Of a stretch of DNA of 64,000 nt, positions 1 through 64,000 are shown piece after piece. This DNA comes from a virus, in IMG/VR virus record IMGVR_UViG_3300017917_003822, positions 142,630 to 206,629 of that record, one strand, 5' to 3'. Positions within the stretch are counted from its first letter, which is position 1, and each line of letters starts with the position of its first letter. The notes under the pieces were generated by a model. It was not told the DNA's origin and made no database searches. It worked only from the letters and a program-made list of their open reading frames with translations. The position numbers were made by a program, and so were the translations under genes.

Positions 1-1
1 A

Positions 2-1153
2 TCCTATCTCTGTTTAAAGAAAAGAGTACTTGAGACCGAAGAAAAAACTTCATCTCTTAAGGTGGAATTCATTTGGAATGGTAAGTCTGAAATTATCGAA
101 TCCGAGCTAAAACCAGATTGGTCACATAAGACAAACATCGGAGAAATATTAGTCTGGGAGAAAAGACCTGAAGCTGGAACGTTCTCATTTGTAAATAGTG
201 CACTATGTACCGGAATACATCAAAAGATAGTTCAGGATAGAATCAATATTCAGCTCGAAGACACACTAGGACACCATTTTTACGACACTTTAATCATTTT
301 GAATCTATCACCTAAGATTGTCCGTTTTGGTGACCAAAACAAGACTAAATTCGTTTCTAAGAGGGAGGAGGTAGAACCCACAATAGTTAGAAGTTTTGAT
401 TCTGCTCTTAATAAGTTTTATAAGAGTGATATTTTTAAGAGAATCAAAAAAGCTGTTGATGATAGAAAGAAGGACACCGAACTTAAAAAAATAAGAAAGG
501 AAAAGAAATCGATAAGAATAAAGCACTCCAATAAATATTTTCCAGCAACTTCAACTAAGGCGGAGAATCTTTTTATAGTCGAAGGACTAAGTGCAATGGG
601 ATCAATCCTACAGAAAAGAGATCCAAAGAAGGACGGAGTTTATGCACTTAAGGGTAAAATTAAAAATGCTAGAAGTCTTTCAGATCTTTCTGACAATAGA
701 GAAATTCTTGAGCTTATGCAGATTTTAAATCTGGACCCGGAAGGACAAAATTTAGTGTGTCCATTTGAGAGGGTAGTGATAGCAACGGATCAGGATCCTG
801 ATGGTGCTCATATCACCTCACTTTTAATTAACCTCTTTTATAGCTGGTTCCCATGGATGGTTAAACAAGGGAGAGTTCATTTTCTAGAAACTCCTTTAGT
901 TACGGTGGGAGATCGAGCTAAGAAATATTACTATTCACTTGATGAGTTTAAAAAGGGAGCCGGTAAAGGTGAAAAATCTAACGTTAGATATCTTAAAGGT
1001 CTAGGTTCACTTTCTCTTGAAGATTGGGATTATGTTATGAAGAACAAGAGAATTATAGCATTGAAGGAAGACCCCCAAACCAAGAAGCACTTAGAGATGG
1101 CATTCGGTAAATCAGCTAATGAAAGAAAAAAGTGGTTAGGATCCGAGAAATAA
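2..1153 (+). CDS. DNA topoisomerase II large subunit, C-terminal part (5' end outside window)
   Basis: The reading frame is open to the left edge, so only the C-terminal part of the gene is present. The TOPRIM domain is clear: a VEGLSAMGS motif with the catalytic Glu (around nt 577-600) and the metal-binding DQDPDGAHI motif (around nt 786-815). This is the GyrB-like ATPase/TOPRIM subunit, corresponding to T4 gp39/gp60, which works with the GyrA-like subunit to pass DNA duplexes during replication. The matching medium subunit lies at 4117-5526. A GTG at nt 62 is an internal codon rather than the start, since coding sense continues upstream. A promoter follows immediately, so this gene ends a transcription unit. 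Confidence 0.9.
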   Translation, partial: SYLCLKKRVLETEEKTSSLKVEFIWNGKSEIIESELKPDWSHKTNIGEILVWEKRPEAGTFSFVNSALCTGIHQKIVQDRINIQLEDTLGHHFYDTLIILNLSPKIVRFGDQNKTKFVSKREEVEPTIVRSFDSALNKFYKSDIFKRIKKAVDDRKKDTELKKIRKEKKSIRIKHSNKYFPATSTKAENLFIVEGLSAMGSILQKRDPKKDGVYALKGKIKNARSLSDLSDNREILELMQILNLDPEGQNLVCPFERVVIATDQDPDGAHITSLLINLFYSWFPWMVKQGRVHFLETPLVTVGDRAKKYYYSLDEFKKGAGKGEKSNVRYLKGLGSLSLEDWDYVMKNKRIIALKEDPQTKKHLEMAFGKSANERKKWLGSEK

Positions 1154-1185
1154 TTTTTTTAGATCGATTTTTTTAATTACATTTG
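1154..1185 (+). promoter_or_regulatory. Bacteroidota-type early promoter upstream of uvdE
   Basis: A T7 tract (1154-1160), 17 nt, then TACATTTG (1178-1185), matching the Bacteroidota -7 consensus TAnnTTTG. Five other sites in the window have the same architecture (12364, 15455, 39021, 53180, 62606). This copy lacks the TCCG that follows the T tract in most others. Transcription should begin about 6 nt downstream, giving uvdE its own promoter. Confidence 0.65.
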
Positions 1186-1209
1186 CTGTATTAATTTTAT
1201 ACATTGTAC

Positions 1210-2142
1210 ATGGAAAGAAGATATGGTTATTGTTGCATAAATCTATCACTCTCGGAGTCTAAGGAAAAAGTAACAACAAATAGAGGAATGGTCAAAAAAA
1301 CATTTTTAGAAAGAGGTCTAGAATATGCCTCCGAGCTTGCTTTAAAGAATGTTATTGATCTCAGGAGAGTTTTAGAATGGAATGACGACAACAATATAAG
1401 GATGTATAGAATGTCCAGTGATATATTTCCTTGGTCTTCCGAATACGAGATAAGTGATCTCCCTGATTACGATCAGATTTCATTAATTTTAAAATCTTGT
1501 GGAGACTTTGCAAAAAGAACAGACCAGAGAATAACATTTCATCCGTCACCTTATGGGGTTTTAGCTTCTGCTAACCCTGCCGTTGTTGAAAACGCCATTA
1601 AGGAATTGAATCAACACGGTGAGATTTTTGATATGATGGGATTAGATCAGACACATTTCTATCCAATCAACATTCACGTAAACACAACACAGCCATCAAA
1701 AGAGGAAGCTGCAGGCAGGTTCTGTTTAAATTTCCAAAGATTGTCTGATTCTGTTAAGAAAAGATTGGTTGTGGAGGTTGATGATAAAAAATCTCAATAT
1801 ACAGCTGTTGATTTGTTCCATATGATACATAAGCCACTAGGAATTCCAATTACTTTTGATTATTTACATAACCAGTGTAATCCATCAATGTATAATGAGG
1901 AGGAAGCTTTATCTCTTTGTCTTTCAACTTGGCCAGATGGAATACCAGCAATTACTCATTATTCCGATTCCAAAAAAATATACGAAGACAACACGGCAAA
2001 GGAAGTTGCTCATACCGACTGGATATGGGGAAAGGTCGAAACTTATGGTCTGGATTTCGATATAGAATTTGAGGTAAAAATGAAAGACAAGGCTCTTTTG
2101 AAATTCCTAGAAAAAAAAGATTTTTTATATGAAAAACAGTAA
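1210..2142 (+). CDS. uvdE: UV damage endonuclease (UvdE family)
   Basis: UvdE enzymes nick DNA 5' of UV photoproducts and other lesions using a metal-dependent TIM-barrel fold. The protein (310 aa from the ATG) starts with the family's RYGYCCINLSLSE block, continues with TTNRGMVKKTFLERG and RMYRMSSDIFPWSSEY, and has later metal-ligand-like blocks (TFHPSPYG, VVEVDD, THYSDS). The ATG at 1210 is preferred over a TTG at 1204. The gene has its own early-type promoter and overlaps the next ORF by 14 nt. A phage copy would repair its own genome without host nucleotide excision repair. The family assignment is confident; early expression is inferred. Confidence 0.88.
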   Translation: MERRYGYCCINLSLSESKEKVTTNRGMVKKTFLERGLEYASELALKNVIDLRRVLEWNDDNNIRMYRMSSDIFPWSSEYEISDLPDYDQISLILKSCGDFAKRTDQRITFHPSPYGVLASANPAVVENAIKELNQHGEIFDMMGLDQTHFYPINIHVNTTQPSKEEAAGRFCLNFQRLSDSVKKRLVVEVDDKKSQYTAVDLFHMIHKPLGIPITFDYLHNQCNPSMYNEEEALSLCLSTWPDGIPAITHYSDSKKIYEDNTAKEVAHTDWIWGKVETYGLDFDIEFEVKMKDKALLKFLEKKDFLYEKQ

Positions 2143-2353
2143 AGAAATAGAGGATTTTGAAAAATCCATTAATGGCCCTGAAAATTCAGAGATAAAATAC
2201 ACAATCGATAGGTCGATAGAGGCATCTGTTAGATATGAGTACCTTATCGAGAACTATGGTAAGGAGAAGGTTGATAGCGTGGTTCCTGATTTTCTTGAAT
2301 TGTACGATAGTGAAATCTTCTCGGAGATCAAGAAAAAATTAGAGTCTGAGTAA
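2129..2353 (+). CDS. Hypothetical small acidic protein
   Basis: This 74-residue ORF starts inside the 3' end of uvdE (14 nt overlap), which implies translational coupling. It is charged and predicted helical, with no signal peptide or membrane segment and no recognised motif. It ends 2 nt before the next start, so the cluster from uvdE onward looks like one operon. Confidence 0.7.
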   Translation: MKNSKEIEDFEKSINGPENSEIKYTIDRSIEASVRYEYLIENYGKEKVDSVVPDFLELYDSEIFSEIKKKLESE

Positions 2354-2355
2354 TA

Positions 2356-2706
2356 ATGGATAGTCTAGATGGAGGTGGATTTACATTTGGTGCTGTTGAA
2401 CCACCACAACATCCACAATACAAAATACTGAGAAAGCACATAGAAAGATCGATACAGGATATTTTTCTCGGATCGCTAAGGAATCAGGACGTTGAATTCC
2501 TATATGTTTTTGAAACGGAGGAACAAATTGACGGATTTATAAAAAGAACTCTATCATACTGGGAAAAATTCGAAAAGTATGAGATTTGTAAGGAAGTCCT
2601 GGATCTCTCTGTAACACTTAAGGAAAAATGGAAAACTCGAGACGATCTAAGGGAGAGTGAGGGTGTAATAAGAATAAAGGATATATTCGGATCAACTTTT
2701 AAATAA
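2356..2706 (+). CDS. Hypothetical protein of a small paralogous family (FExYExCK motif)
   Basis: A 116-residue protein of unknown function. Its C-terminal half has a helix with the pattern WEKFEKYEICKEVLDL (residues about 69-84), which recurs in three consecutive small genes at 19112, 19414 and 19626. The N-terminus is Gly/Pro-rich. It is immediately followed by dnaJ with no gap, so the two are probably co-expressed. No catalytic motif was seen. Confidence 0.75.
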   Translation: MDSLDGGGFTFGAVEPPQHPQYKILRKHIERSIQDIFLGSLRNQDVEFLYVFETEEQIDGFIKRTLSYWEKFEKYEICKEVLDLSVTLKEKWKTRDDLRESEGVIRIKDIFGSTFK

Positions 2707-3750
2707 ATGAAAGATTATTATAAAATATTAGGGGTTTCCAGACAAGCCACTCCAGACGAAATCAAGAAAGCATATAGAACTTTAGCAATAAAATATCATC
2801 CGGATAAAACTGGAAATGATAAGGATGCTGAAATGAAATTCAAGGAGGTCTCTGAGGCATACGAAACTCTATCTGACCCGGAAAAGAAATCTTCCTATGA
2901 CAACCCATATTTTGGAGGTAGCAATGCATTTAATGACATGTTCAGAAATGCTTTCAATGGCAGAAATCCCTACCAAAGTGCAGATTTTTCTTCGTTCTTT
3001 ACTAGAGGAAATCCTGCTCATGAGCCAATGATAAGCAAGGGAAAAAACATTAATATTTATGTTAGCGTCACACTGGAGGAGATGATGAATGGAACAGTTA
3101 AGAAGGTTAAGGTCAACCGAAGAGTTCTATGTGATCCCTGCAAGGGTACAGGGGCAGAAAACGGGGAAACTGTTAACTGTTCAAGTTGTGGAGGTGTTGG
3201 TAGAATTAACAAGACGGTACACCATGCATTCGGTGAGGTTGTTATGCAAGAAACATGTAGATCCTGTAATGGGGTGGGTTCAATAGCAAAATCATACTGT
3301 AAGGAATGTTCGGGAGCAGGCACAGTCAGAAAGGAGGAGGAACTTGATATAAACATTCCGAAGGGATCTATCAGCGGAGTTTCTTATTTGGTTGTTGGTA
3401 AGGGAGACTGGGCAAGATCTCCGTCAAATCCTGGTGATTTGATAGTTAATGTCGAGGAATATGTTCATCCAGTTTACGTTAGAGATGGGATTAATTTAAT
3501 ACACAATAAATACATTTCATTTAAGGAAGCATGTCTTGGTATCGATGTTGATCTCCCAAATTTAAAGGGATCTACGCTCAGAATAAAAATACCACCTGGA
3601 ACTTCTCCGGGTAAGATACTAAGATTACATGCAAAAGGTCTTCCCGAGTTCAACGGATTTGGGAATGGTGACATTCTAGTTAAAGTTCATATATTAATAC
3701 CTCAGGATCTAACTGAGGAACAAATTAAAGCATTAGATTATTTCGATTAG
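2707..3750 (+). CDS. dnaJ: DnaJ-like co-chaperone (Hsp40)
   Basis: DnaJ proteins stimulate the DnaK ATPase and deliver clients. This 347-residue protein is a type I Hsp40: J-domain at residues 4-66 with HPD at 31-33, a short linker poor in the usual Gly/Phe repeats, a zinc region with four CxxC pairs (Cys142/145, 158/161, 184/187, 198/201), and C-terminal client-binding beta domains. It lacks the long C-terminal tail of bacterial DnaJ. No DnaK or GrpE is visible here, so it presumably recruits the host DnaK, for example in replication-complex or capsid assembly. Confidence 0.95.
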   Translation: MKDYYKILGVSRQATPDEIKKAYRTLAIKYHPDKTGNDKDAEMKFKEVSEAYETLSDPEKKSSYDNPYFGGSNAFNDMFRNAFNGRNPYQSADFSSFFTRGNPAHEPMISKGKNINIYVSVTLEEMMNGTVKKVKVNRRVLCDPCKGTGAENGETVNCSSCGGVGRINKTVHHAFGEVVMQETCRSCNGVGSIAKSYCKECSGAGTVRKEEELDINIPKGSISGVSYLVVGKGDWARSPSNPGDLIVNVEEYVHPVYVRDGINLIHNKYISFKEACLGIDVDLPNLKGSTLRIKIPPGTSPGKILRLHAKGLPEFNGFGNGDILVKVHILIPQDLTEEQIKALDYFD

Positions 3751-3751
3751 T

Positions 3752-4114
3752 ATGGAGATGTTAATATTTTTATTGTTTACTGGATGGAGCATAACATCCG
3801 GTATAGTGAACGGATCTCTCCTTGATCCGATAAGAAATTGGGTTTTTGTAAAAGCACCTTTTTTCAGTAAGCTTTTTACGTGCATTCGTTGTTTGGGTTT
3901 TTGGGTTGGATTTTTACTTTTTGGTAGTCTTACTTTCCTTGAGATAATTGGTCCAGTGATTCCTGGACTGGAATCAGGGTCGATCATTAACTACCTTCTT
4001 TTTCCGTTCATACAGAGCGGTAGCGGAATCCTTATTGAGTCGGTAATCATTTTCCTTATGAGAGATAGAAAGATTGAAATAAACAACTATAACACGCCAG
4101 ATAAGAAAAATTAA
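3752..4114 (+). CDS. Predicted inner-membrane protein
   Basis: The 120-residue product has a hydrophobic N-terminal segment, a second around residues 48-70 following a FTCIRCLGFWVG stretch with two cysteines, and a third around 80-105, so about three membrane passes. The Cys-rich loop before the second segment resembles small DUF1360-type membrane proteins, but this is weak. It lies 1 nt after dnaJ and 2 nt before the topoisomerase gene. Confidence 0.65.
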   Translation: MEMLIFLLFTGWSITSGIVNGSLLDPIRNWVFVKAPFFSKLFTCIRCLGFWVGFLLFGSLTFLEIIGPVIPGLESGSIINYLLFPFIQSGSGILIESVIIFLMRDRKIEINNYNTPDKKN

Positions 4115-4116
4115 GT

Positions 4117-5526
4117 ATGAACAAATATTTGAATATAACCGACCAGATAAACACACAGTATAGAACGTATGCACTCTATGTTCTTCAAAGTAGAGGAATT
4201 CCTAATTTTTATGATGCACTAACTCCAGTTCAGAGGTTAATTTTAGAAAACTCACCTAGTAAGTTTAATAAGACAATTGGATTAGTTGGTGAGGTCATTA
4301 AAACTGGTCTTTATCACCACGGGGATTCTTCTTTAGCTGGTGCAATCTCTAAGCTAGCAAGACCTTTTGGGTGTTCCTATGGTATTCTTGAGGGTGACGG
4401 ATTTTTCGGATCCCCAGTAAATCCAAGTCCTTCCGCTCCGAGATACACCTCAGTTAAAATAAACCAGAAAGTCAAGGATATTATTTCGAAGAATTATGAT
4501 CTGAATGAAAAAAACAGTGAGGGTGGTCATGACTGGATTCATGTCGAAGTTCCGCTTGGTCTTTTGACACACGTTGTTGGTATTGCTGTTGGGTATAGAA
4601 GTAATATACTTCCCAGAAAATTTGAGGATATAGTTGAATACCTTCAGGGCTCACCAAAATTACTTAAACCATATTTCAAGGACTTCTCTGGTAAAATAAC
4701 CAAGTACATGAATGAGGAAAATACATGGTTAATAGAGAGTGGAATTGAAATAGATCAGAATAAAAAGACGATAAGAATTTTCGATCTCCCTCCAGTAATG
4801 AGATATGATAGCTTCATAAACAAACTGGAGGAGAAACTAGAAAGAACCGGACATGATTATCGTATAGAAAATAGATCACAGAGCAAATGTGAATTGATAG
4901 TTTCTTTAAGAGGAATAGGTAACTCAGATGCTTTCAAAGATGTTTGTGACGTTGTTTCTAAACTTACCAAGATAATTGTAAAGGAGGATATTATTTTTAT
5001 CAAGGATGGTAACGTGATGGAATTCAGTTCAGTTAAGGAGTATTTGGATCATTTCAGGGGACATTTAGAATTTGTCAGGTTAAAAAGATTAATGAGAGAC
5101 GAGGCTAACCATTCCAGAGAACTTGCTTTTCTGGAGGCTAAACTCAAATTTCTTAATTTCATGGTTGCCAAAAAAAGAACCAATGATGAGATCTTCAAAT
5201 TTTTAGGAGATTTTGAGGGTTGGATTTCTGCTAGACTACAGAGAATAGAAGCTGTGAAACTAAGTGCTGAACATATTAAACAAACTGAAATAGACATACA
5301 GGAGCTTAAAAAGAAAATAGCACAAACTAAGAAGGATATTAAAGAACAGGATAAGGTATACAAATCCCGAATGAAGGATATCCAAAAAATGGCCAAAGGT
5401 AAAAACACCAGATTCACAAACACAGCACTATTCGAACCTACCCATTCTGACGGTATAGAAATATTCCAGATAGTTGAAGAGGAAGAGGAAAATAACGCGG
5501 AAGAAATTGAAGAAGATGAAATATAA
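4117..5526 (+). CDS. DNA topoisomerase II medium subunit (gp52-like, GyrA-type)
   Basis: This is the DNA cleavage-rejoining subunit that pairs with the large subunit at the left edge. The 469-residue protein has the family's YHHGDSSLAGAI block and the catalytic tyrosine in SAPRYTSVKI (Tyr110). A long charged coiled coil (about residues 310-430) and an acidic tail close the protein. The length is similar to T4 gp52 (about 440 residues) and much shorter than GyrA because the C-terminal wrapping domain is absent, as in T4. It lies in the same strand block as dnaJ and the clamp-like gene. Confidence 0.92.
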   Translation: MNKYLNITDQINTQYRTYALYVLQSRGIPNFYDALTPVQRLILENSPSKFNKTIGLVGEVIKTGLYHHGDSSLAGAISKLARPFGCSYGILEGDGFFGSPVNPSPSAPRYTSVKINQKVKDIISKNYDLNEKNSEGGHDWIHVEVPLGLLTHVVGIAVGYRSNILPRKFEDIVEYLQGSPKLLKPYFKDFSGKITKYMNEENTWLIESGIEIDQNKKTIRIFDLPPVMRYDSFINKLEEKLERTGHDYRIENRSQSKCELIVSLRGIGNSDAFKDVCDVVSKLTKIIVKEDIIFIKDGNVMEFSSVKEYLDHFRGHLEFVRLKRLMRDEANHSRELAFLEAKLKFLNFMVAKKRTNDEIFKFLGDFEGWISARLQRIEAVKLSAEHIKQTEIDIQELKKKIAQTKKDIKEQDKVYKSRMKDIQKMAKGKNTRFTNTALFEPTHSDGIEIFQIVEEEEENNAEEIEEDEI

Positions 5527-5563
5527 AAATAAAAACGACTAGAATATTTAAATAACAAAAATC

Positions 5564-6334
5564 ATGAAATTAAGAATTACAAGTATCCCAAATCTAATCT
5601 CCTTTCTAAAAAGAATGAAAACTGTTGACCGCAGTGTTATTTTAGAATTAAATGGCGATAAATTATTTTCAAAGGTTCACACTGCAGATAAATCAGTAAT
5701 GAAATATTCGAGTGTAGTCTTCAGCGATGTTTTGGAAGGTGAGATTGACTGGAAAGCCGTAAATGCGGACAGAATTAAAATCGGTATCATTGACATTACA
5801 AGACTAATAGAGGCCTTCAAGCACTTCAGACCAGAGGAGGAGGTTCACATTGAGCTTTCCCTAGCAACATCTGGTGATTCTTGTGTTGCTAATGAGATTA
5901 AACTGGTTTCATCTTCACTTAACATTAAATTAAGATGTGCCGATTTAACTTTATTGTCATACGTCGAGGATAGTATACTAAATCTTGTACATTCCAAGGA
6001 GGAATGGGAGGCTAATTTTAGAATTTATCAATCTGATTTCAGTACAATAATTTCTTTATGTGGTCTAGAAACCAATTCGGAGGAGATATTATGTTTTGAG
6101 GTGAAGGAAAAGAACGTCCATGCTATTGGTGAATCTTTTAATTATAAATTGAACATAGGATCTTCGGAAATTATTTTTGAAAATCCCGAAACAACATCCT
6201 CTCCAAATATTTACAAAAATCAACTTTCTTACATGGAGCAGGAAACATGTCAAGTTTATGTGCATGAAAATAGATTGGTTCTTGTTTCAGAACAATCATC
6301 AACATCAATTGCTATCGGATTAGTAGAAAAATAA
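5564..6334 (+). CDS. Sliding clamp-like protein (gp45/PCNA fold, tentative)
   Basis: A 256-residue protein whose size and pattern fit a T4 gp45-type clamp subunit: an MKLRI start, alternating short beta strands and helices in two similar halves, and a terminal strand ending in SIAIGLVEK where gp45 and PCNA also end in a strand. Sequence similarity is weak, so the call relies on length, pattern and position directly before the DNA polymerase gene (6 nt gap). A clamp would tether the polymerase and, in T4, also activates late transcription. A structure prediction would settle it. Confidence 0.5.
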   Translation: MKLRITSIPNLISFLKRMKTVDRSVILELNGDKLFSKVHTADKSVMKYSSVVFSDVLEGEIDWKAVNADRIKIGIIDITRLIEAFKHFRPEEEVHIELSLATSGDSCVANEIKLVSSSLNIKLRCADLTLLSYVEDSILNLVHSKEEWEANFRIYQSDFSTIISLCGLETNSEEILCFEVKEKNVHAIGESFNYKLNIGSSEIIFENPETTSSPNIYKNQLSYMEQETCQVYVHENRLVLVSEQSSTSIAIGLVEK

Positions 6335-6340
6335 TAGACA

Positions 6341-7489
6341 ATGACTGCAGAGGAAAGAATAGAAATACAGGAAAAGATCGAAAGCCTGACTTCTCTTAAG
6401 AATGAGTTGAAAAACGAGGAACAGGCAATTAAATTGACAATGAACTCCATCTATGGTGCGATTGGTAACAACTGGTTTGTTTGTTTCAACCCGGATGTAG
6501 CTGAAGCCGTTACTTTGCAGGGTCAGGATCTAATTAAATACTCGGAAAAAATTCTACATAAATATTTTCACGAACATTGGCATCTTGACACGGAGCTCCA
6601 TGAAAAGTTAGGAGTTACTGAGGTAAAGAAAGTAACCAAGCCTCTTGTTATTTATGGAGACACTGATTCTAATTATGTTACATTCCAGGAGGTTGTCGAT
6701 TCGTGTAACTATCAGGGAGATGCGAAGGATTTGATTTTAAAGATTAATGAATATAGACTTAATGAGTATTTAAGAAAATGCTTCGACATCTACTCTAAAA
6801 AATGGAACACTGACAACTATCAGGACTTTGAGCTTGAGACTCTTTCTTTTAATGCTATCTTTTTAGGTAAGAAAAAATACGTTGCTAACTTAGCTTATGA
6901 CTCTGGTATTCACACTGATCCTCTTTCACAACTTAAATTTACTGGAGTTGAGATGATAAAGGGTGGGACCCCACCTTTTGTTAGAGAGAAATTGGTTTAT
7001 TTAACAAGATTCATATTCTCCCGAGGTAGAAATTTTGACATAAGGGAGTTTGTTAGGGAACTTAAGAATATCAAGAAGGAATTCAAAGTACAGGAGCCAA
7101 AGAATATATCTGCTTCGGTTAACATTAACAACTACGAAAAGTTTATATTAAATGATACCACTGCTTTTGAGGTTGCAAAAGCATGTCCGATTCACGTCAG
7201 AGCTTCCGGCTATCATAATTTCCTTCTAAATAATTCTAAATACAAGAGCAAATACTCTCTTATCAGAAGCTCAGAGAAGGTTAATTATTATTTCGTTAAA
7301 ACAAAATCTGTGGCAGACAATAATGTTTTCGCATACCCTCAGGGAACATTTCCGTACGAGTTTGCCCCACCAATAGACTATGACGAGCAGTTTACCAAGA
7401 CTATTCTCGATCCGATTAATAGATTTATTGAAGTAATGGGGTATAATAAGATAAGTCCAAATCTTTTCATGATAAACGCTTTATTTTAA
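6341..7489 (+). CDS. Family B DNA polymerase, C-terminal (palm/thumb) fragment of a split enzyme
   Basis: The 382-residue product contains polymerase motif B (IKLTMNSIYGAIGN), motif C (VIYGDTDS, the second catalytic Asp pair) and the KKKY box (LGKKKYVANL). It starts in the fingers with about 25 helical residues and lacks both the 3'-5' exonuclease domain and motif A (DxxSLYPS), which are needed for activity. T4 gp43 is about 900 residues, so the N-terminal part must be encoded elsewhere; it is not in this window. The upstream clamp-like gene ends normally, so this is a rearranged, separate gene rather than a recent frameshift. Split family B polymerases are known, for example in phage Aeh1. 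Confidence 0.9.
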   Translation: MTAEERIEIQEKIESLTSLKNELKNEEQAIKLTMNSIYGAIGNNWFVCFNPDVAEAVTLQGQDLIKYSEKILHKYFHEHWHLDTELHEKLGVTEVKKVTKPLVIYGDTDSNYVTFQEVVDSCNYQGDAKDLILKINEYRLNEYLRKCFDIYSKKWNTDNYQDFELETLSFNAIFLGKKKYVANLAYDSGIHTDPLSQLKFTGVEMIKGGTPPFVREKLVYLTRFIFSRGRNFDIREFVRELKNIKKEFKVQEPKNISASVNINNYEKFILNDTTAFEVAKACPIHVRASGYHNFLLNNSKYKSKYSLIRSSEKVNYYFVKTKSVADNNVFAYPQGTFPYEFAPPIDYDEQFTKTILDPINRFIEVMGYNKISPNLFMINALF

Positions 7490-7490
7490 T

Positions 7491-7706
7491 ATGGGATTTA
7501 ATGTAAGATATCTGCCAGAACTCGAGGTTCTCCTGGAAAGAAGAAAAAAATACGAAACTGATGAGGATTTTTTATGGGCAGTTGTCGGTAAATCTGATTC
7601 GATAGCTGGACCCAATAAATCTGTGGAATATCTTGATTCAATCTACGAGAAAATAAAAAACAAGGAGAAAAAAGAAGAAATTGAAAAAAGTGGAGAAGAC
7701 GAATAA
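7491..7706 (+). CDS. Hypothetical small protein
   Basis: 71 residues, highly charged, with a Lys/Glu-rich helical tail. It starts 1 nt after the polymerase stop and overlaps the next ORF by 26 nt. No motif was recognised. Confidence 0.65.
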   Translation: MGFNVRYLPELEVLLERRKKYETDEDFLWAVVGKSDSIAGPNKSVEYLDSIYEKIKNKEKKEEIEKSGEDE

Positions 7707-7977
7707 AAACCGCAACTCTGAATCTTTCGACATATTAAGGGATTCCGAGGACTTCTCGGAATACCGACTCCTCATGATAGAGGAGGCTGATTTTATCTTA
7801 TCCAATAAGAAAGAATATATTCAGCAGAGTTTTTTACCTGACGAGATTAAAATAATTAGAATCTGTGCCCTGATTGATTTCTTTATCTTGGAGGATGAGG
7901 ATTCCATAGTTGATGATTTATTAAAGCTCGAGGAGGTTATAAGACTAAAAAAATTTATAAATTTAGGGTACCTTTAA
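7681..7977 (+). CDS. Hypothetical protein
   Basis: 98 residues from a TTG codon; an internal ATG at Met32 is an alternative start. The frame is acidic and leucine/isoleucine-rich, with a C-terminal half (IIRICALIDFFILEDEDSI) compatible with a small helical domain. It overlaps the preceding gene, which fits coupled translation. The start is uncertain and the function unknown. Confidence 0.55.
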   Translation: MKKVEKTNKNRNSESFDILRDSEDFSEYRLLMIEEADFILSNKKEYIQQSFLPDEIKIIRICALIDFFILEDEDSIVDDLLKLEEVIRLKKFINLGYL

Positions 7978-8046
7978 ATCACGCAGGAAGGTAAAACATT
8001 CTTCTGGTCTTGGATATATAGACTACTAAAATAATAAGAATAATTA

Positions 8047-9504
8047 ATGTCAGGTAGAAAAATACTTAACTTTTTCTCTTTTCTAAACGAAGCTAAAAGT
8101 GAAACCACAAAGGTTATTGTTCTAACAGGTAATGTTAAGGGTAGTAAAACCTCAAGTTCATTTATGGAGGAGTGCAAGAAAAGAGGGATTGAATGCCACG
8201 TTGTTGATGTAAACGATGCAACATTGGAAAAAGTTTATAATGGGCACCTATTAAAAACTGAGGAGGAACAAATATTAATAGAACCAAACTCAACGGTTAT
8301 AGTTCCTAGAAGAGGAGTATTAGAAAACTCCCACACAAAGCAAATACTCCTTTCTTTGGAGGAAGCTAGATATTTCACAGTAAACACTCTGGAATCTATG
8401 GAGATGTGTGAAAATAAGTTCATTACATCTCAAATAATGGAAGAACATAATTTACCCGTACCTAGATATTCCTTAGTACCAAATGAGGATTTCTTGGATA
8501 AGGCTCTTGAAGCTGTTGGAGGTAAATTCCCTGTTGTGATGAAGTTACTTTCGGGAACCCAAGGTATCGGTGTTTCTATTGTTGATTCCTATGCATCACT
8601 GAAATCTGTTTATCAAACAATCAGAAAACTTGATGACACCAATGAGATATTGATACAGGAAAAAATAGATTCCAAATCTGATCTTAGAATACAGGTTATT
8701 GTTAAGAAATTCGACCCATTAAATGCAGGTAAAGATAACTGTATAATTCTCGGATCTATGAAAAGAGAGGCGGTGGAGAAAGATTTTAGGACTAATTATT
8801 CATTAGGTGGTAAAGTTTCTAAATTTGACATTCCGGAGGAATTGGTTGATATAGCTTGCAAAGCAGCAAATGCAGTTGGATGTCATTGGTGTGGTGTTGA
8901 TATTATGATAGATGAAAAAACACAAAAACCCTATATATTGGAGGTCAATTCTTCACCAGGGACCGAGGGTATATCCAAAGCTATAGGTAAACCTATTGTT
9001 GATGATGTTCTTGATTACATTCTGGATAAAGAAAATTGGGCATTTTCAACACTTGAAGTTGGATATTTAGAAAATGTCAATATACCAGGAATTGGTTATA
9101 TGGTAGCTAAATTTGATACTGGGAATGGATCTAAATCTTGCACACTCCATGCTGATGAGGTTGAGGAGAAGGATGACAAACTTATTTGGAAAGTTGGTGA
9201 CAAAAAATTCGTAAATGATATCGTTGGATATTCTGATGCTGAAATCGGTAAGGATATTCACACTAGACCTATGATAGAGATGGACGTTGTTATCAACGGA
9301 GTTACTATACCAAAGGTAAAAATTTCGCCGACCGACAGAACTGATAAAAGTACACCATTCTTAGCAAATAGAGCTTTTATGAGAAAGGCTGGTTTAATAG
9401 TTAATCCACACAAGGCATTTGTTATTAGTGATGAGCCAGAAACTAAATACGAAGTTGGTAAAGCTAAAGGAGAACCTCATGCAGGAATAGAATTTGAAAA
9501 ATAA
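8047..9504 (+). CDS. RimK-like ATP-grasp ligase fused to RimB-type (DUF785) domain, with N-terminal packaging-like tag
   Basis: A two-domain protein of 485 residues. Residues about 20-325 form a RimK-type ATP-grasp ligase (PVVMKLLSGTQGIGVSIVDS, then CGVDIMIDE and YILEVNSSPG, the metal/ATP site). RimK adds glutamates to the C-terminus of ribosomal protein S6 in bacteria. Residues about 335-470 match the RimB/DUF785 aspartic-protease-like family, with AKFDTGNGSKSCTLHAD in place of the usual AKIDTGA-type motif. The first 17 residues (MSGRKILNFFSFLNEA) have the tag shared by several proteins here and a prohead-protease-like LNE|A site. Opposing ligase and peptidase activities in one chain suggest editing or trimming of a Glu tail. 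The substrate is unknown. Confidence 0.82.
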   Translation: MSGRKILNFFSFLNEAKSETTKVIVLTGNVKGSKTSSSFMEECKKRGIECHVVDVNDATLEKVYNGHLLKTEEEQILIEPNSTVIVPRRGVLENSHTKQILLSLEEARYFTVNTLESMEMCENKFITSQIMEEHNLPVPRYSLVPNEDFLDKALEAVGGKFPVVMKLLSGTQGIGVSIVDSYASLKSVYQTIRKLDDTNEILIQEKIDSKSDLRIQVIVKKFDPLNAGKDNCIILGSMKREAVEKDFRTNYSLGGKVSKFDIPEELVDIACKAANAVGCHWCGVDIMIDEKTQKPYILEVNSSPGTEGISKAIGKPIVDDVLDYILDKENWAFSTLEVGYLENVNIPGIGYMVAKFDTGNGSKSCTLHADEVEEKDDKLIWKVGDKKFVNDIVGYSDAEIGKDIHTRPMIEMDVVINGVTIPKVKISPTDRTDKSTPFLANRAFMRKAGLIVNPHKAFVISDEPETKYEVGKAKGEPHAGIEFEK

Positions 9505-9513
9505 TAAAAAAAC

Positions 9514-9726
9514 ATGGAAAATTTAAAACCGTTCAAACAAGTAAATGAATCTGAGCAGTCAGAAAAGACTGAAAAAATACAGGTGCTTCTATCTAAGGAA
9601 GATTTAACTGACTTAGGTAGAAAAATTTCTAAGGAAGCTCTTGCTAAGGGAGAAGCACCAGTTTCAGTTTCTCATTATGTGAGAAAGCTTATCAGAAAAA
9701 ATCTTGGTAAAACTACTACAGATTAA
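9514..9726 (+). CDS. Small tagged protein with ribbon-helix-helix-like region
   Basis: The 70-residue protein starts with a tag-like segment (MENLKPFKQVNESE, possible cleavage at VNE|S). The remainder, from KIQVLLSKEDLTDLG to SVSHYVRKLIRKNL, has the strand then two helices of ribbon-helix-helix DNA-binding proteins. It could be a packaged DNA-binding protein. It follows the RimK-RimB gene by 9 nt and ends in a terminator. Confidence 0.6.
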   Translation: MENLKPFKQVNESEQSEKTEKIQVLLSKEDLTDLGRKISKEALAKGEAPVSVSHYVRKLIRKNLGKTTTD

Positions 9727-10049
9727 TTCGAAGAAAGAAATTCAGAATAACTAAGTACCCTGCGGATTCCCTCCGGCGGGGTATTTTTTTGTTCCTCGTC
9801 TGAGTCGACATCTTCCGTTTGGTCTTCAACCTCACCCTGATTTGTTTCTTCCTGGTCCGCATCATCGATGTCTGATTGTGATTCTTCTTCCGTCGATGTT
9901 TCCTCTGTGTCTACATCAACACCAGCTTCAAAATCTGTTGTTTCTTGATCAGTTTCGTCTTGGTTATTCCATGTACCTTCACCTTCACTTCTTTCTAATT
10001 CAGAATTTAATGAATTCTGAGGAGTTTCTAATTCGTCGTTTTCGAACAT
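9723..10049 (-). CDS. Highly acidic protein with C-terminal packaging-like tag
   Basis: 108 residues, dominated by Asp/Glu/Thr/Ser/Gln, with no hydrophobic core and probably disordered. The last residues (RRVLSYSEFLSSN) repeat at the C-terminus the motif other proteins carry at the N-terminus. A GATATATA late-type element lies 28 nt upstream on the minus strand. The gene converges on 9514-9726, overlapping its stop codon by 4 nt. Acidic tagged proteins of this size recall T4 scaffold-core proteins, but no homology is claimed. Confidence 0.65.
   Translation of the reverse strand: MFENDELETPQNSLNSELERSEGEGTWNNQDETDQETTDFEAGVDVDTEETSTEEESQSDIDDADQEETNQGEVEDQTEDVDSDEEQKNTPPEGIRRVLSYSEFLSSN
9756..9790 (+). 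terminator. Rho-independent terminator embedded in the antisense gene
   Basis: An 8-bp stem TACCCTGC/GCGGGGTA (9756-9763 with 9776-9783) around a 12-nt loop, followed by seven T residues. It ends the plus-strand unit closing at 9726 and lies wholly inside the coding sequence of the minus-strand gene 9723-10049. Confidence 0.65.
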
Positions 10050-10077
10050 AATATTAATATTTAAAAAGTTTATGAAA

Positions 10078-10085
10078 TATATATC
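10078..10085 (-). promoter_or_regulatory. Late-type promoter element (GATATATA)
   Basis: On the minus strand GATATATA lies 28 nt before the ATG at 10049. It is one of about fifteen such elements found 20-50 nt before genes in this window; compare the T4 late element TATAAATA. Confidence 0.45.
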
Positions 10086-10087
10086 AC

Positions 10088-10408
10088 ATGAGAAAAATAT
10101 TAGAATTCGATGATTATCTGGAGGATGATCTCGATCTTAATGACTTTGAAAAATCCCAAATAAGAACCTGGATAGGAAAATATGAGAGGTATTTCAATTT
10201 TCATGACAGCGGAAATTTCATAGATTCAATAGATCAAATAACAAAAGATGCTGTCCAGCAGCTTGGTATAGACAAAAGTAAAACTGATGCCGTCCAGGAT
10301 TATCTGGAGAGTTTATATGATCTTTCGGATGGGCTTTCCGTTATTATGGCACCCGGACCAGAAATAATTCAAACTGGAATCGATCAGGTTCAAAGATTCC
10401 AATATTAA
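10088..10408 (+). CDS. Small acidic protein with N-terminal packaging-like tag
   Basis: 106 residues starting MRKILEFDDYLEDDL, a member of the tag family (K-I-L-x-F-x-x-Y/F). The rest is acidic and helical, with no known motif. It is divergent from the acidic gene 9723-10049; the two starts are 38 nt apart. A scaffold-like or packaged role is inferred only from the tag. Confidence 0.65.
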   Translation: MRKILEFDDYLEDDLDLNDFEKSQIRTWIGKYERYFNFHDSGNFIDSIDQITKDAVQQLGIDKSKTDAVQDYLESLYDLSDGLSVIMAPGPEIIQTGIDQVQRFQY

Positions 10409-10409
10409 A

Positions 10410-10441
10410 TTGAAACTTTTTTTTAAGCTCGTCTATAAATC
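10410..10441 (+). promoter_or_regulatory. Candidate middle/late promoter for the TROVE-like gene
   Basis: TTGAAA (10410-10415), an 18-nt spacer, then TATAAATC (10434-10441), 19 nt before the ATG. The TTGAAACT box at this spacing also occurs at 30233 and 36601. The second element is also close to the T4-type late motif, so the class is ambiguous. Confidence 0.4.
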
Positions 10442-10460
10442 ATAAATAATCGAGATATTT

Positions 10461-11885
10461 ATGGACTTACTTTCAGCTTTACAACAAGAGAATACCGTAA
10501 CCGAGAATGGTATGGTGACTAACTCTAGCTCTCTGAAAAATACACTAGATCTTTTCTTTAGAATAGGTGCTTTGAGAGCAGCGGACCAACAGGATATAGT
10601 AAGACAATTTACTCTAGCTTTTGATGAGTCTCCTCAGGATGCTCTTAGAATCTTATTCTGGGCAAGAGATGTGAGAGGTGGTGCTGGTGAAAGAAGAGTT
10701 TTTAGAATCTGTATGTCTCACTTGGCTGAGAGCAATCCACAATCTCTGATTAAAAATTTACACCTAATCCCAGAATACGGTAGATGGGACGATCTGCTTG
10801 TTTTCGCAGGGACTAAGGTTGAGGATGATGCTTTCGACATAATTAAGACCGCATTATATAGTGCTGATAGACTTTGTGCCAAATGGATGCCAAGAAAAGG
10901 AACCGTTTCCAATGCACTCAGAAAGTATTTGGGGCTAACTCCGAAGGAATATAGAAAACTTCTTGTCGAAACCACTGATGTTGTTGAGCAAAAAATGTGT
11001 TCCAATAAATTCAACGAAATCGATTATTCAAAAGTTCCTTCACTTGCTGCCGCTAGATACCAGGCCGCATTTATTAAGAAGGATTCTGATAGATACACCG
11101 AATACTTATTAGAGCTGCGAAAACCAGAAGGTGAAAAAACAGCTAAGATTAATGCTTCCGCGGTCTACCCATATGATGTTGTCAAATCTCTAAACAGAGG
11201 AGTTTGGGAGGTTGCAAATGAACAATGGAATGCACTGCCTAATTATATGGAAGGATCTAGTGAGATGGTACTTCCGGTTGTTGATGTCTCTGGTTCAATG
11301 ACGTCTCCCGTAAGTAGAGGAGGTACACTTAGCTGTATGGACGTTGCTGTTTCATTGGGTCTTTATATTTCGGAAAGAAATGATGGTCCTTTTAAAGATC
11401 ATTTCATTACCTTCTCTGAAACTCCAGAATTACAAAAACTTGGTGGTAATTTAAAGGAAAGGTATTTACAACTGCGATCATCTGAATGGGGAATGAGTAC
11501 TAATTTGATCTCCGTATTTGATCTTATTTTGAATCAAGCAACCAAACATAATGTTCCACAGAACAACATGCCAACCAAAATTCTAATTCTTTCTGACATG
11601 GAATTCAACGAGGCGATAGAAGACGGTGAAAGTGTTTCGGCTATAAAAGCAATCAGATCTAAATATGATGCTGCTGGATATAAAACACCTGACGTAATAT
11701 TCTGGAATATACAAAGCAGAAGAGGAAATAATATACCGGTCAGATTCGATGAGAGAGGAACTGCTTTAATCTCAGGATTCTCACCTTCCATTATGAAGTC
11801 ACTACTTAATGGAAAATCGATTAGTCCTATGGATATCATGTACGAAACTATAAATTCACCTAGATATGAAAGTATTAAGGCCTGA
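10461..11885 (+). CDS. Ro60-like TROVE/DUF2828 protein with von Willebrand A domain
   Basis: The 474-residue product has a helical-repeat module typical of DUF2828/TROVE proteins (ARDVRGGAGERRVF; IPEYGRWDDLLVF; AKWMPRKG) followed by a VWA domain with a MIDAS-type DVSGSM motif, later Thr and DMEF positions. Ro60 is a ring-shaped RNA-binding protein of the same architecture that binds Y RNAs and misfolded RNAs, and bacterial versions act in RNA quality control and stress. A phage homologue might shield or sort RNA in the infected cell. It overlaps the next ORF by 20 nt. A short structured stretch at 12151-12309 is a possible but unproven RNA partner. Confidence 0.78.
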   Translation: MDLLSALQQENTVTENGMVTNSSSLKNTLDLFFRIGALRAADQQDIVRQFTLAFDESPQDALRILFWARDVRGGAGERRVFRICMSHLAESNPQSLIKNLHLIPEYGRWDDLLVFAGTKVEDDAFDIIKTALYSADRLCAKWMPRKGTVSNALRKYLGLTPKEYRKLLVETTDVVEQKMCSNKFNEIDYSKVPSLAAARYQAAFIKKDSDRYTEYLLELRKPEGEKTAKINASAVYPYDVVKSLNRGVWEVANEQWNALPNYMEGSSEMVLPVVDVSGSMTSPVSRGGTLSCMDVAVSLGLYISERNDGPFKDHFITFSETPELQKLGGNLKERYLQLRSSEWGMSTNLISVFDLILNQATKHNVPQNNMPTKILILSDMEFNEAIEDGESVSAIKAIRSKYDAAGYKTPDVIFWNIQSRRGNNIPVRFDERGTALISGFSPSIMKSLLNGKSISPMDIMYETINSPRYESIKA

Positions 11886-12129
11886 AGCTAGTGAATGTAT
11901 AAGAGGCGAATCTCTTATTGATGCACTCCTAGATGATGCTGTCATCCAGGCATATAATATAACCGATGATGAGTATAATAAAATCTGTAGGGAAGCATCG
12001 ACTGAGGAACTAGATGATTTTTTAGATCCAGTATTTTCATCATCAGGGGTTACATTTTCATCAAGGAAAAAAGGATTAAAAATAAGAAATAAATATATCG
12101 ATTATTATCGAAACATTTTTTCAAATTAG
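11866..12129 (+). CDS. Hypothetical protein coupled to the TROVE-like gene
   Basis: 87 residues, overlapping the 3' end of the TROVE-like gene by 20 nt. Acidic N-terminal two thirds, basic C-terminus (SSRKKGLKIRNKYIDYYRN). No motif was recognised. The overlap suggests joint expression and perhaps a joint role. Confidence 0.65.
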   Translation: MKVLRPEASECIRGESLIDALLDDAVIQAYNITDDEYNKICREASTEELDDFLDPVFSSSGVTFSSRKKGLKIRNKYIDYYRNIFSN

Positions 12130-12142
12130 GTATATAATATTA

Positions 12143-12150
12143 TATAAATA
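12143..12150 (+). promoter_or_regulatory. T4-type late promoter element TATAAATA
   Basis: An exact TATAAATA, the T4 late promoter -10 element, lies 30 nt before the short ORF at 12181. A second AT-rich copy (TATATAAT) lies just upstream at 12131. Confidence 0.5.
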
Positions 12151-12309
12151 AAGAATCGTTTCAGCAAAGATTACAACTATATGACAGCGAATCAGACTTC
12201 AATGCCTGATTTAAAAAAAACCGATTCTGAAAAAATACAAGGGATTGTTACAGCACAATACACAACTATTATATTTAAGCAATAATTTAGAAAACCAATC
12301 CCGCTAATT
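12151..12309 (+). other. Possible structured RNA overlapping a short ORF
   Basis: Three inverted repeats lie in series: AGAATCG (12152-12158) with CGATTCT (12222-12228), enclosing AATCAG (12190-12195) with CTGATT (12207-12212), and then GGGATTG (12241-12247) with CAATCCC (12296-12302). A TATAAATA element precedes and a strong terminator follows. The same DNA also encodes a 34-codon ORF, so a leader/coding RNA is an equal explanation. Confidence 0.25.
12181..12285 (+). CDS. Possible 34-residue peptide
   Basis: ATG to TAA, 34 codons (starts MTANQTSMPDL, ends TTIIFKQ), 30 nt behind a TATAAATA element and followed by a terminator. It is polar with no membrane segment. It might be a real small late gene or an ORF within a structured RNA. 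Comparative data would be needed to choose. Confidence 0.4.
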   Translation: MTANQTSMPDLKKTDSEKIQGIVTAQYTTIIFKQ

Positions 12310-12311
12310 TA

Positions 12312-12340
12312 AACCCGGTTCCAACAGGACCGGGTTTTTA
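12312..12340 (+). terminator. Strong rho-independent terminator
   Basis: AACCCGGT/ACCGGGTT stem with a 9-nt loop, followed by TTTTTA-TTT. It separates the TROVE-like unit from the early promoter at 12364. Confidence 0.85.
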
Positions 12341-12363
12341 TTTGATCGTAAAAATCATAAATA

Positions 12364-12396
12364 TTTTTTTTAATCCGAGGTACTTTCTTATATTTG
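12364..12396 (+). promoter_or_regulatory. Bacteroidota-type early promoter
   Basis: T8 tract, AATCCG, total 17-nt spacer, then TATATTTG (12389-12396), 24 nt before the ATG at 12421. It shares the TTTTTTTAATCCG block with the copy at 15455. Confidence 0.8.
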
Positions 12397-12420
12397 TGAA
12401 ACAAAAAATAAAATATAATT

Positions 12421-12750
12421 ATGGAAAAACCAAAAATTAATTTTAAGGAACTTGCTGAATCTTTTAAGAAATTTTTCAGTAATTTAGGTAAGGTAGTTGT
12501 TATTTTAACTTCTATCGCATCGGGCTACGCAGCTGCAGAAATCTATCACAGATATGAAATGTCAATATCTGTTCAGAAAATGCAGACTCCTAGAGAGGGT
12601 GAGGAAATATCAGCTTTTGCAAATAACGAGGTGTTAATTATCATGGATAGTAAATCTGGGAGATATACATCCTATACAAAGGATGCAGCTATCGAGATCT
12701 CCAATGTTGTTATCAAGAACCACATTTTAAATAACAAGAGCAATAAGTAA
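12421..12750 (+). CDS. Single-pass membrane protein of unknown function
   Basis: 109 residues with a charged N-terminus and one hydrophobic segment (about residues 22-42, VVVILTSIASGYAAAEIY) followed by a polar domain. It is first in a unit with an early promoter, and its stop overlaps the start of the transglycosylase gene (TAATG). Co-expression suggests a cell-envelope role. Confidence 0.7.
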   Translation: MEKPKINFKELAESFKKFFSNLGKVVVILTSIASGYAAAEIYHRYEMSISVQKMQTPREGEEISAFANNEVLIIMDSKSGRYTSYTKDAAIEISNVVIKNHILNNKSNK

Positions 12751-13271
12751 TGTTTAGAGCCATATTTACACTTCTTGGTGCATTTATGTTGGCCACACTT
12801 ACTTTCTTTTATTTTGAAACCAGTGAGTTAGTAATTATGGAGGAAACTAGGGTAAATGGTGAACCGATAGATTCCAGTTCACCACCTAGTCTCCAGATGT
12901 ACCATTACATTGAGAAGTATGCCAATGAGTATGATATCCCAAGGGATTATGCTTACGGTATAGCCTGGAAGGAAACACGATATCGTGGTCCATTTCAGTG
13001 GGAATATAACCACGCTCAAACAAGCTATGCTGGAGCGGTGGGACCTATGCAAATTATGCCATCTACTGCAAATATGATGTGGAGAGGTAAAAAAATTTCT
13101 AGATCGGAGCTTAAAAATAACATAGAATTAAATGTTAAAACTAGTATGAAGCTTCTACGTCATTTAAAAAACAGATACGGGAACTGGAAAATAGTTTTCG
13201 GTGCTTATAATACTGGACGTCCGATGGTCAACCAGTATGCGATAGATGTTTATAATTTTAAAGCAAATTAG
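12750..13271 (+). CDS. Membrane-anchored lytic transglycosylase (SLT domain)
   Basis: SLT enzymes cut the glycan strands of peptidoglycan. The 173-residue protein has an N-terminal hydrophobic anchor (residues about 4-22) and then a soluble lytic transglycosylase fold: AYGIAWKETRY with the catalytic Glu, AVGPMQIMPSTA, and the late FGAYNTG motif. The early-type promoter upstream and the membrane anchor argue for a role other than final lysis, such as local wall remodelling or blocking superinfection. Four peptidoglycan-active genes occur in the window. Confidence 0.85.
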   Translation: MFRAIFTLLGAFMLATLTFFYFETSELVIMEETRVNGEPIDSSSPPSLQMYHYIEKYANEYDIPRDYAYGIAWKETRYRGPFQWEYNHAQTSYAGAVGPMQIMPSTANMMWRGKKISRSELKNNIELNVKTSMKLLRHLKNRYGNWKIVFGAYNTGRPMVNQYAIDVYNFKAN

Positions 13272-13277
13272 AACCAA

Positions 13278-13358
13278 ATGGTTAAACTTTTTCTAATATT
13301 ATGTGTGGTGGTCATATTTTTATGGCTAGTGAGTCCCGACGAAAAAAAGAATCCCTGA
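13278..13358 (+). CDS. Very small membrane peptide
   Basis: A 26-residue ORF 6 nt after the transglycosylase gene. It starts MVKLFLILCVVVIFLWL and ends in a short charged tail, so it is almost entirely one membrane helix. It lies directly before a terminator whose stem covers its last codons. Position suggests it belongs to the envelope operon. Confidence 0.5.
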   Translation: MVKLFLILCVVVIFLWLVSPDEKKNP

Positions 13359-13376
13359 TGGATTCTTTTTGTTTTT
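13345..13376 (+). terminator. Rho-independent terminator
   Basis: AAGAATCC/GGATTCTT stem, loop CTGAT, then a T-rich tract. It closes the 12421-13358 operon. Confidence 0.8.
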
Positions 13377-13443
13377 AGTGATATAATTAATTTGGGAGTT
13401 ATTTTTTATTTCAATCCCCTCTTATAAATTCTTAAAAATATTA

Positions 13444-14370
13444 ATGAAACCAACTAAAGCACTTTATGTGGATTGGCATTTACCCAAAAAGTTCCAGGGT
13501 AAAAATAGGCCATCCAAGAGACCCTGGGAAATAGCTATGGTAATCAGAACAACATTTTTTTCCAGAGAAATGAATAATCTATCCCCTATTTTATATTGCG
13601 ATCAGGATATGTATGATTATTATGAGTCGATAGATTTACTTAAGCATTTCGATGAGGTGTATCCCATTCTACCCACTGACTTATCATTTAATGATTTTAA
13701 TCCATCGATATTTTGGGCCGCTGGTAAATTTCTTGCTATGCAGCACTGCAAGGATAATTTTTTAATGATTGATTTAGATGCAGAGATTAGATTTAAACTA
13801 GATTTTGAAGAATGTGATGTTTTCTGTGCTCATAGGGAGGAAGTTTCTGAAGGAGATTTGTGGTTTTATCCAAACCCTGAATATCTCGATACTAAAAATT
13901 ATTTAGCTGAAAGACACAATATTTCTTGGTCTAATATGGCTTATAATACTTCGGTTCTGTGTTTTAAAAATCTTGACGATGCTAAGGAATACGCTAATTC
14001 AGCTCTTGATTTTATTAAAAGTATAGATTCCATAAACCCAGCTTTCGAGAGAGTTGCTTATATACTTTTGGCAGAGCAAAGATTTCTTTATGAGTATTGC
14101 AGATCAAAAAATCTTGATGTTAATGTGCTCATAAACGGGAAGTACATTCCGACAGGAGCAAAAAGTGGGGTTTCTCCATTCGTTGATTCAAATTTGGAAG
14201 AAGTTGCAGAGAGAGGGTTTTTGCATGTATGGGGATTTAAAAACGAAATGGCAAAAGACAAAGACACTGAGGATTCTTTTTTTGGCTCTCTGATGTCATC
14301 AAGACTAAATCTAAGAGATGATATTGTTAATTCAGTTTCAAAAAATTACGAGCTTTATATGGATAAATAA
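13444..14370 (+). CDS. Glycosyltransferase-like protein (GT-A-type, tentative)
   Basis: 308 residues. A DxD-like motif sits in FLMIDLDAEIRF (residues about 105-116), preceded by an alpha/beta N-terminal half and followed by WSNMAYNTSVLCF and a conserved-looking YILLAEQRF segment, the pattern of capsular or GT32/DUF-type GT-A transferases. No membrane segment was seen. A GATATAA-like element lies about 65 nt upstream. Its 3' end forms a TATGGATA/TATCCATA inverted repeat with the downstream sequence. Substrate unknown. Confidence 0.5.
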   Translation: MKPTKALYVDWHLPKKFQGKNRPSKRPWEIAMVIRTTFFSREMNNLSPILYCDQDMYDYYESIDLLKHFDEVYPILPTDLSFNDFNPSIFWAAGKFLAMQHCKDNFLMIDLDAEIRFKLDFEECDVFCAHREEVSEGDLWFYPNPEYLDTKNYLAERHNISWSNMAYNTSVLCFKNLDDAKEYANSALDFIKSIDSINPAFERVAYILLAEQRFLYEYCRSKNLDVNVLINGKYIPTGAKSGVSPFVDSNLEEVAERGFLHVWGFKNEMAKDKDTEDSFFGSLMSSRLNLRDDIVNSVSKNYELYMDK

Positions 14371-14422
14371 TATCCATATAAGTGAAACAAAAAAAGAAAC
14401 TGATAGTTTAATATATAAATAT

Positions 14423-14893
14423 GGGGCTGACCAGGTATTGATTGGCAGAATTGGTTCTTTGAGATGCAGGCAGAGTTAGTATTGGAAACTCTTTAATAAC
14501 CTATACAAAGCTTTAAACGGCAAAACAAATGTTTGGGATGCTATCAACGCGTTTGGTGCTCCCGTAGCTGAAGTTGAGTACGCAGTAGCTGCTTAACCTC
14601 CGGGCCTCACTTGCCTAGAAACAGAAAGGTGAAAGAAAATCCAGATGGCTCCCTTAATAGTCTTGGCTGACCAAGAGCATCTGACCGTAATCGGTCTATA
14701 CAGGGGGCGAAAGAGTGCGGGTAGCAGGGGCAGGCCCGTCTAAAATAACTAGTTGCCGACCAGGTTGTTTGGAAGTTTGGTTCCCACATATATCAAATTT
14801 CATATTTTGCTAATTTAGAAAAATTAGCTAAGCCTGTGAATGAGTCCTTAGGGTTAACTGAGCAAGACGGCGGTTCGATTCCGCCCAGTTCCA
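14423..14893 (+). ncRNA. ssrA: Transfer-messenger RNA (tmRNA), phage-encoded
   Basis: The 5' GGGGCUG pairs with 3' CAGUUCC (14886-14892) to form a tRNA-Ala-like acceptor with a G3-U70 pair and discriminator A at 14893. CCA is not encoded. The T arm is GGCGG-TTCGATT-CCGCC (14873-14885 region). A second long-range helix joins GCAGGC (near 14466) to GCCTGT (near 14833). A tag reading frame starts at GGC 14519 (GKTN...) and ends EVEYAVAA-stop at 14596, 25 codons. GC-rich pseudoknot-like segments fill 14597-14800. tmRNA rescues stalled ribosomes and tags the nascent chain for proteolysis. The length (471 nt) and tag are longer than usual. A terminator follows. Confidence 0.93.
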
Positions 14894-14897
14894 CTGA

Positions 14898-14925
14898 AAG
14901 TTCCGGTAACACCGGAACTTTTTTA
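14898..14925 (+). terminator. tmRNA terminator
   Basis: AAGTTCCGG/CCGGAACTT stem with a TAACA loop and a T6 run, starting 5 nt after the tmRNA discriminator base. Confidence 0.9.
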
Positions 14926-14932
14926 GTTTAGC

Positions 14933-14941
14933 GATATATAA
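14933..14941 (+). promoter_or_regulatory. Late-type promoter element (GATATATAA)
   Basis: GATATATAA lies 21 nt before the ATG at 14963, directly after the tmRNA terminator. Confidence 0.5.
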
Positions 14942-14962
14942 TTTAAAAATAAAACAAATCTT

Positions 14963-15388
14963 ATGACCACATTTATTGTAATTTTAATTTTAGCTTCTCT
15001 TGCTATTGGAATTTACTTTTTCTTTAAGGAAGAACCTAAAAAGAGCCCAATCAAAAGTAATAATGGAAGTACCTGGACCGGTTGGTCAGGATCTGGTTCT
15101 CCGGCTGGATCTGGTTCAACATCTGGTTCAGCTAAACCTCTCGGAAAAATTGAAACTCCAAAGGCACCTAAAGTAGAATCGGTAACCGAAGGGACCATTA
15201 AGGAAGAACCTAAACTAGAAACAACAGAGGTTGTTAGCGAGGAACCTAAATCAGAAATGATTGAGACTGTTAAAGAGGAGCCTAAAAAAAAGAAAACGTA
15301 CAAGAAAAGAGATCCAAAAAAACCAGGTGCTAAGAGAGGTAGAAAACCTAAAAATAATAACGGAAACGATCAGCTTCTACTTAGCTAA
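14963..15388 (+). CDS. Membrane-anchored low-complexity protein with basic C-terminus
   Basis: 141 residues. An N-terminal membrane helix (residues 3-21) is followed by a Gly/Ser linker, imperfect EEPK-containing repeats (about every 14-17 residues), and a Lys/Arg-rich tail with a KRGRKPK segment resembling an AT-hook. It is probably disordered. A late-type element lies 21 nt upstream and a terminator follows. A DNA- or RNA-binding tail held at the membrane is an inference. Confidence 0.7.
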   Translation: MTTFIVILILASLAIGIYFFFKEEPKKSPIKSNNGSTWTGWSGSGSPAGSGSTSGSAKPLGKIETPKAPKVESVTEGTIKEEPKLETTEVVSEEPKSEMIETVKEEPKKKKTYKKRDPKKPGAKRGRKPKNNNGNDQLLLS

Positions 15389-15409
15389 TTATAATATAAA
15401 AATCAATTC

Positions 15410-15444
15410 AAAAATCTTATTCACACAGGAATAAGATTTTTTTT
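15410..15444 (+). terminator. Rho-independent terminator
   Basis: AAATCTTATTC/GAATAAGATTT stem with a short ACACAG loop and a T-rich tail. Confidence 0.85.
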
Positions 15445-15454
15445 TATGCAAATT

Positions 15455-15486
15455 TTTTTTTAATCCGGAACAAGTCCATATATTTG
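15455..15486 (+). promoter_or_regulatory. Bacteroidota-type early promoter
   Basis: T7, AATCCGG, total 17-nt spacer, TATATTTG (15479-15486). The expected start of transcription, near 15492, decides the start of the next gene at ATG 15508 rather than the TTG at 15484. Confidence 0.8.
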
Positions 15487-15507
15487 TGTAAAATAATAAA
15501 TTCAAAA

Positions 15508-15984
15508 ATGAGACTAAGAAGAATTCGAAAAAAAATTAAAGTTTTTTTAGCAAGAACTTCAAGAATGTTCACTCGGGGGGTTTATGGGAAAAGAATTCCC
15601 AAAAGTAAACAGGAAAGGGTGTTACTGAAAATAGTTAGAACCTTATTGAATACTCCGGACAGTAAAGTCTACTGCTTGCCAGCCAGTTCAAGAATATACA
15701 TACATCCGAAGGACAAGAAGTACATAATTGTATTCGATTATGATGGTATTAAAATAAGTAATCACAGATTCTTTTTTAACACTTCCATAAAATATAGAAT
15801 CGGTGAGGAGATGGTTAATGCAGCAAAGGAGAGAATGGAGAGGGATTTAACAAAGCTTAATCAGGAAATATCATATAATGAGGAAAACTTTTTAGACGAG
15901 GTTTATTCCAATTTCAAGAGAGCCAAGGAGAGATCAACCTCATCAACTATGGATCCTATTCATAAAATACTAACCGATATTTAA
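15508..15984 (+). CDS. Hypothetical basic protein, first gene of the methylglyoxal synthase operon
   Basis: 158 residues from ATG 15508. A TTG at 15484 would lie inside the promoter and is rejected. The N-terminus is very basic (MRLRRIRKKIKVFLARTSR), the middle has beta-strand-rich segments (YCLPASSRIYIHP, YIIVFDYDG) and the C-terminus is helical. No known motif. Its TAA is directly followed by the mgsA ATG. Confidence 0.72.
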   Translation: MRLRRIRKKIKVFLARTSRMFTRGVYGKRIPKSKQERVLLKIVRTLLNTPDSKVYCLPASSRIYIHPKDKKYIIVFDYDGIKISNHRFFFNTSIKYRIGEEMVNAAKERMERDLTKLNQEISYNEENFLDEVYSNFKRAKERSTSSTMDPIHKILTDI

Positions 15985-16359
15985 ATGAGAATAGCTGTAA
16001 TTGCACACGATAACAAGAAGGCAGATATGGTTGCCTTTATTATGAAGAGGCTTGATTTCTTTTCTAAGGTTCAAATAGTTGCTACTGGAACAACCGGACA
16101 ACACATAGAGCACGCAGGCTTGGATGTTGACTTAAAAAAATCTGGACCTAAGGGAGGTGACGCACAAATAGCCAGTGAGATAGTTGAAAATAAAATTCAG
16201 GGTGTTCTGTTCTTTATAGATCCTTTAACATCACATGCTCACGAGGTTGATGTACAGATGCTTCTTAGACTGTGTAATGTTTATAATATACCAATAGCTA
16301 CTAATTATGCTACAGCTAAACTACTAGTAAAATCAATAAAAAATAACAGGGAAGAATAA
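15985..16359 (+). CDS. mgsA: Methylglyoxal synthase
   Basis: MgsA converts dihydroxyacetone phosphate to methylglyoxal and phosphate. The 124-residue protein keeps the phosphate-binding ATGTTG (residues 33-38), the SGPKGGDAQIA block with the catalytic Asp59 (Asp71 in E. coli), the FIDPLTSHAHEVDV segment (residues 77-90) with the His and Asp of the active site, and a final NIPIATNYATA. It is slightly shorter than E. coli MgsA (152 residues). It overlaps the metallophosphoesterase gene by 1 nt. A phage copy could divert triose phosphates, relieve phosphate limitation, or poison competing functions; these are inferences. Confidence 0.9.
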   Translation: MRIAVIAHDNKKADMVAFIMKRLDFFSKVQIVATGTTGQHIEHAGLDVDLKKSGPKGGDAQIASEIVENKIQGVLFFIDPLTSHAHEVDVQMLLRLCNVYNIPIATNYATAKLLVKSIKNNREE

Positions 16360-17054
16360 TGAGAATAGTATTTATTTCAGATACACATACACAACACGCA
16401 CACTCGGGATTAAATAAAATGCTGTCTGATATACTTGACGAAAACCCGGAATCTGTGTTGGTTCATTGTGGTGACATTTCTTCCAGAGGTAGAATACAAG
16501 AGGTTACTGATTTTCTGGATTGGTTTAATGGATTAGGATTTAAATATAAAATATTCATTGCGGGGAATCATGATTTTCTTTTCGAGGATGATCCCGAGAT
16601 GATAACGGATCTTTTGTCAACTAAATATAAAAATTTAATATATCTTAATGATAGTGGAGTAGAAATTGATGGAATTAAATTCTGGGGAAGCCCGGTCACT
16701 CCTAGATTTTTTAATTGGGCTTTTAATAGAGACTCCGATATTCAATACCACTGGTCAATGATTCCGTATGACACCAATGTTCTAATTACACATGGACCTC
16801 CGTATGGCATTTTAGATTTTACACAGAGAGACAGAAAACCTGTGGGTTGTCATTATCTTAGGAGAAGACTCTTTGATTTGAAGGATTTGAAGATTCATGC
16901 GTTTGGACATATTCATGAGGCTTTTGGTAGTCAGGTGGGAGATACTGAGGATGATTTTTCCGAAGAATCTCTTAATAATATACATTTTGTTAATGCTAGC
17001 TATCTTAATTTAGATTATAGACCGGTGAATAGACCGATCTGTATCGATATATGA
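16359..17054 (+). CDS. Calcineurin-like metallophosphoesterase
   Basis: 231 residues with all motifs of the family: ISDTHT (N-terminus), VHCGDIS, AGNHDFL, TTHGPP-type LITHGPPYG, and AFGHIHEAFG, which bind two metals. The closest architecture is the single-domain MPPED-type group that hydrolyses cyclic nucleotides or other phosphodiesters. It is second in an operon with mgsA. The substrate is not predictable from sequence. Confidence 0.88.
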   Translation: MRIVFISDTHTQHAHSGLNKMLSDILDENPESVLVHCGDISSRGRIQEVTDFLDWFNGLGFKYKIFIAGNHDFLFEDDPEMITDLLSTKYKNLIYLNDSGVEIDGIKFWGSPVTPRFFNWAFNRDSDIQYHWSMIPYDTNVLITHGPPYGILDFTQRDRKPVGCHYLRRRLFDLKDLKIHAFGHIHEAFGSQVGDTEDDFSEESLNNIHFVNASYLNLDYRPVNRPICIDI

Positions 17055-17117
17055 TAATTTTTTAATTTGTAAAGTGAAATAATTCCATAAAAAACAGTAA
17101 AACATATAAACCAAACA

Positions 17118-17912
17118 ATGAAAACATTTTACAAACCTTCGGAGGCAATCAAATGGACAAAAGAGCGTCTCTATAATCATGGTTATGTTGTTAAAACTGA
17201 AAAGTGGCAAGGTATAGAATCACCCGATGATATGTGGGAAACCATGAACCACTCATTTCAGTTCTTTATTCCTCATACAATAGAAGAACTAGTGGATGAG
17301 GTTAAACCTAATCTTCCATGGGCAGACGATCATTTCGAGGAGAGAGTTGGTAGACTCCCAGTAAATCCTCCACCTTCACACACCTACTGGCCATTCGCTA
17401 GAAAGAACAACGAGCAATTTGGGGGTAATACAAAATTCTCTCACACATACCCAGAGAGAATCTGGCCAAAAAGAGCCCCAATAGATAACGAAACGGGAAA
17501 GGTCGCAAAGAAACCTCTGAAAGGAATCCGGTACGAATATGGAGATTTTGGAGATGTTGTTGATCTAATGGAGAAAGAACCATTTACCAGACAGGCATTT
17601 TTACCTATATGGTTTCCCGAAGATACTGGAACAGTACACGGTGAGAGAGTACCTTGCACTATTGGATATCACTTTATGAGAAGAGGCGAGAATCTTCATA
17701 TGGTTTATTATATTAGATCTTGCGACTATGTTAGGCATTTTAGAGATGATGTTTATATGGCATGCAAGAAGCTTATGTGGATGTTGGATATTCTTAAAAA
17801 AAGAGATTCTAAAAACTGGGCAAAGGTTAAACCTGGTTATTTTGCTATGCACATTACGTCATTGCACTGCTTCAATAGCGAAAAAGGTATTTTAAAACAA
17901 TCAAAAGTATAA
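17118..17912 (+). CDS. Thymidylate synthase-superfamily enzyme, probable dCMP (or related) hydroxymethylase
   Basis: 264 residues. The catalytic cysteine block is RVPCTIGYHFM, preceded by FLPIWFPED and followed by YYIRSCDYVRHFRDDVYMA. In thymidylate synthases this last block reads RSxDxxLGxPFN, and the Asn fixes dUMP. Here the aligned residue is Asp, as in T4 gp42 dCMP hydroxymethylase. A true ThyA with Asn occurs separately at 34470. This implies synthesis of a modified cytosine nucleotide, possibly hydroxymethyl-dCMP for hypermodified phage DNA. No glucosyltransferase for such DNA was recognised here. Confidence 0.65.
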   Translation: MKTFYKPSEAIKWTKERLYNHGYVVKTEKWQGIESPDDMWETMNHSFQFFIPHTIEELVDEVKPNLPWADDHFEERVGRLPVNPPPSHTYWPFARKNNEQFGGNTKFSHTYPERIWPKRAPIDNETGKVAKKPLKGIRYEYGDFGDVVDLMEKEPFTRQAFLPIWFPEDTGTVHGERVPCTIGYHFMRRGENLHMVYYIRSCDYVRHFRDDVYMACKKLMWMLDILKKRDSKNWAKVKPGYFAMHITSLHCFNSEKGILKQSKV

Positions 17913-17913
17913 T

Positions 17914-18096
17914 ATGGAACAGAATCTTTTAGACTTGGTAATAAAAGTAGTCAAAATAACTCCCAATGATTCAGAATTGGGGAGCAGAATAAGAAGAATT
18001 ATGATGATCACAGATAACGGCGAGAAAGAAGTTGCTGCTGAGGAGATTTTAGAAAATCTTAATATCAATATTAACGGGAATCAAAATGGCAAATGA
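17914..18096 (+). CDS. Hypothetical small protein
   Basis: 60 residues, starting 1 nt after the hydroxymethylase-like gene and overlapping the next ORF by 11 nt. It has a leucine/isoleucine-rich N-terminal half and a Glu/Asn-rich C-terminus. No motif was recognised. Confidence 0.6.
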   Translation: MEQNLLDLVIKVVKITPNDSELGSRIRRIMMITDNGEKEVAAEEILENLNININGNQNGK

Positions 18097-18373
18097 ATTT
18101 AAAATATCTACCGAGTTTAAGAGCATCAATGAACCATCGGATAGTCTAAAGACACACTACTCCAACTTATATAAAAGAAACCAGGATAAGTTTATTAGGA
18201 GATCTAAGTTGGAGATTTCTCATCTGGGTGAGGAGTTCGAATACGAAGGTAAGACTTTAAAGTTAATAGGGTCAATTGACTCCAATTTGATGATTGTTGT
18301 AGATGTTAATGAAAATAAATATTATAGAATTCATTCCGATATCGTTACTGACGGAATATTAAATAAGAGTTAA
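18086..18373 (+). CDS. Hypothetical protein
   Basis: 95 residues, overlapping the previous ORF by 11 nt. The C-terminal half alternates strands (FEYEGKTLKLIGSI, MIVVDVNENKYYRI) and may be a small beta-barrel. Function unknown. Confidence 0.62.
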   Translation: MANEFKISTEFKSINEPSDSLKTHYSNLYKRNQDKFIRRSKLEISHLGEEFEYEGKTLKLIGSIDSNLMIVVDVNENKYYRIHSDIVTDGILNKS

Positions 18374-18375
18374 TT

Positions 18376-18600
18376 TTGCTAGAATTTTATATAAAATCAA
18401 CGGATCCAAGATCACATATTCAACTATGCGAGCTGATCTCTTTAACTGGGATGGAAATCCTGAGTGATTCATTCGGTGATCCCCCATATGAGGATTATTA
18501 TGGGATGTTTCATGTCAAAGGGTCGGAGGAAGACTTTGAGCTCATCTCAGAGTTTCCTGATCTCATAATAGGAATACCATCAGATAAAATAGTCCGATAA
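18376..18600 (+). CDS. Hypothetical small acidic protein
   Basis: 74 residues from TTG 18376, 2 nt after the preceding stop; no in-frame ATG lies near. Acidic, with a GDPPYEDYYGMFHVKGS turn-rich centre. Last gene of the unit. Confidence 0.55.
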   Translation: MLEFYIKSTDPRSHIQLCELISLTGMEILSDSFGDPPYEDYYGMFHVKGSEEDFELISEFPDLIIGIPSDKIVR

Positions 18601-18620
18601 TAATATTTGAACTTTTTTTA

Positions 18621-18640
18621 ATCCCCTTTAGGGGATTTAT
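18621..18640 (+). terminator. Weak hairpin terminator
   Basis: ATCCCC/GGGGAT stem with a TTTA loop, followed by TTATT. It is stable, but the T tract is poor, so termination may be partial. A late-type element starts 8 nt downstream of the stem. Confidence 0.45.
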
Positions 18641-18643
18641 TGT

Positions 18644-18652
18644 GATATATAG
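18644..18652 (+). promoter_or_regulatory. Late-type promoter element (GATATATAG)
   Basis: GATATATAG just after a hairpin, 51 nt before the ATG at 18704. It has the same form as the elements at 14933, 23668 and 29686. Confidence 0.45.
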
Positions 18653-18703
18653 TCTCGTAAAGATCTTTTGGGAATCGGGCAATAAATCCAAAAGAAATAG
18701 GAA

Positions 18704-19087
18704 ATGCAAGAAAAAGACGTAACGCAGACTTTATTAATGAAACAAATACTAGACGAACTGTCTAGACTTAAATCCAATATGCCGAATGGCGAGATAAAAC
18801 ACTTGCAGGATGGCATAGAGGGGCTTAGACAGGATCAGAAATCACTTAAGGACGACATTTCGGACATCAAGAAGAAGTTGTTAGATCCGGATGACGGTGT
18901 TATCGTTAAAGTTAATGAGAACACTAAATTCAGAATACAGGAGGAGGACAGATATGAGGACTACCTTCAGTTTAATAGTGATGTAAAGGAACTTAAGTCA
19001 TGGCAAAGTGGCGTGAATAAAGCGTTATGGATACTGTTTGCTGCTATAATAGGTATTGGCCTCAAGGTAATATTCGGAGTCGGTTAA
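18704..19087 (+). CDS. Coiled-coil protein with C-terminal membrane anchor
   Basis: 127 residues. Residues about 15-60 are coiled coil, and residues about 105-124 (KALWILFAAIIGIGLKVIF) form one membrane segment at the C-terminus. The layout resembles small XhlA-type lysis accessories and tail-anchored phage proteins, but sequence identity is not evident. A late-type element lies upstream. A lysis or membrane role is possible. Confidence 0.6.
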   Translation: MQEKDVTQTLLMKQILDELSRLKSNMPNGEIKHLQDGIEGLRQDQKSLKDDISDIKKKLLDPDDGVIVKVNENTKFRIQEEDRYEDYLQFNSDVKELKSWQSGVNKALWILFAAIIGIGLKVIFGVG

Positions 19088-19111
19088 ACCCCATTAAAAA
19101 CAAAATAAACC

Positions 19112-19399
19112 ATGGAATCGGGATCATTTAAGGAGTTCATGGATCTAAGGAACCAAAATAACCAATATCTAGGTGATTTAATCTACAAAAAAGTCAGACA
19201 TGCTATTTTGTATAACCTAGATTCAGCTGTTTTATTCACCATGTTTCCAACGGAAACTGAAACATCCGCTCAGGGTGTTGTGTTCACCCTCAATAAGGAT
19301 CAATTCCCCCAATTTTTAGACGGTTATCTGAAGAGGTGTGAAAACGAGGAGATGTACGAGATCTGTTCGGAGATTCTAGATCTTAGAGAGCTCTGTTAA
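19112..19399 (+). CDS. Small protein of the FExYExCK family (1 of 3 in tandem)
   Basis: 95 residues. The C-terminal helix (CENEEMYEICSEILDLREL) matches the motif at 2356-2706 and in the two following genes. Function unknown. It appears to be a tandem expansion, with 14 nt between this and the next gene. Confidence 0.65.
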   Translation: MESGSFKEFMDLRNQNNQYLGDLIYKKVRHAILYNLDSAVLFTMFPTETETSAQGVVFTLNKDQFPQFLDGYLKRCENEEMYEICSEILDLRELC

Positions 19400-19413
19400 T
19401 TTAATCAAAGATA

Positions 19414-19626
19414 ATGCGGATGAGACAAGATGAGAGAAGATTTTACGAACAAGCTCTTGCTGATTATTCCAACATAATCAGAAGCGGTGGAAACTCATTA
19501 GACCAGATAGAGGAATGCATAAGTGTGCTGGAAAGATTTGAGGATTATGAAAAATGTAAGGACCTACTCGAAATTTTAAGAGCATACAGATCTAAAAACA
19601 ACAAGGAAGAAGATAACTTAAAATAA
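19414..19626 (+). CDS. Small protein of the FExYExCK family (2 of 3)
   Basis: 70 residues. The motif here is LERFEDYEKCKDLLEIL. The protein is otherwise helical and charged. Its stop overlaps the next ATG by 1 nt (TAATG). Function unknown. Confidence 0.65.
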   Translation: MRMRQDERRFYEQALADYSNIIRSGGNSLDQIEECISVLERFEDYEKCKDLLEILRAYRSKNNKEEDNLK

Positions 19627-19889
19627 TGGAAAGGAAACTCAATAGATTAATTTTCGAAAATGCTATCATCAGTATGGAAAAATATGGGAGAGAAAGTATG
19701 ATGTCACCCAGAGTTTTTAATAAAAGGAATGATATTAAAAAATCACTTTTGGCCTACTATGAATCCACTGAGGAATTTGAAAAATGTAAATTTATCAAAG
19801 AGTTCTTCGAAGATTTGGATAGGGTTGCTGACGAGTTAAAAACTAGAGATTTTATAGGAGCAACTGGAGAATTTGAAAGAATATCTTAA
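19626..19889 (+). CDS. Small protein of the FExYExCK family (3 of 3)
   Basis: 87 residues, with the motif ESTEEFEKCKFIKEFFEDL. Basic N-terminal half. It is the last gene of the unit, followed by a terminator. Function unknown. Confidence 0.65.
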   Translation: MERKLNRLIFENAIISMEKYGRESMMSPRVFNKRNDIKKSLLAYYESTEEFEKCKFIKEFFEDLDRVADELKTRDFIGATGEFERIS

Positions 19890-19918
19890 ATTCTGGAGAT
19901 TGTATGGTATTAATATAC

Positions 19919-19952
19919 GAGGTTTCGGAAATATTTCTGAAACCTTTGTTTT
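19919..19952 (+). terminator. Rho-independent terminator
   Basis: AGGTTTC(A/G)/TGAAACCT stem around GGAAATATTTC, followed by TTGTTTTG. A GATATAAAA-like element (about 19959) follows for the next gene. Confidence 0.7.
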
Positions 19953-19995
19953 GTTGATAGATATAAAAAAAGATTATAACCTTAAACAACATTAA

Positions 19996-21570
19996 ATGAA
20001 GTTTGAAGACTTAACTCCAGAGAACATCTATGAGATTTCAGCAATATACTGGAATCGGGATTTGAGCTGGGATGAGAGAATGGAAAGCCTAAGAAAATAC
20101 TTAGGAAAATCCGAAAGAACAATACAAAGCTGGATATCCAAGCTTGGGATAACGGAAAAGGCTTTACAGGAATCCCCACAACTAATAAAAGCCAGAGAGA
20201 AAAAATTCGACAAAAAGAAGAAAAGATTTATAATTACCTGGGCTCAGAATGATACACCAATTCATGAAGCCTTTGTGTCTAACATGGAGGCATATGCCAA
20301 TTTTCTAGACGCTGATATACACGTAATCGCGGGAAGATATAAAAATCCAACCTCGGTTTTTGCTGATGCTGAGTATGACACTTGGTCCCCACGAATAGAA
20401 AAATATCTGGATGCCAATAGGCATGAGGTACATAAACACATGTGGATCATGTCTGATATAAAGATCCAGCCCACTGCTGTCGATCCTATGACTGGTCTTC
20501 AGGGTATGAGCGGAATCAATTCATGTGTATTCGGTTCACCCAAGGTTCACATGGAAACCATCCCGGTTTTGGATGGGAATATGCCTAAATTGATGATGAC
20601 GACTGGATCATGCACGGTTAAAAATTATACTGATTCCAAGTCTGGTAAAAAGGGTGAATTTCACCACTCGCTTGGATTTGTTATTATAGAAATTAAGGAT
20701 AAGTCAACATTCTTTGCAAGACAAGTTACCGCAACGGATGATGGAGATTTCCATGATTTGTATTATAAAACATCATACAATCCAGATTCGGGAGAAAGCG
20801 AAGTAACTAAGATTGATTCGGTTGCAGCTGCTGTTTTAGGCGATCTTCACTATGGTCAGCATGACGAGAGGGTGATCTCTAAAACCCTCGATATGTTTAA
20901 GATAATAAAACCGGATAATGTTGTTTTACATGACGTATTTGACGGTCTTTCAATAAATCATCATGAATCCAAAGATCCGTTTATTCAATTCCAGAGAGAG
21001 ATGGACGGAACAAATTCACTCAGAAGAGAAATTAATGATATGCTTGATGGTCTGGGATCTTTTGTTGATTATAACGTTACTATAGTTAGAAGTAATCATG
21101 ACGATTTCTTGGATAGATGGTTAAAAGGAACGGATTGGAGAAAAGCGTCGACACTAAAAAATTCCATAGAATATATGGAGTACAGTGCTCTTCTTTTAAA
21201 AGGTGAAGCCCCTAAAGGTGTCATACCATATTTAATCAATCAAAAATACCCGGCATTTAAAACTCTTGGAAGAAGTGACAGTTTTGTCGTAAATGGATGG
21301 GAACTTGGTCAGCATGGTGATATAGGATCCAATGGTAGCAGAGGTTCTCTTCTGCAATTTAGAAAACTAAACACCAAAATAATCGTTGGTCATTATCACT
21401 GTCCAGGGAGAAAGGACGGAGCTTTAGCTGTTGGTACATCAACAAAATTAAGAGTCAATTATAATTTAGGACCTAGCGGATGGTTACAATCACATGTTAT
21501 CATTCATCATGACGGTAAGGCCCAACACATTAACTTTATTAAAGGAGAGTATACAACTCTAATCCCCTAA
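19996..21570 (+). CDS. T5 A1-like metallophosphoesterase with N-terminal helix-turn-helix
   Basis: 524 residues. An N-terminal HTH-like segment (SERTIQSWISKLGITEK, residues about 34-50) precedes a metallophosphoesterase domain starting near residue 278: LGDLHYGQHDE, LHDVFDGLSINHHE, VRSNHDDFLDRWL, GQHGDIG and VGHYHCPG. The HDVFDG..NHHE combination recalls the phage T5 pre-early protein A1, which is needed for host DNA degradation. That functional link is from memory and moderate. It precedes RNase HII by 5 nt, suggesting joint nucleic-acid turnover. Confidence 0.6.
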   Translation: MKFEDLTPENIYEISAIYWNRDLSWDERMESLRKYLGKSERTIQSWISKLGITEKALQESPQLIKAREKKFDKKKKRFIITWAQNDTPIHEAFVSNMEAYANFLDADIHVIAGRYKNPTSVFADAEYDTWSPRIEKYLDANRHEVHKHMWIMSDIKIQPTAVDPMTGLQGMSGINSCVFGSPKVHMETIPVLDGNMPKLMMTTGSCTVKNYTDSKSGKKGEFHHSLGFVIIEIKDKSTFFARQVTATDDGDFHDLYYKTSYNPDSGESEVTKIDSVAAAVLGDLHYGQHDERVISKTLDMFKIIKPDNVVLHDVFDGLSINHHESKDPFIQFQREMDGTNSLRREINDMLDGLGSFVDYNVTIVRSNHDDFLDRWLKGTDWRKASTLKNSIEYMEYSALLLKGEAPKGVIPYLINQKYPAFKTLGRSDSFVVNGWELGQHGDIGSNGSRGSLLQFRKLNTKIIVGHYHCPGRKDGALAVGTSTKLRVNYNLGPSGWLQSHVIIHHDGKAQHINFIKGEYTTLIP

Positions 21571-21575
21571 TCAAT

Positions 21576-22142
21576 ATGAAATATAATCTTATAGCCGGAG
21601 TGGACGAAGTTGGCAGAGGATGTCTCTCTGGGCCGGTTGTTGCAGCAGCTGTTATCTTGCCCGAGGGTTTCAGTGATCCCCGAATTAAGGACAGCAAATT
21701 GATAAAAAGTCCTAAAAAAAGGGAAGAGATAGCCAGGGTTATTAAGGAGAATGCTATTTCTTGGGGAATTGGTGCTAGTTCACCGCAGGAAATTGACCAG
21801 ATGAATATTCTACAAGCGACATATTTAGCTATGAGAAGAGCCATCGATTCATGTTCAAAAACACCAGATTTCTTGTATGTGGATGGCGATAAATTCATAG
21901 GACATAACGGAATTCCCTATGAATGTGTAATTAAAGGTGACTCTAAAATATTGCAAATTTCTGCTGCTTCGATACTTGCTAAAGTTCACCGCGATCAACT
22001 GATGCAAACTTTAGATTCCGAATATCCCAAATATTTGTGGTCAAGAAACGTTGGATATGGAACTGCGGACCACATCAAGGCTATTAGAGAGATAGGAATA
22101 ACTAAACACCACAGAAAAACATTTTGTCAAAATTTTATATAA
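21576..22142 (+). CDS. rnhB: Ribonuclease HII
   Basis: RNase HII cuts the RNA of RNA-DNA hybrids and single ribonucleotides in DNA. The 188-residue protein has the catalytic AGVDEVGRG (Asp10, Glu11), IKDSK, FLYVDGD, and SAASILAKVHRD motifs and ends near KTFCQNF. Length is normal for the family. T4 uses a different RNase H (FEN-type), so this is a replacement or addition for primer removal. Confidence 0.93.
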   Translation: MKYNLIAGVDEVGRGCLSGPVVAAAVILPEGFSDPRIKDSKLIKSPKKREEIARVIKENAISWGIGASSPQEIDQMNILQATYLAMRRAIDSCSKTPDFLYVDGDKFIGHNGIPYECVIKGDSKILQISAASILAKVHRDQLMQTLDSEYPKYLWSRNVGYGTADHIKAIREIGITKHHRKTFCQNFI

Positions 22143-22143
22143 T

Positions 22144-22461
22144 ATGCAAGAAGAAAAAGATTTCCCGTTAGAAGGACAGATCCCAGACGAGGCTACAGAG
22201 ATGAAGATTTTGGGCATAGAAGAATTTAAACAGGCTGAATGGGTTTTTCAGTTTGATGACGATGAACCTGTTATCATAGCTTGGAGCAACGATGAATCCG
22301 AAGCTGGCGAACTTTCTTTCGTATTGAAAGCAAATTCTGGAACCAATATTGTTTTCCAATCACCCGATGGTAAAAAAACACTCAGATTATTCCCTAGAGA
22401 GATGAGCGAAGAAACCAGAAAAAAAAGAGAACAAAGATATAGAGGAAATGACACAGTCTAA
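22144..22461 (+). CDS. Hypothetical protein
   Basis: 105 residues, acidic N-terminal half with beta-rich pattern (EWVFQFDDDEPVIIAW, GTNIVFQSPDGKKTLRLF) and a charged Arg/Lys tail. It starts 1 nt after rnhB and overlaps the next ORF by 14 nt. Function unknown. Confidence 0.65.
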   Translation: MQEEKDFPLEGQIPDEATEMKILGIEEFKQAEWVFQFDDDEPVIIAWSNDESEAGELSFVLKANSGTNIVFQSPDGKKTLRLFPREMSEETRKKREQRYRGNDTV

Positions 22462-22708
22462 AGATAAACCTAATAAACCGACAACCTTACAAAGCCTGAT
22501 AAATTCAGTTAAGTATATGGATATGAACGGAATCGAGCTTACCCATAAGGGGTTGCTTACTATGTTGGAGAATTCAATCGACGATGAAATGGAAATGATT
22601 GGGGAAGCATGGTATAATGGGTATATTTCAGGATCTAGAAAAGGTGATAACGTGTCTGAATCTGAAGTTTCTGGTTCTGATTATTATCACGAGAGATATA
22701 TGGGTTAA
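22448..22708 (+). CDS. Hypothetical protein
   Basis: 86 residues, helical N-terminal two thirds, Ser/Glu-rich tail. It overlaps the preceding gene by 14 nt and ends 1 nt before the next ATG. No motif was recognised. Confidence 0.65.
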   Translation: MTQSKDKPNKPTTLQSLINSVKYMDMNGIELTHKGLLTMLENSIDDEMEMIGEAWYNGYISGSRKGDNVSESEVSGSDYYHERYMG

Positions 22709-22709
22709 T

Positions 22710-23174
22710 ATGAAGTACGTTTCAATAAATATCACTTCGCTCAATAATATTGATAGTGTATCTGACGTTATTTCCATGGGAATTATGTTTGGTGATACCG
22801 ATTCATCTAATAGTGAATATCTTGAGTTTAATATTATACATGAAGATTATTTTCTAAAACACTCCGAGATTGAGGGAAGTATAGAAAAATTAAGAGATCT
22901 TATTAGTAGCGAAAGAATATCTTGTTATTTTGAAAATCTTATTAGCTATCTGGAAATGCATCTATTTGATAGATCAATATTAACTGGAGATAATATACAG
23001 GTAGTTACCTCACGCTGCGAGAATAAAATGGATATTCTAAGATCAGTATTCGTGAATTATGATCTGGAGATTTTCAACATTCCAAGTTGTGTCGGCCACA
23101 TAGGTAGCACAACTAGAGAAATGTGCGAGAATCAGGGTAAGTATTTTGAAAAATTCTACAGAATATCCAGATAA
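22710..23174 (+). CDS. Hypothetical protein
   Basis: 154 residues from ATG 22710. The frame is open further upstream to 22599, but that part overlaps the previous gene and reads poorly. Acidic, with cysteines at the C-terminal half. Function unknown. Confidence 0.62.
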   Translation: MKYVSINITSLNNIDSVSDVISMGIMFGDTDSSNSEYLEFNIIHEDYFLKHSEIEGSIEKLRDLISSERISCYFENLISYLEMHLFDRSILTGDNIQVVTSRCENKMDILRSVFVNYDLEIFNIPSCVGHIGSTTREMCENQGKYFEKFYRISR

Positions 23175-23190
23175 ATTGAAATTTATTTTG

Positions 23191-23199
23191 GTATATAGG
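23191..23199 (+). promoter_or_regulatory. Late-type promoter element (GTATATAGG)
   Basis: Lies 16 nt before the ATG at 23216. A TTGAAA occurs upstream at 23176, but the 10-nt spacing does not fit a two-box promoter. Confidence 0.35.
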
Positions 23200-23215
23200 T
23201 AAAAAATACTACTAA

Positions 23216-23662
23216 ATGAAATCGGATTATTTTTTAAATGTTGAGCTAATTTCTAAAAGAAGGCTTACACAGAAGGATCTGGAGGAGTTTAGAAATTCCA
23301 TAGAATTAAATGACGAGTTTTTAAGCTTCTGTATGCTTTTTTCAAAGCACTCCGAGATAAATTTCTCGGGACATCTTGAGGTTTATATCGAGGATCAACC
23401 CTTCGAGACTGATTTATTACTGGATGTTGAAAGCATAATTGATGTTATTGAGGATTTTATACCTGGAGGCTGGGACGATGATTCTAAAGTTGAATGGATA
23501 TCAGAACTCCCACCAAGCACAACTTATGTTTGGTTCAAGGAAGGTAATAGCTGGAAATCTCTTAGTAGAGAACACGAAAGAGGTTTTTTAGGAGAGGATG
23601 AGGAATGGGACGATGATGATTACCCAAATTACGATGACAGAGATTTTAGTGAGGATTATTAA
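23216..23662 (+). CDS. Hypothetical acidic protein
   Basis: 148 residues. The tail is extremely acidic (EDEEWDDDDYPNYDDRDF) and the N-terminal part looks globular (MKSDYFLNVELISKRRL). No known motif. Single-gene unit between two late-type elements. Confidence 0.65.
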   Translation: MKSDYFLNVELISKRRLTQKDLEEFRNSIELNDEFLSFCMLFSKHSEINFSGHLEVYIEDQPFETDLLLDVESIIDVIEDFIPGGWDDDSKVEWISELPPSTTYVWFKEGNSWKSLSREHERGFLGEDEEWDDDDYPNYDDRDFSEDY

Positions 23663-23667
23663 TTGTT

Positions 23668-23676
23668 GATATATAA
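23668..23676 (+). promoter_or_regulatory. Late-type promoter element (GATATATAA)
   Basis: Lies 106 nt before the ATG at 23783, giving an unusually long structured leader that starts with the inverted repeat at 23682. Confidence 0.45.
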
Positions 23677-23681
23677 AAAAC

Positions 23682-23705
23682 TGTATTGAAAGGTGCCTTT
23701 CATAC
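23682..23705 (+). repeat. Left inverted repeat flanking the zinc-ribbon gene
   Basis: TGTATTGAAAGGTGCCTTTC plus ATAC. The reverse complement of 24680-24703 reads TGTATTGAAAAGGTGCCTTT plus ATAC, differing by two single-base indels. The left copy is itself near-palindromic (GAAAGG/CCTTTC). Confidence 0.75.
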
Positions 23706-23782
23706 TTAGTGTCCCGGGTCAATTAAGGCCCTAGAGTTATTCAATTTTGAGTAGCAAAGGGATTTTAAAAAAAAGGTAAAAA

Positions 23783-24670
23783 ATGAAAAACAACAGAAGA
23801 CTGGTCTTAAATAGTAAAGACCAAAAACCAGAAGCTTGGGTTGCCGTATCCAACAACAGACAAAAAATCTACGGCTCAGATAACGATCTAGTTTATCTTG
23901 AAGACGGACAGGAGTTCCAAATAGAACTCTTTAATCCCACACAAATTTCCTATCTAGCAAAAATCTACCTAAATGGTAAGCTCATCAGTAGTTCAGGATT
24001 AGTTATTAAACCTGGACAGAGATACTTTTTGGATAGACACATCGACGAAAAGAAAAAACTACTTTTCTCAACGTACGATGTTGATGATGCTCCAGAAGTT
24101 AGGAAAGCAATCAAAAACAATGGAAAGATTAAGGTTGAGTTTTATCCCGAGGTGTTTATTAGCAACTCTTGGATCAATAGCGGTACCACTTACGTTCCGT
24201 ATAACCAACAATGGGGTGGTAATAATCTAACCATTCCAAATAATCCAATAACATGGGCAACAACATTTGGTAGGACAAACACCTATTTTTCGGGTGACTT
24301 GAACACTAAGACCACAACTAATCTTAACTACACTTCGACAAATACCGGAGGGATTACGTTCAGCACCGCAAATTCAATATCTGGAAATTCAGTAGCATTC
24401 AACTCGAATACAGGAGAGATTAAATGCTCAACTGCAGGATCATTTGAAACTGGTAGAATAGAGAAGGGTGAAAAATCGGACCAAACATTTGGAAGCGATT
24501 ACGGTTCATACTCATCAATTTGGAGTTATTGTTCCGAATACACAATCATGCCAAGATCCGTTAAGCCAGTCGAGGTTTCTGAAATCAGATCATATTGTAC
24601 CGGCTGTGGAACTAGAATGAAAAAGAAAACATGGAAATTCTGCCCTAACTGCGGGGAATCTCTAGAATAA
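23783..24670 (+). CDS. Zinc-ribbon protein of unknown function
   Basis: 295 residues. The N-terminal 115 residues look like a beta-rich domain, the centre (about 130-235) is Asn/Thr/Ser/Gly-rich low complexity, and the C-terminus holds a zinc ribbon with YCTGCGTRM and FCPNCGES (two CxxC). The leader is about 100 nt with hairpins, and the gene is framed by 24-nt inverted repeats. It may be a structural or host-interaction protein; nothing specific is recognised. Confidence 0.7.
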   Translation: MKNNRRLVLNSKDQKPEAWVAVSNNRQKIYGSDNDLVYLEDGQEFQIELFNPTQISYLAKIYLNGKLISSSGLVIKPGQRYFLDRHIDEKKKLLFSTYDVDDAPEVRKAIKNNGKIKVEFYPEVFISNSWINSGTTYVPYNQQWGGNNLTIPNNPITWATTFGRTNTYFSGDLNTKTTTNLNYTSTNTGGITFSTANSISGNSVAFNSNTGEIKCSTAGSFETGRIEKGEKSDQTFGSDYGSYSSIWSYCSEYTIMPRSVKPVEVSEIRSYCTGCGTRMKKKTWKFCPNCGESLE

Positions 24671-24679
24671 TTTAATTTC

Positions 24680-24703
24680 GTATAAAGGCACCTTTTCAAT
24701 ACA
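24680..24703 (-). repeat. Right inverted repeat flanking the zinc-ribbon gene
   Basis: Near-perfect reverse complement of 23682-23705, located 10 nt after the stop codon. It could pair with the 5' end of the same transcript. Confidence 0.75.
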
Positions 24704-24760
24704 ATTTACGAAATTTTATCAACAAATAACACTATAAATTCTTATTAAAAGAAAAATTAA

Positions 24761-26713
24761 GTGAGAATAGCCTACATAGTACCACATCTTTCAACCGGTG
24801 GGATGCCTGAATATCTCAGAAATAAGATAGAAAAGTTAAGAGAAGTTTCCGATGTTTGGGTTTTTGAAAAATTTAAAGAACCGGTCTATAATACCATTCG
24901 TTTAAGAATTGAGAAAATAATAGGTGAGGAGAGGATAATAACATGGGGAAAGGATCAAACTGGATCTTTCTTGAATAAGATTTTTGAAATAAATCCTGAC
25001 ATTATTCATTTTGAGGAACCATGCGAACAATTTGTCGATGATTTCCTTCTCGATGTAATATATTCAGGTGATAGAAAATATAAAATATTTGAGACCCTTC
25101 ATGACTCCTCGATTAAACCGGAGGAGAAAAGATACCTTCCTGATAAGTTTATCGTTGTTAGTCCATGGCAGGTTTATTTACTTAAAGACCTTGGTGTCCC
25201 GATTGAGATTATTGAACACGAGCTTAGTGAAAAAATTCTACCGTCGAGAGAAGAATGTATGAATCAACTTGGGTTGGATCCCAATAAAAAACATGTTGTT
25301 CAGATAGGTATTTTTACCCCAAGAAAAAATCAGAAGGAAACATCTGAAATTGCTAGATTTTTACCTGACGTTCAATTCCATTTTGTTGGTACATTGGCCG
25401 ATAATTATGCTTGGTATTGGGAACCGATAGTTAGAGGTCTTCCGCCAAATTGTAAAATATGGGGTGAAAGAGATGATGTTGATCTTTTTTATAAGGCATG
25501 TGATCTCGTCATATTTCCATCAGTAGAATTGTTTAATGACAAGGAGACAAGTCCACTAGTAATTAGAGAAACCATCAACATCGGAACCAAATTACTACTA
25601 AGAAACTTACCTGTTTATGTTGGAATGTATCAGGAATCTGATAATGTCACATTTATGAAAAACACAGCAATTGAAAATGCTAATCTAATAAAAAGTACAC
25701 TAAATATGGAACTCACCGGAACAAATAACAGAAACTTAGAAATCAGATTTAATCCCGAAAATAATGAGATTTCATTCTCCTTTTTGAGAAATGATTTGGT
25801 AGGTAACTTCTGGATCTCAGTTAAGGATGTTGATTCAAACGCATGTATCTATGCTTTCCAAATAAATTTGGAAGGTCCATGGCAGAATTTCTGGTGCATT
25901 CCGATACCTAAAGAATTTTATGATTTCGGCGGTGACAAGAATTTCACTGGATTCAAATTAGAAATTTATGTGGATAAAATGGATTCTTCTCCACTCATTT
26001 CTGAGAATTTCATAATCAAGAAAAGGATTAATAAAAAGATGATACCTAGCAACCCTTTTATAAATTTCGATCCAGTTTTCGTTAACTACTCTCAATTTTT
26101 TATCGACGGTATCTATAATTTATTCTTTGCTGGACAGAGAATAAAAACAGCTATCGACATTGGTGCTAATGTTGGTCTTTTTACTGAATGGGTGCTTGAT
26201 AGATTCGGCAGTGATACGGAGGTGATCTCGGTGGAACCTAACGAAACCGCAGCAAGGGCTTTCCAGGAGATTCATAAAGATAAGAATAATGTGAGATTAG
26301 CAAAATATGCTCTTTCGGACAAATCGGGTGAATTCATAGAGATGCTGGTAAACCCGGACAACAGCTTGATTTCAAGTATAGAAGGGACAGGTGAAGGATA
26401 CAGTGAAAGGCAAACCGCTGAAACCATCACCCTGATGGATCTGATGGAGAAATATAACATGACAGGGGCTGATCTATTAAAAGTTGACATAGAGGGAGCT
26501 GAATATCAGATGTTTGATGCTGTGACTTCGGATGATCTAAGAAGATTTAAGAATCTCCTGATAGAATTCCATAATAATGATGGTCGAGCGACACAGCTTA
26601 TTAAGAAAATCAGGGAGGCTGGATTTTATATCGATCTGAGAGATGATGACACTAGATACACAACGGACGAGAATAATGATAGAGGTACAATATTCGCAAC
26701 AAGAATAGATTAA
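24761..26713 (+). CDS. Bifunctional glycosyltransferase (GT-B) and FkbM-type methyltransferase
   Basis: 650 residues from GTG 24761. Residues about 1-310 are a GT4-like GT-B transferase (MRIAYIVPHLSTGGMPEYL; HVVQIGIFTPRKNQKE; and the ETSPLVIRETINIG donor site). Residues about 320-440 form a beta-rich linker. Residues about 460-650 are an FkbM SAM methyltransferase (AIDIGANVGLFTEW, SVEPNETAA, LLKVDIEGAEYQMF). The enzyme probably adds a sugar and methylates it. It is followed 2 nt later by a second two-domain transferase, so both likely act on one glycan, on a virion protein, DNA or the host surface. Confidence 0.85.
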   Translation: MRIAYIVPHLSTGGMPEYLRNKIEKLREVSDVWVFEKFKEPVYNTIRLRIEKIIGEERIITWGKDQTGSFLNKIFEINPDIIHFEEPCEQFVDDFLLDVIYSGDRKYKIFETLHDSSIKPEEKRYLPDKFIVVSPWQVYLLKDLGVPIEIIEHELSEKILPSREECMNQLGLDPNKKHVVQIGIFTPRKNQKETSEIARFLPDVQFHFVGTLADNYAWYWEPIVRGLPPNCKIWGERDDVDLFYKACDLVIFPSVELFNDKETSPLVIRETINIGTKLLLRNLPVYVGMYQESDNVTFMKNTAIENANLIKSTLNMELTGTNNRNLEIRFNPENNEISFSFLRNDLVGNFWISVKDVDSNACIYAFQINLEGPWQNFWCIPIPKEFYDFGGDKNFTGFKLEIYVDKMDSSPLISENFIIKKRINKKMIPSNPFINFDPVFVNYSQFFIDGIYNLFFAGQRIKTAIDIGANVGLFTEWVLDRFGSDTEVISVEPNETAARAFQEIHKDKNNVRLAKYALSDKSGEFIEMLVNPDNSLISSIEGTGEGYSERQTAETITLMDLMEKYNMTGADLLKVDIEGAEYQMFDAVTSDDLRRFKNLLIEFHNNDGRATQLIKKIREAGFYIDLRDDDTRYTTDENNDRGTIFATRID

Positions 26714-26715
26714 TA

Positions 26716-29040
26716 ATGAGAATAGCTCAAGTAACACCAGGCAACATACCAATTCCAACTAAGGGGTGGGGTGCTGTTGAAAAAATAATATGGGAGTATA
26801 CCAAGGTTTTGAGAAATCTAGGTCACGAGGTTGAAGTACTTTATGCTGATGATGTTATACCCGGTGAGTGGGATGTTGTTCATGTTCACATGGCAAATTT
26901 AGCCTTGATCTTAAAGGAGAGAGGTATACCATATGTTTTCTCGCATCACGATCATCACGCATATCATTTCGGTAAGAACTCGGATGTTTATAAACAGAAT
27001 TTAGAGGCAATAAAAGGGTCACAACTTTCTTTTGTTCATGCTAAATATCTGGTTGAATATTTTGGTTCACCTAAGAATCTCAGATATTTGAATCACGGAG
27101 CAAATACTAAGGATTATGGATTTTTTGACAGATCCAGAAATGTAGAAGAAGGTAATATTAGACTTCTGATGATGGCAAACAATGGGCTTGGTGGAAATCA
27201 TATGTATGACAGGAAGGGATTTATTCCTGGGGTAGAAGCTGCAAGATTACTTGGATTACCTATCACCATAATTTGTCCTAAATCCGGTAATTACGATCTT
27301 ATCTCTAGCATTAGTCCATATGATAAGATGAATGTTCTATATGATTTAGAATATGAGGATACGCTAACTGAGATGTCAAATCACGAGATATTCCTTAATC
27401 CCTCTATGTTAGAAGCAGGACATCCAAATCTAACAGTAACCGAGTCTATCGCCAGAGGGGTACCTGTAGTCGGAACAGCGGAGGAGGAGATACCGGGGAT
27501 CAGAAGAATACCACTTCCAACAGATTTAACCGTTGATGTCAATGATCTTGTTGATGGAATCTCTGAAGTCATATCCAAATACCCGTCATATGTTCTCGAA
27601 TGCAGGGATCAGAGAGAAATTTATTCCTGGGAGGTTGTGGTGTCCAGGATGTTAATGGACTACACAAATCATTTGAATATAAGTCAGAAAAGTCTTCTTC
27701 TTGACAGCTATAAATCAACAACCAAGAGAGAAGTTTCAAAAACACCTCATAGCGGGATCTATTCCTGGTTTAAATCTAGACCTTTCTTGTATAAGTCAAC
27801 GAAGACTAATTATGGAACTTCCGTTTCTTTTATTGACAAAATCACTGGTGAAATCATACATAAATGCAATTTCCCGACAGAACCTAGATCCTGGATACGT
27901 GCCATCTTTCCATCGGATAGGTATATTGATTGGAAAATAGTTGTTAGAGAAGGGGCAAAAATAATACATGAGAATGAGATGGATCTCCGAAATCATCACG
28001 TTCTGGTTAGAGGAGCCAACTCGGAGGACTATCAAAAACTAATTGAGTTTACCAATCTAACTCATTGTATACTAACCGTTGATTCTGATAGTGATCTTCC
28101 ATTTTTTAAATTAAAAGAAAACACAAACGATCATTATTATCTTGAGTTAAATATGAGCCAGATTTTGGACTTCTTCATAGAGAAGCCTAAGGTACAAAAA
28201 AGAACTCTGATAAACTTATCTCCTGAGTCTCTAGGTGACAATATTGCGTTCGTCCCATATGCAAACGAATATGGTAAAAAAATTGGGGAGATAGTGGATG
28301 TTCACTGTAAGTATGCATTCCTATTTGATGGAGTTTATGAATACATTAACTTTATTGACAACCCGGATTCTCAAAAATACACAGACTATATTAACATCGA
28401 TTATCTTTTCGATGTTCCGCTTCAGAGAGGATTCTCCGACCAATTGCTTCTAAATTATGAGGAGATTCGTCCAAGGGTAAAAGAACCTTCAGGTCAACCA
28501 CAAAAAATTACCGGGAAATATATCTGTTTTTCCATGCACAGTACTGCTCAGGCTAAGCATTGGAATAATAACAATTCTTGGTCTAAATTGTGTGATGAGC
28601 TTAAAAAGGTTGGTCTTAAGGCAGTTTGTATCGACAGACATTACTCGTTTGGCATAGAGGGTCATTGGAACGAGATACCATCCAACTGCATAAATATGAC
28701 TGGAGGAGACCTGAATAGTATGTCATTACTCATTCAAAATTGTGAGTTTTTCATAGGATTATCAAGCGGATTGTCTTGGTTGGCACATGGTCTAGGTAAG
28801 AAAGTCGTTATGATCTCCGGGGTAACATCCAAAGATAATGAGTTTACCAAAGATTGCATCAGATTGCACAGAGAAGATGTTTGTAATTCGTGTTTCAATA
28901 AACCAGATCAATATAAGTTCGACAAGGGAGATTGGCTTTGGTGTCCTGTTCACAAAGGAACGCCAAGAGCTTTTGAATGCACAAAGAAGATCTCAGCCAA
29001 ACAGGTTATGGATTCACTGAAAGCAAATAAGTGGATATAG
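26716..29040 (+). CDS. Bifunctional glycosyltransferase: GT4 plus TibC-like O-heptosyltransferase domain
   Basis: 774 residues. The N-terminal half is a GT-B/GT4 transferase (PTKGWGAVEKIIW; NHGANTKDYG; MMANNGLGG; PSMLEAGHPNLTVTESIARG). The C-terminal 310 residues resemble the bacterial autotransporter heptosyltransferase group (GT9-like: LINLSPESLGDNIAF, FSMHSTAQAKHWNN, FIGLSSGLSWLAHGLGKKVV). It ends with four cysteines (DVCNSCFNK, LWCPVHK, FECTKKI) spaced like the iron finger of TibC-type enzymes, which glycosylate serines of adhesins. A protein acceptor, perhaps a fibre or the Thr-rich linkers at 45.8 kb, is an inference. Confidence 0.82.
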   Translation: MRIAQVTPGNIPIPTKGWGAVEKIIWEYTKVLRNLGHEVEVLYADDVIPGEWDVVHVHMANLALILKERGIPYVFSHHDHHAYHFGKNSDVYKQNLEAIKGSQLSFVHAKYLVEYFGSPKNLRYLNHGANTKDYGFFDRSRNVEEGNIRLLMMANNGLGGNHMYDRKGFIPGVEAARLLGLPITIICPKSGNYDLISSISPYDKMNVLYDLEYEDTLTEMSNHEIFLNPSMLEAGHPNLTVTESIARGVPVVGTAEEEIPGIRRIPLPTDLTVDVNDLVDGISEVISKYPSYVLECRDQREIYSWEVVVSRMLMDYTNHLNISQKSLLLDSYKSTTKREVSKTPHSGIYSWFKSRPFLYKSTKTNYGTSVSFIDKITGEIIHKCNFPTEPRSWIRAIFPSDRYIDWKIVVREGAKIIHENEMDLRNHHVLVRGANSEDYQKLIEFTNLTHCILTVDSDSDLPFFKLKENTNDHYYLELNMSQILDFFIEKPKVQKRTLINLSPESLGDNIAFVPYANEYGKKIGEIVDVHCKYAFLFDGVYEYINFIDNPDSQKYTDYINIDYLFDVPLQRGFSDQLLLNYEEIRPRVKEPSGQPQKITGKYICFSMHSTAQAKHWNNNNSWSKLCDELKKVGLKAVCIDRHYSFGIEGHWNEIPSNCINMTGGDLNSMSLLIQNCEFFIGLSSGLSWLAHGLGKKVVMISGVTSKDNEFTKDCIRLHREDVCNSCFNKPDQYKFDKGDWLWCPVHKGTPRAFECTKKISAKQVMDSLKANKWI

Positions 29041-29045
29041 AACTA

Positions 29046-29054
29046 AATATATAG
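29046..29054 (+). promoter_or_regulatory. Late-type promoter element (AATATATAG)
   Basis: Lies 19 nt before the ATG of the secreted nuclease gene at 29074. Confidence 0.4.
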
Positions 29055-29073
29055 AGGAAAATATAACTATTAA

Positions 29074-29667
29074 ATGAAAAGAATTTTATTTATTTTTCTA
29101 CTTCTTCCTCTGATATCCTTCTCCCAGATTTTAAGGGATTCGGTTAGAGTAAAAAACGAGATCTATGAGGTGATTTACAGTGAAAAATTGGAACAACCCA
29201 GATGGATCAGATACGCCGTTCAATGTCCAAACGGAACAGCTTCTAGATCTGGAATGGACTTCTATACCAATGACACGATAAAAACTTCTAGTCACGAAGA
29301 TTATGTAAAAAATGTTTATGATAAGGGGCATTTAGCACCAGCCGCTGATTTTAATTGTACCAGAGAGCTACTATACAAGACTTTTAGCTATTTAAACTGC
29401 GCTTTACAGAATCAGTATCTCAACAGAGGAGTTTGGAGAATGTTGGAGGAGTATGAAAGAGAATTAGCTAAGAAGGAACCAGTTATAGTGGAGATAGAGG
29501 TAGTTTTCGACTCAAATTCATTAAAACTGCCTACCGGGGCAACAGTTCCTAATGGATTCTATAAAACAATTATTCTGGAGAGGTCCAAAAAAACCATTAA
29601 ATATTATTTTCCAAACGAAGCTCCAAAGAAGGCCAGGTTCTTTGACTATGAAATATCGAAGAAATAA
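29074..29667 (+). CDS. Secreted DNA/RNA non-specific endonuclease
   Basis: 197 residues. A signal peptide (MKRILFIFLLLPLISFSQ) leads into a Serratia/NucA-type nuclease domain with the DKGHLAPAADF catalytic motif (Asp83-His86) and the metal-ligand Asn in QNQYLNRGVW (Asn117). The family cleaves DNA and RNA with a beta-beta-alpha metal finger. Export to the periplasm suggests degrading incoming phage DNA (superinfection exclusion), scavenging nucleotides or clearing DNA at lysis. A late-type element lies upstream. Confidence 0.87.
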   Translation: MKRILFIFLLLPLISFSQILRDSVRVKNEIYEVIYSEKLEQPRWIRYAVQCPNGTASRSGMDFYTNDTIKTSSHEDYVKNVYDKGHLAPAADFNCTRELLYKTFSYLNCALQNQYLNRGVWRMLEEYERELAKKEPVIVEIEVVFDSNSLKLPTGATVPNGFYKTIILERSKKTIKYYFPNEAPKKARFFDYEISKK

Positions 29668-29685
29668 GAAACTTAACCAAAAAAA

Positions 29686-29694
29686 GATATATAA
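29686..29694 (+). promoter_or_regulatory. Late-type promoter element (GATATATAA)
   Basis: Lies 20 nt before the ATG at 29715. Confidence 0.5.
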
Positions 29695-29714
29695 TAAAAA
29701 TAAAAAATATAAAC

Positions 29715-30176
29715 ATGGAAAACAAAATAGCTTCATTTGAAGAGTTTAAAAAAAGAGCCGCAAACGTTACTGAAGAAAATGCAGAGATGGCTCAGGATAA
29801 TCATCAACACGAGGGGAACGACCACGAAGGTCATCAACACTATATGTTCTTTCAAAATCTAGCATCAATTAAGCATCACATTGAGGAGATTCTAAAAATG
29901 AATCCAGATCAGATAGATGCTTTATTAAAAGATGGACACGATTGGGCATCTGATCATATTGCAACTTCCAAAGATGATATTCAAGAAGTTGCTGAGTGGC
30001 TTAGAAATGAAACTGAAGGAGCACACGATAATCACGATGAAGAGGAGGAGGTTGAAACTTCGGTAGTTATCGAAACACCAGAGGGTGGAGAGGAAGAAGA
30101 GAGCGACGAAGAGGAGGAAGACGATGATGAAGAGGAAGAGACTGAGGAAGAGGAATCAGAGGAGGAAGAAGGGTAA
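29715..30176 (+). CDS. His- and Glu-rich acidic protein with N-terminal packaging-like tag
   Basis: 153 residues. It starts MENKIASFEEFKKRA, a tag-family segment without an obvious cleavage site. A His-rich stretch (DNHQHEGNDHEGHQH) and a helical middle are followed by a C-terminal 50 residues of almost only Glu/Asp. It may be a packaged, scaffold-like or metal-binding protein. Own late-type element and terminator. Confidence 0.7.
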   Translation: MENKIASFEEFKKRAANVTEENAEMAQDNHQHEGNDHEGHQHYMFFQNLASIKHHIEEILKMNPDQIDALLKDGHDWASDHIATSKDDIQEVAEWLRNETEGAHDNHDEEEEVETSVVIETPEGGEEEESDEEEEDDDEEEETEEEESEEEEG

Positions 30177-30207
30177 TTAAAAACCACAAATATCAATATA
30201 TCACAGG

Positions 30208-30232
30208 GGGCAGATTAATCTGCCCTTTTTTA
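30208..30232 (+). terminator. Rho-independent terminator
   Basis: Perfect GGGCAGATT/AATCTGCCC palindrome followed by TTTTTTATT. Confidence 0.85.
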
Positions 30233-30263
30233 TTGAAACTAATTTAAAACCATTCCATATGAT
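30233..30263 (+). promoter_or_regulatory. Candidate two-box promoter (TTGAAACT, 19 nt, TATGAT)
   Basis: TTGAAA at 30233-30238 and TATGAT at 30258-30263, 16 nt before the ATG at 30279. It has the same box and spacing as 36601 and nearly the same as 10410. Possibly a middle promoter. Confidence 0.35.
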
Positions 30264-30278
30264 ATTAAAAATCACATT

Positions 30279-30911
30279 ATGAAGGTAGAATTTGCTGAAT
30301 CATTTGGGGATTCAATTAAGAGACTAATCAGAAGGGAAACTTGGTGGTACAAGACATACTCAACTCTTAGATACGATCTCCCACACTTTTTCAAAAACAT
30401 ATATCTATTCAGAAAGAATCTTTGGAACCACAGATGGTGGGATTATCGATTCACACTCGATCTTATGAAGACCTCATTGGAAATAATGGAGAAGGGTATG
30501 CACAACGGACTGGAGGTACATGAATCTAGGGATAAGAAAATTGCCAAAATGCAAAGGGTTATCCAGATACTAGATAATATCCAGAAGGATTCCTATATAG
30601 AAATGGCAGAATCGGAATTGGGTGATCTTGTGATGAGAGACTGGGAATTTGAGGATATCCCAGATAAACCTGGATTTTCTAGATTGGTTGATAATGAAAC
30701 CGAGGCAGAAAAGAAACACAACAGAAGGGTTTTTAGTAGGGCAAGAAAACTGGAAGAATCCGAATGGAATGAATTGTGGGATATTCTGAAAGGACCTGAC
30801 CATAGGAAATTCAAAAAGCATTTGAAGACTCTAAGTGAGGAGGAGAGAAATAAAGATTCCGTTTATTATGAATGGTTTGATGGATCTGGGTTAAACGGAT
30901 GGTGGGATTGA
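30279..30911 (+). CDS. Hypothetical Trp/Arg-rich protein
   Basis: 210 residues with a Trp/Tyr-rich N-terminal half (WWYKTYSTLRYDLPHFFKN; NHRWWDYRFTLDLMKTSLEI) and a charged helical C-terminus. The next gene overlaps its stop (TGATG). The N-terminal pattern seems familiar from large phages, but no function is known. Confidence 0.7.
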   Translation: MKVEFAESFGDSIKRLIRRETWWYKTYSTLRYDLPHFFKNIYLFRKNLWNHRWWDYRFTLDLMKTSLEIMEKGMHNGLEVHESRDKKIAKMQRVIQILDNIQKDSYIEMAESELGDLVMRDWEFEDIPDKPGFSRLVDNETEAEKKHNRRVFSRARKLEESEWNELWDILKGPDHRKFKKHLKTLSEEERNKDSVYYEWFDGSGLNGWWD

Positions 30912-31537
30912 TGAACAAAGTTAAGTACACAGAGAAACAAATTCAGGATGCTTTAGAAAAGCATTATGATAAGAGTGGAATAAAGTACACAGTCAGTAAT
31001 TTATATCTGTTTAAGTACAATTGGGAAACTGATTTTCTCGTTGTCCAGAAGGCTTCCAAATACTGCTACGAAATAGAAATAAAAACTAGCAGAGCGGATT
31101 TCTTTAATGATTTCAAGAAAACAGAGAAACACACGATACTTAAAGAGGGTACACACCAGGTAAAAAAATATCGTTATAAATATGACCCGGTGACTAAAAG
31201 AAACACCCCGGACCATTATTACGAGACTCAGGAATGGAAATTCAGGCCCAATAGATTCTATTATTGCGTACCTGAAGATCTAATAAAACCTGAAGAGGTT
31301 CCTGATTATGCAGGTCTGATGTATATTAACGATACAAATAAAATCCGAATAGTAAAGGAAGCAACATTTCTACATAAAGAAAAACTTGAGTTAATTAAGC
31401 CTCTCTGTGACAAGTTTTATTACTACTGGAAAAATGCAAGATCTGCCAATCTTATACTCGAGAAAAAGATTAATGAATACAAAGAAACTTACAATATAAG
31501 CGAATCTAAAAAACCTAAAAAATTCAAAGAAAAATGA
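30911..31537 (+). CDS. Putative PD-(D/E)XK-like nuclease (MmcB-like)
   Basis: 208 residues from ATG 30911. The N-terminal half has ETDFLVVQKASKYCYEIEIKT and SRADFFNDFKKTEKH, giving the D...ExK core of PD-(D/E)XK nucleases in the arrangement seen in MmcB-type DNA repair proteins. The C-terminal part is basic. The start overlaps the upstream stop, and the 3' end overlaps the next ORF by 4 nt. Repair or recombination nuclease activity is inferred. Confidence 0.6.
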   Translation: MNKVKYTEKQIQDALEKHYDKSGIKYTVSNLYLFKYNWETDFLVVQKASKYCYEIEIKTSRADFFNDFKKTEKHTILKEGTHQVKKYRYKYDPVTKRNTPDHYYETQEWKFRPNRFYYCVPEDLIKPEEVPDYAGLMYINDTNKIRIVKEATFLHKEKLELIKPLCDKFYYYWKNARSANLILEKKINEYKETYNISESKKPKKFKEK

Positions 31538-32292
31538 TCTGGAACCTTCTAATCAAAAACACAACTCCCTACAAAGGAAAACTTAAAGTTAAATTTGAAA
31601 AATCACCGTATTACATAGGTTCTTCTTCAGGCAAGTTAAATAAAGTACATCTGAATCTGGGGTTCACTAAATTGGTATCCAGAATGATGCCATTCCAAAA
31701 TTTGGATGGATGGATGGCCGACCCTAAGAAAATCGAGACGATAGAAAAATACACCGGAGGAAAGATAGCTTCGCATGTTGTTGATAATAGACCTTCCGAT
31801 GAATTCACTTTACACAATTCATTTCTAACATCCGACAAAAAATATATCGGTGATATAGAGAGGGCCTGGTGGTATTACACTTCGAATTTGGTCGTGTGCG
31901 ATGATTACCCACATGGTGTTGCAATAAAAGTTAATCCGGATCTTTTTAAAGGTAATCATAATCCAGTAGATTCATACTCAGCTTCATATATCGAGGGGTA
32001 TTACGGGTACACACACAGGGGTGGATCACTATTTAAAATAGGAGACAGATTATTTGATGCTGACTATGTACCAGTTGAAAGTGACTATCCCGAGTGGCAG
32101 TGGGCTGGTTGGCAAATAAAATATGATGAATCTCTCAAGAAAGCAAAGAAGGAGAATGATGAATTCACGATCAAATATCTCGTTGAGGATGGGGTTGGTT
32201 CATTTATACCATTCAGGCTAAGAGGGAGAAAGGAAATAGAAAATCTCGAAGAAGCATTACAAGCAGCAATAAACCTATCAAAATACCTTTAA
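31534..32292 (+). CDS. Hypothetical protein
   Basis: 252 residues, aromatic-rich with many Tyr/Trp (IERAWWYYTSNLVVCDDYPHG; YIEGYYGYTHRGGSLF), predicted globular alpha/beta. Overlaps on both sides show it belongs to the 30279-33124 operon. Not recognised. Confidence 0.7.
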   Translation: MIWNLLIKNTTPYKGKLKVKFEKSPYYIGSSSGKLNKVHLNLGFTKLVSRMMPFQNLDGWMADPKKIETIEKYTGGKIASHVVDNRPSDEFTLHNSFLTSDKKYIGDIERAWWYYTSNLVVCDDYPHGVAIKVNPDLFKGNHNPVDSYSASYIEGYYGYTHRGGSLFKIGDRLFDADYVPVESDYPEWQWAGWQIKYDESLKKAKKENDEFTIKYLVEDGVGSFIPFRLRGRKEIENLEEALQAAINLSKYL

Positions 32293-33041
32293 TGAAAACT
32301 ACGGCAATATCCAGAAGAGCATATCAGAAGTATCTGTCAGCTGTCAAGTTGAGCAGCTCCGGTGAGTGGTGCAAGATAATTAGTAATGATGAATCAAATT
32401 CACCAGAACCCTACGCTATTGAAGAATTTATAAACCTTCTATTGGTTGATGATGAGTTTTATTCAAAATGGGGTGATGATTGTTGTGATGAACTAACCTA
32501 TGAGGAGAGATATAAGTATTGGTTCGCCAATAATTATGAAACAGGAATGGAATATTACGAGGGGATTGTTCCAGATTTTGATAATAGTTATTATAGACCC
32601 ACTCCCAAAAGAAAATTAAGAGAATCCATCACCGAGAAGTACATTGATTTTATATTAAATGAAATGATACCGTCGGTAATGAGAGTGGAGTTACCTTCAC
32701 CACAAGAAGACGGAAAGCATCTGTGGGTTAAATTAGGTCCTGTTGTTTACATGGATGTTAAGCTGGATGTTATTGAGAGGTACACTAGGTCCGTTTTATT
32801 AAGGCTTTCTTTTGACAGATATGAGATTGATCAATTATTTTTTATTCCAATAGAATCTGCACCAACCAGAATCAGAGATAAATTTTACAGTAAAATCTCA
32901 AGGATAGCTTATCAGGCTTTTCTAGATGACGACAGACGTGATGACGTGAAGAGAATGTATGAGGAGAAGTCTAGAAAAATATTTTCCTCCATAGGGGATG
33001 TCGTTTCGAAAATGAATGACCATAAAAAAGCACAAGAATGA
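32292..33041 (+). CDS. Hypothetical protein
   Basis: 249 residues, acidic, starting in a TAATG overlap with the previous gene. It has a CCDELTYEERYKYWF patch and a helical C-terminus. No function recognised. Confidence 0.7.
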   Translation: MKTTAISRRAYQKYLSAVKLSSSGEWCKIISNDESNSPEPYAIEEFINLLLVDDEFYSKWGDDCCDELTYEERYKYWFANNYETGMEYYEGIVPDFDNSYYRPTPKRKLRESITEKYIDFILNEMIPSVMRVELPSPQEDGKHLWVKLGPVVYMDVKLDVIERYTRSVLLRLSFDRYEIDQLFFIPIESAPTRIRDKFYSKISRIAYQAFLDDDRRDDVKRMYEEKSRKIFSSIGDVVSKMNDHKKAQE

Positions 33042-33124
33042 AGTTGATAAGAGGGTTTTTATTTATAGCCGGTATTATAATTAACAGGCTTAAGAGAAAA
33101 AGAAAATCCGTTTGGGATTTATGA
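33038..33124 (+). CDS. Very small membrane peptide
   Basis: 28 residues, ATGA overlap with the previous stop. MKLIRGFLFIAGIIINRL is a short membrane helix, then a very basic tail (KRKRKSVWDL). Likely real given the overlap, function unknown. Confidence 0.45.
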   Translation: MKLIRGFLFIAGIIINRLKRKRKSVWDL

Positions 33125-33148
33125 TAAATTTAAAAAATTAAATACAAT

Positions 33149-33340
33149 ATGGACAGGGAAGAATCAATAAAAGAAAAACTCAAAGAACTCATTGATGAAA
33201 TGGAGGAGGTCTGGGGAGAATTAGAGGGATTCGAGGTACGTCTCGAACATCCGATTGTAGAAGGTCAAAGGCAGTCTTTTGCTAATATAAAGGAGTTTAA
33301 TATACTATACTTGAAAAGAGAATCGATTATTGTGGATTAG
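33149..33340 (+). CDS. Hypothetical small acidic protein
   Basis: 63 residues with a Glu/Lys-rich helical N-terminus and a short beta-like C-terminus. No motif recognised. Confidence 0.55.
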   Translation: MDREESIKEKLKELIDEMEEVWGELEGFEVRLEHPIVEGQRQSFANIKEFNILYLKRESIIVD

Positions 33341-33386
33341 TGGATCAATTCCTAAAGATATCTAAAGTAAAACACAAACAACAAAC

Positions 33387-33833
33387 ATGAAGAAAAATTC
33401 AAAAAAATCGCTGGAGCTTTTAAATTTCGAAGGACCAGTTTTGCTTGCAGTTAAAGATTCGGATGGAATCAAGATACTGGATCAGTGGAAGAAGGAGGTT
33501 GCACACTTAACGGTGGAGGAGCTTAGACAGTTTATGAATGGCGGGATCACTATAACGGATTCCGAAGGAAAAACTTGGAATTATACAAAAGAACATGAAG
33601 GTGCAAAATCTTCGGATGCTGATATTCAGAGATTTCTGAGTACTGATGGAATTGAACCGATAAAAGAACAAGTAAGGATCTCATTTTCTTCTGACGATAA
33701 GGATTATGATTTTGAATCAGTTCTCAATACACAGAGCGGTTATGAATTTGTTAGTTGCGAGAAAATAGAAAATCTAACCAATCCGAATTGGCCTAAATGG
33801 TCAATTATTGTAAACTATAAAAGAAACTTATAA
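33387..33833 (+). CDS. Hypothetical protein
   Basis: 148 residues. Residues about 15-75 (GPVLLAVKDSDGIKILDQW, ITITDSEGKTWNYT) suggest a small alpha/beta domain and the C-terminal part is beta-rich. Function unknown. It lies 11 nt before the chimeric ORF. Confidence 0.65.
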   Translation: MKKNSKKSLELLNFEGPVLLAVKDSDGIKILDQWKKEVAHLTVEELRQFMNGGITITDSEGKTWNYTKEHEGAKSSDADIQRFLSTDGIEPIKEQVRISFSSDDKDYDFESVLNTQSGYEFVSCEKIENLTNPNWPKWSIIVNYKRNL

Positions 33834-33844
33834 ATTCATATGCG

Positions 33845-34486
33845 ATGGAAGATTTAGATAAAAAATACCAGTCTCTTTTGCAAGATGTTCTTAATAATGG
33901 GGTAACAGAGGAGAAACTTTTAGAAATAAAAGAATACTCAGAGAAACAAATTGAGAAAATTAGACAAGAGGAAGAAAATGAAATCAGGAGGAAAAATTCA
34001 GTAAAAAATAAAACTAAATTATCTCAGCTTACATCAGATGATAGAATTTTAGGGATAAGAATTTCATGGAATGATGATTCTAAAGGAGTTAAGATAGATG
34101 AATTAGGTAATAGTTGGTCTGTTGATATAATTGGGTATTGTGATGTTAGAGGGTATGAGGATAAGAAAAAGAGAAAAAGTGACTATCATAGAATATCAAT
34201 TAGTCATAAAAAAGAAGCGTTTGGCCACGCAGTATCACTGACTGATGAGGAATCAGAAAATCCATATTTACTAGTTATTGATACTATGGGAAATGGGTAC
34301 GATTCTTTTTTCACTTTATCACCTGAGACTTGGGAAGAAGATTTAATGAAGGCTTTAATCGACCAAAAAGAATGGAGAATTAGACAGCATCATAGAGAAA
34401 TTTCAATCTTAAGAAAAAAAGTTGGAGCTTTCTTAAAAAGTAAAAATAAAATCAATAAATTCATAAAGAATGAACAATCTAGATAA
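33845..34486 (+). CDS. Chimeric ORF: thymidylate-synthase-like N-terminus joined to unrelated domain
   Basis: 213 residues. The first 22 (MEDLDKKYQSLLQDVLNNGV) match the start of the adjacent ThyA (MNNLDKQYQALLQDILDNGV) at about 14 of 20 positions, and the DNA is also similar. The rest has no similarity to ThyA: a charged coil, then an alpha/beta domain (ISWNDDSKGVKIDELGNSWSV; VIDTMGNGYDSFF). The ORF overlaps thyA by 17 nt. It probably arose by a partial duplication of the thyA start joined to another coding sequence. Function of the second domain unknown. Confidence 0.7.
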   Translation: MEDLDKKYQSLLQDVLNNGVTEEKLLEIKEYSEKQIEKIRQEEENEIRRKNSVKNKTKLSQLTSDDRILGIRISWNDDSKGVKIDELGNSWSVDIIGYCDVRGYEDKKKRKSDYHRISISHKKEAFGHAVSLTDEESENPYLLVIDTMGNGYDSFFTLSPETWEEDLMKALIDQKEWRIRQHHREISILRKKVGAFLKSKNKINKFIKNEQSR

Positions 34487-35690
34487 ACAATACCAAGCAC
34501 TTCTTCAAGACATTCTTGATAATGGGGTAACAAAACAAGACCGTACAGGAACGGGAACAATCTCAGTATTTGGAAGACAAATCAGACATAAAATGTCAGA
34601 AGGGTTTCCACTTCTTACAACTAAGAAAATGCCATTCAAAACCATCGTAACAGAACTTCTTTGGTTCTTACGAGGTGATACAAACATCAAATACTTGGTT
34701 GATAATAATTGCCATATTTGGGATGGAGATGCTTATAAGAATTATTGCAAATCATTTGAAAATCAATCAATTTTGGATAAGTATTCGTTTGATACAGACC
34801 CAATCACAATAGAGATGTTTGTTGAGAAAATCAAAACAAATAATGAGTTTGCTAAAAAGTGGGGTGAATTAGGTCCAATTTACGGTAAGCAATGGAGAAG
34901 TTGGGTAAGAGGTGTTGATTATGATGTTGATTATGAAAATGGAATACAGGATGAAATAGACCAAATAACAAACTTAATCAACGACCTTAAAACAAATCCA
35001 GACTCAAGACGATTAATGGTTAATGCTTGGAATGTTGGAGAATTAGACCAAATGGTTCTTCCACCTTGTCATTATGGATTTCAAGTTTATACAAGAGAGT
35101 TGAGTGATAGTGAAAGAGCAAAATTATACGAACAGAAAACAAATGTAGACACTTCTTTCTTTCCTGTTCTTAGAGAAACATTAGATTTTCACAACATTCC
35201 AACCAGAGCAATCTCTTTAATGTGGAATCAACGTTCAGTAGATACATTCTTAGGTTTACCATTTAATATTGCATCGTATGGGCTATTGCTTGAAATTATT
35301 GCAAAGGAAGTAAATATGGTTCCTGATGAATTGATTGGTAATTTAGGTGATGTTCATTTATATTCAAATCATATTGAACAAGCAAAAGAGCAAATTGGTC
35401 GAGAGCTTACATGGGAAGAAAAAATCCAATGGGTAATGAAGAACACTGATGTCGAGCTTGAGAACCTGTACATAACTGAAGCAGCTGCTGCTTTAGAAGC
35501 AACAACTAGGTGGCCATACCCTCTACCAACATTAAAAGTCAGTTGGTATATCGATAATTGGAATACTCCAGAAGCTAAAGAAGTTAGGAAAAACGAGTTT
35601 GACGCTTATATAAGACAAATGAGGACTAGTGATTTCATTCTTGAAAATTATAAATCACACCCAGCAATTAAAGCACCTTTAAGCAATTAA
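34470..35690 (+). CDS. thyA: Thymidylate synthase (ThyA), enlarged
   Basis: ThyA makes dTMP from dUMP with methylene-tetrahydrofolate. The 406-residue protein has DRTGTGTISVFG, LGPIYGKQWRSW, the catalytic VLPPCHYGFQVY and the Asn-bearing RSVDTFLGLPFNIASYG. E. coli ThyA is 264 residues; the extra length is spread over insertions after IWDGDAYKNY, between the Cys block and MWNQRSVD, and near the C-terminus. The first 22 codons are duplicated in the upstream ORF. Codon use looks more AT-biased and plainer than flanking phage genes, compatible with separate acquisition. Confidence 0.95.
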   Translation: MNNLDKQYQALLQDILDNGVTKQDRTGTGTISVFGRQIRHKMSEGFPLLTTKKMPFKTIVTELLWFLRGDTNIKYLVDNNCHIWDGDAYKNYCKSFENQSILDKYSFDTDPITIEMFVEKIKTNNEFAKKWGELGPIYGKQWRSWVRGVDYDVDYENGIQDEIDQITNLINDLKTNPDSRRLMVNAWNVGELDQMVLPPCHYGFQVYTRELSDSERAKLYEQKTNVDTSFFPVLRETLDFHNIPTRAISLMWNQRSVDTFLGLPFNIASYGLLLEIIAKEVNMVPDELIGNLGDVHLYSNHIEQAKEQIGRELTWEEKIQWVMKNTDVELENLYITEAAAALEATTRWPYPLPTLKVSWYIDNWNTPEAKEVRKNEFDAYIRQMRTSDFILENYKSHPAIKAPLSN

Positions 35691-35703
35691 ATTAATTTTA
35701 AAT

Positions 35704-36600
35704 ATGGAAACATTAAACATCGAAAGAGATACAATATCTCTTGAATTCAGAGATGATGAATTCTTAAACACAGCATTTAAAATAAAAATGCAAAGCCCTC
35801 ATGGAACAATATCCTACTTGGTACCGACTTTGGATGATGCTGGAAATATGTCATTAAATGTTCAGCATAGAATGGTCGAGGCATCCGGATATGAAACATC
35901 TTCAACCACATCAAAGGAATCTTTAGCTGATCTTTCGAGATTTAATATAGATGCGGAAGGCGAGATCATCAAAGCGATAGATAACGAGTCACTCATCACA
36001 TCTCAAAGAAGACTAAAATCAATCTATTACGATCTCGGAAAAAAATCCAGGATGGGCTCGTATGGAAAGTGGAAATCATTCCTAAACAAGCATCTGGGTA
36101 TCGATTTCCCGCTGTATGTTTCTGACGATGAAGATATTTGCAAGAAGATATTTTTACTGAGTAATCTGATTGCAGCTGGATCCAGAAGAGGTCCCGCTAA
36201 TTTCATAATAGTTTCTGGTGGTATGTGGGCCAGGATAGCTCTGGACCCCTCATGTGTAATCTACGAGAATAACAACGATTCTGTCCCTTTTATTCGTCCG
36301 GTTGGCAATATTGCAAATAAAATTAACGTCTTTGTAGATTCGTCAACATCTTTCAACAATGGTCTAATCATAATGGGAATTAAGACTGAATCCCCATACC
36401 CTGGAGTTTTATTTGGCCAGTATTCCAGAGAGGTTTTAAAAATTGACAGCTACGATCCATTTAGCTTTTTACCCAATGTTGAATATAAGCTGATTGAAAG
36501 ATATGCTTTAAGAGATTTTGGTGACCCCGAAAAATGCTATTATACAAACGAAATATTAAATGAAAAGAAACCTCTCTGGAGAAGATTGATCGGTGCTTAA
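35704..36600 (+). CDS. Short T4 capsid-fold protein (gp23/gp24-like C-terminal region)
   Basis: 298 residues. LSNLIAAGSRRGPANFIIVS matches the TRRGAGNFIIAS-type block of T4 gp23/gp24. VFVDSSTS...LIIMGIKTESPYPGVLFG and FLPNVEYKLIERYAL match the following strands and the FKTRYGL-like block of the family. gp23 has about 520 residues, so this is a shortened paralogue lacking much of the N-terminal half and any insertion domain. It may be a vertex, decoration or capsid-inhibitor type protein rather than the major capsid. It stands apart from other head genes. Confidence 0.5.
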   Translation: METLNIERDTISLEFRDDEFLNTAFKIKMQSPHGTISYLVPTLDDAGNMSLNVQHRMVEASGYETSSTTSKESLADLSRFNIDAEGEIIKAIDNESLITSQRRLKSIYYDLGKKSRMGSYGKWKSFLNKHLGIDFPLYVSDDEDICKKIFLLSNLIAAGSRRGPANFIIVSGGMWARIALDPSCVIYENNNDSVPFIRPVGNIANKINVFVDSSTSFNNGLIIMGIKTESPYPGVLFGQYSREVLKIDSYDPFSFLPNVEYKLIERYALRDFGDPEKCYYTNEILNEKKPLWRRLIGA

Positions 36601-36631
36601 TTGAAACTTAAATGCACACTGGACTTATAAT
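36601..36631 (+). promoter_or_regulatory. Candidate two-box promoter (TTGAAACT, 19 nt, TATAAT)
   Basis: TTGAAA at 36601-36606 directly after the upstream stop, TATAAT at 36626-36631, 31 nt before the peptidase ATG. Confidence 0.4.
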
Positions 36632-36661
36632 AGAGTGAAGGAAAAACAAATTAAATAATCA

Positions 36662-37771
36662 ATGAGTAAGAAGAATCAAGAAACAAGCAAGGAATTTTTA
36701 AGGGAGTATTTAAATGGATATTCCCCAGTTGCACAGGAAACTGAGGGTCAAAAGATCTGGATCGACTACGTAAAGGACCTGGTGGGGTTTAGTAATGTTA
36801 AGATGGATGCTTATGGTACGGCCTACGCAATAAAGTTTGGTGACCAGCCAGATTTATCATACAGATTTGGTGAAAGGTATAAAGTTGTAATAGAAGCACA
36901 CTGTGACGAGATTGCTTGGATCGTAACTTACATAGAGAAGGACGGATTTCTGAGGGTAAAAACCCACGGTGGATCCGACAACATGATCGCACCATCAAAA
37001 ACTGTGTTGGTCCACACCCACAACGAAACCAAAGTTAAGGGTGTCTTCGGTTCACCTGCCATTCACGTTAGAGAAAAAAGAACGGAGATGGGCACTGAGG
37101 TGCATGATCTGTGGATAGATCTTGGAGTGGATTCCGATGAGAAAGTAAAAGAGCTTGGTGTTGAAGTTGGTAACATCGTAACATTCGATACTCAATTTGA
37201 CGAGATTGGAGATTACTATGTTGGAAGATCATTAGACAACAAGATAGGCGGGTATATCATTGCGGAGACTTTAAAGAATCTAAAGGATGAGAAACTGCCA
37301 TACGATCTTTATGTTGTAAATGCGGTGCAAGAGGAAGTTGGATTATTTGGAGCCCGATTAATTGCACAGACAATCAAACCTGATATTGCTCTGGTTCACG
37401 ATGTGTGTCACAACACAAATCACCCTAAAATGAACAAAGCTAAGGACGGAGACATCAAAGGTGGTGAGGGTCCTTGTTTGGAATACACCGCTCAGAACCA
37501 CAGAAAAATCATCAAGATGTTCAAGGAAGTTGCTTCAATGAATGAAATTAAGTTACAGAACACAATCGGTTCTTACGGTAACGATACAGTTTCTTTCTTC
37601 CTAGAAAATATACCGACCGCTATCGTTGCTTCCCCGTTGAAATATATGCACACGACAGTTGAGATGGTTCACAAAAGGGATGTTGAAGATGTCATTAGGT
37701 TGTTTACTCACACCCTAAGAGAGATCACACCGGAATGGATAGATTCCGTCAAATATCCGAAAATCCAATAA
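36662..37771 (+). CDS. M42-family metallo-aminopeptidase
   Basis: M42 enzymes are di-metal aminopeptidases that form dodecameric shells. The 369-residue protein keeps the ligands in order: EAHCDEIAW (His, Asp), RSLDNKIGG (bridging Asp), AVQEEVGLFGA (catalytic Glu pair), LVHDVCH (Asp) and KYMHTTVE (His). Full length for the family, no signal peptide, so cytoplasmic. It could trim peptides, including tmRNA-tagged or virion-protein fragments, but that is speculative. Confidence 0.9.
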   Translation: MSKKNQETSKEFLREYLNGYSPVAQETEGQKIWIDYVKDLVGFSNVKMDAYGTAYAIKFGDQPDLSYRFGERYKVVIEAHCDEIAWIVTYIEKDGFLRVKTHGGSDNMIAPSKTVLVHTHNETKVKGVFGSPAIHVREKRTEMGTEVHDLWIDLGVDSDEKVKELGVEVGNIVTFDTQFDEIGDYYVGRSLDNKIGGYIIAETLKNLKDEKLPYDLYVVNAVQEEVGLFGARLIAQTIKPDIALVHDVCHNTNHPKMNKAKDGDIKGGEGPCLEYTAQNHRKIIKMFKEVASMNEIKLQNTIGSYGNDTVSFFLENIPTAIVASPLKYMHTTVEMVHKRDVEDVIRLFTHTLREITPEWIDSVKYPKIQ

Positions 37772-37782
37772 TATTGAAATAG

Positions 37783-38346
37783 ATGATAATACTTAAAGGA
37801 AAAAGGAAGGGTATGGTTCATACCATGAATATTGAATGGAGACACATTAGAGCTGTCTTTTTTCCCAGAGGGTTCCATGAAAAATATGGGTATCTTGGTT
37901 CCGTTCCCTACCAAAATGATAGACCCTATTTTAAAGCCATATACCCATTGGTACTCTCCATGGACTATGAAGCCAAGCCAAAATGGTGTCCAAGATGGTT
38001 CCTGAGATTTCTTCATTTATTTGGAAGCGACAATTCAGTGGTTAGAGTTAGAAACTTCTATCTCCATGGTCTATCAAAGAAGCTAACTAAGGGAATATTT
38101 TTCTGGGACTGGAAAACCAAATGGACCGATTATGATCTCCGAATTAGCATCAGCGGACCAGAACATCTTCAGAATTTAGCGGACGCCATCGAGAGCCAGT
38201 TCTACCGAGAAGGATATAGGAATGAGCTGCTGGAAAAAATAAAAGATCTAGCTCCTGATATGGAAATATACAACACGTCAACTAGCAATCTGAAAAAAAT
38301 TCTTGCAGATTTAAGAGGTGACGACGTTGACGATGACCAATTTTAG
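37783..38346 (+). CDS. Hypothetical Trp/Arg-rich protein
   Basis: 187 residues. It has the same style as 30279-30911 (WCPRWFLRFLHLFG; FFWDWKTKWTDYDLRISISGP), with a helical acidic C-terminus. No known motif. Single gene. Confidence 0.65.
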   Translation: MIILKGKRKGMVHTMNIEWRHIRAVFFPRGFHEKYGYLGSVPYQNDRPYFKAIYPLVLSMDYEAKPKWCPRWFLRFLHLFGSDNSVVRVRNFYLHGLSKKLTKGIFFWDWKTKWTDYDLRISISGPEHLQNLADAIESQFYREGYRNELLEKIKDLAPDMEIYNTSTSNLKKILADLRGDDVDDDQF

Positions 38347-38385
38347 AGCTCTTTAAGGAGACTATTTGAAAAATAATATCAATCC

Positions 38386-38829
38386 ATGGAAAAAAGAAAA
38401 AGAGGCGTTATAGCCGGTAATTTCGATGTTATACACCCGGGTTACATCCTAATGTTTAATGAGTGCAAGAAAAACTGCGAACATCTCTACGTTCTTCTTC
38501 ATGAAGATCCTAGTTTAGAAAGACCGGAGAAATTAAAACCAGTCCTATCGGTTGACGAGAGAATGTCCATACTGGAATCTCTGAGACAGGTACATAGGGT
38601 TATAACATACAGGAGAGAATCTGATCTGTATGAAATACTGAGACAGCTTTCCCCCGAGGTTAGATTTCTGGGTGATGATTATATAGGGAGAGGATTTACA
38701 GGGGACGATTTACCGATTGATATTCATTATCTCAACCGAGATCATGGGTGGTCAACGACGAAATATAAGAATTTAATAGCTGATAGCGTTAGGAATAATT
38801 CCTATCAGGAAACAAAGGATCCGGTTTAA
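38386..38829 (+). CDS. Nucleotidyltransferase (cytidylyltransferase-like) with altered HxGH motif
   Basis: 147 residues of the TagD/RfaE-type fold: AGNFDVIHPGYILMF at the N-terminus, VDERMSILESL, RFLGDDYIGRGF, and the final GWSTTKYKNLI. These enzymes activate sugars or alcohols as CDP or ADP derivatives. The signature HxGH reads HPGY, so the second catalytic His is Tyr and activity may be altered. It fits with the glycosyltransferases as a supplier of activated sugar if functional. Its 3' end overlaps an antisense gene by 41 nt. Confidence 0.78.
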   Translation: MEKRKRGVIAGNFDVIHPGYILMFNECKKNCEHLYVLLHEDPSLERPEKLKPVLSVDERMSILESLRQVHRVITYRRESDLYEILRQLSPEVRFLGDDYIGRGFTGDDLPIDIHYLNRDHGWSTTKYKNLIADSVRNNSYQETKDPV

Positions 38830-39001
38830 TTTCCGGATCTTTTTTATTTTTCATATACTCGATCGCAGTTTGCCCCAGTTGATCCATCAATCCCGGAAGT
38901 TTATACCCATTAAGTTGCTCGTCAGAAGATTTACCAACCCCGGGATTCATCGCTTCAAGTCTCTTTGCGATATAATCTAAATATTCTTTGCTTGGTTTCA
39001 T
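38789..39001 (-). CDS. Hypothetical small protein on the opposite strand
   Basis: 70 residues with a coherent composition (MKPSKEYLDYIAKRLEAMNP; GLMDQLGQTAIEYMKNKK). A TTATATAG late-like element lies about 10 nt upstream on the minus strand. It converges with and overlaps the nucleotidyltransferase gene by 41 nt. Function unknown. Confidence 0.55.
   Translation of the reverse strand: MKPSKEYLDYIAKRLEAMNPGVGKSSDEQLNGYKLPGLMDQLGQTAIEYMKNKKDPEIKPDPLFPDRNYS
38818..38846 (+). terminator. Rho-independent terminator
   Basis: GATCCGG/CCGGATC stem, TTTAATTT loop, T7 tail. It overlaps the stop region of the nucleotidyltransferase and the 3' part of the antisense gene. Confidence 0.85.
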
Positions 39002-39020
39002 AAACTATATAACCAAAATA

Positions 39021-39052
39021 TTTTTTTTAACCGAAAATCTACCCTATATTTG
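39021..39052 (+). promoter_or_regulatory. Bacteroidota-type early promoter
   Basis: T8, AACCG, total 16-nt spacer, TATATTTG (39045-39052), 32 nt before the ATG at 39085. Confidence 0.78.
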
Positions 39053-39084
39053 CTAAAAATTAAAAAACTAGGAAAAATAAATCA

Positions 39085-39534
39085 ATGGAATACTCGCAGT
39101 TCGCTGAGATCATACTCAGATTAAAGAAACACTCTGAAAATGTAGATAAGGCATATAAACTCAAAATAGATCTGATTGACTTTAATGATGATCTGAATAG
39201 AATTATTGATATTCTTATTAAGGAGATTTACGGTGAGGAGGGATATGATTGGTTCACCTGGTTCTGTTACGAGAATGATTTTGGAGAGAAAGATTGGAGC
39301 GGATTACCTTGTTACAGCATGGTTGACGGCAAGATGATTAAAATACACGAGGTTGGAGAAGTTAGGTTTGGTGCACATGATGAGAATGGGAATCCGATAT
39401 GTCACTCAATAGAGTCAACCTGGGAATATCTAGAAAAGAACTATAATAAAAGGAGGGAAACCCCATGGGAAAACATAGAAAAAAATTTCGAAAAGATCAA
39501 AAAAAATAAGTCCAATGAGACGGGTAGAAAATAG
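39085..39534 (+). CDS. Hypothetical protein
   Basis: 149 residues. N-terminal helices, a central acidic segment with WFTWFCYENDFGEKDWSG, and a basic Lys-rich tail. First gene behind an early promoter, overlapping the ATPase gene by 20 nt. No motif recognised. Confidence 0.7.
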   Translation: MEYSQFAEIILRLKKHSENVDKAYKLKIDLIDFNDDLNRIIDILIKEIYGEEGYDWFTWFCYENDFGEKDWSGLPCYSMVDGKMIKIHEVGEVRFGAHDENGNPICHSIESTWEYLEKNYNKRRETPWENIEKNFEKIKKNKSNETGRK

Positions 39535-40516
39535 AGAAAGTTTACTAAGAATAATAAAACAAAAAGCAAATATGTTAAGAGAAGAGCTAGAACACCCTAA
39601 CACAGAAGTAACTGAAATCGAGATGGATGACAATTTTGAAAAGATAGATTTTCATCAATGGTCCATAGTTGGTGACGGTACATTTTTACCCTCGCCAGAA
39701 ACAACCAGAACTCTAGTACCGGGAATGTACGATCCACACTATAGCAACAGAGCAGGTGAATGGGGTTTAAGAAGACAGAGAATTAATACCGACGAACTCT
39801 ACGAACTTCCAACCAAGGAGATCCAGGTTATATTATCGGATTTAAAAAGCTTCTGGAAAAAGAAAGACATCTACAAGAAATATAAGCTGATGCACAAAAG
39901 AGGGATTTTACTTTATGGTGATCCCGGATGTGGTAAATCTGGAATACTACAGCTCTGTATGAAACATATTATTGAGGATCTATCCGGACTGGTTATCAAT
40001 TTAAAGGACGATGAGGCGGTGAGAGGTTATATTGACATCATTCCTAAATTAAGACAGATAGAACCTGAAAGACCTCTGGTTGTAATTATTGAGGATATTG
40101 ATGCTATTGCTGGGGACAGCAGCTATATAACATCTCAGCTCTTAAATCTATTGGATGGAGTAAAACAGATTGAAAATGTTGTTTACATAGCAACAACAAA
40201 CTACCCGGAAAAGTTGGCAGAGAGAATCACCAACAGGCCATCCAGATTTGACAGAAGATACCTTATTGAACCTCCAACCAGAGAGGTTAGACTATCATAT
40301 CTTAAAAATAAGATAGGCGAGGAAGCTAAAATTGATTTTGAAACATGGGTGGATGACACTGAGGGCATGTCAATGTCACATTTAAAGGAGCTTTTCATTT
40401 CCGTCTTCCTTCTTGACAACAAGTATGATGATGCAATAGCTAATTTGAGAGAACTTAAGAAGTCTCCAAGAACTAAGAAACAAAAATCCATGGGATTCGA
40501 CCGAGATAGAACATAA
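39515..40516 (+). CDS. AAA+ ATPase
   Basis: 333 residues. Walker A GDPGCGKS (residues 135-142), Walker B LVVIIEDIDAI (about 188-198), sensor-1 IATTNYPE and the arginine-finger-like RPSRFDRRY place it in the classical AAA group (proteasome/FtsH/BCS1-like). The 120-residue N-terminal domain has no known motif. The last 20 residues are basic. The client is unknown; remodelling of a phage or host protein complex is likely. Early expression is inferred from the promoter at 39021. Confidence 0.9.
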   Translation: MRRVENRESLLRIIKQKANMLREELEHPNTEVTEIEMDDNFEKIDFHQWSIVGDGTFLPSPETTRTLVPGMYDPHYSNRAGEWGLRRQRINTDELYELPTKEIQVILSDLKSFWKKKDIYKKYKLMHKRGILLYGDPGCGKSGILQLCMKHIIEDLSGLVINLKDDEAVRGYIDIIPKLRQIEPERPLVVIIEDIDAIAGDSSYITSQLLNLLDGVKQIENVVYIATTNYPEKLAERITNRPSRFDRRYLIEPPTREVRLSYLKNKIGEEAKIDFETWVDDTEGMSMSHLKELFISVFLLDNKYDDAIANLRELKKSPRTKKQKSMGFDRDRT

Positions 40517-40517
40517 T

Positions 40518-41009
40518 ATGAAAGTTATATTTTTAGATTTTGATGGAGTTCTTAATGTGATCCCACAGGGGCATGATGATTTTGGTGGAATATTCCACCC
40601 GGAATTTGTACAAAACCTGGAAAGGATCATAGAGGAAACTGGGGCCAAGTTAGTCATCAGTTCATCCTGGAGACATATGGGTTTGGAGAGACTCCACCAA
40701 ATGTGGGAACTTCGAGGATATCCAGGAGAAATAATCGGAACAACTCCCGATCTTTGGAGAGGGGTTGAAGATGAAGAATTTCACGAAAAGATGGAAAGAG
40801 GTCATGAAATACAAGCAATCCTCGATCAATACTATCAAATAACAAATTATGTTATCCTTGATGACGATGATGATATGCTACCAACTCAACGAGGTAATTT
40901 CGTTAGGACTTCTAATAACATTAATCATCCTGATTGCATAGATATCGGTTATGGACTAACCAAAGAATGTGCAAATCGAGCAATAAGAATTTTAAATAGA
41001 CAAATATGA
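40518..41009 (+). CDS. HAD-like phosphatase domain protein
   Basis: 163 residues: FLDFDGVLN nucleophile loop, VISSSWR with the Thr/Ser motif II, and VILDDDDDM acidic motif. The layout matches the small HAD phosphatases often called swiss-army-knife or HAD_SAK, related to the T4 Pnkp phosphatase domain. It starts 1 nt after the ATPase gene. A role in RNA or nucleotide end processing is possible. Confidence 0.8.
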   Translation: MKVIFLDFDGVLNVIPQGHDDFGGIFHPEFVQNLERIIEETGAKLVISSSWRHMGLERLHQMWELRGYPGEIIGTTPDLWRGVEDEEFHEKMERGHEIQAILDQYYQITNYVILDDDDDMLPTQRGNFVRTSNNINHPDCIDIGYGLTKECANRAIRILNRQI

Positions 41010-41245
41010 AAAATGCATTTTATTTTTTACTAGGACTTTCACTGATTGTTCTAACATCAGCAACTACAGCAAGTATTATGACGGTGACACCTGCAAAGCC
41101 AAAGTCAGTAATTGTTTTCAGTAGTTATTCGACTGCGGATGTTCGTGATCAAATTAGAGCCAGCAGTAATTTAGGCTATATTGTTAAATCATGTAACGCA
41201 AATTCTGCTGGTGGATTATGGTTAGTTGTAATGGAAAAATATTAA
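41006..41245 (+). CDS. Small exported protein
   Basis: 79 residues. Hydrophobic N-terminal segment (MKNAFYFLLGLSLIVLTSATTA) compatible with a signal peptide, then a short domain (VIVFSSYSTADVRDQIRAS ... GGLWLVVMEKY) like small DUF4177-type periplasmic proteins. It overlaps the HAD gene by 4 nt. Confidence 0.6.
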   Translation: MKNAFYFLLGLSLIVLTSATTASIMTVTPAKPKSVIVFSSYSTADVRDQIRASSNLGYIVKSCNANSAGGLWLVVMEKY

Positions 41246-41249
41246 GAAT

Positions 41250-41477
41250 ATGACAGAAGAATTTATTAAAGAAGCAAAGAATTTCAGAAGACAAATGAAA
41301 TGGGTTTCTATTATGTGTTGGGTTGCTACATTAGCTTTCATTACACTACCATTTAAAAATCCGAATGCTGATTATGATTGGGTTCTTGTTCCAGTTGGAG
41401 CGGTCATATTTTCAATCATCTACTTTAGCATGGATTCAAATATCAAAAAATACGAGGAGCTGAAGAAAAATGAATAG
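41250..41477 (+). CDS. Small two-pass membrane protein
   Basis: 75 residues with hydrophobic segments at about 17-34 and 45-61 and a charged tail. It overlaps the next ORF by 8 nt. Function unknown. Confidence 0.6.
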   Translation: MTEEFIKEAKNFRRQMKWVSIMCWVATLAFITLPFKNPNADYDWVLVPVGAVIFSIIYFSMDSNIKKYEELKKNE

Positions 41478-41736
41478 TAAACAAACATATACCCGAGGAA
41501 GCGTTATTGTCGAGAACATCAAGATTGGAGACATTCACTATGAATATGAGTATGGTGTAGTTATTAAGTCGGAAGTTATCACTCTCCCTGTTCTTAATGA
41601 GGATGGACAATACCAATGGAAAAATAAGGTTTTAAGTACCGGTAAGATCATAGATTACATGGTTCATACAAAATATCAACACTATTCACCAAACTTATAT
41701 GACTATGAGGCATATAAGGTAAAAGTACAAATATGA
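41470..41736 (+). CDS. Hypothetical protein
   Basis: 88 residues, Tyr-rich and beta-like (YTRGSVIVENIKIGDIHYEY). Overlaps with both neighbours. No motif recognised. Confidence 0.6.
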   Translation: MNSKQTYTRGSVIVENIKIGDIHYEYEYGVVIKSEVITLPVLNEDGQYQWKNKVLSTGKIIDYMVHTKYQHYSPNLYDYEAYKVKVQI

Positions 41737-42050
41737 TGGAAGATAAAAATTCACCGCATAAAATTAAAGTCGAGAAGCAAATCTATTGGGGGAGAAACAA
41801 TAGTCCAATTAATTGGAAGGATATCAAGCATCTTCAGCTGGAAGACGATGATGTAATCCGTTCGGAATGGGTTGAAGATGACAATTTTGATTATCACGGT
41901 TATTGGCATACTGAAATTACCCGAATGGTTGAGGAAACCGACGAAGAATTTGAAAAACGTATCACCAGAAACAAAAAAAGTGCTGAAGAAATGAAGCAGC
42001 GAAGATACGAGAGCTATCTAAGACTTAAAAAAGAGTTTGAGAATGATTAA
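41733..42050 (+). CDS. Hypothetical protein
   Basis: 105 residues with a Trp/Asn-rich N-terminus (WGRNNSPINWKDIKHL) and an Arg/Glu-rich helical C-terminus. Overlaps on both sides; operon member. Confidence 0.6.
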   Translation: MMEDKNSPHKIKVEKQIYWGRNNSPINWKDIKHLQLEDDDVIRSEWVEDDNFDYHGYWHTEITRMVEETDEEFEKRITRNKKSAEEMKQRRYESYLRLKKEFEND

Positions 42051-42351
42051 GGAAAGTAATGAAAATATTTTATGTGCTGCCATATGGTTAAAAGAAACTG
42101 AAAGAGCACATCATAGACCGATTAACACACCAGGTGGTGTTGTTGTTAGTGGTTTTAGACATGGTCATTGCATATCATCTATAGTCTCACTTACTGGAAG
42201 GAGACTGCATGAACACGGGGACCATGTACAAGGATTTTTAACCAATAAAAATAGGTTTGTTGATAGAAGAGAAGGTGCTGAAATTTGGATTAAGAATGGA
42301 GGTACACTAAAATATTCGACTGACGAACTATATTCCGAAGATTTGTATTAA
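42043..42351 (+). CDS. Conserved-looking phage protein with His-rich centre
   Basis: 102 residues from ATG 42043; a TTG 6 nt upstream is an alternative. The pattern VVSGFRHGHCISSIVSL and HEHGDHVQGFLT is familiar from many phages as an uncharacterised protein. The His/Cys content suggests metal binding. Function unknown. Confidence 0.62.
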   Translation: MIKESNENILCAAIWLKETERAHHRPINTPGGVVVSGFRHGHCISSIVSLTGRRLHEHGDHVQGFLTNKNRFVDRREGAEIWIKNGGTLKYSTDELYSEDLY

Positions 42352-42642
42352 ATGAAAACACCGGAAATAATACAAGAAGGGTGGGTTAAATTCTCACGAT
42401 TCAATTGCACTGAAGGATGTATTGATATTTGGTATGGTGATTGTGCTCATAACCCTAATAACAAAATCGAACCGAAATGGAGTTTAAACTCCTTTGCAAC
42501 ATTCATTAGATTAAATGGTGAAGGTGAATGGGTTCCAAATGAATACAGAACAGGAATAAAAGGTTTCACTGGAGAAATGTGTGAAGTTTCAACCTCTCAA
42601 GAAATTTGGGATGAATTGTCAAAATATAATTACAAAGAATAA
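42352..42642 (+). CDS. Hypothetical protein
   Basis: 96 residues with FNCTEGCIDIWYGDCAHN (three Cys and one His) near the N-terminus. It starts directly after the previous stop and shares one base with the next start (TAATG). Confidence 0.6.
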   Translation: MKTPEIIQEGWVKFSRFNCTEGCIDIWYGDCAHNPNNKIEPKWSLNSFATFIRLNGEGEWVPNEYRTGIKGFTGEMCEVSTSQEIWDELSKYNYKE

Positions 42643-43136
42643 TGGAAAATAGAACTTATCGAATGTATGGGTTAGTCCCCTATAATATAAGTCCGATACA
42701 GCAAGGTATCCAATTTGGACATGCAGTTGTTGAGTATGGCTTAGAGTTTGGTAGCACTCCAGCTTATCAAAAATGGGCAAGAGAGGATAAAACATTTATC
42801 ATTCTAAATGGAGGAACCACCAACATGAGATATGATGAGGACAATCATATTGGTTCTTTAAACAACCACAGGCAACTGTTGTTCGATAATGGAATCCAAT
42901 TCAGTAGCTTCTTTGAGCCGGATTTGGGCGACCAATTAACTGCGGTGGTTTTCTTGGTGGATGATAGAGTTTTTGATAAAAAGACTTGGCCGGATTATGA
43001 TGGACCTCTCTATATTGACGGAACCCCTGAATACACCGAATACTGGCATTGGAAAATGGAATTTGATGAATCGGAAGCGGAAGCTGATCGAATCATATTT
43101 CTAAGAGAATTTTTAAAACAATTTAGATTTGCATAA
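42642..43136 (+). CDS. PTH2-like protein (peptidyl-tRNA hydrolase 2 fold, tentative)
   Basis: 164 residues. YGLVPYNISPIQQGIQFGHAVVEYG resembles the GK.AAQCaHA region of PTH2, followed by W-x-x-x-DKTFIILNGG, then a segment of the FFEPDLGDQLTAVVFL kind at the place of the PTH2 C-terminal strands. PTH2 frees tRNA from peptidyl-tRNA released by stalled ribosomes. The key basic residue of PTH2 is not obvious here, so catalysis is uncertain. A link with the tmRNA is speculative. Confidence 0.42.
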   Translation: MENRTYRMYGLVPYNISPIQQGIQFGHAVVEYGLEFGSTPAYQKWAREDKTFIILNGGTTNMRYDEDNHIGSLNNHRQLLFDNGIQFSSFFEPDLGDQLTAVVFLVDDRVFDKKTWPDYDGPLYIDGTPEYTEYWHWKMEFDESEAEADRIIFLREFLKQFRFA

Positions 43137-43699
43137 TGAAGGTGATATTTCTAGATAATGATGGAGTAATTTGTCTCCATAATAATTGGGGTGGGCGTTC
43201 AAAAAAATGGAAAAAGTTTAAAAAACTTAATCCTGATGCAATCAACGATAAATCCGCACCAGTTGATGTTAGATTTGATGATTTCGACAAAAAGGCTATT
43301 AAGATATTAAATAACATACTCGAAGAAACCGGTGCTGAAATCGTAGTAAGCTCAGATTGGAAACTCCACGCAAGCCTGGAAGAGCTTGGTGAATATTACG
43401 AAGCACAGGGGATCATCAAAAAACCGATTGCGATAACACCAAATCTTGGGGATTTTGATCCGGGCGCTAATGATCTATTCATGTGGAAAAGATGGCTGGA
43501 AAAAAAGAGAATCCTGGAGATTCAGGAGTACCTGGAAAGAAATCCTGATATAACTCACTGGGTTGCTGTGGATGATTTAAACATGAGCCCAGCATCAAAC
43601 GGGGGATATGGTCTTGAGAATTTTGTACTGACACCCAGATCAACCGAGGGCATAAAACAACTAGGAATAAAAGAATCAATAATTAAACACTTAAATTAA
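43136..43699 (+). CDS. HAD-like protein, second copy
   Basis: 187 residues: FLDNDGVICL nucleophile loop, VVSSDWKLH and WVAVDDLNM. It shares its plan with the HAD protein at 40518 (both MKVIFLDxDGV at the start) but is divergent, with DND in place of DFD. Probably an old duplication. It starts in the stop of the preceding gene (TAATG). Confidence 0.72.
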   Translation: MKVIFLDNDGVICLHNNWGGRSKKWKKFKKLNPDAINDKSAPVDVRFDDFDKKAIKILNNILEETGAEIVVSSDWKLHASLEELGEYYEAQGIIKKPIAITPNLGDFDPGANDLFMWKRWLEKKRILEIQEYLERNPDITHWVAVDDLNMSPASNGGYGLENFVLTPRSTEGIKQLGIKESIIKHLN

Positions 43700-43705
43700 A
43701 GAATT

Positions 43706-44461
43706 ATGTTTACATTTTTTAAAAAATTATTTAGAAAGAGATCTTTAGCAGAAAGGGAACAAGCACACCTTTTTGGTAATTCTTCTACCTCCGATGGGTT
43801 GGATAGATCTTTCCTTTTTGATTTTAAAAACTATCAATCAGGTTACAGAGATAATAGCAATATTACGGTGGGCACTTTTCTAATGAGCGGCAGCACTACA
43901 GGTGGCGATAACGATAGTAACGACGTGAAGAAAGAGACCAAGAGAAAAATAGAGGTTAAACCAATAGATGTTCTGAATGAGTTGGAAACTATTCCGACCC
44001 CTTGGAATCTGTCCAATCTGGATGACAAGATCTCTATACTGGAATATAAAAGGGATCTAATTACACAGAAGTACTCAAGAAGAGAGGTTGAAGCGATGAT
44101 AGAGCGTCTGCAGAACAGAAAAAAATGGCATAAATTTAAAGACTTCTTCACAGGATTCCAAAACACAACCGACGAAAAGATCGAGGATCTGTTGGACAAA
44201 TACGATCTTGTAATGAAAACATCGGATCTTTTTGTACCAGAGTTTCCTGACGAGGCCATAAATATCATGAAGAGCTACAGTGACAATATGATGAAGCTTT
44301 GTAAAAAGAAACCAGTTTTCTATGTCATAGCAGAACCAGATAAATTCAAAAAAGCCTGGGAGAAAAGAGATCCAATCTTGCTGGTGCAAAGTCCATTTGG
44401 GTTCTATTGGCAGATACTTGGTGCATGGGATAAGGAAATGATACTTTTGGGTGAACTATAA
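43706..44461 (+). CDS. Hypothetical protein
   Basis: 251 residues. Basic N-terminus (FFKKLFRKRSLAER), a Ser/Gly/Asp-rich linker, then a helical charged domain and a beta-like C-terminus (PFGFYWQILGAWDKEMILLGEL). No motif recognised. The stop overlaps the next ATG. Confidence 0.65.
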   Translation: MFTFFKKLFRKRSLAEREQAHLFGNSSTSDGLDRSFLFDFKNYQSGYRDNSNITVGTFLMSGSTTGGDNDSNDVKKETKRKIEVKPIDVLNELETIPTPWNLSNLDDKISILEYKRDLITQKYSRREVEAMIERLQNRKKWHKFKDFFTGFQNTTDEKIEDLLDKYDLVMKTSDLFVPEFPDEAINIMKSYSDNMMKLCKKKPVFYVIAEPDKFKKAWEKRDPILLVQSPFGFYWQILGAWDKEMILLGEL

Positions 44462-44967
44462 TGAAGAATCAATTTGATGATGCATTCTACCCTCTAATAT
44501 GGGCACACGTACAACAATATCAAAGGTGCGTCAGTGAATACGGGGGGAAGGAAAGAATAACAAAAAAGGTCAAGGAGTCATTAAACTCGTGTGTTCAGAA
44601 ATGGTCAGATTTACCAGCAACAATGGCTTCCTCCAGCGTTATTGAATTCTTTAATTCAAAATTTCCTCATCTCGATCCTGCCAAGATAACGTGGCACCAG
44701 AAATACCTTGTTGGCAGAGATGATAAAAAGAGAGGGATGATAGTGTGGGAACACACAACCCCATTAAATATACTTCTCAAGGAACTGATAACAAAGAAAA
44801 ATCAGAGGGAGATAAATGAATGTATGAATTCATATTCGGGGGTTTGTTTAATTACCAGGGAGGAGGATGATAGGTTAAATGCTAGTGGATTTAGATGTGT
44901 AAGGCCTGGAGGCTGGGAAAAATGCTACAGTGATTGTGGGATTGAAGTCATCAAGTTGGATATATAA
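44461..44967 (+). CDS. Hypothetical protein
   Basis: 168 residues, helical N-terminus, with several Cys in the C-terminal half (GVCLITREEDDRLNASGFRC, GWEKCYSDCGIEVI). The C-terminus resembles small nucleic-acid-binding domains, but this is too weak to name. Confidence 0.65.
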   Translation: MKNQFDDAFYPLIWAHVQQYQRCVSEYGGKERITKKVKESLNSCVQKWSDLPATMASSSVIEFFNSKFPHLDPAKITWHQKYLVGRDDKKRGMIVWEHTTPLNILLKELITKKNQREINECMNSYSGVCLITREEDDRLNASGFRCVRPGGWEKCYSDCGIEVIKLDI

Positions 44968-44987
44968 TGTAAATAAAAGATCATAAG

Positions 44988-45359
44988 ATGGAACACATTT
45001 TACCATACGAAGCAATCAACGAAGGTGCAGCAGCACTCCCAGCGATGCCTTCTTTTCTCAAATCAGCTGGAGCTAAACCTACATATGTTCAATACGGAGG
45101 TCCGAGAAAAACAAATCAACCACCAAATGCCTGGGAACTAAGGGTACCAGCACCATCCGGGGTTAGCAAGGAAGAATGGGTAATTACTTTCTTTCCGGAC
45201 GGATCTTTTAACACAGGGGCAGGATCACAAAAGAATTTTTTAAGAAGTAGCGGTGAATGGAAAGCTGATGCATCATCGGATTTTATTTTCGGAACTAAAG
45301 CTATCAAGGGGGTTTCTATGAAATTCAACTCGTATATGAGATTGACTCCACTAAATTAA
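44988..45359 (+). CDS. Small protein with N-terminal packaging-like tag
   Basis: 123 residues. It starts MEHILPYEAINEGAAALP, with a possible prohead-protease site INE|G 12 residues in. The rest is Gly/Ser/Phe-rich and beta-like (WVITFFPDGSFNTGAG). No known domain. It is followed by a terminator. Confidence 0.65.
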   Translation: MEHILPYEAINEGAAALPAMPSFLKSAGAKPTYVQYGGPRKTNQPPNAWELRVPAPSGVSKEEWVITFFPDGSFNTGAGSQKNFLRSSGEWKADASSDFIFGTKAIKGVSMKFNSYMRLTPLN

Positions 45360-45380
45360 GAGGCTAATCATAAGATCTAA

Positions 45381-45413
45381 AAGGCAGAGTAATAAATTAC
45401 CCTGCCTTTTTTT
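45381..45413 (+). terminator. Rho-independent terminator
   Basis: AAGGCAG(A)GTAAT/ATTAC(C)CTGCCTT stem with one mismatch and a T7 tail. Confidence 0.88.
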
Positions 45414-45416
45414 ATT

Positions 45417-45424
45417 GATATATA
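45417..45424 (+). promoter_or_regulatory. Late-type promoter element (GATATATA)
   Basis: Lies 22 nt before the GTG start of the first Thr-linker structural gene. Confidence 0.5.
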
Positions 45425-45446
45425 CTAAGACAAAAAGATAAATTTA

Positions 45447-46583
45447 GTGAGCACATCTAGACCATTTGCATACAATCCAGGAACAGGGATAACAGGAACC
45501 ATTCAGGTAGGGAACTTGGCAGTTGGGTATCCGACGGCTGGATTTGCTGCAACTGGATTGGAGTGGTGGAATGGTCCGGATGAGGATCTTGGATACGTGA
45601 TTGCACAGTCAGTTCCCGATGATAGCCAACCAACTCCTCTACCGGAGACAGCTTCAGTTGGATTCTTTAGGTCCGACGATCTATCGGACCCTTCATTCAT
45701 TAGTCTATCTAACGTTATAGCTGGGCTTTCTGGTGCTGGTCCATTTCTCTCAGCATCAAGCGCAAAATCTTGGTTGAATTCAAATGGATACTGGACATCA
45801 TATCCGGAGATAACGACAACTACAACAACCACTTTGCCGCCAACGACAACCACGAGCACCACAACGACAACAAGTACAACCAGTACCACTACAATAGCTC
45901 CTGGTATAGTTACTGATAATTTATTCATGAAGCTTGATGCTAGCAATTACACATCAGGAACTTGGAACGATGAGACAGGAAATGGTAATAATGCAACCAT
46001 AAATGGGGCAACTTGGCAATCAACGGATGGCGGTATCTTTGATTTTGATGGATCCAATGACACCATAAGTATACCGGACAACTCAAGTTTAAGATTAAGC
46101 ACGACGACACAAAAAACGATCCAAGTGTGGGTTAAATTTGATGCTTTAGGTGGATTAAATCAACAAATCCCAGTATTCGGTAAATTATCATCCTCCTTTA
46201 ATTTTGATGGTTATTGGGGAGGTCTTTTTTCAAATGCGGGTGCTATTAGATGTGTTACGAACGGAGCAGCAGTTCAGAAAATCAGCAACTCCATATTAAC
46301 GGTTAACATAAACACCTGGTATCTCTTTACGTTTATATCTCAAATAACATTCGTCTCAAATACGACCAAGGTCTATATCAACGAAACTGAGTACATAACA
46401 GCTTCTCATGGAAATGACACTTATAACGAGTCTAATCCGCTCTATCTAGGTTGGATAGGATCCGGAGTAGGTTCACTATATCTAAATGGTAAAATTGGTG
46501 CATGTTATTTCTATACTAAGGGTCTTTCAACAGCGGAGATAAGCACTAACTTTAATGCAACAAAATCTAAATACGGATTATAA
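45447..46583 (+). CDS. Structural/fibre protein: N-terminal attachment module, Thr-rich linker, LamG-like domain
   Basis: 378 residues from GTG 45447. Residues 1-118 form a module (FAYNPGTGITGTIQVG, WWNGPDEDLGYVI, SNGYWTSYPE) that recurs in the minus-strand gene at 50633. Then a linker of about 30 almost only Thr/Ser residues, then a concanavalin/LamG-like domain (LFMKLDASNYTSGTWNDETG; FDFDGSNDTISIP) of the kind that binds carbohydrate. Likely a virion surface or receptor-binding protein. The Thr/Ser linker is a good target for O-glycosylation by the enzymes at 24.8-29 kb, which is an inference. Confidence 0.75.
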   Translation: MSTSRPFAYNPGTGITGTIQVGNLAVGYPTAGFAATGLEWWNGPDEDLGYVIAQSVPDDSQPTPLPETASVGFFRSDDLSDPSFISLSNVIAGLSGAGPFLSASSAKSWLNSNGYWTSYPEITTTTTTTLPPTTTTSTTTTTSTTSTTTIAPGIVTDNLFMKLDASNYTSGTWNDETGNGNNATINGATWQSTDGGIFDFDGSNDTISIPDNSSLRLSTTTQKTIQVWVKFDALGGLNQQIPVFGKLSSSFNFDGYWGGLFSNAGAIRCVTNGAAVQKISNSILTVNINTWYLFTFISQITFVSNTTKVYINETEYITASHGNDTYNESNPLYLGWIGSGVGSLYLNGKIGACYFYTKGLSTAEISTNFNATKSKYGL

Positions 46584-46586
46584 GAA

Positions 46587-48260
46587 ATGAGTAACACTAT
46601 AAAATATGATGCATCATCGGTAATCGGAAATTCCATAAAATCTGGGAATTTTAATATCGGTGTAAATAATACACCAGTTGATCTGTCTGGATTTTATAAT
46701 GGCATTTCACCAATTATTGGAGGTTATACGATTTATATCAATAAAGCTGAAAATGGACCATCAATCTACGCTCCCAAGAACGATACCGAATTGATTGACA
46801 TCGCTAATAAATTGGGTGCAGGGGTATCTACCACAGCAGATGCCCTCAATTGGATAAGATCACAATCAAATATGACGGTCCTGAATTCTAATTACCCCCA
46901 GATTGTAACGAATGGTCTAGCTTTAAACTTGGATGCCGGATTTGTATCTTCCTATCCAAAAACAGGAACTACGTGGACCGATCTGAGCGGGAATGGAATT
47001 AATGGAACTTTAGTTAATGGGCCAACTTTTGATTCGTCAAATTATGGAAGTATTGTATTTGACGGTGTTAATGATGTTAGTACATTACCAATAAATACTT
47101 TTACTAGCGGGTCACCACAAAACGGTACATTTATACTCAAACTTAAAACTCCTCCATTTGATACCACAGCTCAAGTTATTTTTTTTAGAGACGGTGGTTC
47201 AACCGGAAATCTTATTTATTTTTATAGGAATGCTGGTTGGGCAACCAACACTTATGCTTGGTTAATTTATTCTAATGCCGGTGCGAATATTTTATATGAT
47301 GTTTATCTTCCCGATCAATGGTATGAAACCGCGTTAACTTTTGATAGCCAGGGAAATGTGAAAACTTATATTGATGGAGTATTAAGAGATTCGGAAGTTT
47401 GGGATGCTGGTGCAACGTCTTGGAATAGAAGTGGTAGTATTTTACCAAATTTAAGATGTTCGTCCCCAGGTGGTCCGGGAAATATCCAACGATTTATGTA
47501 TTATACTAGGGCTTTAAGTGCTAGTGAAATTTTACAAAACTATAACGCAGGCCTCCAAAGATTTATACCAACAGATGGATTAGTTCTTTCATTAGATGCT
47601 CAAAACACCAATCTTTATGCTACCTCACCAACAACCGCGTATGATGTTAGTGGGAATGATAATAATGGGACTTTAATAAATGGGACTCAATATGTTGCTG
47701 ATGGAGATGGTAGTTGGAGATTTGATGGTGTTGACGATCAAATTACAAATATCGGCACCCTCCCGACATTTTCATTCATTCAAAACACTGGTATATTTAC
47801 AATTTGTGCTTGGGTTAGGTTAACTGATTTATCGGCTCCAAGCTATTTTTTGGGTAATAACGACGGAACCGCATCCAGTAAAGGTTTTTATTTGGGATAT
47901 CAGGGGTCCAGTGGTAGACTTTGGTTATCAATAACATATGGAGTTGGTGGTCAGGCTACGCTAAATTTACAAAGAACCAATTTCTTTTTGGATGATAATT
48001 GGGTGTTTGTTACTGCGGTTGGAAATGGAACAACCTGTCAATTTTACAGAAACGGACAGACATTTTCGACTTCCGGAACATTTGGGACTTTCTCAACGGG
48101 AGATAGCACAAGAACTCTAGGTCTTGGAAGAATAAACAATTTCAATGGTAGTTATTGGGAAGGTAATGTTTCACAAACTCAAATTTACAATCGAGCTCTC
48201 ACTCAAAATGAAATAACAACAATATACAACGCAACAAAATCAAGATATGGAATACAGTAA
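46587..48260 (+). CDS. Structural/fibre protein with two LamG-like domains
   Basis: 557 residues. The first 110 residues resemble the attachment module of the neighbour in outline (TIKYDASSVIGNSIKSGNF; ALNWIRSQSNM). Two LamG-like domains follow, each opening with GLxLxLDA and containing FDGVND/FDGVDD (about residues 110-325 and 330-555). The protein ends in the same NATKSRYGI tail as the gene before (NATKSKYGL), showing duplication. Likely surface adhesin or fibre component. Confidence 0.75.
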   Translation: MSNTIKYDASSVIGNSIKSGNFNIGVNNTPVDLSGFYNGISPIIGGYTIYINKAENGPSIYAPKNDTELIDIANKLGAGVSTTADALNWIRSQSNMTVLNSNYPQIVTNGLALNLDAGFVSSYPKTGTTWTDLSGNGINGTLVNGPTFDSSNYGSIVFDGVNDVSTLPINTFTSGSPQNGTFILKLKTPPFDTTAQVIFFRDGGSTGNLIYFYRNAGWATNTYAWLIYSNAGANILYDVYLPDQWYETALTFDSQGNVKTYIDGVLRDSEVWDAGATSWNRSGSILPNLRCSSPGGPGNIQRFMYYTRALSASEILQNYNAGLQRFIPTDGLVLSLDAQNTNLYATSPTTAYDVSGNDNNGTLINGTQYVADGDGSWRFDGVDDQITNIGTLPTFSFIQNTGIFTICAWVRLTDLSAPSYFLGNNDGTASSKGFYLGYQGSSGRLWLSITYGVGGQATLNLQRTNFFLDDNWVFVTAVGNGTTCQFYRNGQTFSTSGTFGTFSTGDSTRTLGLGRINNFNGSYWEGNVSQTQIYNRALTQNEITTIYNATKSRYGIQ

Positions 48261-48501
48261 TAGAGAATTTATGATTTTTAATGTTAGCGAGCTATCTAAC
48301 ATTAATTTTGATGAGGTTTTAGAAACCTCCGCAGAAACCGTTAGAAAATCGGTGGACGGGACAAAAACTTTTGTTAAGTGGGATGGGGAAACAATACCTT
48401 CATCGGTTCAATCTTTATCAACCAAAGAAGGACCGTATACCTACACCGAAATATTACAAATACTCTCAACACCAGAATGGACTGAGCCAATTACAGAATA
48501 A
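48247..48501 (+). CDS. Hypothetical small protein
   Basis: 84 residues overlapping the end of the adhesin gene by 14 nt. The C-terminal half (KWDGETIPSSVQSL; YTYTEILQILSTPEW) looks like a short phage protein common near fibre genes. It may be a chaperone or tail accessory. Confidence 0.6.
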   Translation: MEYSNREFMIFNVSELSNINFDEVLETSAETVRKSVDGTKTFVKWDGETIPSSVQSLSTKEGPYTYTEILQILSTPEWTEPITE

Positions 48502-48530
48502 AAGGATTCATAAATCTGGATATATAAGTC

Positions 48531-49940
48531 ATGAGAAAAAACATACACGACTTTAGCTCTTTTGCTAAGATTTATGAAGCTGGAAATGATATTAATCTTA
48601 TCATCGGAGATTCGATCACACCAATCATTCTTAAAAATTCCAAGTCTCTTGATATTTTAGGAAATGCAGGTTCGGAAAGAACCCTTTGGAAACCCGGTAT
48701 GGGTGTTAAGTGGTTGAAGGAAGCCGTTTCTAGATACCCAGTTACTCCAAATGTTAAAAATCTAGTAATCAATATCGGAACCAATGGAGCTTTTAATCCA
48801 AAGGACGATATTAAAGGCCTAATTCAGGAGGTCAGAAGAGCATTTCCTTCGGCAAGATTATTCGTTGTTCAGGGATCTTGGGGATGGGGATATAATAAAA
48901 ATGTAACTCCAGAAAAAGTTAAAACCTATTACGAGAGATTTAGAAATGAGGGGGTGAATGTGATAGATCCGCCAATCGGAAATGTCAAAGATCCACATAC
49001 AGATCTTCCAATCTACCAAGAAATAGGGAATGCTATAGACAGAGCAATCTCATTGGGCTTACAGAGAGTTTCGCCGGAGGAAACCACTTCAGCAGATCAG
49101 TCTAAAACACAGGCTACTGGAACAATTATTAGCAGATCAGGGGATCCTTACAAATATAAGGTTGAAAATGATCACTGGTTAGCAAAAAGAGAAGATCATT
49201 CCAGATGGTATGAAATAACAGGAAAGGATTTTAAACCAGCATACCAGGTTTCAATAGATATCCTGGACAGTGAAAACCCAAACCTTAGAACACTAGAAGC
49301 ACCAAAGAGATCTAAAAAACCAGACACCGAGGGTGGTCCAGCAACCACTATTCTTCCTGTTGAGAAGGGATCAGATCCGCAAAAGTTAGATCCGGAAGTA
49401 TCTGAAAAATACAATTTTCATTTAATCCCAGATAACAAGGGAACAAATTACAGATCTGCACAATTTCCGCTCGAAATAATGAAACAGATGTATCCCAAGT
49501 ACTCTATAAAGAATGTTATCAGACTTAACGGGGAAGGTAAAGATGGAAGACATCTTAAATCCGATCAATCAGTTTCTATTGCTGATGAAAGAAAGGTATG
49601 TCAGGAAATTGGATGTAACTTCTATGATCTATCAGCAAAAACGGATCAGGATCAGATTAATGAAATACTGTCGAAGGGTAACACTTTGATACATTGTGCT
49701 CATGGGGCAGATAGAACTGGTGGAAATGTTGCTTCGTATTTATATACAAAGAAACCAAATCCAAAATTAACCACAACGGAGGAACTTTGGAAGTACACGA
49801 CACAATATAATGACTGGAATTCATTAGCAATTAAAAAACCAAACACCTTCACTGAGGATGTTTATTTGGAGCAGGCTAAAAAATTCGGAGTTAGAGATCT
49901 GGAGCACGCTCAGGATCTAGCAAAAAAGTATAAACAATAA
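48531..49940 (+). CDS. SGNH hydrolase fused to Cys-phosphatase, with N-terminal packaging-like tag
   Basis: 469 residues. The first 18 (MRKNIHDFSSFAKIYEAG) form a tag with a possible cleavage site IYE|A. Residues about 20-175 are SGNH-like: IIGDSIT with Ser28, INIGTNGAF, and DPHTDL near residue 153. Residues about 290-465 form a dual-specificity/tyrosine-phosphatase domain with IHCAHGADRTGG (Cys about 389, Arg about 395, the CX5R loop). The middle is a charged linker. The family pair (esterase/acetylesterase plus phosphatase) has no known joint role. A packaged effector acting on host cell components is one possibility. Confidence 0.78.
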   Translation: MRKNIHDFSSFAKIYEAGNDINLIIGDSITPIILKNSKSLDILGNAGSERTLWKPGMGVKWLKEAVSRYPVTPNVKNLVINIGTNGAFNPKDDIKGLIQEVRRAFPSARLFVVQGSWGWGYNKNVTPEKVKTYYERFRNEGVNVIDPPIGNVKDPHTDLPIYQEIGNAIDRAISLGLQRVSPEETTSADQSKTQATGTIISRSGDPYKYKVENDHWLAKREDHSRWYEITGKDFKPAYQVSIDILDSENPNLRTLEAPKRSKKPDTEGGPATTILPVEKGSDPQKLDPEVSEKYNFHLIPDNKGTNYRSAQFPLEIMKQMYPKYSIKNVIRLNGEGKDGRHLKSDQSVSIADERKVCQEIGCNFYDLSAKTDQDQINEILSKGNTLIHCAHGADRTGGNVASYLYTKKPNPKLTTTEELWKYTTQYNDWNSLAIKKPNTFTEDVYLEQAKKFGVRDLEHAQDLAKKYKQ

Positions 49941-49952
49941 AAAACAAATAAC

Positions 49953-50240
49953 ATGACAAAGAAAGTAGAATTAATTGATTTTTATGCTGATTGGTGTGCG
50001 CCATGCAAAATGTTGTCGCCAACAATAGATTCATTGATGAATGAGTATAATGGAGATGAATCTGAGGTTGACATCAAAAAATGCAATGTTGATCAGGATG
50101 CTGATTTAGCATCTAAATTTGGAGTTAGATCAATACCAACCCTAGTTTTTCTTAAAGATGGCGAGGAGGTAGGAAGATTGGTAGGGGTACAAAGTAAGGA
50201 TGCGTTAACAAATAAGATTAACGAGTTGCTAAGCGCATAA
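49953..50240 (+). CDS. Thioredoxin
   Basis: 95 residues: FYADWCAPCKML with the redox pair Cys15/Cys18 (WCAPC instead of the usual WCGPC), and IPTLVFLKDGEEVGRLVG around the cis-Pro. No signal peptide, so cytoplasmic. Phage thioredoxins may serve ribonucleotide reductase or protein folding. It lies 12 nt after the SGNH-phosphatase fusion. Confidence 0.92.
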   Translation: MTKKVELIDFYADWCAPCKMLSPTIDSLMNEYNGDESEVDIKKCNVDQDADLASKFGVRSIPTLVFLKDGEEVGRLVGVQSKDALTNKINELLSA

Positions 50241-50265
50241 TACATCACCAAATAACAAAAAAAAA

Positions 50266-50294
50266 AACACAGAACTTTATCTGTGTTTTTTTTT
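50266..50294. terminator. Bidirectional terminator between convergent units
   Basis: ACACAGA/TCTGTGT stem, ACTTTA loop, A-rich on the left and a T-rich tail on the right. It serves both the thioredoxin unit and the minus-strand unit ending at 50310. Confidence 0.85.
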
Positions 50295-50309
50295 GTTTTC
50301 TATTTCTCC

Positions 50310-50453
50310 TTATCTACCCTGACCTCTATAAGCTTTAACGTAGTTTTTGGAATTTTTATTCTTTGACGTTTTGCTCTTAGCATTTCTCTTGCAAGATTTC
50401 TTTTTAACCGGTTTGAATGTTTTGTCTGATGTACCCGACTTAGTTTTTGCCAT
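50310..50453 (-). CDS. Small, very basic protein
   Basis: 47 residues starting MAKTKSGTSDKTFKPVKKKS, about one third Lys/Arg, with one Cys pair's worth of sequence in KKKSCKRNAKSK. Likely RNA- or DNA-binding. It is the last gene of the minus-strand fibre unit. Confidence 0.6.
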   Translation of the reverse strand: MAKTKSGTSDKTFKPVKKKSCKRNAKSKTSKNKNSKNYVKAYRGQGR

Positions 50454-50481
50454 TTTTTAAGTTAATATTATTTTTATTTGG

Positions 50482-50631
50482 TTATGTATTGGGAGAATCT
50501 TCCCATATTATTATGTATTTAGCTGCATTCCCATTTTCATTTATCCATTCGCATGCCTGGTCAGATGTACTAAACTCAATACCAGGAACCTTTAGTGGTG
50601 GATTTTGCTCTATGTCTATTATATAATACAT
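50482..50631 (-). CDS. Small protein of unknown function
   Basis: 49 residues (MYYIIDIEQNPPLKVPGIEF at the start). It begins 1 nt from the end of the large fibre gene. The pattern of beta strand, then EFSTSDQACEWINENG, then KYIIIWED, suggests a compact small domain. Function unknown. Confidence 0.55.
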   Translation of the reverse strand: MYYIIDIEQNPPLKVPGIEFSTSDQACEWINENGNAAKYIIIWEDSPNT

Positions 50632-50632
50632 C

Positions 50633-51568
50633 TTAGTAGAATGATACTGTTATTGTTTGAGTTGATGAATTACACGAAGGACCGTTTAATCCTCCCCAGT
50701 TAGAATTTTTAATCATAGGTCTGACTGTATATCTACCAGCTCCTCCACAAGCACAGATGCTGTCGTTTGTTAAGTAAATGGAATTTGCATCGGCGGTACC
50801 AGCAACACATCCCTGAACTACTCTCCAAGTATTACTACCTATCACGGTAGAAAAACTTGTTCCGATTGTTGCTGTTCTTAAAGCATTTGCTATGTCCTGT
50901 ACTTTGGTTGGATCAGTAACCGTAATTGAAGCTCCTAAATTATTGGATATAGCCATCGTGGTATAAGTGCCAGTTAGTGATGCTCTAAAAGAGGTCCATG
51001 CATTCTCTATGGCTGTTCCCGGAGATTGACCTCCGATGAAAGTTTGAGAAAAGGATCCCGGAGGTACAGGCATAGCTGTTGTAGTGGTGCTTGTGCTCGT
51101 GGTTGTCGTAGTGGTTGGAGCTATTGTTGTTGTACTAGTTGTTGTACTAGTTGTGGTGGTTGGCGGTAATGTTGTCGTTGTGGTTGTACTAGTTGTCGTG
51201 GTGGTTGTTGTCGTTTCTGGATATGATGTCCAATACCCATTGGTGTTTAGCCAATCTTTAGCATCGCTTGCACTAGAAAACGTCTGATTAAAAAGACCGT
51301 TACAAAGATCTATAAAACTCTGATCAGACTTAACATCGGATCTCCAGAATCCTATTGTTGGTCCAGGTACTATCACAGTTCCCTTACCTGCCGTTCTATC
51401 TCCAGATACATGACATATAATATAACCAGGATCCTCATCCGGTCCATTCCACCATTTAACTCCCCCACCATAATCTGCAGGTTCACTTCCAACTGCTATG
51501 TAACCAATCTGGGAGGTTCCAGTGATTCCAGTCCCGTCATTATAAGCAAAAGATCTAGTTGTTGCCAA
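50633..51568 (-). CDS. Structural/fibre protein: shared attachment module, Thr-rich linker, distinct C-terminal domain
   Basis: 311 residues from TTG 51568. A GTG at 51604 is rejected because it lies within the late promoter element, and the alignment with the plus-strand gene at 45447 starts at TTG. The N-terminal module (FAYNDGTGITGTSQIG, WWNGPDEDPGYII, TNGYWTSYPE) and a Thr/Ser linker of about 45 residues are shared. The C-terminal 130 residues (FSQTFIGGQSPGTAIENAW; CVAGTADANSIYLTND) are unrelated to LamG. This looks like an alternative display head on a common stalk. Confidence 0.72.
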   Translation of the reverse strand: MATTRSFAYNDGTGITGTSQIGYIAVGSEPADYGGGVKWWNGPDEDPGYIICHVSGDRTAGKGTVIVPGPTIGFWRSDVKSDQSFIDLCNGLFNQTFSSASDAKDWLNTNGYWTSYPETTTTTTTTSTTTTTTLPPTTTTSTTTSTTTIAPTTTTTTSTSTTTTAMPVPPGSFSQTFIGGQSPGTAIENAWTSFRASLTGTYTTMAISNNLGASITVTDPTKVQDIANALRTATIGTSFSTVIGSNTWRVVQGCVAGTADANSIYLTNDSICACGGAGRYTVRPMIKNSNWGGLNGPSCNSSTQTITVSFY

Positions 51569-51593
51569 TTTTTTTAAACCACTTAGTTTGATT

Positions 51594-51602
51594 TTATATA
51601 TC
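51594..51602 (-). promoter_or_regulatory. Late-type promoter element (GATATATAA)
   Basis: GATATATAA on the minus strand 25 nt before the TTG at 51568. It decides the start of that gene. Confidence 0.5.
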
Positions 51603-51619
51603 ACATTGGGGCCAAAATA

Positions 51620-51647
51620 AAAAGGTTCAGTTTTACCTGAACCTTTT
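51620..51647 (-). terminator. Rho-independent terminator of the endolysin unit
   Basis: AAAAGGTTCAG/CTGAACCTTTT stem with a short loop. On the minus strand it is followed by TATTTTGG. It lies 25 nt after the stop of 51672-52268. Confidence 0.8.
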
Positions 51648-51671
51648 AAAATTTTCTAATTAAATTTAATC

Positions 51672-52268
51672 TTAAGCCTTGATATCATTGGATTCGATTA
51701 GAGTATACGTAAACGACTTCCCATGGATAGCAGCTGCTTTTCTACAGATTGCCATAAACGCTTCAAAATCTGCAGCTTTCTTAAATACCTGGCATCCCTC
51801 AGACCAGTTTTCTACGTATGTAGAATCTGCTCCTGCTTTGTGAATGTTGATTCCGAAAATACCTTCTTGAATTTTGCTTTCCTCGAATAACATGTCTCTG
51901 TTGGCATCTCTGTAAACCTTAACAGGCTTCTGTTGTTTAAGTGCCTCATATTTACCTTGGTGAAGTCCAAGAGTGTGCGAACCTCTGTATTGTCCTTCCA
52001 CTAATCTAGCAACACCTGCTGCATTGTGATATTCCATAACTCCCTTTTTACCAGGATCTGTTGTTGCTGGCCAGCAGTGGAATTTCCAGTCACCATCAAC
52101 CTTATATGATAAGGTAAGACAATCATCAAATAAATTCGTAACCTTCTGACCGGTTGAGGAATTTCTAACTCCTACTATATTAACGTCATAATCTTTCTCT
52201 CCTTCAAACCAAACGTAACCTTTTGATTTAACGGCATTTTCTACTTGTTCTCTTGTGTAACAACTCAT
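51672..52268 (-). CDS. L,D-transpeptidase-like (YkuD-type) protein, tentative
   Basis: 198 residues. The segment GINIHKAGADSTYVENWSEG plus CQVF has the His...Ser-x-Gly-Cys arrangement of YkuD active sites (usual form HxxxxxxSxGC). It has no signal peptide and starts MSCYTREQVENAVKSKGYVW, which may be a separate small binding domain. It lies 28 nt after the endolysin gene, so a role in cell-wall attack or cross-link change is likely. Confidence 0.62.
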   Translation of the reverse strand: MSCYTREQVENAVKSKGYVWFEGEKDYDVNIVGVRNSSTGQKVTNLFDDCLTLSYKVDGDWKFHCWPATTDPGKKGVMEYHNAAGVARLVEGQYRGSHTLGLHQGKYEALKQQKPVKVYRDANRDMLFEESKIQEGIFGINIHKAGADSTYVENWSEGCQVFKKAADFEAFMAICRKAAAIHGKSFTYTLIESNDIKA

Positions 52269-52296
52269 AACTTTTTTCTAATTTTATTTTTCTAAT

Positions 52297-53121
52297 TTAT
52301 TTTAATAAAGAGTAGTACTCCTTAAAGTGTTTGATTCTATCAGCTAAACCAATGGTACCACCATTCACTCTCCTAGTTACCGAAGTAACAACAGCATCGG
52401 TTGCTCCCTGATCGCAGATAGACCAAAGTTTATTAGTATTAAAAAACCAAGCTGCTGAAGCTAGAGGGTATTTAGTAGCAACTAAATCTGGATTTGCAAG
52501 AATGTCATCGTCAACAAATTTATCAAAAGCAGCGTAGTTTGATTTACCTGTTAGTTGGATATAACCTCTACCTCTAAATTTGAAACCGTCTCTAGATGCT
52601 TCGTCACCATTACCCATTCTTCCACCATATACTCTGGCAGCGATTTTTTCTGGCTGTCTTGCATATGATTCATTCAAATTTCCTGGGAAATATTTAGGGA
52701 AGATCTTTTTAAGACCGTCAGCTGAATAGTTCAAATTCTCCTGAACAGCTTTAAATCCACCCGATTCGTGACCACATTGAGCTAAAAAGTGAGCTAATCT
52801 TAATGTGTTAGTGATGCCAAATTTAGCCGCGGTATCTGGAATTTGTGCGATAACAGAATCGGGAATGTGTCCCTTTAGTGCGCTCAATTTGAAAGCGGAT
52901 GGTGGAACTGTAGCTGCCGGAGCTGCTGCAACAGGAGCTGTTCCGAATAATTTAGTCCAAGTTCCAGGTCCAACAATACCATCAGCAGTAAGACCGTTGG
53001 CTGCTTGCCACTCTTTCACTTTAGCCTCAGTACCTGGTCCGAAAGAACCATCTGCGACTAATCCTAATTTCTCCTGGAGTTTTTTAACGTCATCTCCCTT
53101 AGACCCATTTTTTAGTAACAT
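52297..53121 (-). CDS. Endolysin: peptidoglycan-binding domain plus GH19 chitinase/lysozyme domain
   Basis: 274 residues. Residues 1-60 are a PG_binding_1 repeat (LQEKLGLVADGSFGPGTEAKV; GIVGPGTWTKLF). An Ala/Pro linker follows, then a glycoside hydrolase 19 domain (HFLAQCGHESGGF with the catalytic Glu; FRGRGYIQLTGKSNY; RRVNGG). This is a typical modular lysin that cuts the glycan strand. No signal peptide, so it needs a holin or other export route. A late-type element lies 22 nt upstream on the minus strand. Confidence 0.92.
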   Translation of the reverse strand: MLLKNGSKGDDVKKLQEKLGLVADGSFGPGTEAKVKEWQAANGLTADGIVGPGTWTKLFGTAPVAAAPAATVPPSAFKLSALKGHIPDSVIAQIPDTAAKFGITNTLRLAHFLAQCGHESGGFKAVQENLNYSADGLKKIFPKYFPGNLNESYARQPEKIAARVYGGRMGNGDEASRDGFKFRGRGYIQLTGKSNYAAFDKFVDDDILANPDLVATKYPLASAAWFFNTNKLWSICDQGATDAVVTSVTRRVNGGTIGLADRIKHFKEYYSLLK

Positions 53122-53142
53122 AGTTGTTTTGGTTTTTTATTT

Positions 53143-53152
53143 TTATATATTC
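53143..53152 (-). promoter_or_regulatory. Late-type promoter element (GAATATATAA)
   Basis: On the minus strand 22 nt before the endolysin ATG at 53121. Confidence 0.45.
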
Positions 53153-53179
53153 CGATATGGCCAAAAAACTGGGTGATTA

Positions 53180-53211
53180 TTTTTTTATCCCGACTTTTTT
53201 TTGTACATTTG
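53180..53211 (+). promoter_or_regulatory. Bacteroidota-type early promoter
   Basis: T7, ATCCCG, total 17-nt spacer, TACATTTG (53204-53211). Transcription should start near 53217, so the gene starts at ATG 53239 and not at the upstream ATG 53173. Confidence 0.75.
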
Positions 53212-53238
53212 CAATGCAATAGGAAATATATAAAGCCA

Positions 53239-53790
53239 ATGAAAATCACACTAACCCTACTTATCATCTTATTGACATCTAAGAACCCGGAGCAGATTAA
53301 TTTTACACCAAAAGAAACACCGGAAAAGATCAGTCATCTAGAAAAAAAATCAGAAAAAGAAGAGGAAATCGGACGTCTTAATTTACAGAATCTGTATAAA
53401 AAAATCGTAAAATCTGGAATAGAATTTCCTGATGTTGCTTTTGCACAAGCAGTTTTGGAATCAGGTTATTTTAAAAGTAAGATTTCACTTCATAATTCTA
53501 ATCTTTTTGGAATGAGATTACCAAAAAGCAGACCAACAACAGCTAAAGGAGAAAAAAGAGGCTACTCAGTTTATGATTCATGGCACGGGAGTGTTGATGA
53601 CTATAAACTATACCAGGAGAAGATTCTCAGAAAAAAAGAAATAACTAGGGATGAATATTTACAAAAGCTGAACCGAAACTATGCATTTAGTCCACTCTAT
53701 AGTAAAAAGATCTCATCCATTATCAAGAAACATCGAGACATCATAGGTGAGGTACCTGAGCATATGAAAGACGGCAAGATAGAAAAATAA
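53239..53790 (+). CDS. Exported glucosaminidase (FlgJ/LytG-type)
   Basis: 183 residues from ATG 53239 with an N-terminal hydrophobic segment ([14 protein letters not shown]). The glucosaminidase domain shows [18 protein letters not shown] with the catalytic Glu, NLFGMR and [15 protein letters not shown]. It hydrolyses peptidoglycan glycan strands. An early promoter rather than a late element precedes it, as for the transglycosylase at 12750. It shares a TAATG junction with the next gene. Confidence 0.83.
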
Positions 53791-54767
53791 TGAAAAAAGA
53801 AAGAGTTTTAATAACCGGAGCTGCTGGATTCCTTGGCAGTCATTTATGCGATAGGTTTATCAAGGAGGGATATCACGTAATTGGGATGGATAATCTAATT
53901 ACTGGAGATCTAAGAAACATAGAGCATCTGTTTCATCTTGAACAATTTGAGTTTTACAATCACGACGTAAGTAAATTCGTTCATGTTCCAGGTGAATTAA
54001 AATACATCTTACATTTTGCGTCACCAGCATCTCCGATAGACTACCTTAAAATTCCAATTCAGACTCTAAAGGTTGGTTCACTAGGTACTCACAATCTTCT
54101 AGGTCTAGCAATGGAGAAGAAAGCTAGAATTTTGGTTGCTAGTACATCAGAGGTTTACGGTGATCCTACCATCCATCCACAGAACGAGGATTATTGGGGA
54201 AATGTTAACCCGGTGGGACCAAGAGGAGTTTATGATGAAGCAAAAAGATTTCAGGAAGCCATCACCATGGCATATCACACCTTCCATGGTTTAGAAACAA
54301 GAATAGTCAGAATATTCAATACATACGGACCAAGAATGAGGTTAAATGACGGTAGAGTTTTACCGGCTTTTATGGGTCAAGCATTAAGAGGAGAGGATTT
54401 AACCATCTTTGGTGACGGCAGTCAGACGAGAAGTTTTTGTTACGTTGATGATCTGGTTGAGGGAATCTATAGGCTTCTTTTAAGTGACTGTCCAGATCCG
54501 GTTAATATAGGAAACCCCTCGGAAATTACCATCGGGCAGTTTGCGGAGGAGATTATTAAGCTAACCGGAACCGATCAAAAAACTGTTTATAAATCTCTTC
54601 CTGTTGATGATCCCAAGCAAAGAAAACCAGATATCACGAAAGCTAAGACAGTACTTAATTGGGAACCCGTCATTAGCAGGGAGGAAGGATTGAGGTTGAC
54701 CTGGGAATATTTCAAATCTCTCCCATCGGAGAGACTTTACGAAGAAGCACATCATAGAAAATTTTAA
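53790..54767 (+). CDS. UDP-glucuronate decarboxylase-like SDR (UDP-xylose synthase)
   Basis: 325 residues of the extended SDR family: [16 protein letters not shown] (NAD site), [20 protein letters not shown], and the catalytic YDEAKR, close to YDEGKR of UXS enzymes. [12 protein letters not shown] and [12 protein letters not shown] are typical of UXS. It would convert UDP-glucuronate to UDP-xylose, a donor for the window's glycosyltransferases. Full length and intact. Confidence 0.88.
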
Positions 54768-54768
54768 T

Positions 54769-54978
54769 ATGAAAAAACACGACTGCTATAAATGTAAACA
54801 CAGGGAAAGAATACCCGGAGATGCACACTCAAAATGTAATGCTGATGTAAAGAAGGGGGATGTTAAAATTATTTACTTGAATCAGTGGTCGATCTTTTTT
54901 CCAATTAACTACGATCCTGTTTGGATCAAATCATGTAAAAACTACGAATCTAAAATAGAAGAAAATGAAATATGTTAG
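54769..54978 (+). CDS. Small Cys-rich protein
   Basis: 69 residues. DCYKCKHRERIPGDAHSKCN gives a CxxC with a further His/Cys pair, plus SCKNYE near the end, so probably a zinc-binding module. It overlaps the exonuclease gene by 14 nt. Function unknown. Confidence 0.6.
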   Translation: MKKHDCYKCKHRERIPGDAHSKCNADVKKGDVKIIYLNQWSIFFPINYDPVWIKSCKNYESKIEENEIC

Positions 54979-55633
54979 CATTGATATCGAGACAAGTGGT
55001 CTCGATCCAGAAAGAAATCAGATACTCTCCATTGGTGCAATAATCGAGGACACTGAGAAAAAATTACCTTTTGATGAATTACCTAAATTTCACGTGGGTA
55101 TACTAAGACAGGAGATAACGGGATCGTTATTTGCTATTAATTTAAACCGAGATCTTATCGAGACTTTGGTTCAATATCAAACTGCAGAATCACAGGATGA
55201 GAAGAATGATCTTGTGCATATGACAGGTATGCAATTTTTAAAAGAAGAAGATGTCGTGGAAGCATTCCATGATTTTCTATATGAGAATGGATTATCCTCT
55301 GTTAATTCATTGGAGCATCATATGAAAGTGGTGAATGGAAAATCATATCCAGCATTAACATCAAGAATGACTCCCGCGCAAATTAATGTAGCTGGGAAAA
55401 ATTTTGGAACTTTTGATAAGCTTTTCCTTGAGAGATTGCCTAGATGGAAACAAGCAATCAGGATCAGACAAAGAATTATAGATCCGTCGGTTATTTTTAC
55501 TGACTGGAAAGAGGATTCTTCCTTACCTTCTTTAAATCAATGCAAGCAGAGAGCCAAAATTGATGGTGAGGTTACACATAATGCATTGGAAGATGCATGG
55601 GACGTGATAGCATTACTCAGAACACAATACTAA
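54965..55633 (+). CDS. DEDDh-family 3'-5' exonuclease
   Basis: 222 residues. Exo I VSIDIETSG, exo II NVAGKNFGTFDKLFL, exo III HNALEDAWD with the His and Asp of DEDDh. The centre contains an insertion (QYQTAESQDEKNDLVHM). Related to DnaQ and oligoribonuclease. It may proofread or mature nucleic-acid ends. Note that the split polymerase fragment in this window lacks its own exonuclease, although the missing part may exist elsewhere. Confidence 0.85.
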   Translation: MKYVSIDIETSGLDPERNQILSIGAIIEDTEKKLPFDELPKFHVGILRQEITGSLFAINLNRDLIETLVQYQTAESQDEKNDLVHMTGMQFLKEEDVVEAFHDFLYENGLSSVNSLEHHMKVVNGKSYPALTSRMTPAQINVAGKNFGTFDKLFLERLPRWKQAIRIRQRIIDPSVIFTDWKEDSSLPSLNQCKQRAKIDGEVTHNALEDAWDVIALLRTQY

Positions 55634-55640
55634 TTAGCAA

Positions 55641-55670
55641 AAAAAAGCCTAGAAATTTCTAGGCTTTTTT
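55641..55670. terminator. Bidirectional terminator
   Basis: A perfect 30-nt palindrome: A-run, GCCTAGAAATTTCTAGGC, T-run. It separates the plus-strand exonuclease unit from the minus-strand unit ending at 55686. Confidence 0.92.
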
Positions 55671-55685
55671 GTGAATTTATTTATC

Positions 55686-57080
55686 TTATTTACCTGGGTA
55701 ACCAGTTTCCCTGTGTACTCTTTCAAAAAGTTCTCTCTGTTTGGATTCATTGATGTATTTTGAAAGTTCTCTTACTCTATCAAAATCTCCAGCATCCAAT
55801 GCTTGATCAATTAAAGCCATGATGTCTCTTTTAGCCATGTTAGCGTAATCTTCGTCATCTTGCTGCTGGTTTGCTGGTAATCCTAAATCAGGAGATTCTG
55901 TATCTATACCTGCTACGGAAAGTTCATAATCAGCAGTCTCTTTAGCGACCTCGTCAATTATTTTTTGCATATCAGTCTTAGCCTTTGGATTTTGACTTAG
56001 TATATTAAACATAAGTTCCAAGAATTGTGGCGCAGGTAAAAGCATTAGCTTACCAAAAACATGCTCTCTTAAATTTTCAATCTTATCAACCTCATTAAAT
56101 CCGTTAACAAAATCTCTTAAATCAGCTGCTATTTCTGGACCGTATCTAAGATCCTCGATCTCATCGGCCAAAGAATCTGTGTTTGAAATGATAATCTCTG
56201 CACTTTCCTCATCCTCAGGAATTGCGTTAGCAGCAATTAATTCATAGATTCCTTTTACGGTTTCATGAAGAAGCATAGCAAAATCAGTACCTAAAGCGTA
56301 AATTGTTGGTTTAGTTTGATCGAAAAGATCTTCGGTTTCTTCCTCCGGAAGTTCGTCAGTTCTCATTAATTCATCTAGAATATCTTGAGCTTTCTCCTCA
56401 TTCTCCTTGTTGTTTTCTGGAGTCTCCCATTCAACCTTAACAGATCCAGCAAATCCTGACTTGTCTCTCTCCCACATCTCTTTTTGTACCTCCATTGGGA
56501 TAGTCCAGTCGAAAAATCCTGCTATTTCAGTTATCTTATTTAAGATCTCTCTATACTCTCTTCCCTTATCAGCACCTAGTATTTCCTCCAATCCGTCAGT
56601 AACCTCAGGTAGATTCAGCATAAGTTTTGTATTTTTAGCTTCTCCTTGAGTGATGTTATTAGCTATTTTTCTCTTGTGGATCTCCGAGATGATTCCAGCA
56701 TCTTTCAATTCTTTAAGCTGTGGCATTTCTGGCGGTTCAGCAGGAACATTTTCCATCGTTTTCTTGATCTCATCGTTCTTAGGAAATCTTATCTTCAACT
56801 CAACCTCATCAAGAATTGTTCCGTACATAGCTCTAATAGCTCTTTCAGCTAGTGATTCAAGATCCTTCTCGTGACCTCTTTGAATCTCTCTGGCTTTGAA
56901 TACAAGACTCATGAATTGAGGAATCTCTCTACCGTGTCTTCTCTGAAGCTCTCTGTTTTTTTCTTCAGCTTTTCTCTCAACGTCGGAAAGGTAACTTCCT
57001 TCTTTTCCTCCCTCTCCGGGAATAGCTGGATTGCCTTTTAACGAGGCCTCATCGATTTTTTGTTTAAATGACTTAATCAT
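55686..57080 (-). CDS. Large helical acidic protein with N-terminal packaging-like tag
   Basis: 464 residues. The start MIKSFKQKIDEASLKGN is a tag-family segment with a possible cleavage IDE|A 11 residues in. The rest is Glu-rich and mainly helical, with no catalytic motif recognised. It overlaps the next upstream minus-strand gene by 8 nt. A packaged or core protein is the best guess. Confidence 0.7.
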   Translation of the reverse strand: MIKSFKQKIDEASLKGNPAIPGEGGKEGSYLSDVERKAEEKNRELQRRHGREIPQFMSLVFKAREIQRGHEKDLESLAERAIRAMYGTILDEVELKIRFPKNDEIKKTMENVPAEPPEMPQLKELKDAGIISEIHKRKIANNITQGEAKNTKLMLNLPEVTDGLEEILGADKGREYREILNKITEIAGFFDWTIPMEVQKEMWERDKSGFAGSVKVEWETPENNKENEEKAQDILDELMRTDELPEEETEDLFDQTKPTIYALGTDFAMLLHETVKGIYELIAANAIPEDEESAEIIISNTDSLADEIEDLRYGPEIAADLRDFVNGFNEVDKIENLREHVFGKLMLLPAPQFLELMFNILSQNPKAKTDMQKIIDEVAKETADYELSVAGIDTESPDLGLPANQQQDDEDYANMAKRDIMALIDQALDAGDFDRVRELSKYINESKQRELFERVHRETGYPGK

Positions 57081-57351
57081 CGTATCTTTCTTTTAATTTT
57101 CCAAGATTGAACTCCATTGGAGTTTTATTTTTTCTAAGCTCTTCCATGAATCTCTTCATAACATCCGCAACTTTAGCTTTAGGAGCTGGTTCAACAGATG
57201 GTTTATCTCTCCTAATCGGACTAGGTCTGGAAGGAGTTTTTGATGGAGAAGTTCCGGGTTTTATTGTTGGAGCCGGTTGACCAGGCTTAGTAGCTGGTTG
57301 ATTAGCCGTTTTTGTTGCTAAAAACTCATCAATTTTAGTAATAATCTTCAT
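57073..57351 (-). CDS. Pro/Lys-rich protein with N-terminal packaging-like tag
   Basis: 92 residues. MKIITKIDEFLATK is a tag-family start (IDE|F possible). The centre is a Pro/Thr/Lys-rich disordered stretch and the last 30 residues are helical. It is first gene of the minus-strand unit, with a late-type element 23 nt upstream. Confidence 0.65.
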   Translation of the reverse strand: MKIITKIDEFLATKTANQPATKPGQPAPTIKPGTSPSKTPSRPSPIRRDKPSVEPAPKAKVADVMKRFMEELRKNKTPMEFNLGKLKERYDD

Positions 57352-57371
57352 TAGTATTGATTTTTATTTTG

Positions 57372-57381
57372 AATATATATC
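57372..57381. promoter_or_regulatory. Divergent late-type promoter element (ATATATAT core)
   Basis: AATATATAT on the plus strand and GATATATA on the minus strand overlap here, 20 nt before ATG 57401 (+) and 23 nt before ATG 57351 (-). Confidence 0.5.
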
Positions 57382-57400
57382 GAAAGATAATATTATAGAT

Positions 57401-58978
57401 ATGATGACCAATCAAAGTTTCCGTAGTTTTTTTGAAGCTGCACCGTTAATGGAAAATGTTCAGGCGGCAAAAGACTATTTATTAAAGCAATATGCAGAAA
57501 AAAAGAAGATAAAACCTTCTGAGTTAAGCGATGAGGAAAAGAAGGATATTCTTCTTAATCCAAAATTTATTGAGATCAGAGATCTAGTTGCTAAACAACC
57601 AGGATACACTTTACCCTTCCTGATATTCTACATTGAGCAAAAAGCCCATATGGAAGAGCTTGAAGAAATTCTGGATTACTTAAATAAATTTAAAACTCAG
57701 CTTTCCGAACTTAGCATGCCAGTTGCGGATTTTGCTAAGATCCAACCAACTAAGGATGATCCTAGACCTGGTTACGAACACCTTGGAGATGAGCTTAGAA
57801 ATATCGAGAGAAGAAGAAAGCTTAAGGAGCTTTATAATGAGCTAACCCCAAGAATGAAAAAACAGTTCAATAAAGCATCTAATGAACAAATAGAGGATTT
57901 AACAGCTATTTCGAACCAACTTAAATCACTTCCAGATATCGTTAGTAAGGATGATCTTGATGCGGAGGGTAAACCTAAGGTTCTTAACGCTTGGAAATCT
58001 TTTTCCAGAAATATGAAAAAGTACGACGACACAAGAACTTATCCTGAATATGCGGATGAAAAGGTTGCTTTTGGTGACATAGCAAAGGATGCCCTAGATT
58101 TCATAGAGGGTTGGGGACAAGATGAGGACGCACTTCTTAAAAAACTTAAAGAACTAGGACCTCAAGTTGGGATCCTGTACGCTAAAAAAGGTTATATTGC
58201 GATGTCTGCAAGAACACCGGAGGCCCAAAGGGCAGTGTGTGCGGATACTAACTGGTGTATTAGAACAGATTCTACCTTCTGGAGCTATGGAGGCGGAAGA
58301 ATCCAAATAAACATCATCAACAAAAATCTTCCGGTTACAGATAATCTAAGTCTTATTGGTATCACAATCAATCCGAATGGAACTATTCACACAGATGCAA
58401 CCAGACCAAACAACAGGCTTAGAGATCAGAATGGGAGCACATTCAAAACATACATCGATGCACTTCGTGGGCTTGGTTATCCAGCAGATCTAATTAAGGA
58501 TGTTGAAGATAAATTCCAAAGAGAAGTAGATATTAAGTTAGCTCTGGAACATTACTATAAAGATGGATCCAATCTATCACCAAGAAAAGTCGTAGAATCT
58601 CTAATTACGATGAGCAAGGGATTCCTATCAGGGGTAATGCCTCAGGAAGACTGGGAAAGAATATCCGGTATCGTATCTCAAATTATCTTTGAAGATAAGG
58701 GTCTTACTAAAGGGGCGTTTATGAAGATATTTAAAGAAAATGGTATTTACGTTGAAGCAACATGGAACGTATTCGACTCGTTAATCGGTAAGGATTACAC
58801 AAAAGAGGAGATGAAGGAGATTGGAGACTCAACTAAATCTGGATTGGAAGCAATGGCAGAATTACTTGAGATTGAGGACAGCGGGGCATTAGGGATGAGA
58901 AAATCTGATGTCGATGCAATGAAGGAGGTAGTTTCTAATAAGAAATGGGTTCTTGAGCAGATCTCAAAAAGAATGTAA
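57401..58978 (+). CDS. Large protein with tag-like N-terminus and a WCIRT...Y motif
   Basis: 525 residues. MMTNQSFRSFFEAAPLMENV is tag-like (LME|N or FFE|A possible). Residues about 275-360 hold ADTNWCIRTDSTFWSYGGG and GITINPNGTIHTDA, reminiscent of a motif in uncharacterised phage proteins (WCIAT...Y...). The flanks are helical. The motif could be a catalytic or nucleic-acid-processing site. No family is named with confidence. Confidence 0.65.
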   Translation: MMTNQSFRSFFEAAPLMENVQAAKDYLLKQYAEKKKIKPSELSDEEKKDILLNPKFIEIRDLVAKQPGYTLPFLIFYIEQKAHMEELEEILDYLNKFKTQLSELSMPVADFAKIQPTKDDPRPGYEHLGDELRNIERRRKLKELYNELTPRMKKQFNKASNEQIEDLTAISNQLKSLPDIVSKDDLDAEGKPKVLNAWKSFSRNMKKYDDTRTYPEYADEKVAFGDIAKDALDFIEGWGQDEDALLKKLKELGPQVGILYAKKGYIAMSARTPEAQRAVCADTNWCIRTDSTFWSYGGGRIQINIINKNLPVTDNLSLIGITINPNGTIHTDATRPNNRLRDQNGSTFKTYIDALRGLGYPADLIKDVEDKFQREVDIKLALEHYYKDGSNLSPRKVVESLITMSKGFLSGVMPQEDWERISGIVSQIIFEDKGLTKGAFMKIFKENGIYVEATWNVFDSLIGKDYTKEEMKEIGDSTKSGLEAMAELLEIEDSGALGMRKSDVDAMKEVVSNKKWVLEQISKRM

Positions 58979-58989
58979 ATATATACAAT

Positions 58990-60270
58990 ATGGAAAAAGT
59001 ATTAAGCTATAAAGCTTTCGAATCGGAAGAAATAGAAAACGATTTAAACCCTGAGACAAATCAGGAAGTAGATGAAGCCAGAAGCTGGTATTCTTTAAAT
59101 GATAGAACCAGAGAAATTGCGGAGGCTCTAGATAACACTCAGGAGGGAAGAGATCTTCAAGCAATCGGAGTAAGAATCTACGAGAGAAGATATGACGAAA
59201 TCGTAGTTGAAAGAATTTCTGGCCCTATGGCTAAGGTGGCTTTATTTAAAAATGAAGATGGCGAATATTGCTACGAATACCTTTCAAGTAAGGCTGGTGT
59301 TGAAAGATATAATCTTTCTAAATTCGACACACCAGAAAAATGTTTAAGAGCACTTCTTCTAAGAATCATCAGAAACAATATCCCTGCTGCAATTATTCCT
59401 AAAAAAGATATACCAAATCTGAACTTCAATGAACTAGTCCCTGTTGGTGCTAAATTGGATATGCCACAAATTCTTGCTAGAATGAAGGAGGTTATCGGAG
59501 GTCATGAATTATCGGATCTTGATGTAACTGCAGTAGTTGCTCTACCAACAATTCAGAATCTTGATGATTTAGGTATGGTTGGTAAGGGATCAAAAAATGA
59601 CAGAACGATCATCAATAAAGTCGATCAGATCTCACCAAAATACAGATTCTATTCTAGAGCAACCAAAAGGGTTGGTGAAATCTATGGGGGCTTATTAGCA
59701 ACCATCGTTGGTGTTAATGAAAGAGACCTGGGAGGAACCATGTTTAGCGATCCTTATGAGGTTTGGAGAGTGAACAACTCAAACAGAATGCCACTTAATA
59801 GTGTTAACTTTAGAACTGGAGACAATTCTGTTAAATGTAACATTCAGGATAACGAGATCTTCGGATCTGTTTTTATCGCTATATTCAAGAGAACCTTCAA
59901 GAGAGCCAAGGGTAGATATGAGAAAGAACATTTGATCGAGCCTACGTACTCAATCAGAAGCGATAGAGACAATAAAGTTGAGATTATCAGAGAGTTAAAT
60001 AGCCTACTTAGTGATTACTTTACTCAGGCCGCTGATACTCTTGAAGCAAGCGTTTTCATCGATCCGGGTGAGGAGAACACAGCAATCCACACAAACGCTA
60101 AAGCTCTAATGGTTAAATTTCTATTGAGAAATGGATCAACTCTACTAAAGGGAATAATCGGAGAGAACGACGAGCTACAAGAACTTGTTGATATCACAAC
60201 TAGAGAGGAAGATGTTGATGCATTAACTAAGAGATTAATTAAAGTATCTAGAGCTCTTAGATACGTATAA
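58990..60270 (+). CDS. Large protein with N-terminal packaging-like tag
   Basis: 426 residues. MEKVLSYKAFESEEIEND is a tag-family start. The rest is mixed alpha/beta with no catalytic motif noticed. A short AATATATAC stretch lies 5 nt before the ATG, too close for a normal leader. It is followed 5 nt later by the small zinc-ribbon gene. Confidence 0.68.
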   Translation: MEKVLSYKAFESEEIENDLNPETNQEVDEARSWYSLNDRTREIAEALDNTQEGRDLQAIGVRIYERRYDEIVVERISGPMAKVALFKNEDGEYCYEYLSSKAGVERYNLSKFDTPEKCLRALLLRIIRNNIPAAIIPKKDIPNLNFNELVPVGAKLDMPQILARMKEVIGGHELSDLDVTAVVALPTIQNLDDLGMVGKGSKNDRTIINKVDQISPKYRFYSRATKRVGEIYGGLLATIVGVNERDLGGTMFSDPYEVWRVNNSNRMPLNSVNFRTGDNSVKCNIQDNEIFGSVFIAIFKRTFKRAKGRYEKEHLIEPTYSIRSDRDNKVEIIRELNSLLSDYFTQAADTLEASVFIDPGEENTAIHTNAKALMVKFLLRNGSTLLKGIIGENDELQELVDITTREEDVDALTKRLIKVSRALRYV

Positions 60271-60275
60271 TAAAT

Positions 60276-60524
60276 ATGGAAAATCTACTAGAAAGAAAAA
60301 GACAGGACGTTTGCTCGGGGTGCGGTAAATCCATAGGAGACCCAGAAAAAGAGTGTCCACACTGCGGAGCATTTCCACAGAAGGCTTATCACGAAAGAGC
60401 AGCAGCTAAGACACTTGGGATAGCTAAATGGGTACAGAACTCCCCAGTAATGCAACCTAATCAGAAGCTTAGCGAGGATAAGGATGGATTACAGAACATT
60501 CTATCATTCGACGACTTCAAATAA
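60276..60524 (+). CDS. Small zinc-ribbon protein with C-terminal packaging-like tag
   Basis: 82 residues. A zinc ribbon with VCSGCGKS and CPHCGA at residues about 11-34, a helical middle, and a final LQNILSFDDFK that matches the tag motif but at the C-terminus, as in 9723-10049. May be packaged or a core component. Confidence 0.65.
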   Translation: MENLLERKRQDVCSGCGKSIGDPEKECPHCGAFPQKAYHERAAAKTLGIAKWVQNSPVMQPNQKLSEDKDGLQNILSFDDFK

Positions 60525-60541
60525 TATTCACATTTATCAGA

Positions 60542-60570
60542 AATTCCAGCTTATAGCTGGAATTTTTTTT
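60542..60570 (+). terminator. Rho-independent terminator
   Basis: AATTCCAGC/GCTGGAATT stem with a TTATA loop and a T8 tail. Confidence 0.9.
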
Positions 60571-60585
60571 GTTGTATGCCTATAA

Positions 60586-60593
60586 TATAAATA
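60586..60593 (+). promoter_or_regulatory. T4-type late promoter element TATAAATA
   Basis: Exact TATAAATA, 12 nt before the ATG at 60606. Next to a terminator, so it probably starts the glycan operon. Confidence 0.5.
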
Positions 60594-60605
60594 AAGAAAA
60601 AAAAT

Positions 60606-61163
60606 ATGAAGCCAATAACAGGGAGAAATGAATCATTTACTAGGGTAATTGATATACTAGAGAATACGTACGATTCACCAATAACAATAGTGGAAACCGG
60701 GTGTATAAGAAACGTAACAGAGGAAAGTAAATTTGGAGATGGTTGGAGTACATTAAACTGGGAATATTATTGTAAAAAAACAGAATCCAAAGTTTATGTT
60801 GTAGATATTAACGAAGATCATCTTAATCAATCTATGAAGATCGTTCCACCAAGTAAATATGTTGAATATGCAAAGGATGATTCAATAAACTATCTACGTA
60901 ATTTTGATAAAAAGATAGATTTATTATTTCTTGACAGCTTTGATTTCTGTGGGGATTCTGAAAATATCAGAGCATGCCACAATCATTGTTTAAATGAGGC
61001 TAAGGCCGCATGGGATAAATTGAATGACAATTGTTTCGTACTAATAGATGATGTGTTCGATAATAGATGGGCAGGTAAAGGTGAGCTTGCAATACCATAT
61101 CTTCTGGAAAATGGCTTTGAATTAGTTTACTATATGGATTCACAAGTATTACTTAAGAGATGA
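60606..61163 (+). CDS. SAM-dependent methyltransferase-like protein
   Basis: 185 residues. IVETGCIR is the SAM-binding motif I. VYVVDIN, LLFLDSFD and FVLIDDVF follow as Rossmann strands. Such stand-alone enzymes often methylate sugars. It overlaps the GT25 gene by 4 nt and appears to be part of a glycan-modification operon. Confidence 0.68.
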   Translation: MKPITGRNESFTRVIDILENTYDSPITIVETGCIRNVTEESKFGDGWSTLNWEYYCKKTESKVYVVDINEDHLNQSMKIVPPSKYVEYAKDDSINYLRNFDKKIDLLFLDSFDFCGDSENIRACHNHCLNEAKAAWDKLNDNCFVLIDDVFDNRWAGKGELAIPYLLENGFELVYYMDSQVLLKR

Positions 61164-61813
61164 AGTATCTAAATTATTTTGATGGTGCATTTTATATAAA
61201 TCTCGATAGAAGAACTGACAGAAGGGAATCGTTCGAGATAAAGTCAAATCAAGCAGGTCTTAATATCCCGAGATTCAAAGCTGTTGAATTATCCCCGGAT
61301 GATGCTCATAAGAGGGAGGATGATCCAGAATGGTATAAAAAGGAATCATGTACAGCCTCACATCAGGAATGTATAGAGATAGCAAAGTCGAATAACTGGG
61401 AATCTATACTTATATTCGAGGATGACGCCATATTCGATCCCGGATTTAAAGAGAAAGCTAGTAAATGTATAGAGGATCTCAGAAATATCGAGTGGGATAT
61501 GTTTTTCTTTGGGGGTGAGCCTAATGATAATTGCACAAGGATTAGTGAAAATATCTATAAAACCAATGGGGTATACGGTACACATGCTTATGCTATACAT
61601 AGAAATTTCTATGATAATGCACTAAGATTAAATAGAGGTGTTGGTGTGATAGATGCGATGTATCTGAATTATCCTAAGGAAGCAAAAAGATTTTTCTTAT
61701 CTAGCGAACTTCTCGTTTGGCAGGACGACGATAATTATCCATCGGACTTATGGGTAAATAAATTCAGATCTGAGCACATTTATAGAGATGCGTATAAAAA
61801 ATTTGTAATATGA
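61160..61813 (+). CDS. Glycosyltransferase family 25-like protein
   Basis: 217 residues. FYINLDRRTDRRESF and the CTASHQECIEIAKSNNWESI segment with FEDDAIF mark GT25 (LPS galactosyltransferase-type). It overlaps both neighbours by 4 nt. It may act on a phage-coded or host glycan. Confidence 0.82.
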   Translation: MKYLNYFDGAFYINLDRRTDRRESFEIKSNQAGLNIPRFKAVELSPDDAHKREDDPEWYKKESCTASHQECIEIAKSNNWESILIFEDDAIFDPGFKEKASKCIEDLRNIEWDMFFFGGEPNDNCTRISENIYKTNGVYGTHAYAIHRNFYDNALRLNRGVGVIDAMYLNYPKEAKRFFLSSELLVWQDDDNYPSDLWVNKFRSEHIYRDAYKKFVI

Positions 61814-62601
61814 AAAAGGTTAGCTTCGTTTGCACCACTTATAGAAGATTTAGATGCGTACAGAGGATAGTTTCACAATATAAAGCTCAGACTTACGCTA
61901 ATAAGGAGCTAATAATATTCAATACGGATGAAGAATTCCCATATTCTTCCGACCTTAACGATCCTAGTATCATCATAATAAATAACGGATCGGATTACAT
62001 CACGGGTAATCCGTATACCAATCGGGGTCAAATATGTAGAGATGCAGTTACCCATGCAAGCGGTGATTATTTTATGTTGGCTGATGATGATGACATATAT
62101 CTTCCATGGCATATAGAGCAGGCAGTTGACGGGATAATAGAAAATGGTAAGGACGCATGGAAGCCACAGAAAAGTTTCTTTGCAGCTCCAGGTAGGATCG
62201 AGCTTTGTCAGAATACACTAGAGGCTTCCGTTATAGTAAAAATGGATCGAATCAGAGAAATTGGATTTAGATCAGATTTAACTGGATACGAGGGACTAAG
62301 TTGGTATACACAATTAAGAGACGAGGGGAATCTTGATGAAAATAATATGGACTATGTTCCATCATATTGCTTTAATTGGAGTGATCCAGCAGAAATGGCT
62401 GGACATAAGCAATCTGGCGACATTAACAATCCGGATAATTTTGAAAATCATAAGAGAGCCTCGCTTGATTTTGCTAAAGGCCCTCTGGAGAGAAACCTGG
62501 ATTTAACACAGGTCTATTCCAAGTATTATGACTTCCTAAGAACTAATAGAGAAATATTCCACCGGGAGTCATTCGAAAGATACGCATTAAATTTCCTATA
62601 A
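61810..62601 (+). CDS. Glycosyltransferase family 2-like protein
   Basis: 263 residues: VSFVCTTYRRF N-terminus, NRGQICRDAV, and ADDDDIYLPWHIE with the DxD. The C-terminal part has WYTQLRDEGN and a longer tail. GT-A fold. Third gene of the methyltransferase-GT25-GT2 set. Confidence 0.82.
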   Translation: MKKVSFVCTTYRRFRCVQRIVSQYKAQTYANKELIIFNTDEEFPYSSDLNDPSIIIINNGSDYITGNPYTNRGQICRDAVTHASGDYFMLADDDDIYLPWHIEQAVDGIIENGKDAWKPQKSFFAAPGRIELCQNTLEASVIVKMDRIREIGFRSDLTGYEGLSWYTQLRDEGNLDENNMDYVPSYCFNWSDPAEMAGHKQSGDINNPDNFENHKRASLDFAKGPLERNLDLTQVYSKYYDFLRTNREIFHRESFERYALNFL

Positions 62602-62605
62602 TTAA

Positions 62606-62637
62606 TTTTTTTATTCCGGATTCATTCCATACATTTG
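62606..62637 (+). promoter_or_regulatory. Bacteroidota-type early promoter with almost no leader
   Basis: T7, ATTCCG, total 17-nt spacer, TACATTTG (62630-62637), only 4 nt before the ATG at 62642. Transcription may begin at or next to the start codon (near-leaderless). Confidence 0.75.
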
Positions 62638-62641
62638 CAAG

Positions 62642-63244
62642 ATGGTAAATAATTTCGACAGAATCCGAGAACTGCTTAAATTCCCGGACAGTAATTCATT
62701 TTACTTTCTTCAGATATTAAAAAGAAGAAAGGATAATCCAGATCTTGGTAAAGATATGGTGCATATTGCCGACTATTACATTTATAGTCTAGAGCAGTAT
62801 GATGCCATGCAGAAGGACATTATCGATCTTTGTAATTCAAAGAACGCTAGAGCGTACTTTAGACTTAATTTAAGGGACGCTAATAAGGTCGCTATGCAGA
62901 CTTTGAAGCGTGTGGTAGATCATATCACGTCTGGAAATTATAAGGCCGTAAAGAGCGCCTATGCGTCCTGTACGGGTGAGTATGCATCTGATCCCGATAA
63001 GACATGGATCGTTGACATAGACTATAAAGATCTAGAAGGAGACATTGACATGAACATTAATGCAATCATTGCTCATGTACAGGCTCTAATATTTGAAACT
63101 GGGAGAGATGACACCGTTCATACCATCCCTACCAAGAATGGACTTCATGTGATATGCAGACCGTTTAATCTAAGTAAATTCCGTCAGGTTTATCCATCAA
63201 TAGATGTACACAAGGATAACCCTACGATATTATATTGTCCATAA
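62642..63244 (+). CDS. Hypothetical replication-associated protein
   Basis: 200 residues. RRKDNPDLGKDMVHIADYYI in the N-terminal half and HTIPTKNGLHVICRPFNL in the C-terminal half suggest a conserved fold, perhaps nucleotidyl-transferase or primase-like, but this is weak. It shares a TAATG junction with the helicase gene, so is likely replication-related. No name assigned. Confidence 0.7.
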   Translation: MVNNFDRIRELLKFPDSNSFYFLQILKRRKDNPDLGKDMVHIADYYIYSLEQYDAMQKDIIDLCNSKNARAYFRLNLRDANKVAMQTLKRVVDHITSGNYKAVKSAYASCTGEYASDPDKTWIVDIDYKDLEGDIDMNINAIIAHVQALIFETGRDDTVHTIPTKNGLHVICRPFNLSKFRQVYPSIDVHKDNPTILYCP

Positions 63245-64000
63245 TGGCTAAAACTAAAACTAAAAAACCCATAATTAATCTTGAGACTCTTAACTCGGAT
63301 CAGGCTAAAGCTTTTGACGAGTTAAGAGATTTCATCTACGACAAGTCCGACGACAGCGTTTACGTGCTAAAGGGCTGGGCAGGAACAGGTAAAACCTACT
63401 GTGTGAGTTTGCTTGTAAGATACGCACTTGAAGTCATACATCCGACACACAACTGGTATAAGATAGCAGTTACTGGTCCAACTAATAAATCAGTAAGAGT
63501 TATCAAAAAAACCAGTGGACTAAGAAACTCTAGGGTGACTTTTCAAACAATTCATAAGCTTCTTGGACTGACCGAGAAGATTACTAATGATGGTAAACAA
63601 GAGTTTGTCAATCAGGGAGAATTTAAACCGCAGATCAATTCAATTCGTTTACTTATTATTGATGAGGTTTCTATGCTCAATGATGATTTATTTCACGAGA
63701 TTCTGAAATATCGAGAAAAGATTAAAATCATCTGCATGGGGGATCCTGCACAGATTCCACCAGTAGGAAGACCAGATTGTATTCCATTTAGAGAAGAACT
63801 TGCTGAACATTACAGAATAAAGACTCTAGATCTTAAACAAATCATGAGGCAAAAAGAGGGTAATGCCATAATCGATGCTTCAGTTGTGATCAGAAAGGAG
63901 CTTTATTCGAACAGACTTAGTATCGACAACGTGTCTAAAGTGAATGAGAATGGCGAGGGTATCAAGTTTTTAAATCTCAATTGTGCTGAGACGCGTAAGG
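63244..64000 (+). CDS. Dda-like SF1 helicase (3' end outside window)
   Basis: ATG 63244, open to the right edge (252 codons visible). Motif I KGWAGTGKTYCVSLL, motif Ia VTGPTNKSVRV, FQTIHKLLG, motif II LLIIDEVSML and motif III CMGDPAQIPPVG match RecD2/Dda helicases. T4 Dda helps replication initiation and recombination by clearing proteins from DNA. Expressed from the early promoter at 62606 together with the preceding gene. Confidence 0.92.
   Translation, partial: MAKTKTKKPIINLETLNSDQAKAFDELRDFIYDKSDDSVYVLKGWAGTGKTYCVSLLVRYALEVIHPTHNWYKIAVTGPTNKSVRVIKKTSGLRNSRVTFQTIHKLLGLTEKITNDGKQEFVNQGEFKPQINSIRLLIIDEVSMLNDDLFHEILKYREKIKIICMGDPAQIPPVGRPDCIPFREELAEHYRIKTLDLKQIMRQKEGNAIIDASVVIRKELYSNRLSIDNVSKVNENGEGIKFLNLNCAETRK

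What the first reader, a model, noticed from the sequence alone, without database searches (positions are those of the whole stretch)
8047..60524. A shared terminal tag resembling a capsid-targeting sequence on about a dozen unrelated proteins
Seen directly: proteins at 8047, 9514, 10088, 29715, 44988, 48531, 55686(-), 57073(-), 57401 and 58990 start with a 10-20 residue segment of the form K/N-I/L-x-F/Y-x-x-F/A (e.g. MRKILEFDDYLED, MSGRKILNFFSFLNEA, MEKVLSYKAF). Several contain (I/L)-x-E before a small residue (LNE|A, IYE|A, IDE|A, INE|G). Known: T4 internal proteins carry MKTYQEFIAE|A, which directs them into the prohead and is cut by gp21. Inference: these proteins are packaged and injected, so the list would be this phage's effector set.
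Basis: partly seen in the sequence, partly recalled or inferred. Interest (0 to 1): 0.92.

Follow-up and report, generated by a model that had tools for sequence, protein, structure and literature searches.

The report
Phage capsid-packaging tag on ~40 proteins
About forty otherwise unrelated proteins of this uncultivated 270-kb phage carry the same short end-tag, closely matching the signal that phage T4 uses to load proteins into its head before injecting them, so the tag probably reads out the list of proteins this phage carries inside its particle.

Summary
The window is part of a 270,629-bp phage record in which 41 curated N-termini carry it, ten of them in the window. Three or four more protein families carry a conserved C-terminal form, two of them in the window. 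A profile trained only on this genome finds 19-71 N-terminal tags in each of four relatives (2-6 expected). Its top five T4 hits include the known internal proteins IPII and IPIII. The key positions (aromatic, +3 aromatic, +4 I/L, +6 E) have the T4 capsid-targeting-sequence spacing. The genome encodes a gp21-like S77 protease fused to a scaffold-like region. The putative cleavage site [ILV]NE|[SAG] follows tags, is invariant in the major capsid protein, and occurs four times in the protease-scaffold. Tagged genes share a GATATATA upstream box with virion structural genes. The glutamate-ligase cargo (window 8047) keeps F/Y-xx-F/Y-L/I-NE-A/S in 22 of 22 distinct orthologues. Best reading: an expanded T4-type CTS packaging system. 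Packaging and cleavage are strongly inferred; injection and effector roles are not shown, and some tagged proteins look like head-core proteins.

The parts
8047..9504 (+). RimK-like glutamate ligase + RimB-like protease domain; tag MSGRKILNFFSFLNE|A (residues 1-16)
   Evidence: Pfam RimK 8e-34; PDB glutamate ligases 1e-29 and ATP-dependent zinc protease 4e-5; tag in 37/37 orthologous loci, N14 and E15 invariant in 22 distinct N-termini
8013..8020 (+). GATATATA box (late-promoter candidate)
9514..9726 (+). small tagged protein, MENLKPFKQVNE|S
   Evidence: LOO 8.6; VNE|S site
9723..10049 (-). acidic protein with C-terminal tag ..RRVLSYSEFLSSN
   Evidence: C-terminal score 16.1; same C-terminal tag on counterparts in G004 and G007; GATATATA box at 10078-10085(-)
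10088..10408 (+). tagged protein MRKILEFDDYLED
   Evidence: LOO 12.1; orthologues in 4 genomes keep ILEF(D/E)D(Y/F) or a near variant
29686..29693 (+). GATATATA box
29715..30176 (+). tagged protein MENKIASFEEFKK
   Evidence: LOO 13.1; orthologues keep the tag
44959..44966 (+). GATATATA box
44988..45359 (+). tagged protein MEHILPYEAINE|G
   Evidence: LOO 5.6, borderline; INE|G site
48519..48526 (+). GATATATA box
48531..49940 (+). tagged SGNH-like + phosphatase-like protein, MRKNIHDFSSFAKIYE|A
   Evidence: GDS and HCAHGADRTG motifs; weak Pfam and fold matches to phosphatases and GDSL hydrolases; tag score >=8 in 11/12 orthologues
55686..57080 (-). tagged protein MIKSFKQKIDE|AS, function unknown
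   Evidence: LOO 9.8; [DNE]EAS conserved in 4 genomes
57073..57351 (-). possible tag MKIITKIDEFLA (weak)
   Evidence: LOO 2.4; TKIDEFL conserved in 4 genomes; GATATATA box at 57374-57381(-)
57401..58978 (+). possible tag MMTNQSFRSFFEA (weak); unknown fold
   Evidence: LOO -1.6; SFxTF largely conserved; residues 1-18 disordered in the model
58990..60270 (+). tagged protein MEKVLSYKAFESEE
   Evidence: LOO 13.9; tag absent in two orthologues with 74% and 64% core identity
60276..60524 (+). zinc-ribbon-like protein with C-terminal tag ..NILSFDDFK
   Evidence: C-terminal tag conserved in 3 relatives at 78% core identity

Best explanation
The tag is a capsid-targeting sequence of the T4 type. A short disordered extension, usually N-terminal and sometimes C-terminal, docks through two aromatic residues three positions apart onto the scaffold core of the prohead, so that the carrier is enclosed when the shell forms (inferred). 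For N-terminal tags with an [ILV]xE|[SAG] site, the gp21-like S77 protease, here fused to a scaffold-like region, cuts after the glutamate during maturation and frees the mature protein inside the head (inferred). The same protease is predicted to cut the capsid protein at LNE43|S and the scaffold at four sites. Tagged genes share an upstream box with virion structural genes, so they are probably expressed late. A minority of the set next to the capsid gene are probably core proteins; the rest (glutamate ligase, adenylate kinase, SLT lytic transglycosylase, SGNH/phosphatase, nucleotidyltransferase, many unknowns) are probably cargo delivered with the DNA.
For: Profile enrichment in five genomes and recovery of T4 IPII/IPIII. 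T4 CTS positions 4 and 7 target, 8 and 10 are needed for processing, gp21 cuts after L/I-x-E (PMC9026906): same spacing here. S77 protease with conserved His and Ser motifs. [ILV]NE 4-24 residues after tags chosen on targeting columns only: 16/51 vs 3/266 in G000, p=1.5e-11; 65/218 vs 17/1416 over five genomes. LNE|S invariant in the 28 distinct capsid-protein N-termini printed, and four sites in the protease-scaffold. GATATATA box: tagged 16/51 vs 24/302 (p=2e-5); G004 33/82 vs 40/540 (p=2e-13); box-bearing untagged genes include tail sheath, portal, protease. Cargo orthologues keep the tag. Tag precedes the folded domain (ADK from residue 27; residues 1-18 disordered in 57401). Distant homologue in YerA41 annotated as structural protein, from a phage with published particle proteomics.
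Against: No virion proteomics of this clade was found; packaging, cleavage and injection are unobserved. Many tags lack a clear [IL]xE site, and the C-terminal tags lack it. Individual members are uncertain (57073, 57401, 263957). 58990 lacks the tag in two relatives. The YerA41 homologue lacks an obvious T4-like tag. PTm1, which has a protease-scaffold fusion, shows no such set. The T4 late-promoter sequence is not enriched, and the GATATATA box is untested. Orthologues are not independent, so pooled p-values are inflated.
Confidence: 0.84

Rival explanations
1. The tag marks structural and core proteins of the head only: tagged proteins bind the scaffold to build the head and are not delivered as effectors.
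For: 49805, 50949 and 51832 lie beside the capsid gene, are conserved in the clade and carry tags.
Against: The set is large, mostly non-conserved, scattered, and includes enzymes with no obvious structural role (adenylate kinase, glutamate ligase, poly(A) polymerase in G001) and non-homologous wall enzymes in different genomes.
Confidence: 0.08
2. The tag is a docking motif for another phage compartment or machine (replication focus, tail, transcription complex) and resembles T4 CTS by convergence.
For: Some tagged proteins are nucleotide or RNA enzymes.
Against: The [ILV]NE|[SAG] site follows tags and is shared with the capsid protein and the scaffold; the replication and nucleotide enzymes checked are untagged; spacing is that of T4 CTS.
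Confidence: 0.05
3. Chance or gene-calling artefact: AT-rich start regions yield I/L/F/Y/K-rich N-termini.
For: Individual short motifs are common by chance (about 3 hits per genome expected).
Against: Shuffled and internal-Met nulls give 2-6 per genome versus 19-71; PTm1 called the same way shows none above chance; orthologue conservation.
Confidence: 0.01

Closest known systems
Phage T4 capsid targeting sequence (MKTYQEFIAE|A; IPII, IPIII, with gp21)
   Same: 10-20 residue N-terminal tag, aromatic pair three apart, I/L and E at +4 and +6, small residue after; S77 protease; capsid and scaffold are substrates
   Different: About 40-70 tagged proteins per genome instead of a handful; consensus [ILV]NE|[SAG]; conserved C-terminal versions; protease fused to a scaffold-like region; different upstream promoter-like box
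Phage P1 DarB N-terminal packaging signal
   Same: Short N-terminal signal sufficient to load protein into the head (PMC9024508)
   Different: No consensus among the Dar N-termini; no comparable tag set described there
phiKZ/SPN3US inner-head ejection proteins
   Same: Many injected proteins processed by an S77-type protease after a short motif ending in E (PMC5694885, PMC9026906)
   Different: Mostly propeptides far longer than a T4 CTS
Sphingomonas phage PAU N-terminal motif MKT[IL]xxLYE[AS]
   Same: Shared N-terminal tag on 15 proteins, some followed by LNE|[AS], including the annotated scaffold and internal capsid protein
   Different: Different tag sequence; our profile does not find it as a set

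Membership tests
T4-type capsid targeting sequence | aromatic residues at the two targeting positions, three apart (T4 Y4, F7), near the N-terminus | tested here: met
   T4 positions from PMC9026906
T4-type capsid targeting sequence | processing site L/I-x-E after the targeting residues | tested here: met
   enriched in tagged proteins as a set; absent or displaced in many individual members
T4-type capsid targeting sequence | a gp21 (S77) prohead protease in the genome | tested here: met
   PF03420 E=3e-8 over cut-off; PHROG head maturation protease 4e-37; His and Ser motifs align with gp21
T4-type capsid targeting sequence | same cleavage site in capsid protein and scaffold | tested here: met
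   LNE43|S and four sites in 46011-47960
T4-type capsid targeting sequence | sequence similarity to known CTS | tested here: met
   profile trained on this genome ranks IPII and IPIII among the top five T4 N-termini; IPI (identified by its sequence, from memory) is 17th, with a weak score
T4-type capsid targeting sequence | carriers are inside the virion, cleaved after E | not testable with these tools
   needs virion mass spectrometry; indirect: YerA41 particle homologue
T4-type capsid targeting sequence | carriers are ejected into the host | not testable with these tools
   needs an infection experiment

The most novel reading that the evidence does not exclude
A whole clade of uncultivated jumbo phages has turned the T4 capsid-targeting signal into a general protein-delivery address, used at either end of the protein, that loads roughly 40-70 different proteins per genome, including metabolic, RNA-modifying and wall-degrading enzymes that are exchanged between genomes. 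This would be the largest signal-defined phage injection repertoire that the papers found here describe, readable from sequence alone.
Probability: 0.62. Interest if true: 0.87.

Novelty: new variant of a known kind. Interest (0 to 1): 0.77.

Why it matters
Injected phage proteins are usually found one by one through proteomics. Here a short sequence rule, anchored on an experimentally defined T4 signal, predicts the internal cargo of uncultivated jumbo phages from genome sequence. That makes the question of what a phage injects besides DNA directly testable and nominates dozens of unknown proteins as candidate host-takeover or counter-defence factors. It also suggests that tag, protease site and scaffold co-evolve by lineage: PAU and perhaps Lak have different tags.

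Tried and rejected
Unconstrained EM motif search drifted to a generic N-terminal pattern with 70% occupancy; replaced by an anchored, leave-one-out profile. T4 late promoter TATAAATA was tested and not enriched; the GATATATA box was found instead. Fold search for 57401 gave no credible match; 48531 only weak GDSL and phosphatase matches from a low-confidence model. Megablast of 20 kb against phages found nothing. Lak-A1 showed only a weak signal with this profile (13 vs 6) and PTm1 none. A first interior null in the capsid-region loci was discarded because the same large proteins recur in every locus. Many 'one-tagged' orthologue pairs are threshold misses, so the 148/117/1364 split understates concordance. 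Most tagged proteins have no Pfam or PHROG match.
Full report
The window is bases 142,630-206,629 of a 270,629-bp virus record. I read the whole record and called 353 genes of at least 50 residues starting at ATG.

Is the pattern real? The rule taken from T4 without training, [FY]xx[FYW][ILV]xE, occurs at 11 N-termini against 2.3 expected in this genome (p=3e-5) and 22 against 3.4 in relative G004 (p=1e-11); in G007 it is not enriched (3 against 2.3). A 12-column profile trained on 41 curated tags of this genome gives 42 N-terminal hits at score 8 or more here (about 3 expected from interior, internal-methionine or shuffled windows). Out of sample it gives 27, 42, 71 and 19 in relatives G001, G002, G004 and G007, with 2-6 expected. 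Leave-one-out, 31 of 41 stay at 8 or more. The same gene caller on PTm1 gives 2 against about 3, so composition or gene calling is not the cause.

The curated set is genome-wide: clusters at 49-60 kb beside the capsid gene, 118-123 kb, 138-141 kb, 150-153 kb, 187-203 kb, 219-228 kb, 244-249 kb and 262-270 kb. There is also a C-terminal form: 123632 (..LKDYRDWIANK), 127690 (..SYVDFIKKRKK), window 9723-10049(-) (..RVLSYSEFLSSN) and window 60276-60524 (..NILSFDDFK). Orthologues of three of these keep it across relatives, and the 9723 family has counterparts with the same C-terminal tag in G004 and G007.

Match to T4. In T4, CTS residues 4 and 7 direct targeting, residues 8 and 10 processing, and gp21 cuts after L/I-x-E (PMC9026906). 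Here the first aromatic is followed by an aromatic at +3, I/L at +4, N at +5 and E at +6. The profile, which saw no T4 sequence, places IPII and IPIII among its five best T4 N-termini; IPI is 17th with a weak score (the three are recognised by their N-terminal sequences, from memory). In the glutamate-ligase orthologues, 22 distinct N-termini all keep [FY]xx[FY][LI]NE[AS], with N and E invariant while neighbouring residues vary freely.

Protease and its sites. An S77 protease lies at 46,011-47,960 (PF03420 3e-8; PHROG 4e-37), fused to a long C-terminal part as in PTm1, whose homologue is annotated as prohead core scaffolding protein and protease. The GE(L/M)xHP and SxR motifs align with T4 gp21. 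When tags are chosen on targeting columns only, [ILV]NE follows within 4-24 residues in 16/51 tagged and 3/266 untagged proteins (p=1.5e-11). The same site is invariant in the 28 distinct capsid-protein N-termini printed (SLNE43|S) and occurs four times in the protease-scaffold, at 198, 496, 528 and 575. The shared site links tags, shell and scaffold to one protease, as in T4. Cleavage itself is inferred.

Expression. An upstream k-mer comparison found GATATATA, usually 12-35 bases before the start codon. In this genome it precedes 16 of 51 tagged genes against 24 of 302 others (p=2e-5), and it is enriched in all four relatives. Untagged genes with the box include tail sheath, portal and the protease itself. 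I read it as a late-promoter candidate; it is untested. The T4 late promoter sequence is not enriched.

Cargo. Tagged proteins in this genome include a RimK-like glutamate ligase fused to a RimB-like protease domain, adenylate kinase whose Pfam domain starts at residue 27, after the tag, an SLT lytic transglycosylase, an SGNH-like/phosphatase-like protein, and weak nucleotidyltransferase and phosphoribosyltransferase matches. Relatives tag a poly(A) polymerase, CHAP, lysozyme, Tlde1-like L,D-transpeptidase and an RNase_T exonuclease. Non-homologous wall enzymes bearing the same tag, a tag present or absent on 74%-identical cores, and a relative with a signal-peptide-like N-terminus in place of the tag indicate a modular address label. 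A homologue of the ligase in Yersinia phage YerA41 is annotated as a structural protein, and that phage has published particle proteomics; its N-terminus lacks an obvious T4-like tag. Pelagibacter phage Mosig's homologue starts MQVQPFKNYLEEATG, a clean CTS-like N-terminus.

Limits. No close relative is a cultured phage as far as these collections show: the nearest capsid proteins in the phage collection are under 60% identical. Virion content, cleavage and injection are inferred. Tagged genes 49805, 50949 and 51832 next to the capsid gene probably encode core proteins, so tagged does not equal effector. Orthologous genomes are not independent, so pooled p-values overstate; the per-genome values are the ones to use.

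Novelty. The mechanism is known from T4. New here are the scale (about 40-70 carriers in the larger genomes), the C-terminal form, the clade-specific [ILV]NE|[SAG] site shared with capsid and scaffold, and the prospect of reading injection repertoires from sequence. None of the papers found by seven searches describes this; most subscription literature is not held, so absence there is not proof.

Noticed in passing
Sphingomonas phage PAU (NC_019521; L183-L193): Fifteen proteins start MKT[IL]xxLYE[AS] or a close variant (0.26 expected), some followed by LNE|[AS], including the annotated scaffold and internal capsid protein: a different lineage-specific tag.
   Followed up: partly
Prevotella phage Lak-A1 (L214-L241): A weaker N-terminal motif of the type MNKNIKxLLES recurs near the protease gene (8 vs 0.5 expected).
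   Followed up: no
window 14423-14894: Phage-encoded tmRNA with tag peptide EVEYAVAA.
   Followed up: no
genome 46011-47960 and relatives: Protease and scaffold-like region in one reading frame, with a conserved [VLI]NES at the end of the protease domain that could separate them by self-cleavage.
   Followed up: partly
genome-wide, e.g. window 8013-8020: GATATATA box upstream of virion structural and tagged genes; candidate late promoter of the clade.
   Followed up: partly
window 48531-49940 and L296-L306: Orthologues share the tag and the SGNH-like half but have a phosphatase-like half, an unrelated half or none: domain swapping behind a constant N-terminus.
   Followed up: partly
window 52297-53121(-): Endolysin-like protein whose N-terminus resembles a peptidoglycan-binding domain has no tag, in contrast to the tagged SLT enzyme at 265560.
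   Followed up: no

Follow-up and report, generated by a model that had tools for sequence, protein, structure and literature searches.

The locus described here, a tmRNA gene (ssrA) carried by a virus, raises two connected questions, namely whether a phage can supply ribosome rescue of its own, and to which protease the chains tagged in this way would be handed. The gene occupies positions 14423-14893 on the plus strand, from the mature 5' end to the discriminator A73, within a stretch of 64 kb that was analysed as a whole (hereafter the window) and that represents positions 142630-206629 of a 270,629-bp IMG/VR virus record (G000). The record has T4-type phage content, including a topoisomerase, a thymidylate synthase, glycosyltransferases and a prohead protease, and since the records of relatives reach 343-434 kb, it is probably incomplete. 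The nearest cellular relatives of the SmpB protein encoded in the same record are nearly all from Bacteroidota, which makes a Bacteroidota host likely, and we regard the phage as a jumbo phage that probably infects this group.

A genuine one-piece tmRNA

A one-piece tmRNA was called by ARAGORN at 14423-14894 of the window, and the Rfam model RF00023 matches it from end to end with 59.3 bits (E=1.1e-20), above the gathering cut-off of 47 bits. The identity of the element, which had originally been predicted from the letters of the sequence, thus passes the covariance-model check, and the two programs agree. The tmRNAs of relatives score 71-111 bits with the same model.

The individual parts of the molecule, all on the plus strand, are likewise recognisable. 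The acceptor stem (GGGGCUG at 14423-14429, CAGUUCC at 14886-14892) contains the G3-U70 pair and, next to it, another G-U as pair four, and it is followed inwards by a canonical T arm (GGCGG-UUCGAUU-CCGCC, 14869-14885). Together with the second long-range helix, P2, which was located from the sequence and the Rfam alignment (GCAGGC 14466-14471, GCCUGU 14832-14837), these features could be placed at exact coordinates, as predicted. Directly after the 5' strand of P2, the pseudoknot PK1 (14472-14506) was read from the sequence as two interleaved helices, AGAGU 14472-14476 with ACUCU 14488-14492 and GUAUUGG 14479-14485 with CCUAUAC 14500-14506, the latter including one U-U mismatch; the pattern is kept in relatives. 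A P5-like helix around the pseudoknot region (14601-14738; CGGGCCU 14601-14607, AGGCCCG 14732-14738) was found by the same means as P2, and the PK4 hairpin, with the strands GCUAAUUU and AAAUUAGC (14809-14828), shows paired changes in relatives when these are compared by eye. The predicted adjoining terminator was found as an intrinsic terminator at 14896-14922, the only one returned by a search that averages 0.8 on shuffled sequence. Minimum free energy folding of the whole RNA was uninformative (z=-1.07), as expected for a pseudoknotted molecule.

Two further features of the gene ends call for comment. A73 at 14893 is directly followed by CUG, so that CCA is not encoded, as had been noted at the outset; this does not set the phage gene apart, however, as the same is usual in Bacteroidota, where only three of the 28 tmRNAs examined end in ACCA, and the missing CCA is ruled out as a special trait. 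Immediately 5' of the gene, at 14414-14421, lies TATAAATA, a perfect match to the late promoter box of T4, of which the plus strand of the window holds four copies. A role as a T4-type late promoter is doubtful, as it is too close to the mature 5' end and is not conserved in relatives.

The structure was examined across related phages, which were gathered via a neighbouring gene for an RNA-binding protein (50 records, 20 of them with a tmRNA above the cut-off), while searches with a DNA pattern for the 3' part of the tmRNA and by the DUF6734 neighbour returned nothing or one relative. Two scans of IMG/VR with PK1/PK4 RNA patterns added many further relatives. In a test set of 17 distinct constructs of acceptor stem and T arm, 99.5% of the cells pair, and eight of the 12 pairs show changes on both sides. 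The covariation score of 0.568 compares with 0.131 after shuffling and was reached by none of 500 shuffles, and slid controls score far below the real alignment. G3-U70 is invariant (17/17), while acceptor pairs 4-7 vary freely. The pairing, the double changes and the shuffles together exclude a chance origin of the structure, and the element is confirmed, as far as sequence and covariation can do so, as a genuine one-piece phage tmRNA.

Other RNA genes are scarce around it. ARAGORN found no other tRNA-type gene within the 64-kb window, and the sole one elsewhere in the record (L012:13116-13194) is tRNA-Tyr-like with an odd ATA anticodon and possibly a false call. Unlike the window phage, the relatives L309 and L304 have numerous tRNA genes arrayed next to their tmRNA. 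At L281 (about 7609-8193, minus strand) and L286 (328-554), a group I intron (RF00028, 98-100 bits) splits the T-loop region of the phage tmRNA, as is known from intron-bearing tmRNAs of bacteria. Shortly downstream of the window's tmRNA, at 15985-16359, lies a methylglyoxal synthase gene (NF003559, 161 bits), and a gene that resembles it lies near SmpB in relative G041 (L127:540-974).

A long tag with a bacterial head and tail

The tag frame (14519-14596, plus strand) starts at the resume codon GGC (14519-14521), which the Rfam alignment places at gene position 97, within the range of 94-100 seen in Bacteroidota tmRNAs. The 25 codons of GKTNVWDAINAFGAPVAEVEYAVAA run from 14519 to 14593 and are closed by a UAA stop at 14594-14596; both site and length are kept in relatives. 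The original reading of a 25-codon tag of the form GKTN...EVEYAVAA was thus right. The eight-residue tag EVEYAVAA called by ARAGORN is a mis-set start inside the true frame, and was rejected because conservation covers both the resume site behind PK1 and the residues at the N-terminal end of the tag. A resume codon three codons upstream (ALNGKTN...) was rejected as well, as it would fall nearly on PK1 and most families lack an equivalent.

When compared with host tags of the GENNYALAA type, the phage tag has a host-like head, GKTN, and a host-like tail, YAVAA, and the two are separated by a phage-specific insert of 16 codons, VWDAINAFGAPVAEVE (14531-14578), which is kept in the tag family. The likeness to the Bacteroidota-type tag of 9-10 residues is limited to these two ends, so that the early description of a host-like start on a much longer tag holds. 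The idea that the AVAA end might steer tagged peptides differently, on the other hand, is speculative. Tags ending in -AVAA are standard elsewhere, in the alphaproteobacteria. Anything special about the system would lie in the conserved insert and in the phage genes for ClpP and, in relatives, Hsp100, rather than in this end.

Among 87 related phage records with a readable tag, counted by hand, 85 have tags of 21-34 codons and two have 14; this sample was picked by similarity to the RNA of the clade and is representative of that clade, not of phages in general. Every tag in the first 21 records was 21-31 codons long. In the tmRNAs of 30 Bacteroidota genomes, by comparison, the 26 tags plausibly read by ARAGORN are 9-10 residues long; two further calls are apparently mis-set, and no tag was obtained from another two loci. 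The tag of the window phage is about 2.5 times as long as the host tag, and the long tag is a trait of the clade. The two relatives with 14 codons (L284, L320) share the tag ANVDYSTEY[FY]AVAA, which resembles a natural deletion of the insert.

The phage tags fall mainly into two families. The family of the window phage, termed NVW, follows the pattern G[KEN]xxVW[DE]xIN.FG[AT]P...A[VIY]AA, and the FED family follows ...S[ST][FMW]TFEDAM[AS]FVGA[DE]YAVAA. An aromatic-acidic start and, further on, an A/S-F occur in both, a likeness that may reflect common descent or chance. Selection at the amino-acid level is clear in the FED family, where independent pairs give a pN/pS of 0.16 for the set with 24 codons (p=4e-5) and of 0.27 for that with 23 codons (p=6e-4); a small set with 25 codons gave no significant value. 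In the NVW family it is only suggested: independent pairs give a pN/pS of 0.82, which is not significant (p=0.35), although the means over all pairs are 0.33 for pS and 0.19 for pN. The most conserved codons of this family (V, W, I, N, F, G) show no synonymous variation, which, in combination with the non-significant ratio, leaves room for a constraint on this stretch at the RNA level.

Searches for the tag beyond tmRNA genes were negative. The tag motif was not found in other proteins of the same phage record, and tblastn of the tags against published phage records gave no match, which is weak evidence of absence given the insensitivity of queries of 24-25 residues. An amphipathic helix as the role of the insert was dropped, as the hydrophobic moment was no better than that of permuted tags in 12 of 13 tags.

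Phage-encoded SmpB and ClpP

The claim that the tmRNA gives the phage ribosome rescue of its own is strengthened by partner genes in the same record, outside the window. A gene for SmpB without internal stop lies at G000:228732-229148 (PF01668, E=1.4e-45), 22 kb past the right end of the window, and its product scores above the cut-off of the NCBIfam equivalog TIGR00086 (156.6 versus 119.1 bits); with it, rescue would be served by a tmRNA and an SmpB of the phage itself. Nine SmpBs of phages group together, with weak support and separately from those of Bacteroidota (78/78), which counts against a recent acquisition. A gene for ClpP (PF00574) lies at G000:217825-218349, 11 kb past the window. 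Both genes are present in 12 of 14 searched records with an NVW tag, and the two that have neither (G101, G107) are probably fragments; many long-tag relatives also lack both in their often fragmentary records. In three relatives (G001, G088, G104) ClpP is located directly 5' of SmpB with a gap of 34-40 nt, and in G001 the pair is followed by an M28-type peptidase. At L095:1940-2491, beside a phage SmpB, an HD-domain protein resembles a small ppGpp hydrolase, with a Pfam match below the cut-off.

Proposed pathway and alternative explanations

We consider it very likely that these components form a working phage trans-translation system, with tagged chains going most likely to a Clp machine that includes the phage ClpP. 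A host enzyme would add CCA to the phage tmRNA, which would be charged with alanine through G3-U70 and bound by the phage's own SmpB. The loaded tmRNA-SmpB would enter ribosomes that have stalled and extend their nascent chain by GKTNVWDAINAFGAPVAEVEYAVAA, and the ribosome would be released at UAA. The tag retains a small hydrophobic C-terminal degron and a head of bacterial type, with a conserved, phage-specific middle, and the tagged chains would most likely be degraded by a Clp machine with the phage ClpP, joined by a phage Hsp100 unfoldase in relatives with longer records. Such a route would presumably benefit the phage.

It is also plausible, if somewhat short of probable, that the tmRNA does no more than top up the host system, with chains going to host ClpXP and tag length drifting almost neutrally in a relaxed lineage. 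tmRNA genes are no rarity in phages, being reported in 402 of 18,146 phage genomes (PMC9004378), and 10-codon tags are kept by other huge phages (LR756500, Lak phages). Differences in tag length among the families of the clade, including the two relatives at 14 codons, and the weak pN/pS signal in the window's own family fit drift as well. The explanation is harder to reconcile with long tags in all but two of the 87 records, with the conservation of FED amino acids against synonymous change, and with the joint occurrence of SmpB and ClpP with the NVW tag.

A tentative possibility is that the insert is read by a phage Clp machine of Hsp100 and ClpP, so that chains would be diverted from the host protease. 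Of the five longest records with an NVW tag, four (G092, G097, G103, G105) contain an Hsp100 gene (AAA_2, ClpC/ClpA-like), and all four also carry SmpB and ClpP. The encoded protein combines two AAA modules with a weak UVR-type middle and lacks an N domain. In five records with another tag type (G007, G008, G010, G020, G045), the Hsp100 gene precedes the tmRNA by about 2-4 kb and has the same orientation. A precedent exists in Mesoplasma florum, where a longer SsrA tag is matched to a particular protease, the organism's own Lon (PMC9382460), although this is a cellular system that uses Lon rather than Clp and is likened here by the pairing of tag and protease, not by sequence. Several observations weaken the case. 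A profile search of the records found no Hsp100 in that of the window phage (G000) or in G001, G002, G087, G088, G096, G104 and G109. In G092 the gene lies about 130 kb beyond SmpB, so that the records G000, G002 and G096 probably end before it, an argument weakened by spacings of 80-184 kb in other relatives. Furthermore, the ClpP-contact loop (LGF-like) is recognisable in G092 and G103, but is only SGF in G097 and G105; in the records with the nearby Hsp100, genes on the opposite strand, including a weakly matched M42-type peptidase, lie between it and the tmRNA, and an apparent insertion divides the Hsp100 frame of G020. The broader proposal of a jumbo-phage lineage with a self-contained tag-and-destroy pathway (tmRNA, SmpB, ClpP and an Hsp100 lacking the N domain), in which the insert would be a private signal to the phage protease, is attractive but, in our view, less likely than not.

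The phage ClpP might instead be a head-maturation protease unrelated to the tmRNA. Some phages use ClpP-like proteases for this purpose, and the head-maturation models NF045540 and NF045542 match the protein at 63-68 bits. The best match is nevertheless far ahead of these, being the cellular model NF011091 (228.6 bits, yet below the cut-off of that model), a separate T4-type prohead protease is encoded at G000:46149-46442, and ClpP directly precedes SmpB in some relatives, which makes a role in head maturation unlikely. Finally, the tmRNA could be imagined as a host-derived remnant that has lost its rescue function, or as a decoy titrating SmpB. The DS6A phage molecule comprises little beyond the tRNA-like domain, and a similar molecule inhibits tmRNA, perhaps via SmpB titration (PMC4131195). 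Such a fate is highly improbable, however, for an RNA that has a full mRNA-like domain, pseudoknots, an intact tag frame closed by a stop and strongly covarying stems, and whose phage encodes an SmpB.

Relation to known systems and significance

The tmRNA of the window phage resembles the one-piece tmRNA of Bacteroidota in G3-U70, the T arm, P2, PK1, PK4 and the usually unencoded CCA, as well as in a resume codon near position 95-100 and a C-terminal degron of small hydrophobic residues. It differs by its 25-codon tag, as opposed to 9-10, by its phage-specific insert and by a lower RF00023 score (59 bits versus 98-160 for host tmRNAs).

Phage tmRNA as such and SmpB in huge phages were known already. 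An earlier list comprised ten phages with tmRNA (PMC4131195), and the combination of tmRNA and SmpB has been reported in huge phages (Al-Shayeb et al., 2020; PMC7162821), which share both genes and a large genome with the window phage; neither tag sequences nor Clp genes are mentioned in the main text of that study. The tags of uncultured huge phages that we examined have 10 codons (LR756500) and 24 codons (LR756504, DNVNSFEQSILNELFAPVEMAVAA). Overall, the commonest tag length is 10 residues (PMC11915505). A 25-codon tag, ATDTDATVTDAEIEAFFAEEAAALV, is also found in the Bxz1-type tmRNA of mycobacteriophage Tonenili, which is compared by its tmRNA alone and differs in its actinobacterial host and unrelated tag sequence. 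Moraphages (PMC12619734) and bS21 phages (PMC9723584) are likewise predicted to infect Bacteroidota and are reported to carry Clp genes and a prohead protease, features in which they resemble the window phage; the main texts of both reports mention no tmRNA. A literature search of partial coverage found no description of the tag families or of the set of tmRNA, SmpB, ClpP and Hsp100, and it is the conserved long tag and this gene set that are new.

Phage tmRNAs have usually been recorded as single genes of uncertain use. The occurrence of the tag, SmpB, ClpP and Hsp100 together in one lineage provides a testable case for protein quality control supplied by a virus, for which the 14-codon relatives offer natural deletion controls, and degrons that would be read by one protease only may naturally be sought among the conserved long tags.
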